Shown here: positions 1 through 49,855 of the stretch, one piece after another | How positions within the stretch are numbered: the first letter of the stretch is position 1 | Layout of the letters: every line of letters starts with the position of its first letter | Assembly (NCBI GenBank): GCA_001275005.1 | Contig: JWZX01002898.1 | Span: 1-49,855 of the forward strand | Direction: 5' to 3' | DNA: 49,855 bases | Source: Chrysochromulina tobinii | Taxonomy: Eukaryota > Haptophyta > Prymnesiales > Chrysochromulinaceae | Translations under genes and position numbers: made by a program | Notes under the pieces: generated by a model | Told to the model about the DNA's origin: nothing | The model's database searches: none | Seen by the model: only the letters and a program-made list of their open reading frames with translations

Positions 1-3000
1 CGATGGTGGAGCCCGGGGCGCTTGCACCGCAAGAGACGCACAGCACGCGCGATCTCGCGCCAGCCGATGGCCGCCTCGCGCCTTCATCCGATGGCACCAC
101 CCAGCAGCTCACGTACACGCTCGTCAGTTGCCTGGGCGACGAGCTGCGATCGAGCTCATACCACGTGAACGCGCTCCGCCTGAAAGCGAGCTGCGGCATC
201 GGCTGGATCAGACCAGATGCCGCGCGCGATGATCCGTCCTCAGCGCGCTGCATCAGCGCGTGCGCAATCGTGCCGCTGTACCCGAACGAGCTCACGCCCG
301 CCACATGACGCGTTCACGTTCTCGGCAGTCTGCTGGACTCCCATCATGCCGCTCACAGATTGTATTTCCCGTAAAACGTGTGGGTTGACCACGCGCAGCT
401 GAGCATTCGGCGCGCTCGCACGGTGGGTGAGCTGTATTAGGAGCCGAAGCAGCCCAACTCCTCCCGCAGCTGGCTCCGCGTGGCCATAATTTGCCTTTCC
501 GGACGATACTCGGCGCTGGGATTGAGAGCCAAATTTGAGCACACTCAAAGCAAGGGAGCGCACCTCGATTGGATCGCCGAGTGCCGTTCCAGTCCCATGG
601 GCTTCGCAGAGATGGACAGCGTCCACAGAAGCAGCAGCATCGGCGAACGAAGCGCCGATGAGAAACTGCTGCGCCAGCCCATTCGGTGCCGTGAGACTCG
701 CCGACTGGCCGTCCTGCCTCACAGCACCTCCTAAGAGAGCAAATGGCGCCGTGCGCTCCATGCCGATCGCCAAGGCACAGCTGGCTTCTGCACGTGCGTA
801 GCCGTCAGCCCGGGCATCAAACGTGTGGCATTTGCCGAGCGCAGACGTCATGCCAGCGAGTGCAAACCGCGCGCTGATGGTCGGGCTGAGCATCAGGTTG
901 ATGCCCAACACGACGGCCCTATGGCACTCTTGGCGCCTCAAGACCATGGTTGCGGTGTTGCACGCAGTCAGGGCAGCTGAGCACGCAGTGTCGATTGAGA
1001 GGCAAGGGCCATGCAATCCGAGTGCGAAGCTGATGCGACCCGATGCGACTGAGAGGCTACTGCCCGTGGCCGCAAACACCGAAGCTCCGACTGGGGAGGA
1101 AGCCAAGTGCTCCTCGAAGGCGAGGAACGAGATGCCTACGAATACACCCGTCAAGCTCGCGACCAACGTGGCGCGCGTCAGGGAAGCGGCATGTAGGGCC
1201 GCGTACCCATGCTCAAGGAGTAGACGCTGCTGAGGGTCGGTCGCAGCCGCCTCTGCCACAGAGATCCCAAAGGCCACATTGTCAAAGAATGACGGAGTGT
1301 TCAAGAAGGCGCCGTGGCGTTGTCTGCGAGCTTCGACGTCTAGAGAGTTGGCCGGCGGCCTCACATCCCACCTAGTCTGCGGAACTTGGCCAACCACGTC
1401 AGCGCCAGCCACTGTCATTGCCCACGCGCTGGACAGATGCACGATACCGCTCGGAAGAGCCAGGCTAGTCCCCAGGATGGCCACCGCGAGCTCTCCATCC
1501 TTTCGAATCTGAATGGCGGGACAATGATGGCTGAAGACGGGAGCTTCTGGTTCCGCCGTGTGACTCGTGAGCAGATGCTGTGCCAGTCGGCGCGCCGTGG
1601 GCTGCTCGAAGATGAGTGTCGATGGTAGCTCTATACTGGGGCCGGCCGCCTGCTGGAGCACGTTCCGCAACTCGACCGCTCCGAGGGAATCGAGCCCCGC
1701 CTCCATCAGCGGCTTGTCAGCGTCCGTCGGACTGCCAACTGTACGTGCCACAAGGGCAAGCACCTTCGCCAGGTCAAGCCCAGTAGAGCCAGGCTGAGGC
1801 ATCGTGGCCGCCTTCGCAGCTGCCTCGTCAGTAGGCAGCGTGATGGCTACATCGCTCACAAACGCCACTGCACCGGGTGGCAGATGCGGCAGTAAGGTGC
1901 TCCAATTCACAGGCAAGACGGCCCAAACCTCTGGACTACTCGGCAGCACCGCAGCTTGAAGCGCAGCGAGCCCTTGCGCGCTGCTGATCAGACCGTAGCC
2001 TTGCGCGCGCCATCTCCGAGCAATCTCCGTCTTGGAGGCCATCCCGATCTCCCCCCATGGGCCCCACTGCACACTCGCCGCATGCTGGGCGCGTGCACGT
2101 CGCTGCACAGCGAGGGTGTCCAATATGCTGTTCATCGCACTGTAATTGGCTTGCCCGACGGCTCCGAGCAGCGCTGTGACGGATGAAAAGAAGAGGCACG
2201 GCTGCACGGGCACGTGCGCCAATGCACGGTGAAGGAGTTCGGCAGCGCCAGCCTTGGAACTCGCAACCGTGCGCAGCAGCTCGCCTCGTTGATTCGCAAG
2301 CAGCGCGTCGGCTAGTAGTCCAGACGCGTGCCAGAGGCCGCGAATAGGAGGCTGCTGGACTCCACTGATGGCGCTCCGCACATCTGCGTAGCTGCCAGCA
2401 TCGGCACGTACCACCCAAACTCGTGCATTGGCTTCCTGTAGCTGGCGGGCCGATTTTGGCTCGAGTACCCCCGTGCGCGACATGAGAAGCAACGCGGACT
2501 GGTACTCTTTCGCCAACCAGCCGGCGGTCAAGAGCCCCAGCCCTGCAGTGCCGCCGGTGATCAGTTGTGTCGAGGGCGCCTCCAGGACTGGCCCGGCGAG
2601 CCAGAGCACGACCTTACCGGTATTCGCGCCACTTTGCAAGAGTCGGAATGCAGCAAGGTAACGGCTCGTGAGCTCGAACGGACAGAATGGAAGGGCGTGA
2701 GCAATCCCAGCATCAATCCGAGAGGCAAGACTCTGCATCACTCCTTGAAACCATGTAGGGCTGGCTGCCCAATCAACATCCAACGCCACCACGTCGTAGC
2801 GAGCCGTACCCCCGCGGTGTTTGACTGCCGCGGCGGCGCGCAGACTGCTCCACACGCCGCGCTTACCAATCTCTTCCACAGCGGCGCCTTCGCCGGACAG
2901 CGCGAGTGAGCACGAGATGAAGTCGTTCGAGAGGCTGTTGAGAGTACAGGACAGGCGGCACGCCCTGAGCAGAGTTGACTGGCCCACGCAGAAGCTCGTG

Positions 3001-6000
3001 CTGTCCCGAGAAGACACATGACGAAGAGGTCCACGCTCGTGAAGAGCAAGGTGTTTGAGACGGCTGCCGGCAGAGACGAAGACATCAACGCCGAGCCAGT
3101 GCGCGTATTCAAGCGCTGCCAAGCCCACTCCACCAGCAGCCGCATGCAGCAGGAAGCGTTGAGCCCCACGCAGCTTTGCGCGGCCGAGGGCAAGATGCAC
3201 TGTACTCCACGTCACCGGCAGCGTACATGCCGCTTCAAACGAGGTCGACACGGGCTTCCGTGTGACCAATCGGGAATCGGCTCGTGCCATCGAAGCCAGT
3301 GGCGATTGTACGACGCCAAACACGGCCCGCCCAGGCACCAGGCCCCCCACACTGAGCCCGCACTCGACGGCGACGCCCGCGCAATCGCCTTCAAGCCATG
3401 GCACATCGCCGGGGTACTCACCAAGCACGTTGAGCACATCCCGAAAGTTGAGGCCGACTGCTCGAACCTGAAGGATGATCTCATCGCTGGCTGCCAAGGT
3501 GGGCATTGAAAAGGAGGCGACGCGAATGTTCGAGATGGCGCCCTTGGTCTCGTACTGGAGACGGATGGGCAAAGGGAGGGGTGGATCTGAACGTTCGAGC
3601 CTGGGTACAAGCAGTCGATCTCCCGGGGAGGATGCAAGCTCGAGCTCGAGCTCAGACTGACGTGCGATCTGCTGCATCAGAGCGCTAGGCAGATGAGATC
3701 CGGAATGTGCGAAGCATCGCAAGTCCAGCGAGGGTATTTCTTGCCTTGCCGAGCGCGCAAGCCCCCAAGCGCCGACGCCGTGAGTCGATGTAACATGGTG
3801 AGCTAACGCCACAGGAGCAGTGCACGTGAGCACCCAAGCCGTGAGAGACCCGGACGATGAGTTTGCTTGTATGACAGCAAGAGTAGCATCGAGGAGCGTG
3901 AGCTCGTGCCGCTTCGACCAACCTAGCTTGCTAATTGCAACCACCACGGCCATCACGTTGCGAGGGGGGGGCAGCATCGGCGCTTTGGCTTCAGTCCCGA
4001 CAAGGTCATCGCCAAGCACGAGTGCGGAGCAGGGCTTCGGAGCGCCGGAGGACGATGCGGCAGCCCAGGCTGTACGATACGTGTGCTTGTTGAGCAACCC
4101 GCCCTCGGCTTGGAGCTCTCGCGTCTGTATCCCCTCGAGCTGTGCCGACGGGGTGCGACCTTCTTTGTCGGTGAGGATAGCCGCACCGCGTGTGTTCGCG
4201 GCGGCCCACCACACCTGGCACTCGCCCTGCAGACGTGTTTGGCGGATGGCAAACGGTAGACGCAACGCCACCCCCGTGGAAGTCTCGGGCGGCAGAATGC
4301 TCAACTGAAGAGCGGCATCGACGTCCGCAGGGTGCACGAGGGTGCCCTGGAGACTGATGCGGGAGCGCAGCCGAGCGAAGACGTGTTCTCCGTCTTCAAG
4401 CACTCGTTGCAGTCGCCGGTACGAAGGACCATACTGGAGCCCGATGGCATGAAAGCTCGCAAAGACGCTTGTTGGGCTCCTCTCCGTCGCATTTCGTGAA
4501 GGGCGTGCAGGAAACGACAGAAGGCTCGAAGCGCCGTCCTCTGCTCGTCCGACGCAATGGGCATCCCCGCTACCGGAGCCTACGGAGCGCACTTCAAACG
4601 CGAAGCCCCGATAGGTGCATTCAATGGCCTCCACGTCCTCTACGAGGAGAGCGGCGATGAAGCAAACGTCTGTCAAGCCAGAGGGCAGGGAGAGCTGGGC
4701 GGCAGCTGCGGTCGCCATCTCGAGATAGCCGGCCGCTGGGAAGACGACGCGCCCACGGACAATGTGATCCGACACCAACGCAAGCAGCGCTCCAACAACT
4801 GGCGACCGGAACACTGTCACCTCGGCATTCGGCGTGACGAGGCGTTGTTGCGCGAACGGGTGCCGCGAAGAAGCCCATGCAAAAGAGCGCCGACTATACA
4901 CGAGCTTCGGAGGTCCAGAAGCGGCGACTTGCCGGCTGCTTGGGGAGCTCTGCAAGACGGCATGCGAGATGGTGCCACTGTACCCAAACGACGAAACGCC
5001 TCCAAGGTCGGCTTCGGAATAGGCCGGCTGGGTATGCAGCCGCGCGCGCAGCGATCGAAAAGGTGGCGCGAGGAGCCTGTTCAGCACACGCAACTTGGCA
5101 TTGACCGGAGCCACCGTCTGGTGCTGCGATCGGACCAGCGCAAGGAGGCCTAGGAGACCTGCGGTTGGCTCGGTGTGCCCAAGATTGGCTTTGGCGCCAC
5201 CAATCGACAGGTTCTCCGCCGAGGCGCCCAAGGCGCGCTCCAGGGCCCGTGCCTCGGTCGGATCCCCTAGCGCCGTGCCTGTGCCGTGTGCCTCCACCAG
5301 CTGAAGCTTGGAGATGGCTGCGGACCGGATCACCGCGCCGATCATGTTCGCTTGGGCTGAGCCGTTGGGCGCGGTCAGGCTTGCACTCTTGCCATCGGAC
5401 CGCACGGCTGCAGCAAGGAGCTTTGAGATCGCGCCGCCAGAGAGAGCGAGGGTGACTGCACCCACACCTTCGCCCCGGACATAGCCATTCGCTGCGGCGT
5501 CGAATGTTTTGCATCGACCGTCCACCGAGAGCATCCCAGCTCGGGCATACAGCTGATGGGTGAGGGGAGACATCATGAGGCTCACAGCGAGCGATAACGC
5601 TGCCTGGCACTCCACTGCCCGGACGGCCGACGATGCAGCGTGAAGCGCCACAAGAGCAGAGGCACACGCGGCATCATAGCTGACGCAGGGTCCTTGGGTG
5701 CCGAGTACAAAGGAGAGGCGCCCCGCAGCAATCGAGATCGCGCCTCCGGTCGCCTCGTAGACGCTCTCACGCTCCCTGTGCATGGCCGAGAAGTCGGCGT
5801 TCATGATGCCCAGGAAAATGCCCACCTCGGCGCCCAAGAGCGTCTCACGTTTGTGGCTCGCCGAGTGGAGCGAGGTGTACCCCACTTCGAGGAGCAAGCG
5901 CTGCTGTGGATCCATGGCTGCAACCTCGGCGTCCGAGACGCCAAAGAAGCGCGAGTCAAAGCATTGCACGCCATGCAAAAATGCGCCATGGGCCGCTGCT

Positions 6001-8936
6001 TGCGACAAAGGGCCCACGTCCCATCGCTGCGATGGCACGAGGCTCACGGCATCTCCGCCTGCGGGGAGCAGACTGAAGGCTTCGGTGCCGGCGCCAGCCC
6101 ATCGAGCGCATGCGCCATCGAGCCCTGGGTGTGCACCTCCTGCTGCGGTGCATGAGGTGGCCCCAGGCGTGGAGATCAGGCCGGAGATCGAGGAGATCGA
6201 AGAGATCAGGCCGGTACCAGCAAGGGTCTGGTGGATGTACGCACCCAGTGCCTTCACATTCGGGTGCTCCAGGAAGCTTGTGGTGCCGAGCGTGACGGCG
6301 GGAGCCAGCCTGGCATTCAGACCACGCACGAAGCGCACGGCGTCCAGCGAGTCGATCCCCAGATCCATGAACGCGGCGCGCTTTCGACCCGCATCCCATT
6401 CCCGGGTCTGGGTATAACTCAGCTCGTCCATGACAGCGATGATCAGGGACTCGCACTCGGCGAGTGATCGTGGCAGGTCCAGCACGGGCTGCGTGCCCGG
6501 CGCGCCGCCTCCCTGAGCGACGCTGCGTTGGCTCAGATCTCGTGCGCGGAGAGCGTACGAGACCAGCACGCCGTACCCGAGGTTTGCCACGTCATCGGGT
6601 CGGTAGTCCGTCACGAGCTCGCCCACGACAGCGCCCACCGCCGTGTGGAAGAGCAGGCCAGGGTCGGTGCCTTGGGCCACGTGCGCCTGATAGCTCAAGC
6701 CCCGAGCGGGCTCGTATGAACGGCAGCGCGTGATGGCGCACGCCCGGTCGATGGTGGCATCCAGTCGCGCAAGTAGCAAGCCGAAGCGACGCAGCTTGTC
6801 CGCCACTCGTGCACGAGGGAGCTGCACGACGCTCAGGAGGTGCAGGGTGGAGCCAGCTGGCGTATGCAGGCCGAGCTCGGTCTCCCGACGCGCGCTCAGC
6901 AGCGACTCGTACGAGTGTACGCGCTGAGTGTACATGGCACCGAGCAACGCGCCCTCAGGGGAGGTAGCCGCGTATTGGCCCAGTGCGTGGGCTGTGAGCC
7001 GTTGGCGTAACGTCCCTTCTGGTGCGCGCAGTCCGTCCAAGTTGCACTCCTGCTCGAGTTGGAGCAGGTTGGGCAGCTCGGAAAGGGTTGCCAGGCGGAT
7101 TGTGATGCCTGCGGGCCGCAACTGCTGCAGCACGATTCGCGTGTACGGTGCATCCTTTGGGTAAGTGAGCAGGCCCTCCTCCGGGAGTAGCCCGGCGCTC
7201 GCCGCCCCGAGCGAGAAGTGAGTCGCAGGCATCAAGAGCTGACCCGAGTGGGCCTGCACCGCGTCGAAGTGCATCGAAGTCGACTCCTCCATGTACCTGC
7301 GCGTCGAGATCACGTCGAGATTGGAGACCTCGAGCACGAGGAGCCCATGGCGCCCAAGACAGCGCTCCCAGCGTTCCCAATGCTCAATGAGGGACGCGAA
7401 TGCCTGCGAGGGCGTCACTAATCGACCGTTGGCCCCACTGGCCCCACTGGCCCCATTGGCCACGTACGCGGCATCACTCGCGTCGATCGCGTGCGCCACG
7501 AGCGGATCCAGAGGACGCTCTGCCAGGAGAAAGGGGCGGTCGTGGTCGAGGAAGGAGCGTACATGCAGGACTTGGTCGCGCGTGACGCCAAACTGACTCT
7601 CGAGGTTCGCCTGCATCGGCTGCGGGTCGCCTATGTCTCCAAACATAAGTCCATGCGGCGCGCCGGCCGCCGTCAGCGTGGAGCCGGTCTCCTTGAGCGA
7701 GTCGGTGTTGAAGTCGACACCGCACATTGTAAGCGGGTGAGTGCCCAGGTGCTGGCCGCGCCGCGTCTCTGCCCGGATGTACAAGTACGTGGTCTTCAGG
7801 AGAGTGCCGTCACCGCACCCCATGTCGGCAATGACGCGTGGCTGCTGATCGAGAGGCTCTTCGTCGAAGATGCGCTTGACGCAGACGCTCATCATGTCGG
7901 CAAAGTATCGATTGTGCATGAAGCCCGAGCCGATGACATTGAGCTTGCGGTCGACCCACGCCTCATGCGACCCGTCGTACCTGAAGACGCTACCGGTCGA
8001 TCCAAAGGTGGCCTCGCCCAGCAGGTGAAGCATCGGCCGGTACGAGAGGCATACGCCAAAAGCGGGGCAGCGCTCGATGATGAACAGCCCGGCCTCACTC
8101 AAGGCGAGCAGCTGTGAAGCAGCCGTGTACGTGCCCCACTGCTGCGACACGAAGAATTCTCCGATGCGTTCTGCGGTGGTCTCGTCGACTGACGCTAGGC
8201 TCACCGTAGGCGAAGCATGCTCGTGCGCACCTTCGTCTGCTTTGGCCGTGTACGAGCTCGAGAGCATGCGAAGCTCAAGCAGGAGCGGTGCGATCACGGA
8301 GCCGGCTAGCATCTGCAGTAGATGTGGCACGTCTGCTGCATCGTCTGGCAGCGCCCAGCCCGCCGTGATGCTTGGCAGCCACTTCGCCAAACGAGGCAGG
8401 TGGGTACCCCATGCTATATCAGTGCGCTCGCTGCTGCTGCTCTGTCCGTAAACGTCTTCGCAGAGCGCCGCGAGAGTCGGACTTGCAGCACAACTGGCTA
8501 CGCTCCTCGTCGTGTGGTACACGCCCTGTTCGTGCGTCACCCAGCCCAAGGTGGAGAGTGTCCGCAGCATGATTGCCAGATGGCCAGAATTTGCGCGCAA
8601 CTGAATGCTGAGCTGCTCAAGCGTCGCCTCGGAGGCCAGCAGCGAGGAGATCACTGAGCGGCTGTGGTAGAGCGTGGCCACAACAGCAAAGCCGTGTGGC
8701 CAAAGATGATAGCTCTCGGCACCAATCGTGACTGCAAGTGAGGCGCCACCGCCTCTGAGAGCAACCCACGTGTGCCGGCGGCCCTTGCTCGCTTCTGGTG
8801 TGCACTCACAATAGGCTCGTGCCATGTTCCCGCGAGGAATGGATGAGGCCCAGGATCGCGCGTGTCCGAGAGCGCAGGACGAACGCCGCGACGACGAAAT
8901 CTCGCAATCCGTTTTAGGCGAGCTCAAATTTCTCAT
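1..8936 (-). CDS. Modular type I polyketide synthase, partial (MT-GNAT-ACP loading module, KS-DH-ER-KR-ACP, KS)
   Basis: A single long exon on the minus strand codes for about 2,890 residues and leaves the window at the left. An N-terminal winged-helix-like region leads to a SAM methyltransferase (ADMGCGDGT near residue 367). A GNAT-like domain (about 605-800) and an ACP (LGIDSLDAV, Ser near 863) follow, the order seen in AprA, CurA and GphF starter modules. Next come KS1 (about 955-1315; Cys near 1091, HGTGT near 1215), DH (HxxxGxxxxP near 1390, second motif near 1538), ER (NADPH loop GGVGLAA near 1930), KR (GGTAGLG near 2123, Ser/Tyr near 2250/2264), ACP (AGLDSLGAV, Ser near 2414) and KS2 (TACSA Cys near 2650). 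KS1 runs straight into DH with no acyltransferase, so malonyl loading is presumably in trans. Near position 300 the frame shifts by one base inside KS2; the conserved KS end and linker continue open to the edge. The product is unknown. The start is the first ATG; a second lies 37 codons in. Confidence 0.93.
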
Positions 8937-9024
8937 GATGACATCAAAAGATTAGGTGTTGAAGGGAGTGAACGAGTAGAGACCTGTCGTGAAATCCCTG
9001 CCCAGTGGCACTGTACAAGTCCTT

Positions 9025-9138
9025 GAAACTCTCAACCTCTCTCAAACGAAGGCGGCGGCCGTTCTGGAAGGCCGAGGCTGACGAAACTCTCAACCTCGCT
9101 CAAAGGAAGGCGGCGGCCGTTGGAAGGCCGAGGGTGAC
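9025..9138. repeat. Tandem direct repeat, two copies of about 57 bp
   Basis: Copies at 9025-9082 and 9083-9138 begin GAAACTCTCAACCT and end GAGGSTGAC, differing by a few substitutions and a 2-base indel. The second copy carries the last codons and stop of the MFS transporter gene, and the first lies just beyond the stop. This is a duplication of the 3' end of that gene. Confidence 0.85.
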
Positions 9139-10565
9139 GCTGGCGACTCCTGCGGCGGCCAGGACCATGACCGCGGCGACCCCAAAGTGCAGCCCTTGGG
9201 GAAGGGCGCGAGGGCGCGCCGTATCTGTCACGTAAGCGAGGATGGATGAGAAGAGGAGTGTGCCAACGGCGCGTGTAAGCTCTGCGACGGAGCCGAGAGC
9301 GCCCAACAGCGCGCCTCGCTCGTCCTCGCCGCCCATGTTGGCCACAAATGCTTGGAGCGCCGGCTGCCACATGCTGCCCACCGCCACGACGAGAATGCCG
9401 CCGATGAACCCGCCCGCGGAGGGCGAGGCGCCGATGGTGAGCAGGCCGGCAGCGAAGGCGAGCATGCCGGTGAGGATGGCCTGGCGCATCCCGAGGAGGG
9501 GCACGAGGAGGCGAGGGAAGATGGCGACACTCAGGCCGACGAGCAGCATGAGCGGCCCCGCTTGCTCCTGCGTCCACCCGAAGCGCAGGCTCGTGTACTC
9601 TGGAAAGTGGTCGAGAGAGACTTGGGCCAAGGTGACTAGGGTCCATGCGACCGAGACGCCGCTCAGCACTGCGCTGGTTGAGAAGAGACCCCGAAGCAGT
9701 GCGAACGGGTGGCTCGCGCTCGGGTCGAGAGCCTTCTTGCGCTGCGCCTTTGGAAGCGACTCGGGGAGCACGAACAGAATGAGCGCGCAATTGACGAGCT
9801 GGATCGCGGCCCCAATGAGCATTGGAGGGCGCGGCCCATACTTCGCACCGAGGATGCCTCCTATGGGGAAGCCGACGGTGAGGCCCAATCCTATCGACAG
9901 GCCCTGGAAGATGCCGAGGTGCGTGGCGCGCTTGTTGGGCGCCGAGCAATCGGTGACGTACGCCTGGCAGATGTACGTCATGCACGAAGAGAACCCGTCC
10001 AAGACATCTGCCAGATAGAGCGCGGCTGGCCCGCGGGCTGTCGCCTGTAACAGGTGGGTCAGCATGAAGCCGAACGCTGACCAGGCCATGAGAGGCTTGC
10101 GGCCAAGCACGTCGGACAGGGAGGCGAGGACTCCGACGCCGAGGAAGGTGAGCAGCTTGTCCACAAACTCAACCCGGCCACCCAATGCAATGGAGTGCGG
10201 AGAGGGTTTTGTCGTCCCGGTGATCTGTGCGATGAGGAACGCGATGTTGATGGCGTCTGTGCGCGAGAACCGATCGGTCACACGATGAGAGGGCACAGCA
10301 TGTGCAGAGGAGCGGCCCTTCGGCTCCACGCACTGAAGCTCAACGAGACAAAGTACAGAAAGTTGGGAAGGAGTGCCCAGTAGAAGGATGGTGTGATCGT
10401 GGGCGCTGCGACTGCCTTGGCAGCCTGCAGCGTCGGCTTTGAAGCATACACAGAGGACCGTGCAGAGGGAGCAAGTGAGGGCCGGGTCAGGCCTCGACCT
10501 GCTGGCACCTCTGAGGATGCGGCCAACGCGCCGCAAAGGAGCGCTAGCGCGATGACTCGTCGCAT
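9100..10565 (-). CDS. Major facilitator superfamily transporter with cleavable-looking N-terminal leader
   Basis: Two exons (10334-10565 and 9100-10256) joined over a 77-bp intron with GTGCGT donor and ACAG acceptor give about 462 residues. Splicing fuses a hydrophobic N-terminal leader (MRRVIALALLCGALA) and a basic Ser/Ala-rich stretch to a multi-span membrane protein. The MFS cytoplasmic loop motif is visible as LASLSDVLGRKPLM near residue 126, followed by alternating hydrophobic segments to the C-terminus. The leader resembles the bipartite presequence of secondary-plastid algae, so a plastid envelope location is possible, but a plain ER signal cannot be excluded. The substrate is unknown; the sequence is of the drug/tetracycline-exporter type. 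It lies tail-to-head next to the PKS on the same strand and divergently, about 50 bp, from the membrane protein on the plus strand. ATGs further upstream lie in frames that do not connect through this splice. Confidence 0.85.
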
Positions 10566-10615
10566 GATAATTGAGGGGGAAAATCTCCGAGGCGCGAGGT
10601 TGTGGGTGACCGCTT

Positions 10616-11629
10616 TTGAAAATGCCAATAGCAGAGCGTCTCAAGGGCAGCCCTTTCGTCCTCGCTGACAAGAAGAAGGTCGAGACGGCGCCGGCCAAGA
10701 GCGAACAGAAGTGGACGTTCGCACCACTGGTCGCATCGGTGTCGGTCTTCGCGCTCGCCGGAGCGCTGTGCTGGGTCTCGCCTTCCGAGGTCCTCAGCGC
10801 CGCGGGCTTGGATAGCAACAACGTCCCTGCGAGACTTTACATGCGCCAGGGTGCGAAACTCGCAGATTCTCCAATGACAGAAACGAAAGCCTGCGCTGTC
10901 GTACACCCACTGCCGCAACGAAAATCCTCGCTGAGGCGCGCATGTTTGACTCCCGAGTGGCAGTGGGTGCATGGCAGCTGGTCGCGGCGTGCGTGTTGTG
11001 GACAGGGCATGTGAACGGCGTGCAGGCGGCCTCCAGGGCAGCTCTCCTGGCCAGCGCCCTCGCCGTTCTGGCGTGCATCCCGGTGAACGAGTATCTCGAC
11101 CGCCCCAAGAACGAGGCAGTAGCGGGCGTTGTGACTCTGGCGGCACTGGGCATCCTCAACGGGCGGGTGAGTGCTCCGTCCTCCCGAGGCGTCCTCCCGC
11201 TCACACCGGCTCTGCCGCAGTCAGGCTGACGCAACCCGATCTGCTGTGCGCGCGGCCGCGCAGTTGGGGGGCCCTCGCGTCGCAGCGGGCGTCCTGAGCT
11301 TCATAGGCCTCCTGATACACTTCACACCTATCGAGACGGCGGAGCTCTATCAGATTCAGGCGGAGCAGCGGTCGCCGCTGCTGTTCGTCATGATTAGCCT
11401 GATGGGGGCGACGATCTTTACAAGCGGACTCTTCGTGGGCGCGCTTGCAATGGGCCTCGCGCACCCGCGCGCCCTTGCAGGCTCCTTGCTTGCGAACGCC
11501 GTCCTCACGTCCAATCTGGCGACCCGAGATGCAGCCTACCTCGGCATAGGGGCACCGAAGACGGCTCCGCTCGTGTGGAGCGTCATCACGACGGGCCTCG
11601 CGGCGAGTGCCCTCGTGCTCTCGCGGTGA
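10616..11629 (+). CDS. Multi-pass membrane protein, unknown function
   Basis: Three exons are supported by frame-consistent GT-AG junctions: 10616-10850, 10964-11166 and 11264-11629, giving 267 residues. Intron donors are GTGCGA and GTGAGT. A polar N-terminal segment (about 30 residues, Lys-rich) precedes a hydrophobic helix near 33-53. At least five further hydrophobic stretches follow (about 79-98, 103-122, 128-145, 152-168, 180-210, 245-262). No motif lets me assign a family. The initiator could be the ATG at 10616 or 10622. The gene shares a roughly 50-bp divergent spacer with the MFS transporter, which suggests a shared bidirectional promoter and possibly joint regulation. The acceptor of the first intron is the least certain part of the model. 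Confidence 0.65.
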
Positions 11630-12096
11630 CTCGTTCGGGGACAGAGAGCTGCAAATGAACCACTCACCCGCTGCAGGGGCTCGCAGCATGACCCCATGCA
11701 TGCTTCAAAGCCCATGAGCGCGGCACTCACATGTACTTTAGATCCATATAGATGACCCTTCAGCTCCATAGATAAGATTTGAATTGAAGAGATTTGAAGA
11801 GATTACGGTTTCGTCAGCACACGCCAACAAATTTAGCGTCCTTATTGTACACGTTGGAGGCCCCAGGCCCCTCCTCAGCTCCTAATCTTGAGTGCACTAC
11901 CGAAGATTCCGAGCAGGCGGCCGAGTCATGACCCACCTAATCACACTGCACTAATCACACCACAGAGTCAGCGCGCGAAGAGCATGGAGAACCCTGACGC
12001 GATCCCTGACGCTGCGCAAGAGGCCATTCTCTGCGTTGAACGGCTGACTGCGAGTCGCTCGCCGGTCCCGTAGTCGCGTGCGTTGGCCTCTTGCAA
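11630..12096. other. Intergenic spacer, no gene seen
   Basis: About 470 bases between the membrane protein gene and the oxygenase gene, both plus strand. Reading frames here are short and composition-driven. The stretch 11750-11830 is locally AT-richer than its surroundings, as expected for 3' and promoter sequence. I see no RNA gene or repeat. Confidence 0.5.
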
Positions 12097-13038
12097 ATGG
12101 CGGCAGTCATCCTGTTGCTGAACACATGCACTGCGTGGTCGAGTTTACGACCTGCAATGCGCCAGCCAGCGTGCAGCCCACGCATGCAGCTATTCGCCAA
12201 TCCGTTCGAAAAGATGGCCGAGCTCATGGGGCCCACTGATGGACCTATCAGCCTTGCGCGAGACGACTTTGCCCGGCCGACGTGGGACCTGACGCAGCTG
12301 CGCGAAGCGAGCTCGGCGCCACCCGTGTACGTCATCGACGATTTTCTAAGCGAAGCGGAGTGCGACGCTTGCCGCATGGCCGCCGAGGAAGGCAGGTTCC
12401 CGGCGGTGCCTTACGGGGCGAAGAACAAGATCTTCACGGGCACCAAGTGGGCGGCCCATCAGCAGCACGAGTCCGTCGACGTCTTCCTCGAGCGCGCGTG
12501 CAAAGCCTTTAACGGCGTGCCAGCGAGTCGGTTCGACCCGGTGACCGTCACGCGGTACGGTCCGGGCCAGTACCAGGCGAAGCATCTGGACGCACGGCTA
12601 CCACATGAGATCAAGCGCACAGCCGCGTACCTGGCCAGCGGCGGTCAGCGCATCGCGCAAGTGATCTGCTACCTGCAAGCGCCCGAAGCGGGAGGTGCGA
12701 CCAAATTCTTTGGGCCTGCGTTCAAGGGGCTCGCAATCGAGCCGAGAAAGGGGCGTGCGCTCATCTTCCCAACCGCGACGCTGGACGGGCTCGCGGACGA
12801 GCGCTACCTGCACAGCGGCGAGCCCGTCGACGCTGGCACCAAGTGGATTGTGGGCACGTGGCTGATGGAAGCGGATCGAACGGACGCGAAGGAGGTGGCC
12901 AAGGCGATCGAGCAGCTGTGGAAGCTCGAGGGGCGCGAGCCTCCGCCGATGCGAGCCTCTGCTAGGGGCTTGGGCGAGGCAGCGAAGAGCGGGCTGGCGA
13001 TGGGCAAGTCCAAAAGTGGTAAGGCCAAACGCAAGTAG
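12097..13038 (+). CDS. Prolyl 4-hydroxylase-like 2-oxoglutarate/Fe(II) oxygenase
   Basis: Intronless, 313 residues from the ATG at 12097. The N-terminus is a hydrophobic signal-like stretch (MAAVILLLNTCTAW) followed by a basic Ser-containing leader, so the protein probably enters the secretory route or the plastid. The double-stranded beta-helix oxygenase core spans about residues 75-255. The iron facial triad is visible as HLD (His163, Asp165) and a distal His239 in YLHSGEP. The expected 2-oxoglutarate-binding Lys is at 249 (GTKWIVGTW). This matches the P4H alpha-subunit-like family, which hydroxylates peptidyl proline using O2 and 2-oxoglutarate. The C-terminal 45 residues are Lys/Ser-rich and extra. 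The substrate is not evident; a small-molecule tailoring role for the nearby PKS is possible but not supported beyond proximity. Confidence 0.88.
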   Translation: MAAVILLLNTCTAWSSLRPAMRQPACSPRMQLFANPFEKMAELMGPTDGPISLARDDFARPTWDLTQLREASSAPPVYVIDDFLSEAECDACRMAAEEGRFPAVPYGAKNKIFTGTKWAAHQQHESVDVFLERACKAFNGVPASRFDPVTVTRYGPGQYQAKHLDARLPHEIKRTAAYLASGGQRIAQVICYLQAPEAGGATKFFGPAFKGLAIEPRKGRALIFPTATLDGLADERYLHSGEPVDAGTKWIVGTWLMEADRTDAKEVAKAIEQLWKLEGREPPPMRASARGLGEAAKSGLAMGKSKSGKAKRK

Positions 13039-13485
13039 AGACGAGAGCCGCACCGCGCTGCTCCTGATGGTCCGTTCGATTTGATGAAGTGGCACCATCT
13101 TTCGTTTCCCGTACAAGATGTGCTCGGCTGTCGTGTGTACGACAGTGACGCAATGTAAAAAGTAGTCTGTCCCATTCGTTTTCGCCTCACCCGCTCATCC
13201 TTTCGAGATTCGACACTTCCATACAGGACAGTTCTTCTTCCAGGTGACGTGACTCTAATTATGCATGGTGAGCTGCCGCTCTCGGGGTGGCACTGGCACA
13301 CTCTGGCAGCTCGGCTGGTGCTGGAGCGGCGCGGTCCTCCAGCGAGCCGGTACGACGTACGTGCACCCCAAAAGGCTCACTGCCGCCCCCGCTCACTTTC
13401 TCGGGCGTGAACGCCGTCTCGGGCGCGAGCGCCGTCTCGGGCGTGAACGCCGTCTCGGGCGTGAACGCCCACGGGCTCACCCCGC
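13039..13485. other. Convergent 3' spacer between oxygenase and coiled-coil genes
   Basis: About 450 bases where the plus-strand oxygenase and the minus-strand coiled-coil gene end tail to tail. No gene is supported. The right part holds an 18-bp tandem repeat (13403-13470) framed by two copies of a CCCCGCTCACTTTCTCGG-like block, of which the inner copy contains the stop codon of the coiled-coil gene. Confidence 0.55.
13403..13470. repeat. 18-bp tandem repeat, about 3.8 copies
   Basis: Unit GGGCGTGAACGCCGTCTC starts at 13403, 13421, 13439 and 13457, with one variant copy. It is internally near-palindromic (GGGCGTgaACGCC). It lies immediately past the stop of the minus-strand coiled-coil gene. 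Confidence 0.85.
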
Positions 13486-16400
13486 TCACTTTCTCGGCGA
13501 CGGCACAGACGTGCGGCGGTAGTCAGGGCGAGAGTCAGGAGCCTCAATCGGCGGCGGCGCGACCTTGCCGAGCTTGGCGAACGAGCCAGACGCCTCGGAG
13601 GCTGCACGCTTCAATGGCGTCGGCACGCCGCTGGGCCGCGCGGAGCTGGCGGCGGAGGTGGTGCTACTCCTACCGACGCTGCGCGGCGAGTCAGCGGACG
13701 AAAGCGTTGACGAAACCGTTGGACGCGGCGAGAGGGCGGGAGCGCGCGGCGAGAGCGCCGCAGAGGCGCCGGCGCCGCCCGTGAGCGCTGTACCTGTAGT
13801 GAGCGCGCCGCGGGGCGACTTGGTCGGCACCGGGATGCTGCTGGGCAGGCCGGATTTGGGTTTCGTCAACGGGCTGCCGCTGCTGGGCAGGCCGGATTTG
13901 GGTTTCGTCAACGGCTCCTTGGCAGCGCCGGAGCTTCCCACAGCCTGTGCGAGCGGCGATGGAGGTAGGCCCCCCTTGAGCAGGGCCGTCGTCTTGCTCG
14001 TCTTGAGATTGCTGCCGGAGAGCGCCGTCGCGGGCGGGCTGCCGGAGAGCGCCGTCGCGGGCGGGCTGGGCGAGAGCTCTTCGGGTTTCGTCACTGGCGG
14101 CTCTTCGGAGACGGCGGCGGCCTCCCTGGACCTCTGATCCGTATGGCGCCTCAGCGAGTCCGCATACGCGGCAGCTGCGGACGAGGAGCGAGTGAGCTTC
14201 TCAAGCGCACTCAGCGGCGCACTCGGCGGCGCTTGAGCGTCGTCTCGAGCGGGCTCGGACGAGGCGCGCTCGAGCGCCGTGGCGAGCTCCGCACCGCCGT
14301 CGCCTCGCAGCGCCCACGACGGCGCTCGAAGCGTCGTCTCGAGCGCACTCGGTGGTTTCGTGCCATCCAACGGCCACGCGCTCGCCACTCGCGGCGTCAG
14401 CGCGGAATCGTGCTCTCGCTGTGGGGAAAGCACCGATGCGGAATCGCGCTCTCGCTGTGGGGAAAGCACCGATGCGGAATCGCGCTCTCGCTGTGGGGAA
14501 AGCACCGTCGCAGCCCGCGCGCCTGTGGACGAACGAGCGATCGGGACGGCAGCGGCTAACTCACTCGCGGCGGTGGCGACGGCGGACAAGTCAGTCTTGG
14601 ACATCTCACGACAGATGAGCTCATCCCACGACAGAGAATCGTCGAGGCATGAGGGGAGGCATGAGGGGTGCCCTGCGGCCATTGCATCGGATGCGGCAGC
14701 GTCGGCAAACGCGTCCGATGGCCCAGGGTCGGCGCCTCGCCAGGATGCCAGGGCCCGCGCTGCCTCGCTGTCGGGCGCCGTCGCGGCGGGCACGCGCACG
14801 CCCGACGGCGGTGGCGCGCCCGCGCCCGTGCCCGCGCCCGTGCCCGCGCCCGTGCCCGCGCCGTAAATCTCCATGCGAGCTCGCATCTGCGTGGGCGCGC
14901 TCCTCGGGTCCTCACAGTGGCAAGGCGAGGGCGGCACGGGCGCGGTGGTGGGCGCGCGCCCTCCCTCGACGCCGCCCGCCGCGTCGCCCGCCGCATCGCC
15001 CACGCCATGGCCCATGCCATCGCCCAGCACGGCGCCTCGCGACCGATGGCTCGAGGCGGCCTCTTCGTCCTCCCCGAGCGGACGAAGCTGACGAAGCTGA
15101 CGAAGCGAGGCGGGCTCCCCATCCTTCGACTCGTCCTCCTCGTCGTTGACCAGGTCCTGTCGGGTTTGGAAGATCCACGGATCGCGCGGGTCGTCCTTGT
15201 AAATGAAACCGCCGCCCACACGCTGGTACGACTTGGACGGGGGCAGCAGAGGCGGCGGCAAGCTCGACGAGCGGATGGGCGAGGTTGCCTCACGGCTGAG
15301 GCACGAGGGGGGTCCGAGAGAGGGCGAACGCTTGAGAGAAGGCGGCGGCGACGCTTTCCCGCTCCCCTTGCCGCCGCCGTCCCCCTTTGCGCCGCCGCCG
15401 CCCGTGCCGGAGCCGCCGCCGCCCTTGTCGCCGAGGAGCATGCGCATGAGCTCGCGCTCCTCTTGCAGGTCGCGACGCGCGACGCGCTCAAGACGCGCGG
15501 CGTTCTCGAGCTGCACACGACGGCGCGCGTCCTCCTCCGCGGCCGCTCGCTGCAGCGCCTCCGCGGCCAGGGCGGCTTGGGCGGCCTCGCGCCGTCGAGC
15601 TCGCTCGAGCTCGAGCTGCGATTGGAGCTCCTCGAGCTGCGATCTCGCCTCGGTGCGCGCCGCGACCACGCGCTTCTCCGCTTCGTCAGCTTCGTCAAGT
15701 CGGAGCCTCCGCTCCTCCTCAATCGCGCCCAACGCGGCGCGCATCGCGCTCTCTGCCTCCCTCTCCACGTCGGCCACGCGCTGCTCGGCCGCGCGCTCAG
15801 CACGGCGCAGCTTGGCCGTGTCCGCCTCGAGCGCGTCCACGCGCAGGCGCAGGCGCGAGGCCTCCCGCAGCGCCTCATCGCGCTTGCGCGCCTCGCTCGG
15901 CAGCTCGGCCGCGACAGGCGCGAGGCGGTGGCGCTCCTCATCGCTCGCCTTGAGCGCAAGCTCGAGGCGCTTGCGCTCGTCGTCCGCGTACCTGTGGAAG
16001 GAGGTGATCAGAGGTCATCGGAGGTCATCGGAGGTCGTCGGAGGTCATCGGAGGTCATCAGAGGTCATCAGCGGTCATCGGAGGTCGTCGGAGGTCGTCG
16101 GAGGTCATCGGAGGTCATGTGAAGGTCATCAGAAGGTCATCAGAAGGTCATCAGAGGTCATCACCGATGCGCGTCCTCGAGCCGCCGGCGCGCCTCCTCG
16201 CTCGTGTGCAGCGCCGTCTCGAGCTCCGCTACCTTGGCGAGCGTCCGCTGCATCGCGCGCGCCCCCTCGTCAGCATGCACGCGCAGCTCCGCCGCCTCCG
16301 AGCGGACCCTCTCAAGGTCGCGCGCGTACCTGATGAAGGAGGTCATCAGAGGTCATCAGAGGTCATCAGAGGCCATCACGTACCCGCTCAGCTGGCGCTG

Positions 16401-17522
16401 CGCATCGGCCTAATGAAGGAGGTCATCAGAGGCCATCAGAGGTCATCCGAGGCCATCACGTACCCGCTCAGCTGGCGCTGCGCATCGGCCTCGAGCTGGC
16501 GGCTCGACTCGGCGAGCACGCGGCGCGAGCGGCCGAGCTCGCGATCCATCTCGTCCGCATGCCGCTGAGCTCGGCCGAGCTCGAGTTTCGTCGCGCTCAC
16601 CTGTGGGGTGAGGGCGCCGTGGTGGGCATTTGCATGCTGGGACTGGGAAGGGGCCGAGCTCGAGTTTCGTCGCGCTCACCTCGGCGCGTAGCTGGTCGAG
16701 CTCGTCCGTGCTCGCGGCGAGCTGCTCGCGGTGCTCGTGGCGCTCGAGATGGCGCTCGCGCTCGAGGGTCTGAGCTGCCTCCTCCGCGACGCGCGCGCGC
16801 CGGTTCGCGTGCTCCAGCTCGCCGCGCAGCGCCTGCAGCTCCGCCTCGTGACGACGCTCATCGGCAGCCATTGTGCGCCGCAGCTCCCGCTCAATCTCGC
16901 CACAGCGGTGCGCCACGTCGGCGATCTCGCGATCTCGCCCAGCTCGGAGCCGCTCGAGCTCGTCAGCCTCGCGCCCCTCGCGCTCGCGCAGCTTCTCCAC
17001 CTCGGCCGTCCGCTCGCGCAGCGCATGCATCAGCACCGCGACCTGCTTGTCGCGCTCGGCTGCCCGCGCCTCGGCCACAGCCACCTCGGCCTGCGCACGC
17101 TCGGCCGCTTCCAAAGCATCGCGCTGCGTCGCGGCCGCAAGGCGCGACTGCGACTCGAGCGCGCGAGCGCGCTGCGTCGCCGCGTCGATGCTCAGCCCGC
17201 GGTCGGCGAGCGCCGCATGCGCTGCCCCGAGCTGCACGGCGAGCTGGCGCTCGCGGTCGTGGCGTGCGGCGAGCTGATCCGCGACTACCTGCTGCGAGGC
17301 ACGTGCTGTACTCGCGGTGGCTTCAGCGGCCGCCGCTTTCTTCTCGGCGCTCTCCTTTTCGGTGCGCAGCCGCTCGACCAGCGCGTACAGCCCCTCGATC
17401 TCGTTATGGAGGGGCTCCGACAGCTGCGAGAAGCCGCCGCCCACCCGCCTCATGGCGGCGGGCGTGAGAGTCGGCCGCGAGCCGATGTAGTTCTTCGCAA
17501 AGGTGGGCATCATCGCAGCCAT
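13486..17522 (-). CDS. Large coiled-coil protein with low-complexity Ser/Pro-rich tail
   Basis: Four exons with consistent phases: 16680-17522, 16464-16600, 16165-16329 and 13486-15991, giving 1,216 residues. Residues about 30-560 form an almost unbroken Ala/Arg/Glu-rich coiled coil. The rest is Ser/Pro/Ala-rich and probably disordered, interrupted by an ordered-looking patch (GGFIYKDDPRDPWIFQTR). Internal repeats include three copies of VLSPQRERDSAS, two of LTKPKSGLPSS, two of GSPPATALS and a GAGT run; SPxR/SPR sites suggest proline-directed phosphorylation. It looks like a cytoskeletal or scaffold protein, but I recognise no family. Introns 1-3 all join AG|GT edges; introns 2 and 3 hold TGATGACCTC arrays, and intron 1 contains an exact copy of the next exon's start. 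An in-frame ATG at 17522 begins the model. Confidence 0.75.
14403..14510. repeat. 36-bp coding tandem repeat, three copies
   Basis: The block GCTCTCGCTGTGGGGAAAGC recurs at 14412, 14448 and 14484 with period 36. On the minus strand it encodes three successive copies of the 12-residue unit VLSPQRERDSAS in the coiled-coil protein's tail, so it keeps the frame. Confidence 0.92.
15992..16164 (-). repeat. Intron 3 of the coiled-coil gene: 10-bp minisatellite
   Basis: The intron reads GTGATGACC at its donor and CTTCCACAG at its acceptor on the sense (minus) strand. The body is an array of TGATGACCTC-type units, seen on the plus strand as GAGGTCATCA/GAGGTCATCG/GAGGTCGTCG. Splicing preserves phase 2 and joins CG to G TAC GCG. 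Confidence 0.85.
16330..16491 (-). repeat. 80-bp tandem duplication spanning an exon end and its intron
   Basis: The plus-strand block CACGTACCCGCTCAGCTGGC occurs near 16378 and again 80 bp later near 16458, together with flanking GAGGTCATCAGAGG units. One copy is the real end of exon 2 plus donor. The other lies inside intron 2 (16330-16463), preceded by its own acceptor-like TTCATTAG. The enclosed 26-nt pseudo-exon would introduce a stop if spliced in. Confidence 0.85.
16573..16681 (-). repeat. 30-bp direct repeat bracketing intron 1 of the coiled-coil gene
   Basis: Identical 30-bp copies lie at 16573-16602 and 16652-16681, offset 79 bp, which equals the length of intron 1 (16601-16679). 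Each copy contains an AG|GTGAGC edge on the minus strand. One supplies the donor and the other the acceptor side and exon start. Confidence 0.92.
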
Positions 17523-17654
17523 TCGCGACGGTGCCTATGACAGGGCACGGCAGCCACCGACGGAGGACCGGCGGGAAATGCCATGTGCGGTTCTTCAACA
17601 ATCCGATTCAAGTTCCGGACGAAACGCGCCGTTTTGGTCCCTTCGCATGCAATT

Positions 17655-17677
17655 GGGGGGAGGGGGGGGAGGGGGGG
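17655..17677 (+). other. G-rich tract (possible quadruplex)
   Basis: Three guanine runs of 6, 8 and 7 bases separated by single adenines, about 135-155 bp upstream of the coiled-coil gene's ATG on the opposite strand. It could form a quadruplex or act as a purine-rich promoter element, or simply be a homopolymer-prone tract. Confidence 0.6.
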
Positions 17678-17734
17678 AAGATGGGATTTCGTAGGGAGGT
17701 GCGAGATCGAGAGCGACGCTAAGTCCACCCTCAC

Positions 17735-20700
17735 TCACAGTGCCCCACGCGCATGATTTGAAAGCAGGGGCCGAGAGCCCAAATATCTTGAAACGTCCAT
17801 GGTGCGGCTGTGTACTTGGCATCGGATACATAGCCGCCCTCGCTCAACAGCAGCTCGGGGAAGGTCCAGCGCTGGTAACAGATGGCCGGGCCTGAGAGGT
17901 CGAGAACGCAGTCTAAATAGACTGGCGAAGGGCCTGCGCTCGCAAGAGCAGAAAACCAAAGCAGCGCTCCTCGCCGCGCCCACTGCGCCCGCCCCGTCTG
18001 CTGCGGCCGCATCCGCCGCGCCCTGTGCAGCAACTGCACCACCTGCAGCGGCGGCATCGGCAGGGGCAGCAACGATGGCAGCGGCCATCGCCGCAGCTGC
18101 ATTGTTCGCAGCGGCAACAGAGGCCGCTTGGAGATGCGCGGCGTTGGCCTGGAGGGCCTGCAGCTGCGCTGGAGGTGGCAACGGTGGTGGAGGTGGCAGT
18201 GGCGGCGGGGGAGGAGATGGCGATGAAGGTGCTGAGGGAGGAGGCGGTGGTGATGGTGCCAGCACATCCTCAAACTCAAACTCAAACTCATAGTTCGAGT
18301 CATCCGTCTGATGTTCCGCGTCTGAATCATCGTCTGATGGTGGTGGCGGTGGCATGGTGGGCATCCGCTGTGGAGGTGGTGGTGGTGGTGCGGTAGGACG
18401 ACCGCAGTCGTGGTGGAGTGTCATGTGCCCCCCCGGAGGAGTACACCAACACCCTTCGGATGGTTGCCCCGGCCTCCAGCAACATGTTGCTGAGAAGCCC
18501 TTTCCCCAGTCTGGAGGCCTCATGCACCTTCGCATCCAGCGAAAGGTACGCATTTGCTAAAGAGTATCTCCTGCCCCTTTTGAAGCTCGTCTTGTCCCTG
18601 CCACCGCCCGTCTCGCCACCGTCTCCACCCGTCAGCTTGTCAATGGTTGCTTCAAAATTAGAAACTGCTTGCGCATGCGCTGCCAAGTGGGCCGCTCGCT
18701 CAGCATCTGTCGCTCAGCATCTGTCAGCACCGGGGCAGCTGGCCCGGCGGCATCGCGCATCGGGTATGCGCACTATGCCATCTGCGGACTGTGCCTCATA
18801 TTGACGCCCATCACTAGCGACTGAATTATTAGCCCATTGCGAGATACGGTTTGCGAGCTCACCCGCACGGGTTCTTTGCCGGACAGTCACGTGCGGCGCG
18901 ATGATTTGGCAGATGTCGACGCATCCTCTTGGTGTTGTCGGCAGACCGGGGGGTGCGGGATGCAGGGGCATTGGGTTAAAAATCGACTCACCCTGAAATG
19001 CCCCGTGGGGCACCGTCGGGTTGGTCGCAGCGAAGCGGTGAAGGCGCCTTCCAAAGTTCGGACTGGTACGGTGTTGAAATCTCATCAGGGATGAGTCTCC
19101 ATGAGCGAAGCCAACACGAGAGGGGATCGCGGTGGAATGGGATGCCATCCACGCCGCCGCGCCAGTTTGATTGCCACGCTGGAATGATGCCACTGCCAAA
19201 GCTGAGGCATGGTCAGTTGGTACCTGTCCCGTATTGCCTGCACCCATTCGGGAGAGCCTTTGGCTGGATGGTCGCACAGAGACCCCCCTCTGTAGTAGAT
19301 TTCCTAGATTACGTTGGGGAAACCGTTGCCGCCTCGAACAAAGGCACCTCGGAACCACATCGTGTCCGCAGGCGCGATATCGTCAGCCACAAGATTACCG
19401 ATCGCGGAGTTGTCGGCCCCAGCAAAGAGCTCGTTGAAGGCCTTCACCCGCGCAACCGGGTCCTTGCCCTCCAAGGTGGCGATAAAGTTGTCCCCGATCG
19501 GGTTTGTTGAATAGCGAAGCGCGCGTCGAGAGGGCACGCCAAGGCAGCCGCTGCGACACGCGCGAGCAGGCCTTGTTGGTGAGCCTTCTCGAGGAGCGCG
19601 GCCGCGGCCTTCGACTTCGGGCTCTTGTTGAAGTGCGGATGCGTGACGGCGTTCGTGAATTTTTTCACCATCGTGGTCTGCGACTTACCGAGGTCGCCCA
19701 GTGCCTTCGCCTCGAGTAGCGGTTTGAGGAAGCCGACGATCTGCTGGAAGGTGAGCTTGGGCTGGAGAATTTCGGCCTGCTTCCAGGCCTCGTAGAGGTC
19801 GATCTCCTTGTTCTCGGCAAATGCCCGCTTGTAGCCCCCCCCAGCAGCCACCACTGCAGCGGCCGCCGCCTTGACCTCGGCCTCACCTGCACCCTCTTGC
19901 TCGGCTGTCTTCTTCAGCTCGCACGCACGCCGCTCCGCCTCCTTTGCGAGGCTCCGAGGCTGTGCGGGTGGGACTCGCTCATGTGACGCGCATGTTCGTC
20001 AGCCCGCTCCTGCGCCGCCCGCGCGGCCGCCACTGCAGCGGCGGCTGCCTCGGCGAACGAAAACATGTGGGTGAAACGGCCTGGGGTGAGATCGGCCATA
20101 CGGCCAAGTTCTCGTTGCTCAGCAAGCCCGCGTCCCCGGTGGATAGCCAGGCAAGCTGGCCCTGTCGCAGCCCCCCGAGCGTCGAACCGAAAGCAAGTTT
20201 GCCTCCGCGGCCTCCGCGGCCTTCTTGCCGCGTTTCATCTCGTCGCGCAATGCCCGGAGCCCGTGCTTGTACGCACGCAGCTCCTCGGCTGACAGCTGCG
20301 GCGTGGCGGCGACGGCACCGCCGGTGCAAGGGCGCCGGTGTCATCTCTGATGCCTGCTGCAGTGCAGCCTCAAACTCCTCACCGAGGATGCGAGGAATCA
20401 TAGGTGAGATGATTATCACCTGCGCGGGCGAGGCTGAGCTCGTCGAGCGTGCGCGCGCTCGGAGCGTCACCAGCGTGACCTGTGGAAGCCGACGGCCGTT
20501 GAGGATCAAGCGCAATAGTTCCTCGGGAGGGTGTATCGCCCCCGTCCCTGGACTGTTCTCCTGGAGTAGTCGGATGAGCGTCTTGGTGGTTGTGTACCGG
20601 GGAAGGTCTCTTTGCGAGACGCACCTTGGCGCCATTCCGTCTTAGCGCGAAAACGTCGGTCAAGATGCGTCTCGCTGAACCGATCTCGTCAAAACCGTAG

Positions 20701-21124
20701 AACTCAACCACCTTCTTCTTCTTCGGTCAAGATGCGTCACGGGCGGCTTGAGGCTCCTCCCGATCCTCCTTCGGATCCTCCAAGCTTGAGCGCTGGACCA
20801 CAGCCTTGTTCTTCACTGTTGCCTTGTCGTGCTCCTTGATCCCAGTGAACTGGTTCACGAGGTCGCTGTCGACCTGAGCTTTATCTAACTGCAGGTGCCA
20901 TCCCGGAGAGCGATAAGGCGCTTCGCGTAGCCCTTAGGGTCCGCGGCGAACTCGCCGAAGCCCATGCCGGCAATATGATGCAGCGTGAGCTCATCACACT
21001 TGGCGTGTGACCCCGCACTCTCGGAGCAGACGATCAGGGGGCCCAGATCCAGGCGGGCCTTAGAAGTCGCAAACAGCGCGAGCACGTCCGGCTGCATCTG
21101 CTCCCCGGTGAAGACCGCCATCAT
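17735..21124 (-). pseudogene. Decayed coding region (Ala/Glu-rich hypothetical protein), many frameshifts
   Basis: Protein-like stretches follow one another on the minus strand but change frame repeatedly. They run from an ATG at 21124 (about 80 residues), then 20885 to 20630 with an in-frame TGA near 20727, then 20635-20340, 20307-20180, 20190-20100, 20099-19960, 19940-19500, 19537-19304 (ends TAA), and further pieces near 19300-19090, 18686-18430, 18553-17950 and 17930-17735. The switches lack credible GT-AG introns. Fragments include an Ala/Lys-rich helical part (SLAKEAERRACELKKTAEQ), the segment PKLTFQQIVGFLKPLLEAKA, a Pro-rich block and an acidic EFEFEFEDV block. I do not recognise the family. 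It may be a dead gene or transposon ORF, or two adjacent remnants. Sequencing error is less likely because neighbouring genes read cleanly. Confidence 0.5.
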
Positions 21125-21250
21125 TGACTCGCTTCTGCGTTAGTGATTTGGATCGGCGATGCTTGAACACGAGCGCACGCCCTTGAGCGCACGACACCGC
21201 GTTCTCCCAAATCTCAATTGAGATTTTAAGGAATCGTGAAGACATATCAT

Positions 21251-21290
21251 CTCACTCACTCACTCACTCACTCACTCACTCACTCACTCA
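21251..21290. repeat. Tetranucleotide microsatellite (CTCA)n
   Basis: About ten perfect CTCA units, roughly 80 bp upstream of the FCP1-like phosphatase ATG and downstream-adjacent to the start of the decayed minus-strand region. Confidence 0.95.
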
Positions 21291-21368
21291 AGAGCGTGGG
21301 ACGGCTCCCGTAGGAACTTTTCCCCACATAACCCGACGCGTTGTATTGGCGGCAAGGGCGTTCAGAAA

Positions 21369-23418
21369 ATGGCGCAGAGACCATCGTCGCCTCGCAGCCA
21401 ACTCAGCTCGCTGCTGCTCGGCAAGCTCGGCGTGCCTGAGGACTCGCTCGATGCGGTGATGGCCGAGGCCCAGGAGAAGCTCACCGCCTCGGACGCTGAG
21501 AACAAGCTGCACAATCGCAAGCTCTACTTGGTGCGCTGGCACACCGTGCGACGGTGGACTGCACGCAGCGAATGGGGGCATCTGCTCAGCGTCCACTCCG
21601 CCTGGCAGGTAATCGATCTCGACGAGACGCTCGTCTACTCCAAGCGCCTGGAGCCTGGCGCGACGCCGGTCGGTTCGCTCATCTACGTGCGCGGCCAGCC
21701 TTTTGACATGCAGCCCCGCCCCGGGCTGCAGCACTTTTTGCAGATGGCCGCGAGCAGCTACATCGTCTTCTTGTACACGATGGGCGACGCCGATTACGTG
21801 CACGCGGTCATGAATGTCATAGACCCCGAGCGCCAGTACTTTCGAGGTGCGCGCCCTCCGCAACCTCGCCATGCCTCCCCCGCGCTCACCGTTGCCCCCT
21901 CTCGCCCCCGCCCCCGAACGCCTCGACGATGCGGCAGGTGGCATGTGCTGCTGGCGGCCGACCGAGAGCCGCCAGAGCAAGAGCCTCGCGCGCGTGCTCA
22001 CGGAGAAGCGCATGACGCTCGTCGTGGACGACTCGATCGACGTATGGGCCGAAGATCTCCCGAACTTGTGCCTGACGCGCCGCTTTGTGGGTGACAAGCT
22101 CGACGATGGGCTGCAGCTCCTCTCGTGGCAGCTCAAGCTGGCCCACCGCGCCTTTTACCAGGACGTGCCGCCCGAGGGCTACAGCTACGAGGCCACGATG
22201 GCGCGCGCGCCGCCGAGCTTACCGAACGTGCTCCGAGAGACGCGAGGCACGCTGCTCTCCGGCTGCACGATCGCGCTCACCGGGGTGGTCAGCGACCAGC
22301 GCGAAGAGCACGCCGAGGTGCAGCCGCTCTGCGTCCTCATCCGCCTCTACGGCGGCGAGTACACGCTCAACGTCGACGCGGCCACGCACCTCGTCGCACG
22401 ACGCAAGGATGGTTGGCAGCGCTCGCCAAAGATCAGTCGTGCGCTCAACAGAATACAGGTGCGTGCCGCTCCGACCCCGCACGATAGTAGGTCACGCGCG
22501 CGCGCGCCTCCCCCGCTCGCAAACCCTCCTTGGACGCCACGCAAGTCGCGCGCTACGCGCCGCGCGAGCACGCGCGCTGCTCCAGCTGCTGTGGCGGGGC
22601 CGAGGCCTGCGTCCCCTTTCTTGAGTCCGACGAGCCCAGCGGGCATCGCCCTAAATTTCGCCGAGAGAGGGGGATGGTGCCGACAGCTTTCGAAAATCGT
22701 GTGCCCCCGTTTACGGCGCGGCGGGGTGCGGGTGTGTCTCAAACGACGACGGCATCGAGAGCGGCCCACAAGTTCTCAAGTTCATGAGAGCAGCCCCCAA
22801 AGCGCGCAAATATGATATGCATACCCCGGGGCGCTTCCGTCACGGTTCAGAAGATTGATGAGCATCTTTCTGAGCTCGCGCGCGCGAATTAGAACGCCCT
22901 CTCAGCAACATGCGGACCTCGCTCGGCCAACCCCCAATGTCGTTACGGCAGGCCACTCGGCGCCGGCCCCTGAGCGCCGTCCCGAGCGGACGTTTCGCGC
23001 GCGCGTTGTGGCGGGCGCATCGGTCGAAAGAAAACCCAGCGCGTCGTCACGAATGCTTAACGGGGGTCGCCTGCATCCTGACGTGCGTGCTATCCCCTGC
23101 CCCTTGGTGTGCGCTCAGGAGGGCGCGTCCAACTTTTACGCTGTGTGGGACCACTGGCTGCTTGACACTTTGGCCTCGTGGCAGAAGCAGTCCGAGGCCA
23201 GCTACGCGATCAGCCTCGACGAAGAGCGCGGCGAAAGCCCACCGCCCACGTTCCATGATCACGTGGCACAACAGCTTGCAGGCATCAAGCGTGAGCACGT
23301 CGCGGATGATATGAGTGACGCGCTGACGAGCGTGCCTCTCAACTCGGGCGTGCCTCTGCGGAAGCGAAAAGCACCGGAGGCGGACGACCTTCCGCATTCA
23401 CAAATATTTAGGACGTGA
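21369..23418 (+). CDS. FCP1-like RNA polymerase II CTD phosphatase (FCPH + BRCT)
   Basis: Four exons with matching phases (21369-21530, 21609-21846, 21938-22458, 23119-23418) code for about 406 residues. Splicing of intron 1 builds the HAD-type phosphatase motif LVIDLDETLVYSK (catalytic Asp57 and Asp59). The second acidic motif is TLVVDDSIDVW. A BRCT domain spans about residues 238-335 (LLSGCTIALTG, then DHWLLDTLASW across the last junction). The FCPH-BRCT order matches FCP1 and plant CPL3/4 enzymes, which dephosphorylate the heptad repeat of the RNA polymerase II tail in the nucleus. The protein is short for the family and lacks long flanking regions. The tail has a KRK nuclear-localisation-like motif. 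Intron 1 is 78 bp with no stop, so retention would insert 26 residues just before the catalytic loop. Intron 3 is 660 bp and holds nothing I can recognise. Confidence 0.88.
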
Positions 23419-23668
23419 AATCTGAAGAGGAAGACCGGTGGGCACACCCCCGTTGGCGGGGGTCCACGTACAGAGCTCAGAACCACGCGCTTCGTCATCT
23501 CAAAAGGCGCGCACTTCCCACTTCGAGCACTCGTTCACACTTCTCGGCACTCGTGAGGTTCGAGATTTTCTCAGAGGACGAGGGGCGGGGGTTGGGTTTT
23601 GAGCGCGGGTTTCTTCACGTGAACAGTTTGAAGGGAACTTGAACTGGGGGTTTGTGAATTGCGAGTAA

Positions 23669-26600
23669 ATGCTCGTCGCCGTCTTGCACGAGATCGTCGG
23701 CGTGGTGGGTGCCATTTTCGAGGCACTGATTGCGTTTGTGCACTCGTGTTGCGGCGAAATTTATCGGCGACGGCGACGGCCTCACGTGACAGTGCTCATG
23801 CTTCTGACCATCTGTGTGCTCATCGCGTGGCTGTCGGTGCAAACTTCTGCCGAAGTGGTGAGCACCGGAAGCCCCACGCCACCGCACCTAGAAGAGTCGG
23901 CGATGCTTCCGCCTAGCACTCCAGAGTCGCGACCATCGGTTACAAGCCGACATGGCACACACTCGCGTGTCGCCGTGACCATCCGATCGCTCCATACCAG
24001 CAAGTACTGGCAGCTGCAGAAGGAGGCCGACGGCACCAGGATGCGCCTCTCTGCCAGTGCGCCGCCGGAGCAGCGAGGGCTTGAGAGCACGGTCTTCCTG
24101 CTGGAGCGCGAGGGCGATCCCGAGAGCGGCGGCTGGGTGCTGCTCAGGTGGCTCAAGACAAGGCAGTTGCTCGAGGCGGTGCCGCCGGGCGTGCTGGGGC
24201 GCGAGGAGGATGCTTGGAGCGTGCGCCTCTCGGAGGCGCCGGCGGTGAACGAGCTGCACAAGCTCATCATCGAAGATGATGCGACGCACTCGCAGTCACA
24301 CATCTGGTCTGTCGGGCTCCACGGCTATCTCAACCAACTTGCCTCCTCAGACGACGTGGTCGGGCACGGCGACGCGTTCCCGCCGACGGTGGCCACCGAG
24401 CCGCCGCCTCGCGGCGCGGTGGCCGTCGAGCGGCTCACGAGCGGAGCCGCGTGGCTGATGGAGGCTCTCGAGCGCCGAGATGAGCAGCTCGACGCGCTGC
24501 AGGAGCAGCTTGATGCGGCGCGTGCCGAGCTGGCGGCGATCTCATCGAAGGTGAGGGGCACGCCCGGGATTGTGATGGATTGTGATGGATGGCCAATGGA
24601 GTGCCACTCGTGAGCTTCGTCAACCCAATGTACCAGGGGAGCGTTAGGGTCTCCTTGACTGTCCTCGATTGCCCTTGATTGAGTGCCACTCATGAGCTTC
24701 GTCATCTCCTCGGCACGCGCCGCGCAGTAGCCGACGCCATGATTGTCCTTGATTGACGAAGCTCATGATTGTCCTTGATTGCCGCGCAGGAGCCGACGCC
24801 ATGTTTGTCCTTGATTGACGAAGCTCATGATTGTCCTTGATTGCCGCGCAGGGGCCGACGCCATGATTGTCCTTGATTGACGAAGCTCATGATTGTCCTT
24901 GATTGCCGCGCAGGAGCCGACGCCAGGGCGACCGGTAAGCTCGCGCGTGAGCCCCACTGCCGCCGCCGCCGCCGCCGCCACCACCACCATCACCACCGAG
25001 GTCTCGACGGACGGGAACGGCGCCTCGACGATGCCCAGCGCGAGACCCTCTGCTGAGGGCTCTCTGGTGGCCGTTGGGACGACCGTTGGGACGGCCGTTG
25101 GGACGGCCGTTGGGAAGCTTGTCGAAGCGCGGACGGCGCCCCAGCGACGCACTCATGTGCACGTCGAATGCCCCGCGAGCGGCGCGAGCGGCGCGAGCGG
25201 CGCGGCGGCAGGCGCCGCTGCTGCCCCAGCCCGCCGCACGAGCGCGCGCAGGCACCGAGGACGAGGACGAGGGCGACTGCGCGAGGCGGCCCCGGGTGGC
25301 GCCCACGACAGCACCACGGACGTCGACGAGGGCGCCCAAGACGACGCGACCTTGAACGCCACGAGCGTGTGCTCTGCGGACGGCCTCCCGATATGGAGTT
25401 ACATGGCGGGGGCCGAGTATCTCAAGTTCGTGCGCGCGATCGCGAGCCGACTGCGCCTCGGCAGCGGCGACGCCCTGTTGGATCTCGCCGCCGGAGATTG
25501 CGGCGCCTCCTCGCTCGCCATCCAGCAACTCTATCGCGGCCGCCTCAAGTCCTTGGCCCTACTGCCGACGGAGGGCTCGGTGCACCTGTTTAGGCAGGCG
25601 TTGCATGCGAGGAGCACGCTGGGCACGCCGCAGGGGCAATTGCAGGGGCAGTTATTACAGGGGCCATTTGCGCCGCAGGTGAACACGTGTGTGGCGAGCG
25701 CCTCCAGGCATGCACGTGCTCACTATGACGCCCTCTCTCCACCCCGCAGGTGAACACGTGTGTGGCGAGCGCCTCCAGGCTCGACTGGCTGCCTCCCAAT
25801 AGCTTCGACGCGGCCATCACATTTGGCGCCTTTAGCATGCTTCGCTCGCGGGCTCGGCTGTGCTCCTCGTACCGCGCCGTCTTGCACACCCTCCGTCCCG
25901 GCGGCCGTTTCGTCATTGCGGACGTAGAGCATCCCGACCGCTGCTCGAGGCCGAGCAGCAGCAGTGGCCCCTCCTCGTCGTCCCTGGCCGAGGCCGCGTC
26001 ACTCAACGGTCAGCCCGATGAGTGCGCCAGCTGCCATTGGCGCGTGTCGGTACCCCTTGCGTTTTGGATTGCATGCACACCAATGGACCTCGAGGTCACC
26101 GTCAGCACCGTCGAGCACACCGACCTGCCGGGTACCTCCACGTATCCGTGCGCCTCGCGACACTTTGCGCTGCTCGCGCAGCGGGCCTCAACGCCGCACG
26201 AGGTGAGGGCCACCATCGAGGCAAGCTCGGAAGAGAGCAAAGCGAGCAAGGTGGCGGTGCTTCTCTCCCTGTCGGCGAGCGACACGGTCGACGGCGAGTT
26301 CCAGCAGCGTGTGCAGTATCTCAAGGAGGCCTCGATCGATAACAAGCGCATGTACTGCGGTCTGCACGGCTACTCGCTCGTGATCGGCGAGGAGCTCCAC
26401 CATGCGCGCGACAGGTGGGCGAGTCGATTGCCATGGATTGCCATGGACTGCCATGGATTGCCATGGATTGTCATGGATTGCCACGGATTGCCATGGATTG
26501 CCATAGATTGCCATGGATTGCCATGGATTGCCATGGATTGCCACGGATTGCCATGGATTGCCTCCCAATGGCCTCCCAATGGCCTCCCGATGGCCGCCCT

Positions 26601-27418
26601 TCTCTCATGAGCTCTACCCTGGGCGCGGCAGAGGCTGGGACAAGGTGAAGTTGCTGGCCGCGCAGCATGCCAATTACGAGTGGCTCCTGTGGGTACCGCT
26701 CGATGCCATCTTTGCTGATACGGCGAGCTCTCTCGATGCGCTCACCGACGACAAGCGCGCAAATATCATCGCGTTGCAGGACGAGAGTGGCGATGGGATG
26801 GGGACTGGGGTACTTTCCGAGCCCCTTCTCATCCGAGGCAAGACCGAATGGTCACGGCGGCTCCTCGAGCAGGTGCGCTGATGGCCGCTGATGGCCACTG
26901 ATGACCTCTGATGACCTCTGATGACCTCTGATGGCCGCTGATGACCGCGGAGGACCTCTGATGACCTCTGATGGCCTCTGATGGCCTCTGATTGCGTCCC
27001 TCATCACTCCTTGAGCAGTGGTGGGGCTTTTACACCGATGGCTTCGGCGGCAGTGACAGAGAGGCGCTTCAGCTCATTCTCTCGTCGATGAACGAAGAGG
27101 AGCGCGCGCGGCGCGTGCGCATCATCCAGCCCGACGCGGTCTTTAGCTCGGTGGCGTCGGTGGAACCGCTCGCCTGGGCGCTGCCCTACACGCCTCCGGC
27201 CTTGCTCGTCTCCTTTGATGATAGCACGAGCCTCGTCGGTGCCGCCGAGCGTGCCCCCAGCACCATCGCCTGCCCGATGCGGAGCAGCGACCGTCAATTG
27301 CTTCGGTGCCTGCATGCCTTCACCTCGCACCATCTCAAGGCGATTCAGGCCGCCGATGCGCGTTACCATCCGCCGGCCGTCTTCGACACGACCGAGCACG
27401 CCATCACGACGACCGAGG

Positions 27419-27457
<39 letters not shown>

Positions 27458-29566
27458 GCAGTGCGGAGAGGGCACAAGAGGCGGGCGTGGAGGACGAGGC
27501 AGCCCGGGCGCGCAACTCGAGCGGCATGGCCGGTGGCGGCGGCATGGCCAAGAGTAGCGGCGCCGAGATCGATCTGGCGGGCCCAGATCGATCTGGCGGC
27601 GCCGAGATCGATCTGGCGGGCCGTTGGCTCACCCCTCGGCTTTCCTCGGGGCGCCCGATGGGTGGAAGTCCCCACAGGGCGATGGCCTGCCCCGCCGCAC
27701 TCTCGCGCCTTGCTGATGACGTGTCCAATCGGCTCAAAAAGAGGCCGGGGCGCGGGCGGAGCTTCCCGACACGGCTCCTGAGCGCGGCCAAGGAGCTCGC
27801 GTTGCATCAGGCGGCCGTTGCGCGTGAGGAGCGTCTCAAGGTAGGGCTGAGCGCCGACGTGGGCGCGTCTGTATCGCCAGGGAGCCAGGGGGGCGAGGGC
27901 AAGGGCGTTGAGGACGAGGAGCAGGCGGAGGCGGCATGCGCCACCGGCAGCACCTGGCCGCTCATGCCGCCCGCGCTCCTCGCCAAGCACGTGCTGGCCA
28001 TCGGCACGCGCCTAGCGCTAGGAGAGGGGATGTCCGTCCTCGACGTTGGAGCGACCTGTGGCCACGCGCTCGCGATTCTGCAGGCGCGCTACCGCAACAA
28101 GCTGCGTGCGATGGGCGTCGATGGCTCGAAGGCATCCTTGCAATATGCGAGGCGCACGTGCCAAGGCACCTTTTGCGTCGGCGACGCACGCCAGCTCTCC
28201 GGGCTCGCCGACGAGAGCTTCGACGTCGCGTTCACCATGGACATCATGTCTCAGTTGACCAGCACCGGCGACGTGTGTGACGTGGCCCGTGAGCTCGCGC
28301 GCGTGGTGCGACCTGGCGGGCGCGCGATGATCGTGTCCGTGCCGAAATCCTCGTGCGCGACCACGCATGACGCGAGCTGGGACTGCCCGCACTGCTTTTG
28401 GCAGCTCAAGAGCATCGACAAGAACTTTTGGGCGGCGTGCTTGTCGCAGCCGCCGGCGAGCGAGGGCTCGAGGGGGGGGAGGAGCTGGGGGCTCGGGGGG
28501 GGGAGGAGCTGCTGGCGGCGCGTACCGCATTGAGATTGTCGCGAACACGGAGCTCTTCCCCTCGAAGCCCGGGAGCTATTGCCATCGAGAGCACTACTCC
28601 GTGCTGATCCATAAAAAGTCGCCCGCCAGCGTCTTCGTCTTCCAGCAGCCGAAGCCCAAACTCGCCGTCCTCACCGTTGCCAGTACGCCCCCTATTGGCG
28701 AGTACGGCAAGCAGAAGGTGCATTACCTCACAGAGCTCTCGATCGAGAACAAGCGGCAGTACTGCGCGCAGCACGGCTTCGAGCTTGTCGTCGCGCAGAA
28801 CCTCGCTCACGGGCGGACGGCGCGCTGGGATAAGGTGCGGCTCCTCGCTGATGACTACTGATGACCACTGGTGACGCCTGATGACCTCTGATGACTACTG
28901 GGATAAGGTGAGGCTCCTCTCAGGCTCCTCTCAGGCTCCTCTCAGGCTCCTCTCAGGCTCCTCTCAGGCTCCTCTCAGGCTCCTCTCAGGCTCCTCTCAG
29001 GCTCTGGCGCCGGTGGCTCGCGTATCGGTGCTCACTACGGCGCCTCGCGCTCCCCACAGGTGATGCTCCTGCGCCGGATGCTCGCTCACTACGAGTGGGT
29101 GCATTGGGTGGACCTGGATACGCTCTTCATGAACCTGAAGCGCTCGCCGATGGAGTTCCTCGACGGCGCCTTTGACTTGCATGTGGCCAAGGACGCCAAC
29201 GGGCTGAACACGGGCTCGTTCTACGTCAAGGCCTCACCGTGGTCACACGAGCTCCTTCGGCGCGTGTGGGAGCATAATGACGGCGGTCAGGGCGAGTCGG
29301 ACCAGCGCTCGTTTGCACACGTGATCGCGCAGCTGTCCGGGCGCGAGCGGACAAAACACGTCAAGTACTACGCGCAGAAAATCTTCAACGAGTACCCCGA
29401 CCCGATCGTTTCTTTCAAGGGATGGCGCGGCCACTTTCGCGAGGGCGATTACCTGCTGCATTTCCCGGGTACCTTTTGCGGACTCTCGCCGAGCGGCGTG
29501 TACACGGACATGCACCTGCTCTCGTGCTTGCACCGCTTCACGATCCACTTTGTGGCGGCCATGTAG
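23669..29566 (+). CDS. Membrane-anchored tandem methyltransferase-GT34 glycosyltransferase fusion
   Basis: Six exons: 23669-24550, 24914-25678, 25750-26414, 26632-26872, 27019-28834, 29060-29566 (about 1,625 residues). After a short hydrophobic N-terminus, RRRRR and a membrane helix (about 40-57) suggest a type II Golgi protein. A trefoil-like beta domain (about 97-225) and a coiled coil follow. Then come MT1 (about 475-620), GT34 copy 1 (about 715-970), MT2 (DVGATCGHA near 1190) and GT34 copy 2 (about 1398-1620). Copy 2 keeps DxD (WVDLDTLF), LNTGSF and the GDYLLHFPG end motif of GMA12/MNN10-type galactosyl/xylosyltransferases. Copy 1 has WVPLDAIF and no GD..H motif, and MT1 lacks the acidic residue after beta 2, so the first pair looks inactive. 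Between MT2 and GT34-2 (28470-28510) the frame shifts by one base within runs of 8 and 9 G. The link between exons 1 and 2 crosses a repeat-filled intron and is the weakest junction. Confidence 0.8.
24721..24913 (+). repeat. 62-bp tandem repeat carrying four copies of a splice acceptor and exon start
   Basis: CGCGCAG followed by a variable trinucleotide and CCGACGCCA occurs at 24721, 24783, 24845 and 24907, exactly 62 bp apart. The spacer units read ATTGTCCTTGATTGACGAAG. The last copy is the acceptor and first codons (GAG CCG ACG CCA) of exon 2 of the glycosyltransferase fusion. Confidence 0.92.
25673..25780 (+). repeat. 37-bp direct repeat bracketing a 71-bp intron
   Basis: Identical 37-bp copies at 25673-25709 and 25744-25780, offset 71 bp, which is exactly the intron length (25679-25749). 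Each contains CCGCAG|GTGAACACG, so the same sequence serves as donor on one side and as acceptor plus exon start on the other. Confidence 0.93.
26427..26592 (+). repeat. 10-bp minisatellite within an intron
   Basis: About thirteen copies of CCATGGATTG with scattered substitutions (CCACGGATTG, CCATAGATTG), then three CCTCCCAATGG-like 11-mers. They fill the intron 26415-26631 that interrupts the first GT34 domain. Confidence 0.93.
26873..27018 (+). repeat. Intron filled by TGATGRCC decamers
   Basis: The intron starts GTGCGCTGATGGCC and ends TTGAGCAG. Between them are about eleven 10-bp units (CTGATGGCCG, CTGATGACCT). The exon end before it (CTCCTCGAGCAG) is nearly repeated at the intron's own 3' end (CTCCTTGAGCAG). 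The first 14 bases equal those of the intron at 44762. Confidence 0.9.
27420..27455 (+). repeat. (AGC)n coding microsatellite, poly-Ser
   Basis: About eleven consecutive AGC codons encode a poly-serine run in the linker between GT34 copy 1 and MT2 of the fusion protein. Confidence 0.95.
28899..29005 (+). repeat. Exon-edge copy plus 11-bp minisatellite inside an intron
   Basis: Within the intron 28835-29059, TGGGATAAGGTGAGGCTCCTC (28899) nearly repeats the exon end and donor at 28826. From 28911 the unit AGGCTCCTCTC then repeats about eight times. The upstream part of the intron holds CTGATGACC-type units. Confidence 0.9.
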
Positions 29567-29767
29567 AGAGTTGTGAGAGTTGTGGGAGTTGTACACTGTA
29601 CAGCACGGTGTAGCTCATCTAGGCGAGGGAATCCTATTCCTCGGTACGTTTTATATTGAAAGAACCATCTCGGAGTATTTTGGGGGATATTCGAAGCCCG
29701 AGCTCGCGGTGCTCAGCTGGACATTTCGTGTAAGCTTCGCGTGTCTGCATCTATTTCTTTCGCACAC

Positions 29768-30058
29768 ATGGTGGGAACCCGTCTCAGCGGGGGCGCTTCC
29801 GCGGCGCAGCCGCCGGCGAGACAATCAGCCGACCGCACCAGCACCACGAGTGCAGTCTCGTTGCCACTCGTCGACATCATCGAGGCGCTCGCGCACCACG
29901 TTCCGATGGAGAAACGTCAGACGGTCCTACTGCTCGCTCGTCTCGCTCGTGAGAAGCCGGAGCAGGAGCAAAGAGTCAAGGAGCAGTTGCTCATCGTGGG
30001 CGGCGCCGATGCGCTGCGCGCGGCAGTGTGCAGCTTGCTCGGCGCGCAGGACAAGGCG

Positions 30059-30097
<39 letters not shown>

Positions 30098-31876
30098 GTC
30101 GCTGCTCCCGCTCCCGCCCCTGAGGTCGCGGTGCGGCCGCCATCGCCGCCGCTCCGCCTCGCGCCGCTGCACCCGGTGCCGACGAGCGATCCGCGGATGC
30201 CGCCCGCCAACATGGCGGCCATCTTCGGCAGCACGCAGCCGAATGACGAGTTCCGCGCCTCGCTCATCCACGCCTTCCACTGCCGCACGCCCTCTTGCCC
30301 GGTCGCGGGGTGCGAGTCACTCACCTCGAAGCTCGGTCGGCTGCAGCAGCACGTCTCGTCGTGCACGGAGAGCTACTGCCTGCTGTGCCGCATCTGGACC
30401 TACCTCAAGTGCTACCAGTGTGCTGCGCCGCTCGACATCTCCAGCAGCCACTCGCTCTGCCGTCCGGTCGACGCGCCCTCTACCAACGGGCTTCACACCG
30501 GCTCGCTCGCGCCGGCGCCGCTGCTGCCTCGCTGGCACCCCGACGGGCGCATCTCGTGGGTGTCGCCGCAGGAGGCGCTCACGCACCTGCAGGCGCTCAC
30601 GAGTGGCACCTTCGATGGCGCCCGCGACGGCGCGGGCTCCGAGCCGCCCTCCAAGCGCCACGCCGGGCCCGGCGCCGTGCATGCAAGTGCTCGCCACGGC
30701 GCCTTCGACTTTGCGACGGCGCACGCGGACTACCTCGCATCGCTGCAGGGCGTCGTGCCGGGCGCGCGCGTGAATCATGCGGCCGAGCTGCCCAGGCCGA
30801 CCGCGCCCGGCACGACGCCGCGCGTCGTGCCGGCCGTCGAGCCGCTCGAGTCGTTCAACTTCGATCCGCTGGTCAGCCCGCTCGGCGACACGCCACCCCT
30901 GAACTCGCATCAGCACTTTGGTGACCAACGCTCGAACACAAAGCATGGGGTGGGAGGGGCGCCGAGCGCCGTGTCGAGCGCCTCCGCCGCCGTCCCGGGC
31001 ACATCAGCGCTACCCGCCGCTCCTCCTTTGTTCAAGGGGCGGCACAAGCGCACCCTGACCTCCGAGCCCACTCGCACGTCCTCTACGTTTGCGCGCTCGG
31101 CGAGCGGTCTGCACGTGCCTCTTCTCAATCCGCTGCCGTCGCAGGCCGGCCAGACGCCCGGGATGGCGCCTTGGATGGCGCCCGGGCTCTCCCAATTTGG
31201 CAACGGCGCGCACTCTGGCCTGGGCGGCAGTGACTTGCACGCGGGCGGCGCGCTCGTCGGCTCGCATGGCGGAGGGGGGAACCAGGGAGGTGGGGGTCAC
31301 CAACTACCCCCCGAGCTCAAGTTCGAAGTGATGCAGGGTCTCTCCATGCAAGGCTCTCGCTCCCTCAACCTGAGCGGCAATCTCGCCGATCTGCTGCGCT
31401 CCTCGTCCAATCTCGATCTGAGCCTCCTCGGGCTCGGCATGAGCTCGAGCGATCTGGGCTCCCTGGGCTTCCGCAACGATGCTAAGCCCCCCTCCTCGGC
31501 AACCGACCACTTCTGCTCCTCACCGGCACTGACCGGCCAGAGCTTCGGGCTCACCGACACCCCGAAGCTCGGCGGCTTACCCTTTGCACGCGGCCAGAGC
31601 TTCGGACTCACCGACACCCCGAAGCTCGGCGGCGTGCCCTTTGCACGCGGCCAGAGCTTCGGGCTCTCCCTCGTGCGCGGCCGCTCAGGCCTCGACAAGT
31701 GCGCGTCCGAGTTCTCCCTCTCGGGCTTCCTCAACGAGGAGGCGATGGGTGGGGATCAATCGAGCGGCTCCGGCGGCACCTCGCCCCCCGTGGACAAGGG
31801 GCTGAATGACATCATGAACGACTTCACCGGAGGGTCCGGACCGCAGCACTCGGGGCAGCGGCTCGTCTCAGCATGA
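29768..31876 (+). CDS. TAZ-type zinc-finger protein, putative transcriptional coactivator
   Basis: Intronless, 702 residues from the ATG at 29768. A short helical region (LVDIIEALAHHVPMEKRQ) and a poly-Ser run precede a Cys/His cluster at about residues 163-222. The spacing there, LIHAFHC..SC..C...LQQHVSSC..SYCLLCR..KCYQC, fits the TAZ finger of CBP/p300-like coactivators, which binds transactivation domains. No acetyltransferase domain is present. The remaining 480 residues are low in complexity and rich in Gly, Ser, Pro and Leu. Near the C-terminus a 20-residue unit (GQSFGLTDTPKLGG...PFAR) is repeated two and a half times. The role is likely nuclear regulation, inferred only from the finger. 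The next gene on the same strand starts almost 900 bp away. Confidence 0.78.
31535..31680 (+). repeat. 60-bp coding tandem repeat, about 2.3 copies
   Basis: The unit beginning CGGCCAGAGCTTCGGGCT recurs every 60 bp and encodes GQSFGLTDTPKLGG followed by L/V-PFAR. It preserves the reading frame near the C-terminus of the TAZ-finger protein. Confidence 0.92.
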
Positions 31877-32756
31877 CGGCTCGTCTCAGCATGAGAGCGG
31901 CGCGAAAGGCGAGGACCTCCCTCTTACTACGGGATAGGGGGCACTCAGGTGGCACTCGGCTCTCGGCGCGGCAGGCAGCGGCCGCGTGGCGACGGCAGTC
32001 GGGTATGCCTGCGCCGACGCCTCTCGTGCTACTCGCCGCGGGCCAGGCGTAGAGGGCACAGTGCTGCTGGGTCGTGGTAATGGAGAGGATGAGCCATGAA
32101 GCATATGTGAATGTGAATGAGCCATGAAGCAAGTGGGAAGGGACGTCAGCGCGAAGGATGCACTCTTCGATTCGGATTCGGCGCCCGCTCGTGCCATATG
32201 CAGCGCTCCACCGCGGTTCAACGCGTTGGGCGGCATGTCTTGAACCGTTTTTGGTGTACACGTTGGCGTTTTGGCTCCAGTGTGTCACACTACGGACCGC
32301 GTGTGTCCGTGCAATCGCGTGTAATGTCTCGTCTCGTCCGCCACCACGGCGCTCCATCGTGAGCTATTCGAATAGGCCGCATCTCGTCAGAGTTCAGAAC
32401 GAAGTCATGTCAACGAAGTAAACGAAATCGACCGGTCAGTTTCACGTCACTCTCCTGTAGTTTTTCAATTCATCCGTGCAGAGACCAGAGTCGAGGGAGC
32501 GCCGTGCACGCTTTTATAATAAAGCCTTACGACATCTGCATCGCCGCCCGCTCAGCGTCGGCCTCACGAGTCTTTTTGCTGCGCTGCTGCCGTCCAACAT
32601 CGATTCCTGCACATCACTTACACATTTTTGCATGCATTTCGTGTTCCATTTTCGTTGAAGTCTGTCTCGTGGGCGACTCCGACTGTGGCGACGCCGGACG
32701 CAGTCGGAGGGCTGCAGCCTCGAACGACCACAGCACAACCTCGAACAACCTCACTG
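31877..32756. other. Intergenic region, no convincing gene
   Basis: About 880 bases between the TAZ and RING genes. The segment 32090-32120 contains two GTGAATGAGCCATGAAGCA-like copies. From about 32360 the composition becomes more AT-rich. Frames on both strands lack recognisable domains, so I call no gene. A 5' exon or leader of the RING gene could lie in the last 130 bases, because its frame stays open upstream without an ATG. Confidence 0.5.
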
Positions 32757-34433
32757 ATGTGTGACTTCAAGAGCGCGCGGCATGAAGGGCAAGACCCCGA
32801 AAACCACATCGCCATCTGCACGGTCGACAAGGCCCCGTACGTGGGTATGCAGCTCGACGTCTACGAGAGCCCAGCGACCAACCTCTACGAATCGAAGATC
32901 ACGTTCTACATGCACGAGGATTCGCGCAAGGACTTCCCCCTGATCGAGCATTACTCAACGGCTCGCACCCAACATGGCATCGCGGTTGACTCCTTGATCA
33001 GACTGAAAGAAGGCAAGCTCTACCAGGCGGCGATCCGTGCAGCGGGCGCCATCGAGCCGCTCGTGGCGCTCGTGCAGCCCGCGGATGGCGGCAGCTCGAA
33101 GCCGGCCGCGCAGCGACAAGGTGGCAGCGGCTACGCTGAGCTCCCGGGCCACTTCCATGACGGCCTCGGCCGCGGTGTCGCGAACACCTTCCGCTTTGGT
33201 GGTCTGTCGTTTGGTTGCTATAAGGTGGCTACCCAAGCTTCAAACTCCAAGGCGGGCGGAATCAAGCCGCTCGTGGCGCTCGTGCGCGATGGCGACGTAG
33301 CAGGCAAGGCGAGCGCAGCCGCCGCGATGGAGAATGTTCCAAGCAGAGGCCTTGAGGACCGTGCTAAGGATCAGGTCGAGGAAGCTGCCGCGCTGGCAGC
33401 CGCGGCAGCGCGTGCGGACGCGGCGATGGTGGCACTGCTAGCAGAGGAAGAGAATGAGACTCGAAAGGTACAGAGCAAGAAGGGCAAGAAGAAGGGTAAG
33501 AAGAAGGCGGGCGGCCCTGCGGAGGTGTCGAGCGCATCCCATGCCAACTTGGAGGCGATGGCAAAGGCAGAAGTCGATGCCGAGCTAGTGGTGCATGCCG
33601 AGGCTGAGGTGAAGCCGGAAGCTGCAGCGGCTATCAAGGCACAGGCGGCGGCTGAGGCCATGGCACTTGCGGCGGCCGAGGCCGAGGCCAGAGAGATGGC
33701 GGCACGAGAACGAGCGGAGGCTCGTGAGATCGAGGCGGCGATCGCCCTGGTGGCGGCGAGGGAGCAAGAGGAGGCTGAAGCTGCCCTGGCGGCGGCGAGG
33801 GAGCAAGAGGAGGCCGAAGCTGCCCTGGTGGCGGCGAGGGAGCAAGAGGAGGCCGAAGCTGCCCTGGTGGCGGCGAGGGAGCACGAGGAGGCCGAAGCTG
33901 CCCTGGTGGCGGCGAGGGAGCACGAGGAGGCCGAAGCTGCCCTGGTGGCGGCGGCAGAGCAGCAAGCTCGCATGCAGGCTGAGCAGGAGGCTCAGGCGGC
34001 GGCGGCACATGCACAGTCGCAAGCTGCGAGGAACGCACCCGCGGCCGTGGCAGAGAGCGCTGGCCGCGGCGGGCGAGGGGGTCGAGGGGGGCGTGGAGGG
34101 CGCGGTGGGCGCGGCCCGACTACCGTGCATCCGCCGCCCCCTGCCGCTGCACTGCCAACGGCCCCAGCACTGGCTCCTGCAGCTTTGATGCCAGCGGGGA
34201 GGCCTCTGACGCTCGCCGACGTGGGCAACATCACCGGCCGTGTGCACGACGAGGCGCCCGAATCGACCATCGGCGGCCAGACCACGTGCATCGTGTGCAT
34301 GGTGGGGTCCAAGTCGCACCTCGCGGTGCCGTGCGGCCATCAGCTCGCGTGCGAGCGCTGCGCGGCCAACATGAAGATCTGTCCGTACTGTTGCGAGCCC
34401 GTCCGGGAATGGGTGATGGCACGGGTGGTGTAA
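32757..34433 (+). CDS. RING-finger protein with degenerate armadillo repeats, probable E3 ubiquitin ligase
   Basis: 558 residues from the first in-frame ATG (32757); the frame is open 130 bases further 5', so an upstream exon is possible. Two armadillo-like units are visible in frame (AGAIEPLVALV near residue 100 and AGGIKPLVALVRDGDVAGK near 170). Between them a third ARM-like stretch (DKVAAATLSSRA) reads only in the +1 frame. A Lys-rich patch and a long Ala/Glu coiled coil follow, with six 13-residue repeats of LVAAREQEEAEAA type, then RGG repeats. The C-terminal C3HC4 RING (CIVCM...PCGH..CERCA...CPYCCEP, about 510-547) closes the protein, as in XIAP/MEX-3-type E3 ligases. It would transfer ubiquitin from an E2. 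The RGG stretch suggests RNA binding, but that is inference. Confidence 0.82.
   Translation: MCDFKSARHEGQDPENHIAICTVDKAPYVGMQLDVYESPATNLYESKITFYMHEDSRKDFPLIEHYSTARTQHGIAVDSLIRLKEGKLYQAAIRAAGAIEPLVALVQPADGGSSKPAAQRQGGSGYAELPGHFHDGLGRGVANTFRFGGLSFGCYKVATQASNSKAGGIKPLVALVRDGDVAGKASAAAAMENVPSRGLEDRAKDQVEEAAALAAAAARADAAMVALLAEEENETRKVQSKKGKKKGKKKAGGPAEVSSASHANLEAMAKAEVDAELVVHAEAEVKPEAAAAIKAQAAAEAMALAAAEAEAREMAARERAEAREIEAAIALVAAREQEEAEAALAAAREQEEAEAALVAAREQEEAEAALVAAREHEEAEAALVAAREHEEAEAALVAAAEQQARMQAEQEAQAAAAHAQSQAARNAPAAVAESAGRGGRGGRGGRGGRGGRGPTTVHPPPPAAALPTAPALAPAALMPAGRPLTLADVGNITGRVHDEAPESTIGGQTTCIVCMVGSKSHLAVPCGHQLACERCAANMKICPYCCEPVREWVMARVV
33744..33955 (+). repeat. 39-bp coding tandem repeat, about six copies
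   Basis: CTGGTGGCGGCGAGGGAGCA recurs with period 39 (starts near 33747, 33786, 33825, 33864, 33903, 33942). It encodes 13-residue helical units in the RING protein's coiled coil, so copy-number change keeps the frame. Confidence 0.93.
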
Positions 34434-35230
34434 ACCCTTGCGCTTGGGGCGAAACATGGCCACGGGCCGAGGGAGTCACAGCATACAGGAATCCTACTTT
34501 TGAGGTTGAGCAGCTGCGAGAAGAGCCGCGGCGGGGGCCGTGAGGACCCGTGGCAGAGAGGCGGGGGCAGAACGCGAACAGAAGGACAGACGGTGGTCGT
34601 GACGGTGGTGGAGCTGATAGAGACGACAAGTTTTGACTTTGGTGCATTCGATTGAAAGTTGCGGAGCGGGGCCCGGAGCGCGGAGGATCGTAGAAAGGGC
34701 ATGAGAAAGGCGAGGGTTGACATTGGATGCGAGTCGGTCTTGCTCTTGGCAAGATGCATACAATTAGAGAAATAAACTCATACACGTCCCCGGCTCCGGC
34801 GGTGGAGGGCAGGTCCAGGAGGGGACGGCGTGCGACACGACACGCACGTTCGGGTAGCAAGGAAGCATCAACGCTAGTCGCTACTCGCTAGCATGCATGT
34901 CGCTTCGGTCCGGTGTGCCTTGTGTCGGGTCGGACGGCTAGAGGGTGCTGGTCTTTTTCAAGACGCAGCCTTTTTCGTTAAAGGCTTTTTCAAGACGCGG
35001 CCACAGCGCACTGAGAGCCCGCGCCATAGGCACAGCGGCCACAGTTCTCATTCCGACGGGACGCGGTCCGGATGTGTACACGGGATGCGTCGCCCTGTCC
35101 TTCCGCGCCTGTGCGGCTCTCCGTCTCCGGATGACGAGCGCACTTAGAGCGCACGGGCCGTGCGAGCGTGTAGGCAGGGGTGTCTGCTCGCTCTCACGCG
35201 CGGCCGAGCCCCTTCACCGCGGTCGCCACA
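34434..35230. other. Convergent intergenic region, no gene seen
   Basis: About 800 bases between the ends of the RING gene (+) and CCT alpha (-). An AATAAA hexamer at about 34771 could be a poly(A) signal for the plus-strand gene, though at 340 bp past the stop this is weak. Near 34945-35000 a CTTTTTCAAGACGC block occurs twice. No coding signal is convincing on either strand. Confidence 0.5.
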
Positions 35231-37079
35231 TCACTGTCCCGGCTCCTCCGGCGCCAGCTTGATCATGTCGTCGATGCGCAGCACGGTAATGGCGGCTTCG
35301 GTGGCGAATTGGATCATCTTCACCTTGGAGAGGGCGGGCTCGATGATGCCGGCCACCAAGTTGTTCTGCACCTTGCCCGAGATGCAGTCCATCCCGTAGT
35401 GTCTGTACTCCGTCTTGGTCGGATCGGTCTGCGACGTGTTGTGATAGGCGCGCAGCTTCGCCACCATGTCCGACGCGTCCTGCGCCGCATTCACGGAGAG
35501 CTGCTTCGGGATCACAAGCATGGCGGTGGCGAACTCGGCAATTGCGAGCTGCTCACGTGAGCCGAGCGACGTCGCAAAGTTCTCGAGGTGGATTGAGAGG
35601 GCCGACTCGACGCAGCCGCCGCCCGGCACGACGCTCGCGGACTCGAGCGCGCGCTTGATAGCGCACAGGGCGTCATGCAGCGAGCGCTCGACCTCGTCGA
35701 GCATGTGCATGTTGGCGCCGCGCAGCAGCACGGAGCACGCGTTCGTGCTCTGGCCACCCTTGATGATCAGGTGGTCATCGTCGGCGATCCGCTCCTCGAT
35801 CACCTCGTCCGCCGTGCCGAGCATCTCGGGGGTGAAGGACTCATTGCCCTCCATGTCGGCGAAGGTGATCATGAGCGTGCCGCCAGTGAGCTTGGCGATC
35901 CGCTTCAGGTCCTCCTTCTTCACGCGGCGCACGGCGAGCGCGCCCGCCTCCACAAAGTACTTGATCGCCATGTCGTCGATGCCCTTGGACGTTAGGATGA
36001 CGTTTGCGCCCGCGTTGAGCAGCAGCTGAATGCGGTCGCGGGTGATGTCCGACTCCTTCTGGCGAATGTCCTCGAGCTTCTTGGGGTCGGTCACCACGAC
36101 CGAGACGCCCATCTGCATCTTGGACTTGCGCAGGTCAATGTCGAGCAGCGCGATCTTGGCGTTCTTCACAGTGCGCGGCATGCCCTGGCCCGCCCGCCCG
36201 CCGTACATGACGTAACCGTTGAAGAGCTGCGAGTCCTTAAAGGACTTGCCGTGCTGCTTGATGATGCCGACCGACTTGATCGGGTAGACGGTCTTGCCGG
36301 TCTCGGGGTTGATGGTCTTGATGGCGGACATCGCGTCGATCGCCAGGTTGGCGAAGAACTCGGACTGCTGCCCGAAGATCTTCGATGACAGCGTCGTCTT
36401 CGCGATGTTCAGCGCCACGTCACGGCCGAGCTTGTCCGTCTTGACCGCCAGATTCTCCTTGATGAACTTGATCGACTCCTTCATGGCGAGGCGGTAGCCC
36501 GACATGATCGAGGTCGGGTGGATCGAGTTCTTGACCAGCTCGTTGGCGCGCTTGAGCAGCTCCGCGGCCACGATCACGACCGAGGTGGTGCCGTCGCCCA
36601 CCTCCTTGTCCTGAATCTCGGACAGCTGCACAAGCACACGCGCCGCCGGGTGCTCCACCTCGAGGTTGGCCAGGATGGTGGCGCCATCGTTGGTGATGGT
36701 GACCTCGCCGAGGTCATCCACGAGCATCTTGTCCAAACCGATCGGGCCGAGTGAAGTCTTGACGACGTTGGCGACCGAGAGTGCGGCCGTCACTGCGGTG
36801 GGCGTGGCCGAGAGTGCGGGCGCGTGTCAGCGAGAGCGGTCGCAGACGGTCGGAGGTGGGCGGCAGGCCGGGCGACGCCCGGGCTGACGCAGGCCATGCC
36901 ATGCGCTGCGGTGGCCAGCAGCCCAATAGTGCGTTCGCTGAGCTCGCAGCCAGCGCTGCATGCGCAGCTGCACTGGCAGGCCGGCGTCGCTGCGGCTCAA
37001 ACGCGCGCTTGCAGCGAGCTCCAGATGGCATCGGCGTACCATTCTGCGTGCGGATCTCCTGGCCAGAGGTGCGCTCGCC
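35231..37079 (-). CDS. CCT1: T-complex protein 1 subunit alpha (CCT1), cytosolic chaperonin; first exon not resolved
   Basis: The main exon (35231-36792) encodes most of the subunit: equatorial domain start ([16 protein letters not shown]), the ATP-binding DGTTS segment ([17 protein letters not shown]), apical domain ([13 protein letters not shown]) and the C-terminal GMDCISGKV...[10 protein letters not shown] 247-bp intron (36793-37039) separates it from a 40-nt exon (37040-37079) ending [13 protein letters not shown], and the splice restores the conserved RTQNVTAAL. Upstream of that exon is an acceptor-like GTGTGGCAG, and the frame then meets a stop. A further tiny start exon is therefore needed, perhaps using the ATG at 37149. 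CCT alpha is one of eight subunits of the ring that folds actin and tubulin with ATP. The gene is divergent from the kinesin gene. Confidence 0.95.
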
Positions 37080-37149
37080 CTGCCACACAGCACAGCACAC
37101 AGCGTGGCGGCGGTCAGGGCGGGCTCAGCAAGGCGTTGACGCGACCCAT

Positions 37150-37661
37150 GCCGCTCGCCGTGCCACCGGGCTGCAGCGTCTCTCCGCTTAGCGAGACGCG
37201 ACGCGGAGCAGCAGCGCACATTGAGGTACAGCTGGTCCTTGTGGCCAGGCGGGGCGTTCGGAGCACCCATCATGTTGGCTGTCGCGAACTGCAGTGCAAT
37301 AGCCAAAGTGTGTTCGGCGAGGGGTCAGCGCTGTGCCGTTGGATATTGCAGCTTCACACGATCGTGTTGCGAATTCACAGCTGTCGCGCCGCAACTGTGT
37401 TGCTGCATCGCAAGACCACAGATGTTGCTCAACCACTCCCCACTCCCCCATAGGCAGGCAGTGGGCTTTTCACCGCCTCCCTGACGAAACACCAGCGCCC
37501 ACCCAGCTCGCCCTCGCCTCCTCGGAGTGATAGGCTTCCTGTTGGGTTGTCTGTTGTTTATGAAGTGACTTGACTTGACTTGACTTGACTTGACAAGCGA
37601 AACCGTCATCCAAGTTTGACCCTCCCTGGGGTTGAGGACAGCCCTTTGGGCGGGCGCGGGA
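37150..37661. promoter_or_regulatory. Divergent intergenic region between CCT alpha and kinesin
   Basis: About 510 bases from which both flanking genes read outward, so it should hold both promoters. The missing start exon of CCT alpha may lie at its left edge. The only clear structure is a (CTTGA)n microsatellite at 37567-37594, about 70 bp before the kinesin ATG. No TATA-like element stands out. Confidence 0.45.
37567..37594. repeat. Pentanucleotide microsatellite (GACTT)n
   Basis: About five and a half perfect GACTT units just upstream of the kinesin start. Confidence 0.95.
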
Positions 37662-40277
37662 ATGGCGCCCAAGAAGACCTCTTCCGCCGCCAAGGACAAG
37701 GGGGAGGGGGAAGAAGGGGCCTCTCGTGTGCACGTCGTGGTGCGTATCCGCCCGCCCGTGCGCAAGGATGAAAAGTTCGGCGAGGGCTCCGAGGCATTGC
37801 AATACGACGCCGAGAAGAACATGCTGTTCCTGCTTGCCAAGGACGATACAGGCAAGGCGATTCCCAAGCAGTACGTGTTCGACAAGGTGCTGTGGAAGGA
37901 CTCCGTACAGCAGGATGCGTGGGAGGCGGCCGGCCTCAGCGTGGTCAAGTCTGTCCTGCAGGGCTACACGGGCTGCGTCATGTGCTACGGCCAGACCGGC
38001 GCTGGGAAGACCTTCACACTGGCCAACGAGAAGCCAGGCCAGGAGGGTGTGATGATCCAGGCCTTCCACTACATTTTCAACACGCTGAAAGAGGAGCGCG
38101 AGCTAAAGTACGAGGTGCAGATCGCGTACCAGCAGGTCTACCTCGATGGCATCTCGGACTTGCTGCAGCCCAATACGCCGGTAGAGCTCCGCGAAGATCC
38201 CAAGGAGGGCGTGTACGTGTCGGGCGCCAAGTGGCAGGATTGCACGACGACGCAGGAGGCGATCGCGACGCTCCAAAAGGGCAACTCGAACCGCGCCACC
38301 TCGGCGACCAAGATGAACGCCGACTCATCCCGCTCACATGCGATCCTGATGCTCAAGGTGAAGTGCACTGGAGGCACGCGAACACTCAACGGCATGCTTT
38401 ACCTGGTCGATCTGGCGGGCTCCGAGCGGATCAAAAAGTCGGGCGTTGAGGGCGCGGGCCTCGACGAGGCCAAGGCCATCAACCAGTCGCTCACGACGCT
38501 CGGCCGCTGTATCGAGGTGCTCGCCTCGGGCAAAAAGGAGAAGCCGCCCTTTCGCGAGTCGAAGCTGACGCGGCTGCTCTCGAATGCAATCGGGGGCGGC
38601 GCGAAGACGACGCTGATCGTGTGCACGGCGCCCACGATGACCGACCAGTTCGAGACCACCAACACCCTCGACTTTGGGCAGCAGGCGATGAACGTCGTCG
38701 TGCGCGCCAAGGTGAACGCGTCGACCGACTACGGCTCATTGACCGCGTCGCTGCTCCAACAGCGTGACAAGAAGCAAAAGGCGATCCGTGAGCTTGAGGC
38801 CACGGTGCTGCGCGAGCTGGGGCCGAAGCTGGACGAGGTGTACGACCTCGAGGCCAAGTGCAAGGACAGCGCCATGCAAGTAGAACTCATGGAGGAGAAG
38901 GTCGATATGGAGAAGGACCGATGCGCCAAGGCCAAGGCGCTGGGCGAGACGGAGGCGGAGGCGGACCAGGCGAAGATGGTGCAGCTGCTCAACGAGCGCG
39001 CGAAGACGACCGAGGAGCTCGAGCGCGTGCTTCTGTCGCTCTCGACTGACCCCGAGATGAAACGGATACAGACCGAGCATGAGCAGGAGAAGGCGGACGT
39101 GACGAAACGCTCGATGCTGCTCCAGGAGCAGTTGCGCACAAGCGAGTCCGCAGAGCGGGCCGAGGGGCGGAAGGTGGAGGCGAAGCTGGATGGCGTGATC
39201 CACACGGCGCGCAACCTCGGCCAGATTGCCGTCTACTTTTTGCAGACGGGCGCGATGGAGGAGGCCGCCAACTTTTTCATGCGTGCCAAGGCCATTTTTG
39301 ACGATTGCCTTGGGACCGAGCACCCGCAGACGGTGCAGTGGCATGAGGATCTGTTCTTTTTGATCCATGCGCCCACGATCCAGGCGATGGTCAAGGACGC
39401 GCAGAGGACGATCGCGCCACCCGAGGGCTTCGATGCGAGCGCGCTGGACGCCATGGAGGACGAGGGCGGCATGCCCGCGCAGAATTGGTGGATGGGCAAC
39501 CTCTTTGACATGAACACGCGCACGGGCGACCGCGGCGACGAGGACGAGGACCTGTCCTCGCAGTGGTGGATGCAGAACTTGTATACGATGGGCAGCCACA
39601 GCTCGGGCCCGCGAGTGGACGACAGCGCCGAGGAGGCGAGCTACATGCATGTAATCTTTGGGACGCCACGCGGCGGCACGAACACCTCTCGTGGTGTGAA
39701 CACAGCTCGCGGGGGGCCTGCGTTCACGCCGCGCGGCACGCTGGTGGCACTCTCGCAGGCTGGTGGCAAGGCGGGCGCGGCTCTCTCGCTTGGGATGCCG
39801 CTCAAGCAGGCGGGCATCCCTGAGAATAGCGCCGCGGAGGATGCGGTCAACATGGGCTTTGCCAAGGATTGGGTCACACAGATCTTCGCGACGCCCCGCG
39901 GGCACGGCGGAGACGATGATGAGAAGTCGATGGCGTTGCGCGTGGCGGAGGCCGCTCAGTGGCTGCACGAGAACTTTGGGTTGGGCGGGGTCTCGGGTTC
40001 AGACACGGCGACGTCCAGCGGGAGCTCGATGGCAGGCACGCGCACCCCGCGCACCGCCGAGATGGAGAATGCGTATGCGGCGATGTCGCAGCTGTTCACA
40101 CCGCGGGGCAAGCAGGACACGTCGCTTCGCGGCCTGACTGTGAAGACGGATGACGCGGTGATGGCCGCCGCCATGAAGGCGGCGTTGTCAACACCGCGCC
40201 AATCGTCGCAGGTGGTCGACGATGCGCCGATGGCCGGTGCGGTGAACAAAATGTTTAAGGGCCGACAGGCGCTGTAG
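37662..40277 (+). CDS. Kinesin motor protein (N-terminal motor)
   Basis: Intronless, 871 residues from ATG 37662 (MAPKKTSS). The motor domain covers about residues 22-352. It has all nucleotide-binding motifs: P-loop GQTGAGKT (about 110-117), switch I NADSSRSH (about 219-226) and switch II DLAGSE (about 251-256). A neck and coiled coil follow (about 365-520), then a TPR-like helical pair resembling kinesin light chain (GAMEEAANFFMRAKAIFDDCLG, about 535-600). The C-terminal third is Gly/Ser/Thr-rich with scattered TPR and TPRG sites (GTPRG, FTPRG, ATPRG), likely kinase targets. It would walk on microtubules using ATP. I cannot place it in a subfamily; the light-chain-like segment in a heavy chain is unusual. 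Confidence 0.93.
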   Translation: MAPKKTSSAAKDKGEGEEGASRVHVVVRIRPPVRKDEKFGEGSEALQYDAEKNMLFLLAKDDTGKAIPKQYVFDKVLWKDSVQQDAWEAAGLSVVKSVLQGYTGCVMCYGQTGAGKTFTLANEKPGQEGVMIQAFHYIFNTLKEERELKYEVQIAYQQVYLDGISDLLQPNTPVELREDPKEGVYVSGAKWQDCTTTQEAIATLQKGNSNRATSATKMNADSSRSHAILMLKVKCTGGTRTLNGMLYLVDLAGSERIKKSGVEGAGLDEAKAINQSLTTLGRCIEVLASGKKEKPPFRESKLTRLLSNAIGGGAKTTLIVCTAPTMTDQFETTNTLDFGQQAMNVVVRAKVNASTDYGSLTASLLQQRDKKQKAIRELEATVLRELGPKLDEVYDLEAKCKDSAMQVELMEEKVDMEKDRCAKAKALGETEAEADQAKMVQLLNERAKTTEELERVLLSLSTDPEMKRIQTEHEQEKADVTKRSMLLQEQLRTSESAERAEGRKVEAKLDGVIHTARNLGQIAVYFLQTGAMEEAANFFMRAKAIFDDCLGTEHPQTVQWHEDLFFLIHAPTIQAMVKDAQRTIAPPEGFDASALDAMEDEGGMPAQNWWMGNLFDMNTRTGDRGDEDEDLSSQWWMQNLYTMGSHSSGPRVDDSAEEASYMHVIFGTPRGGTNTSRGVNTARGGPAFTPRGTLVALSQAGGKAGAALSLGMPLKQAGIPENSAAEDAVNMGFAKDWVTQIFATPRGHGGDDDEKSMALRVAEAAQWLHENFGLGGVSGSDTATSSGSSMAGTRTPRTAEMENAYAAMSQLFTPRGKQDTSLRGLTVKTDDAVMAAAMKAALSTPRQSSQVVDDAPMAGAVNKMFKGRQAL

Positions 40278-40832
40278 TGGCGCTGTTGTGGGCGCTGTGG
40301 ATGTCCCCTTGATCATGTGGAGCATATGCAAGTGATGAGCCCCGCAATCGACGACGGACTTACGATGGCTAGAGACGAATATGTGCCGGCATCTGCGTGG
40401 ACTGTGGGGTTTCTGTGATGTGGGATGGGCAGTTGCCCGCAGTGAGTTTGTTGATGCGACACGACGATGCGTGGCTCGGCTTTCTGGTGTGAAGAGAGGC
40501 ACGACCTCTCTTGCCCGCGCGTCGTGGATGAGAGCGTCTGTGAAGAGAGGCGCGCGTCTGTGAAGAGAGGCGCGACGTGAGAGCGTGGTGCTGGCGTGTG
40601 GCTGTGCGGGGTGTGAGCGGCGGGTGTGTGGCATGCAAAATGCGAGGCCTCTACATGTGTGATGAGCATGTGAGTTGTGACCGGGGGAGTGGCCCAGAGT
40701 GCTCGATCTAGAAGTAGTACCAGAGACGGAAGATCTCCATGAACGCGTTTTCTTTTGACGTTTGAGACCGGTGGACCGGCGCGGTGTGAGCGATGCATCT
40801 CAACGCAATGGGACGCACGGCACCGAATTACT
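40278..40832. other. Convergent intergenic region, no gene seen
   Basis: About 555 bases between the kinesin stop and the 3' end of the minus-strand coiled-coil gene. It contains GTCTGTGAAGAGAGGCGCG twice in tandem near 40536-40575 and a related GTGTGAAGAGAGGCACGAC copy at about 40488. Nothing coding is supported. Confidence 0.55.
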
Positions 40833-42782
40833 TCACCTCTTCGAAGGTTCGCCGCTCGCCCTCGAGATCAATGCACCCTCTGCATCTGCACCCAAGCGTG
40901 CCCACTCGCTCGCTGCCACTTGTCGAGCCATCTCCGGCGCCACAAAGACGTGGTCGTACGCCTGCTGAGCACAGGCCTTGCTGAAGCCCACGCGCGACTC
41001 GATCAGGCCCCGCGCCTCGCTCTCGCGCTGCAGATGGAAGCTTCGGAGCATGCGTGCCTCCTCGCGCTTCTTGGCAATCATCTTGGCGCGCTCGGCGGCC
41101 GCGTTGCGCCGTATAGCGTGCACCTCGGCCGACTTGGCACGCGCGTACTCGAGGGAGTCGCTCAGCCCATCACGGCGCGCCGCATCCCATTGCTGCACGC
41201 TCGCTTTGGTCGCCAGGCCCAACTCCATGCGCTGCATCGCTGCATACTCCTGCGCATCGACCGCCTCTGTGGTGAGCCCCGGTCGGTCGAGTTGGCTCGA
41301 GGCTCGCGCCCTCTGGTTCTCTTTGCGAACCTTGGCTGCGGCGGCGCGGCGCGTGCCTTCGACTCTGTGCATGACCGCCCGTGCCTCGGCCGTCTCTGCG
41401 CAGCGACGCACCTGCGTGATGAGGGATGCGACCCTCATTAGCATGCAATCATTAGCATGCAATCAGGCGACGCACCTTGAGCTCCATAGCATGTCATCGT
41501 TAGCATGCAATCATTAGCATGCACTCAGGCGACGCACCTTGAGCTCCAGTGCCGCCTGAGCGCGTCGCTGCATCGCCTCCCGCTGCGCCTCGACGGTTCG
41601 GTGACGCTGCAACCTCCCGTGGACCTCGTGCGATTCTCGCTGATGCACGAGGAACTCCAGATGCTGACGCTCGCGCTGCCGTCGTTGCTCGTCGCGCTGC
41701 TGGCGTGTCTCGGAGCCGAGTCGTGCGGCGCTCGCGTGCACCTCGTGCACCGCGAGTGCGGCCTTGCTGGTGCATCGGACCACGCCAAGGCTAACGCCAA
41801 GGGTGCCCAGAACCGAAGCCACAACCATTGTGGACGGCGTGCTAGCAAGGGGCTGGGAGGTGCTAGCATGGCTTTCGACATTCGCCCTGGCGGATCGCTC
41901 TCGAGATCGCTCTCGAGATCGCTCGGCCTCGCGCCGCCAGGTCAACTTGTTTGCTCGCAGCTGGGCCGCGCCCTGTCGGTTGTGGTCGACCACGCAGAAG
42001 CGCGCGAAACGAGTCGCTGAGCATGAAGCCTCCACGTCCCCCAGGGCGACAAGGGGCCCCGCCTCATGGGCCCGATCCTTCGCAATGGGGAGCTCGGGCG
42101 GCAAGCAACGCGCGGCAGCCCGAGACCGAGAGGCTTTGAGCGCGGCAGCGGCAGCAAGCATTCCAGCGTCGGCCCTCTGACGAACCTCGTGCGCCTTGAG
42201 CGCGGCCGCAATGACTCGCCGGGCCACTCGGACCGCCTCCCGCTGCGCCTCGTCGGCCGCCTCTGCCCGTGCGGCGTCTCGACGCGCAGCGCGACGCTCG
42301 GCGTCACGGTCAACATGAGCCAGGACTTGTCCGACTGTACAGCCCTCAGTGTAGAGCTCGTCGTCATCGTGCTCGATGTCATCGGCGTATGCGCGCTCGA
42401 GTTGCTCCGTGATCCGAGCACACTCCTGCTGCCACTCGTCAGGGTCGGTGATTCGTTGCGACAAGTCCAGATGCCCCAGCCTCTCAAATGCAGCAGACCG
42501 CTTGGCAGCCGGGTTGGCCGCCTCCTTGGCCAGCAACCGCATGCGCAGCGAGAGGCGGTTCTCTGCTGGTGCACTGGCCGTGGGGCGCACTTCCGGGATC
42601 GTGTGCCTAGCTGCAACACCGTACTCTGCGCCCGAATACAGAGACAGCACAAGCGGCAGCACCAATGGCGGTACAATTGGAGGTGGCGAACGCGGCGCCA
42701 CTACATGTAGCGGCTCGACGTCAGTGCCAATCGAGAGGTTGTCGACCGCGAACATGTCGACCACGTCGTCCATGCTATCCAT
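40833..42782 (-). CDS. Ala/Arg-rich coiled-coil protein, unknown function
   Basis: Two exons, 41538-42782 and 40833-41411, joined in phase 0, give about 607 residues from the first in-frame ATG (42782). The frame stays open 5' of this ATG up to 42917, so an upstream start exon is possible. The N-terminal 90 residues are acidic and Pro-rich. The rest is almost entirely charged helix with many EAQRE, RRAERSRERSRERS and AERAKMIAKKREEA stretches. A better-structured C-terminus (ESRVGFSKACAQQAYDHVFV) ends the protein. I recognise no family; the pattern is typical of cytoskeletal or flagellar structural proteins. The 126-bp intron repeats the exon-end plus donor block once (41464-41486), and the following exon starts with the same GTGCGTCGC. 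Confidence 0.72.
41402..41548 (-). repeat. Exon-edge duplication within an intron, 62-bp offset
   Basis: The 23-bp block CAGGCGACGCACCTTGAGCT.. occurs at 41526-41548 (real exon end and donor on the minus strand) and at 41464-41486 inside the intron. Its first part recurs a third time at the next exon start (41402-41411). Spacer sequence is built of ATTAGCATGCAATC-like units. Confidence 0.88.
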
Positions 42783-43021
42783 GCGGGTCCAAAAGCCCTG
42801 TAGCAAGGGATGTCCGTTTTCGCTATGAATACTGGACCGTTTTCGTGCATCTGCATGCAAACGATCTTCCTTCTCACAGTCTAAATCATCGCACACAGGT
42901 TTGAGCGTTAAGTCCACACAGTACAGCGGCGCTAAGGCAAGCGCGTCCCCGGAAATTCGCTACTCAAAGGTTTCACAAACTGATTCACAAGGAAAAAGGT
43001 CAGCCGAGACGCGTCGTCCTT
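42783..43021. promoter_or_regulatory. Divergent promoter region
   Basis: About 240 bases between two outward-reading genes. It is less GC-rich than the flanks, with several short T/A-rich patches. It must hold the promoters of both the coiled-coil gene (-) and the GNAT-like nuclear protein (+), unless unseen 5' exons exist. No specific element is identified. Confidence 0.4.
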
Positions 43022-44179
43022 ATGGAGCCCGCTATCGGCGCTCTCAAGAGGCCGCTCGACGAAGGCGGAAGCTTTATCGACGTACCGCCTCCGAAGCGTG
43101 CGGCCGATGGTGCACAGGGCGGGGCGCCAGATGCGCAAGGCAGCGCAAGCAACTCGATGGCGGCAAACTCCGTGGCCGCCGCGAGCACAAGCCTGGAGAA
43201 GAGTCATGGCAAATCCAAGGGCAAAGCGAAAGCCGCGGCAGCGGTGCAGCCACCGCCCGCGACCACCGCAAGCAAAGATCAGGAAACGAGCGCCAAGGCA
43301 GGCAAGCGCAAGTCGCCCAGTGGCGAAGCGGCCGCTGGCCCATCCACGGCCGCGCCCGCGCCGCCGCCTGCCAGATCGCGAGGCAAGGGCTCGCTTGGCA
43401 AGGGCGTGGCAGACGAGGCCGCGGTGGCCATGATCGGAGGCGGAGGCGGCAAGGCCGTGGCCGAAAAGCCGCCTCCGATCACGGAAGCGGCGGCTTTGGC
43501 CGCGAGCGCAGCGTTGGCGGGCAGCTGCGCGCGGCGGCTGACGCGTGGCGTCGTCCCTGCGCTCAAGGCTGAGCTCGTGAACCAGATGGCGTCGGCCCCG
43601 ACGGCGCCGATGGAGGGATGGCACCAGAAGGATGGTGATGACGACAGCATGGCGCACATCACGACATGGGAGGGCTGGGAGAGCCGACTAAAGGAGGAGC
43701 GCGTGCCCTCGTACGTCCTCGAGGAGCTGTGGAACCTCATCCGATCTCTCGTCGACGAGATCAGCCAGCAAGCGATGCAGCCCCCGGCGATGGCACGCAC
43801 GCTCGGATTGCCCGACATGGCGCTCGAGCTGCCCGGCACGGCGCCGTCCTCCTCCGCCTCGGCACCAGCGGCGCCGGCGGCGCCCGGCACGGCGCCCGGC
43901 ACGGCGTCAAATGCGCCCGCCACGGCGCCCGGCGGCTTCGGCACCGCGCCCGGCACGGCGCCCGACGCTCCATCGGCAGCCCCTGGGTGGAAGGATGGCG
44001 TCGTCGCGGGCGCGAGGGCTCCCGAGCCCACCGCTGCCCCTTGTGCGGCGCAATCAGTCGCAATCAGTCGCAATCAGTCGCAATCTGCCCCTTGTGCAGC
44101 GCCGCCCGTCTCGGCGCCGCAGCTCGCAGCCGCAGCACTACCACATGTACCACCACCACCAGCAGCAGTACTACCAGCA

Positions 44180-44219
<40 letters not shown>

Positions 44220-47200
44220 CGGTGGCCGCACCTTGCGAGCCGTCGCACTGCGCGTCCGCTATGGGCATGGCTTTCGAGCAGTGCATGCAACCGTCGCAGT
44301 GCATGCAACCGTCCGCTATGGGCATGGCTTTCGAGCAGTGCATGCAGTGCGACGGTTGCATGCACTGCGCGAAGCATCGAGTGCATGCAGCCGCTACGGG
44401 CACGGCCTTCGAGCGCAGCGCCAACGGGCAAGCGAGTAACGGCTGCATGCAACCTGCCGGTACCGAGGGCGCCAACGGCGGCGTGCGGCTGCCCCCTGGC
44501 TGCATGCAACCGGACGCGTACGACCTGAGCGAGCGCCTCCGCCGGTTGCTGCCCTTAGCTAAGAAGCCGCTCTCGTTCGGGCAGCTGTATTACCTTCTAC
44601 TCGGCACCCTCGTCGGCTATAAGAATCGTGTGATGCCTCGTACGATCGTGCCAGAGGGCCCATTGACGAAGCAGGCCCTCATCTCCGCCAATCTCGCCCA
44701 CCATGCCTACTCGCTGGGCGCGACAGTGCACAAGAGGCTTGATGAAGCCTTCCTAGAGCAGGTGCGCTGATGGCCTCTGATGGCCACTGATGGCCACTGA
44801 TGGCCTCTGATGGCCACTGATGGCCTCTGATGACCTCTGATGACCACTGATGACCTCTGATGGCCTCTGATGACCTCTGATGACCACTGGCTCACCTTGC
44901 CTAATCTGGCCACTGGCTCACCTTGCCTAATATGGCTCCCCTTGCCCCTTGCCCCGACCCGACCCGAGCAGTGTGCGCGTACCGCCCGAGCTTTGCGACT
45001 CGACCATCCCGTGAGCGGCGGCGCCATCCCCCTTCGGAAAGCACTCAAGGCTGTGCTCGAGACGGCGCCTTTCTCGCAGTACGAGGTGATGACGAAGCAG
45101 GCGTACAACCTGCTCATCGGCCAAAAGAAGCTGTGGGTGAGCGGCGAGCGTGAGCAGCTGCTACAGACCCTGTGCACACGGGATGGGCGCACTTGGATCA
45201 CACTCGACTTCTTCGTCCAGGTGCGATCGCCCCTGATTGCCCTATGATTACCCTCTGATTACCCTCTGATTAGCCTCTGATTGCCCACTGATGGGCACTG
45301 ATCTGAGCGCCGCTGATCACGCTCGAATGCATCGTGCGCAGCACACGTCGTGCAACGCGTCAGAGACATACGTGCTCGTGCACGCCCCCACGCGGAAGAT
45401 CGTGGGGCTTGCAGCCGTCTCCGACTTCCAGACGCCCTGGACGGCGGGCCAATTCCATCACATGGCGCATGCATGCCAGGAGGACCGCATGTTCTTCTTT
45501 GGGCGCAAGTCTGAAAAGGAGCTCACCCCCAAGGTACCATCCGACACTGATTGCCAAAGGAGCTGACCCCCAAGGTACCATCCGATTCTGATTGCCTCTG
45601 ACTTAAAAGGAGCTGACCCCCAAGGTACCATCCGATTCTGATTGCCTCTGACTTAAATGGAGCTGACCCCCAAGGTACCATCCGATTCTGATTGCCTCTG
45701 ACTGCTTCTGATTGCGTCTGAGTGCGTCCCTCATCAGGTCGCAATCGACCTGTCGGCCTCATTCGAGGGCGGCACGCGCTGGACAAGCCACTTCCACATG
45801 CCCACCCTCCTCTCGGTCGACATCATCTGCGTACAACCGGGCGTTCGAGGGCTAGCGCACTTGCTGCTCGCGCACATCTGCTGCCTCACCTCGTCCTTCA
45901 CCGCCGACCGCACCCATTGGCTCTTCGACATCTCCGGGCGCGAGAGCAACCTTCGCATGGTCCGCTTCACGCAAGGGATCGGTGCGTCGCACATGCAGAC
46001 CTTTGATGGCCTTTTGATTGCCTTTTGTTGGTATGCAGACCTTTTGATGGGTACATGGTCCACTTCTGATTACCTTTTGATTACCTTTGGATTACCTTTT
46101 GATGGGTACACGCTCCACTTCACACAGGTGCGTCGCACATGCAGACCTTTGCCGACGAGGCTCGCTCCGAAGGGTACGTAGGCGTCGAGGGCGACGATCC
46201 GTCCATTTACTGGACGTACAAGACCGCCAACGGCTTCGGGAAGGACGACGGGAGCACCGCAGGCGTGTACGCGGTCGACGTGGAGCTCGGCAGGTGAGTG
46301 TCGTTCATGATTGCCTCTTGATGACCTCTTGAGTGCCTCTTGAGTGCCTCTTGAGTGCCTCTTGATTGCCTCTTGATTGCCTCTTGATTGCCTCTTGATT
46401 GCCTCTTGATTGCCTATCGATTGCCTCTTGATTGCCTCTTGATTGCCTATTGATTGCCTCTTCTGAGTGCCTCTGATTCCTCACGCGGTCGATGTGGACC
46501 ATGTCGGCAGTACCATCGGCACCGAACACCCGGCCGTGCTCTTCAATGACCGCGTGACCCAGAGCGACTTTTTGCGAGGGGGCAAGAACTGCTCGTACTT
46601 TGCAGTCGCGCCACTCGAGGTGTCGAGGACGAAGCTCACCCAGCAGCTCGAGCAGCTCCGCGCCCAGGTGTGTGTCGTTCATTGCTGCCTCTTGATTGCC
46701 TCTTGATTGCCTCTTGATTGCCTCTTGATTGCCTCTTGATTGCCTCTTGATTGCCTCTTGATTGCCTCTTGATTGCCTCTTGATTGCCTCGAGCACGAAG
46801 CTCACCCAGCAGCTTGGGCAGCTCCGTGACCAGGTGCTTGGGACGGCGCTCGGATGCGCCCACTGATTGCATGCACGCGCTCACAACGGCGCCCCACCCC
46901 TCTTCCCCACAGGTGCTCGCCGAAGAGCTCGAGGCGGCGCTCGAGATCAAAGCTCGCGAGCTGGGGGCCACCGAAGCGCTCGCAGCCGCTGCCGCTGCGC
47001 TCGAGCGCCGCCTCGAGCACCCGAGACTCCCGTGGCAACACGCCCAATACGGCGCCGCGGGCGCGCCCGATGCGGCGCTCGATGTGGACCCGAGCATGTT
47101 GAACTCGCTGCTCGCCTCCCCCGAGATCTCCCCCGAGATCGACTCCTCGCCGAAGCCGCCGCTACCGCCACTCAAGGGCGTCCTGCCTCCTTGCATGCAA

Positions 47201-47305
47201 ACGCTCACAACGGCGCCGCACCCCACTGAGAGCGACCTGCCGCCCGTGGCGAGGGCAGCGCCTAGCGTGACGGCGCCACACTCGACGAAGCTTGACGAGG
47301 CTTGA
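43022..47305 (+). CDS. Nuclear-type protein with GNAT-like acetyltransferase fold and C-terminal coiled coil
   Basis: Seven exons with a fully consistent frame: 43022-44761, 44972-45220, 45342-45533, 45738-45981, 46128-46293, 46511-46667, 46913-47305 (1,046 residues). The N-terminal 580 residues have basic nuclear-localisation-like motifs (PPPKRAADG, KAGKRKSP), Ala/Pro repeats (APGTAPGTA), a poly-Ala run and recurring CMQP units. A helical region (LSFGQLYYLLLGTLVGYKNR) leads into a segment resembling a GNAT core. This has VLVHAPTRKIVGLAAV, then SVDIICVQPGVRGLAHLLLAH, where the CoA-binding loop would be R/Q-x-x-G-x-G/A (here QPGVRGLA). A coiled coil (LTQQLEQLRAQVLAEELEAALE) closes the protein. 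If the fold is right it could acetylate a protein, perhaps chromatin; the assignment is tentative. Every intron contains TGATT/TGATG-type repeats or exon-edge copies. Confidence 0.7.
44762..44971 (+). repeat. Intron filled by TGATGGCC decamers
   Basis: The intron begins GTGCGCTGATGGCCTC and carries about twelve 10-bp units (CTGATGGCCA, CTGATGACCT), followed by a GGCTCACCTTGCCTAAT duplication (44888 and 44912). It ends CCCGAGCAG. The first 14 bases match the intron at 26873 in a different gene. Confidence 0.9.
45518..45708 (+). repeat. Four copies of exon end plus donor within an intron (50-bp unit)
   Basis: GGAGCTSACCCCCAAG followed by GTACCATCCGA occurs at 45518 (true exon 3 end and donor), 45559, 45609 and 45659. 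The later copies are spaced exactly 50 bp with TCTGATTGCCTCTGACTT filler. The intron (45534-45737) ends TGCGTCCCTCATCAG. Confidence 0.93.
45981..46151 (+). repeat. 25-bp direct repeat bracketing a 146-bp intron
   Basis: GGTGCGTCGCACATGCAGAC.. is present at 45981-46005 and 46127-46151, offset 146 bp, equal to the intron (45982-46127). The interior holds TTTTGATTGCC/TTTTGATTACC units. Confidence 0.93.
46294..46510 (+). repeat. Intron with TTGATTGCCTC array and exon-end copy
   Basis: About fourteen 11-bp units (CTTGATTGCCT, CTTGAGTGCCT). The intron's last 28 bases (CACGCGGTCGATGTGGA...TCGGCAG) are a diverged copy of the end of the preceding exon (ACGCGGTCGACGTGGA.CTCGGCAG). Confidence 0.88.
46668..46912 (+). 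repeat. Intron with TTGATTGCCTC array and an in-frame exon-like copy
   Basis: Ten or so TTGATTGCCTC units are followed at 46789-46833 by a diverged copy of the previous exon's end (ACGAAGCTCACCCAGCAGCT...), with its own GT donor. The last part (GTGCTTGGG...CCCCACAG) starts like the next exon (GTGCTCGCC). Confidence 0.88.
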
Positions 47306-47474
47306 CGATGCTTTTCACCACCTGCATGAACCTTCCACACCGTTCACCGCCCCTTTAGCCATTCAATGGAGATCCGTAGACCAGTGAAAGGCCTTTCCGA
47401 GGGCTAGTATTCCTTTCAGTTACAGAAAATATTGGGATTCGGGGCGTTGTGTTGAACACTCGCCAATCTCTCGC

Positions 47475-47540
47475 ATGGAATTCACCTTGCCGAAGGCGAA
47501 GGCGAGCGCCCGGCCAGCCTCGACGCGCCTGAGCTTGTGA
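47475..47540 (+). other. Short upstream ORF before the PARP gene
   Basis: An ATG at 47475 opens a 21-codon frame ending TGA at 47538-47540, 14 bp before the chosen ATG of the SAM-PARP protein and in a different frame. It could act as an inhibitory uORF if transcription starts upstream. It may equally be chance. Confidence 0.35.
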
Positions 47541-47554
47541 GGCGACGAGGTGGC

Positions 47555-48932
47555 ATGGCTTGGCTATGGCCCACCCCGTGGACGCAGGCTTCCGCCGAGG
47601 ACTCCTTCAAGGCCACGCCTCGGTCCGTCTCGGGTGCGTCGACGCCTCGGCTCGGGGATATCTCACGGAATACATCACCACTCTCAGAGACCAGCAGCCC
47701 TCGCTCGGATATCAGCCAGCGAGCAGACCGGCTCCCACCCGCACTTGTGGGCTCCGTGTCCGACTGGCTCGAACGCGTGAAGAAGGGTTACGGTCGCTTT
47801 GCGGTCGCCTTCGAGGCGCTCGGCATCGAGGACACCAACGACATCCACAACATCGATCGAACCATCTTTGAGCATGTCGAGACGCTGTTGCGCGACGGTT
47901 GCGGCGCCAAGTCCATGCACCTCAAAAACATCCACATCGCCCTGCTCGAATACGGGTGCAACCTGCGCACCGCAAGTGAGGAAGCCACAGCGGCCGAGGG
48001 CGGCGTGCCTTTCCTCGCGCTGAAGGACGCCAAAGGGCGGCTCGCGCCAGTCGGTGCCAGCCATGCAGCCGCTGCCAGCGGCTCTGGAGCGGAGCTCGAG
48101 TCGGCTGCTCCACATGTGGCCTCAGTGGCTACGAACGTGCCTCCGATGCCGCCGCCACGGCCGCTGCTGCGACAATCTGATTCGAGCGTCGCGCGCGCGC
48201 AGCAGTGGGATGAAGTCGTGTCGGCGATGGCCGCGCAGGCGACGGGCAGCGGGCTGTGGAATCGGCTCGCGCGCGGCGTCGAGACGGAGCAGGAGCTCCT
48301 AGACTTCTTTCGTCGGCGCCAGGTGATGACCACTGGTGATGACCTCTGATGACCCATGATTGCCTCCGATCGGCCTTGAATTGCGAGAATTCGACGCGTG
48401 GCTCGAGCAGGTGATGGCCGCTGATGACCTCTGATGACCCCTGATTGCCTCCGATCGGCCTCTAATTGCGAGAATTCGACTCGAGCAGGCCTCCGAAAAG
48501 GGCGGCAAGATCCTGCACATCGCGTCTGCGGTCAAGGTCGTCAACAACGCGGCGCTGTCGCACTTTGCAGCCACGAAGCACCTGCATCTGCACCCGATGA
48601 AAGCGCACAAGACGGGCGACACGCTCCTCTTTCACGGCTGCCCGCAGGTGGCGGCTGTGAACATCCAGGCCGATGGGCTCAAGATCGGCTTCGCATCGAA
48701 CGGCATGCTCGGCCGCGGCTTGTACGGTGCACCCGACCCTCGCAAGAGCCTCCAGTACTGTAAGGACTCGCCCAATGGCCGATTCATGTTCCTGTGCCGC
48801 TTCAACCTCAAGGAGGCGAAGCACGCCGGGCCGGAGACCAAGCACCGCAACTCGATCTTTGACGAGTTCTGCATCTACGACGAGAAGCATGTGGTGGTCC
48901 TGTGGATGCTCAAGCTCAAAGAGCCTCGATGA
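47555..48932 (+). CDS. SAM-domain PARP-type ADP-ribosyltransferase
   Basis: Two exons (47555-48322 and 48489-48932), phase 0, 403 residues. The N-terminus is Ser/Thr/Pro-rich with TPR and SPR sites. A SAM-like helical domain follows (about 70-140; VSDWLERVKKGYGRFAVAFEALGI, here cited only by its span). After a low-complexity linker comes a PARP catalytic domain (about 255-403). The nicotinamide-pocket His is in LFHGC, the Tyr in GRGLYGA, and the catalytic Glu appears kept in FDEFCIYDE, so the H-Y-E triad of ADP-ribosylating PARPs is intact. It would use NAD+ to modify proteins or nucleic acids, as PARP10/11/14- and tankyrase-like enzymes do; tankyrases also pair SAM with PARP. It is short for the family and has no WGR or ankyrin domain. 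The start is the first in-frame ATG. Confidence 0.85.
48323..48488 (+). repeat. PARP intron made of two tandem intron-like units
   Basis: Unit 1 (48323-48409) and unit 2 (about 48410-48488) both run GTGATGRCC...CTGATGACC...GATTGCCTCCGATCGGCC...GCGAGAATTCGAC...CTCGAGCAG. Each therefore carries its own donor and acceptor. Only splicing from the first donor to the last acceptor keeps the PARP frame. Confidence 0.88.
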
Positions 48933-49261
48933 TGATGTCATGATGACGTGGTCGAGCTTCGACAGGAGTGGAAGATGCATGATGATGATGGGTCGAATGA
49001 TAATGAGTGATCGATGACGTGCTCATGTACACATATGTGATTGCACATGAGGGACATGTGTGATAGAGTCTCCGTAACCTTAGCCATATTGCGCCGGGGG
49101 ATGGGCGCGGCGGGTCAGTGGCCGGGCGGGTGGCATGTACGGAGCTGCATGCAACATGAACTTCCATGATTTCGAGGAACAGACCTTTACTAGTATTTGA
49201 TTTTGAGCCCAACATTTCCAAGTTTCGAGGCTGACCGACGGCGCGTACCAGCGGTGGTTCG
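48933..49261. other. Intergenic spacer, no gene seen
   Basis: About 330 bases between the PARP stop and the secreted-protein ATG, with ATGATG-rich sequence at 48929-49020. GC content falls here and stays lower into the next gene. No RNA gene or repeat of note. Confidence 0.5.
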
Positions 49262-49855
49262 ATGCGAATCGTCGTCACTGCCTACCTGTTCACCGGAGCA
49301 GTTTCGATCAGCTGCACTACCACAAATGCCGCGGGCCAATGTTATGAGCTGCAGCCTGGGCCATCTACGAACCCGTATGGATGGTTCAGTCAAAACGCCA
49401 CCAGGAGCTGTCCGGATCTTCTTGCAAGTGGCATTGCTTGCCACCAAACGTGTGTGACACCGGGCTTCTGCCCGATGAAAGCTGAAGCAGCTTTAGGCAC
49501 TCCTTCTTGCGAGGAGATTGCATATTTGGACTCGACCGCACAGTCAACGTTGGTGACGCCCGAAATAAATAAAGGTCTTATCGGCTGCCAAGTCGACTCC
49601 GACGGGTTCTATCGCCACAATCGTCTTGGGACCTCAACCAGTAGCTGGACCATTGGTGGGATCACCCGCCGGATGTTTTGCGTTTCGCCGGACGCACGCT
49701 TCGGCAACGCTCAACAGGACCCCAGTTACAACGACACCACCTACCTGGGTCAACTGATGAAGCACTCGACTGCACCTTGCACCCCCTATCCGCCCCCATC
49801 ACCCCCACTCGCTCCGCCACCCCCCTCGCCGCCGCCGCCCTCGCCCTCGCCCCCG
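49262..49855 (+). CDS. Cysteine-rich secreted protein with proline-rich tail, partial at right edge
   Basis: An open frame from ATG 49262 runs without a stop for 198 codons to the window end. It starts with a signal-peptide-like segment (MRIVVTAYLFTGAVSISC). About 165 residues follow with at least ten cysteines in pairs (CHQTC, GFCPMK, PSCEE, GCQVD, MFCVS), presumably disulphide-bonded. There are candidate N-glycosylation sites (NATR, NDTT). The C-terminal visible part is a PPPSPP-type run (PYPPPSPPLAPPPPSPPPP), as in algal extracellular hydroxyproline-rich proteins such as pherophorins. Codon use and GC are less biased than in neighbouring genes. It is probably a cell-surface or scale-matrix protein, with the domain after the Pro hinge lying outside the window. 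I do not recognise the Cys-rich domain. Confidence 0.78.
   Translation, partial: MRIVVTAYLFTGAVSISCTTTNAAGQCYELQPGPSTNPYGWFSQNATRSCPDLLASGIACHQTCVTPGFCPMKAEAALGTPSCEEIAYLDSTAQSTLVTPEINKGLIGCQVDSDGFYRHNRLGTSTSSWTIGGITRRMFCVSPDARFGNAQQDPSYNDTTYLGQLMKHSTAPCTPYPPPSPPLAPPPPSPPPPSPSPP

Follow-up and report, generated by a model that had tools for sequence, protein, structure and literature searches.

The window, which is the whole 49,855-nt stretch of Chrysochromulina tobinii contig JWZX01002898.1 that was analysed, encodes genes on both strands whose predicted introns contain tandem arrays of a 10-11 bp unit, and the arrays lie where a first-pass annotation had placed them. Minus-strand gene 17522-13486 carries an array intron of the TGATGACCTC type that is present in the gene model (15992-16164), an intron with two arrays (16330-16463) and a 79-nt C-type introner with a payload of 51 nt (16601-16679), and a 1216-aa frame is open once all three are removed. 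The GT donor of the C-type introner is supplied by the first copy of a 28-nt host duplication (16652-16679), the second copy of which (16573-16600, 28/28 identical) is the start of the exon downstream. The minus strand also has an intron with CTAATGATTGCATG units (41412-41537), identified by the gene model only.

On the plus strand, a 71-nt C-type introner (25679-25749), whose reading frame is open when spliced and not when unspliced, is associated with a duplication identical at 31/31 positions (25679-25709 and 25750-25780). It is followed by an intron with a sense GATTGCCATG array (26415-26631), removal of which opens a GT34 frame; an intron with a CTGATGACCT array (26873-27018), supported by the gene model and the spliced frame; and an intron of the GT34 frame (28835-29059) that has a C-type 3' end and, besides its TGATGACC units, an array of unrelated AGGCTCCTCTC. 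Both C-type introners and the intron at 26415-26631 were absent from the first-pass annotation. An intron with two tandem blocks of TGATGACC units (48323-48488), present in the gene model, lies in a gene whose spliced frame is open and encodes a PARP domain.

Six introns were found in plus-strand gene 43022-47306. Intron 1 (44762-44971) holds a CTGATGGCCT/CTGATGACCT array of about 12 units, and intron 2 (45221-45341) has CTGATTACCCT units and a copy resembling the upstream exon close to its 3' end. Intron 3 (45534-45737), ending in CTCATCAG, contains 50-bp repeats with an exon-end copy, the donor and TGATTGCC, and intron 4 (45982-46127), with TTTGATTACC units, is associated with a perfect 24-nt host duplication (45982-46005 and 46128-46151, 24/24). 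Intron 5 (46294-46510) has a D-type 5' end (GTGAGTGTCGTT), a TTGATTGCCTC array and, at its 3' end, a repeat of the end of the upstream exon; in intron 6 (46668-46912) a D-like 5' end and an 11-bp array are followed by an upstream exon-end copy and then a C-type 3' end. One exception to the orientation pattern is a set of antisense ACTGATTGCG units (44042-44093, minus strand) inside a predicted plus-strand exon.

Predicted splicing of the array-bearing intervals

Introns were predicted with a motif-blind gene model that drew only on coding hexamers and GT/AG, treated introns of both strands symmetrically and required GT-AG ends; its penalties were chosen on the window itself, and a stricter setting called fewer introns. 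Nine of the twelve intron intervals proposed in the first-pass annotation were called exactly (15992-16164, 26873-27018, 41412-41537, 48323-48488 and introns 1-5 of gene 43022-47306), and 16330-16463, 28835-28900 and 46668-46912 were not. The interval 28835-28900 does not stand as proposed, as it is without an acceptor and its proposed end leaves two stops in the best frame; removal of 28835-29059 gives a GT34 glycosyltransferase frame whose sole stop is the terminal one.

Removal of its six introns leaves gene 43022-47306 with a 1046-aa frame without a stop, and at all six junctions the protein aligns gap-free with its homologues. Junctions 1-5 are gap-free in every covering homologue (8, 10, 15, 15 and 15 of 15, respectively), with good conservation at junctions 2-5 and moderate conservation at junction 1; junction 6 falls in a variable region, within which one homologue ends. 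The open frames and homologue alignments support the putative precise splicing of the proposed intervals. The genome also encodes a U2 snRNA (E = 8.2e-28) with the usual GUAGUA, which together with the GT/GC-AG ends places these introns with those of the major (U2-type) spliceosome.

Array orientation and the repeat unit

The motif TGAT[TG][AG][CT]C occurs 81 times on the plus and 19 times on the minus strand of the window, where a first-order Markov simulation gives about 5 on each strand. The proposal that the unit follows the direction of its host gene is strongly supported, also beyond the window: far from being equally frequent, sense and antisense units numbered 177 and 2 in 74 motif-blind introns, compared with 25 and 29 in exons. 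After merging, 27 sequences gave 49 arrays: 23 within predicted introns and 17 flanked by exons of the same strand, these 40 all being in sense orientation, eight at other places and one antisense in an exon. Across the 53-Mb haptophyte genome, a donor-like site is followed by a sense array 266 times and by an antisense array nine times, overlapping matches being counted, and the small acceptor-side counts are 5 and 0. A coding-strand test scored the array at 24740-24907 against its coding strand, and removal of 24551-24926 leaves stops in all three frames. The arrays share with simple minisatellites their head-to-tail tandem copies, but not independence from gene orientation.

Orientation by itself is no proof of the branch-site idea, since each copy of the antisense unit, GAGGTCATCA, presents AG and GT, and selection would disfavour it in any case. 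The description of the arrays as reiterated branch-site-like elements fits the 10-bp unit, which reads Y-T-R-A-Y, but is unproven. The presumed branch A is the least variable column of the 10-bp unit (361/370 units) and not of the 11-bp arrays, a small set of 34 units. Distances from YTRAT to the intron end are periodic in array introns (12 at 15-19 nt and 15 at 25-29 nt), and no single position stands out. The 10-11 bp arrays look like multiplied copies of a putative branch site. For the T-type 3' end, a CTGAT...ATCAG hairpin was judged by eye and rejected, as CTAAT and TTAAT variants retain ATCAG without a matching change.

Intron families and duplicated host exons

Three dispersed families were distinguished: T-type, with the 3' end YTRAT-KRYCTCCCTCATCAG; C-type, with the 3' end GCATGCAAGTGCTCACCACGGCGCC-Yn-CCCCACAG; and D-type, with the common 5' end GYGAGTSTCGTTNATTGCCTCTTGATTGCC. 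The genome contains 1185 T ends, 327 exact C-type 25-mers, 486 C ends with an acceptor and 51 D ends with up to three mismatches, and reversed-pattern controls gave 0 in every case. Similar introns are therefore present in many unrelated genes, as in introners, host-gene unrelatedness having been checked at a few loci only. The cassettes vary at their 5' side, and at locus L001 a T unit is combined with a C end in a single payload. Inspection of payloads by eye showed no terminal inverted repeats. Scans of IMG/VR gave no match for the array or the T end and one contig, probably a chimeric join, for the C core; GTDB contigs scanned for the C 25-mer gave none.

Direct host-exon duplications exceeding the maximum of 1,522 null comparisons occur at 28 of 56 T/C copies, the other 28 having none above that level, and correspond to the target-site duplications of introners. 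They are 14-40 nt long (median 27, 26 rows), enclose a cassette of mostly 39-60 nt and are perfect in several cases (22/22, 27/27 for both C and T, 28/28 and 31/31). The first copy begins with GT in 18 of the 28 significant rows, GC in six, AT in three and CT in one. Arrays also lie between clean duplications, at L032 4897-4817 (21/21) and L010 414-330 (16/16). A significant host copy at either end is found in 14 of 35 predicted T/C-family introns (17/41 including six added by hand), compared with 2 of 39 other introns. A motif-blind scan for AG-GT-bounded direct repeats found 200, against 256, 102, 69 and 30 in controls; it did not exceed all of them, because coding tandem repeats dominate the scan, and did not set the AG-GT geometry apart from controls. 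The near-identical dispersed 3' and 5' ends and the ~27-nt duplications around the cassette lend good support to the suggestion that these introns are remnants of a mobile family.

Origin of the introns and comparison with known systems

The arrays are likely to be expanded branch-site units of introners, in which mobility and branch-point use are presumed from sequence. A cassette with a branch site, a pyrimidine tract and an AG would enter an exon and duplicate a target of about 27 nt, the first copy of which, usually starting with GT or GC, would become the 5' splice site, so that the original frame would be regained on splicing. For D-type introns and others like them, the donor would come from the cassette and the AG from the duplicated exon end. 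Tandem duplication of the YTRAT unit would then produce the 10-11 bp array. Arrays in genes would point with the gene because only sense insertions could be spliced and an antisense array would add an AG and a GT per unit. Tentatively, and with somewhat less than an even chance of being right, the element may be a '3'-splice-site cassette', mobile and about 45-50 nt long, with little beyond the branch site, pyrimidine tract and AG. Its ~27-nt target duplications would be far longer and more variable than those of known introners; it would form complete introns with a 5' splice site borrowed from the duplicated exon, and its own branch site would later be multiplied into arrays.

The duplications vary in length, whereas those of cut-and-paste elements are short and fixed, and the cassettes vary at their 5' side. 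Both features would also suit inexact double-strand-break repair with long overhangs and with filler copied from existing introns, no dedicated mobile element being involved. Such filler would be expected from anywhere, yet a few recurring families with fixed ends are observed, and this origin is considered unlikely. Mobility would also be unnecessary if segments spanning an intron 3' end and the next exon start (or an exon end and donor) were duplicated in tandem, with arrays as slippage products. Clear tandem copies exist at 16329-16491 (an 80-bp exon-plus-intron segment, 96% match) and 45556-45703 (50-bp period) in the window, and at L013 3409-3546 and L010 7019-7095; some duplications are not new insertions but an intron-exon boundary, already present, that was copied in tandem, and the potato RdRp intron arose when the 3' side of an intron was duplicated together with the 5' side of an exon (PMC4974935). 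However, the first copy has no element immediately before it in 20 of 31 hand-listed cases, in which therefore no visible intron was there to duplicate; the recurrence of the same cassette ends hundreds of times genome-wide is also left unexplained. Tandem duplication was rejected as the only source on these grounds, and as a full account it is quite improbable. Nor do the introns resemble those formed by AGGT tandem duplication, whose body is a copy of the adjacent exon: here the payloads are dispersed families, with tandem copies at some loci.

Selection against cryptic splice sites could in principle orient ordinary intronic minisatellites, as sense TGATGACCTC lacks AG and GT and its antisense has both. 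Predicted introns have fewer AG (548 sense, 946 antisense) and GT (474 and 616) on the sense strand, and intronic repeats in other organisms are known to show strand bias (PMC3152781). This explanation predicts many unrelated AG-free units, yet one unit is matched by 65 of 109 period-10/11 arrays (at a loose 0.7 cut, with two consensus forms), and the array at L018 4451-4647, mostly TGAGTGCCGC, is in sense orientation although AG and GT sit in that orientation. Pure avoidance was rejected as the only cause on these two observations, and as minisatellites would account for neither the common intron ends nor the host duplications, this alternative is very unlikely.

The best reading is that these are introners with unusually long target duplications and a branch-site unit expanded to arrays. 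The origin of new introns is a long-standing question, and in these apparently young introns the duplicated target is still readable, with 22-31 identical nt in the best cases, so that insertion footprint, borrowed splice site and later intron growth are directly legible. Should the arrays prove to be repeated branch sites, they would offer a natural series for testing branch-site number against splicing.

A survey of introners (Gozashti et al. 2022, PMC9860276), which covers a metagenome genome of a Chrysochromulina (haptophyte), likewise describes similar introns dispersed over unrelated genes, with one splice site given by target-site duplication, including the arrangement proposed here (3' site from the element, 5' site from the duplication). 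The introners characterised there have duplications of 3-9 bp (4 bp in Chrysochromulina, with the element carrying the 5' site), in contrast to the median of 27 nt here. Low-complexity families were filtered out of the survey, so array-bearing introns like these would probably have been dropped and may be under-counted elsewhere. Amoebophrya introners (PMC7789003) are mobile as well and have direct repeats where they border exons; those repeats are 3-5 nt, with inverted repeats of 8-20 nt and often non-canonical splice sites, whereas here the duplications are long and donors mostly GT or GC. Some loci have the form of the potato intron, in which the duplicate comprises the 3' side of an intron and the 5' side of an exon, but most listed cases are without an earlier upstream element and their cassettes form dispersed families. 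Intronic tandem repeats in Daphnia show strand preference as well; these have mostly short units, moderate bias and no splice-site link, whereas here one 10-11 bp unit with near-complete bias is tied to intron ends.

Orientation of the repeat arrays in host genes

The first-pass annotation had placed arrays, or tandem runs, of a 10-11 bp unit in sense orientation within 12 introns, and this orientation was borne out by three concordant tests, namely coding-strand match, motif-blind introns and a genome-wide donor scan. In a non-random sample, in which L010 was chosen for array richness and each of L011-L035 covers the initial 10 kb of one contig in 28 between C20 and C692, leaving contigs with higher numbers unsampled except for the window, the coding strand of the flanks agreed with 29 of 33 clusters of at least three units from 22 sequences (2 disagreed, 2 were unclear). 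Under a second array definition, agreement was found for 42 of 49 merged arrays from 27 sequences totalling 309,855 bp (2 disagreed, 5 were unclear). By annotation, predicted introns and intervals flanked by same-strand exons account for 40 of the 49, every one of them sense, with 8 elsewhere and 1 antisense within an exon; the sole antisense array found in an exon comprises CGCAATCAGT units at 44042-44093, within a predicted plus-strand exon, and is apparently translated. The unit occurred 177 times in sense and 2 times in antisense in 74 introns called without reference to the motif, and 25:29 in exons. Across the whole genome, within 30 nt after CAGGTRNG, the sense unit pair was found 266 times versus 9 for the antisense pair (six loci), both counts being inflated by overlapping and tandem matches. 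A 62-bp tandem repeat at 24719-24925, within a putative gene structure, combines CATGATTGTCCTTGATT units with host-like segments.

The window is the entire contig C1739 of a 53.15 Mb assembly of 2,253 contigs, and its source is haptophyte, judging by protein relatives: the best named relatives of its TCP-1 alpha protein, which also has a 99% match on an ENA contig, are Haptolina ericina (84%) and Prymnesium parvum (82%), and Prymnesium, Emiliania and Chrysochromulina are represented among the 20 relatives of another window protein.

Predicted introns, putative branch sites and shared ends

Predicted introns were judged by reading frames and relatives. Removal of the six introns first proposed in the plus-strand gene 43022-47306 leaves a stop-free frame of 1046 aa, with zero gaps at junctions 1-5 themselves against 15 homologues, two of which (the proteins P0130 and P0132) are transcript-derived, judging by their names. 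Junctions 2-5 fall within conserved stretches, such as FFFGRKSEKELTPK|VAIDLSASFEGGTR and FTQGI|GASHMQTFADEARS. The minus-strand gene 17522-13486 encodes 1216 aa after three introns are taken out, and outside the window removal of the arrays yields an SNF2 helicase in L018, which aligns across the junctions to a solved SMARCA chain, and a 2OG-Fe(II) oxygenase in L017. The intron originally proposed at 28835-28900 was wrong, the GT34 frame being restored with 28835-29059 instead; within it, 28904-29009 is a distinct 11-bp array, AGGCTCCTCTC, derived from a duplicated exon start. Array introns are clustered in some genes of 23669-48929, in contrast to the long uninterrupted frames of the polyketide synthase, TCP-1 and kinesin genes. 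The polyketide synthase (240-8936, minus strand) is an intronless open frame of 2898 aa, with AprA-like methyltransferase and winged-helix domains on its N-terminal side.

The columns of the 10-bp unit read C/T, T, G/A, A, T, G/T, A/G, C, C, T in 370 units from 60 arrays, the units of one array being mutually non-independent, and the presumed branch A is the least variable column (361/370; 2.4% variation within arrays). Changes of the G ahead of it are to A in 31 of 36 cases, which matches the expectation for YTRAY. In the 11-bp arrays (34 units, five arrays), the least variable column is not that of the presumed branch A. The U2 sequence contains GUAGUA, with which CTGAT could pair if wobbles are included, and this possible pairing, together with the column pattern, makes use of the unit as a branch point plausible.

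Many intron 3' ends are covered by two types, T and C. The T-type end is YTRAT-KRYCTCCCTCATCAG, with the A of YTRAT 16 nt ahead of the intron end, and has 1,185 matches in the genome; the C-type end is GCATGCAAGTGCTCACCACGGCGCC, followed by a pyrimidine stretch and CCCCACAG, with 327 exact genomic copies of its 25-mer and 486 cores followed by CCCACAGGT. The D family shares a 5' end, GYGAGTSTCGTTNATTGCCTCTTGATTGCC, with 51 copies at up to 3 mismatches, some with GC donors; the starts of the window introns 46294 and 46668 resemble this end. Reversed-pattern controls gave 0 matches in each of the T, C and D searches. The sequence TGCATGCA (44240-44540) opens many C-type cassettes, and is common both inside genes and near them in this genome, as well as within coding sequence of the window. 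A C-type intron end with acceptor also occupies the last bases (4499-4554) of IMG/VR contig 3300027760_000958, whose other frames are phage-like by eye; this is probably a chimeric assembly join.

Host-exon duplications around intron cassettes

In many T- and C-family introns, the opening bases match those at the start of the downstream exon, with a cassette between the two host copies. Such duplications are perfect in introns 16601-16679 (minus strand; 28/28), 25679-25749 (31/31) and 45982-46127 (24/24), and beyond the window in T elements of L037 and L032 (27/27) and C elements of L001 (22/22), L035 (27/27) and L033 (28/28). Among the 56 T and C copies, the full set that a fixed rule picked out of the fetched sequences, including L001, L036, L037 and L038 fetched by motif, 28 (15/25 C, 13/31 T) outscore the maximum of 1,522 comparisons with other copies' exons, and 32 exceed the 99% level. 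These 28 rows, in which two intervals are listed twice and two are flagged tandem overlaps, have first copies starting with GT (18), GC (6), AT (3) or CT (1); in the 26 rows other than the tandem overlaps, the duplication is 14-40 nt long (median 27), with a cassette of 39-60 nt in 21. A significant host copy is present in 14/35 predicted family introns (17/41 including six added by hand) versus 2/39 other introns. In other introns, namely 26873, 45221 and 46294 and the one at 8840 in L018, the 3' end of the intron carries a repeat of the upstream exon end.

Insertion of a cassette and tandem duplication of existing sequence both seem to be at work. The zone just upstream of the first copy is free of element-like sequence in 20 of 31 hand-listed cases, so that the cassette seemingly entered plain exon. 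In the other cases an earlier element precedes the first copy, consistent with later tandem duplication or, in one or two of them, with a chance unit in the flank. As cassettes recur genome-wide, the first step is read as insertion of an introner, an intron-generating mobile element, into an exon, which would be followed by local growth of the inserted intron. In L033, 1480-1611 holds a tandem pair of C-type cassettes with copies of one 28-nt host segment between, a one-step intron growth series.

Relation to known introners

No report of sense-oriented branch-site arrays or of duplications of ~27 nt was found in the open-access literature, among the matches listed, and nothing comparable was met in the portions consulted of accounts of mirusvirus introners (PMC12768974), splice-site direct repeats (PMC11782384) and Micromonas introns (PMC3879977). 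In the parts consulted, a 2022 introner survey describes duplications of 3-9 bp, 4 bp in the haptophyte case, and the removal of low-complexity families (PMC9860276), and the direct repeats of Amoebophrya introners are given as 3-5 nt (PMC7789003). Sections of other papers describe a tandemly duplicated intron-exon boundary in potato (PMC4974935) and intronic repeats with strand bias (PMC3152781). The T, C and D families are filed here as introner-like, and as candidates with respect to recent gain and splicing.
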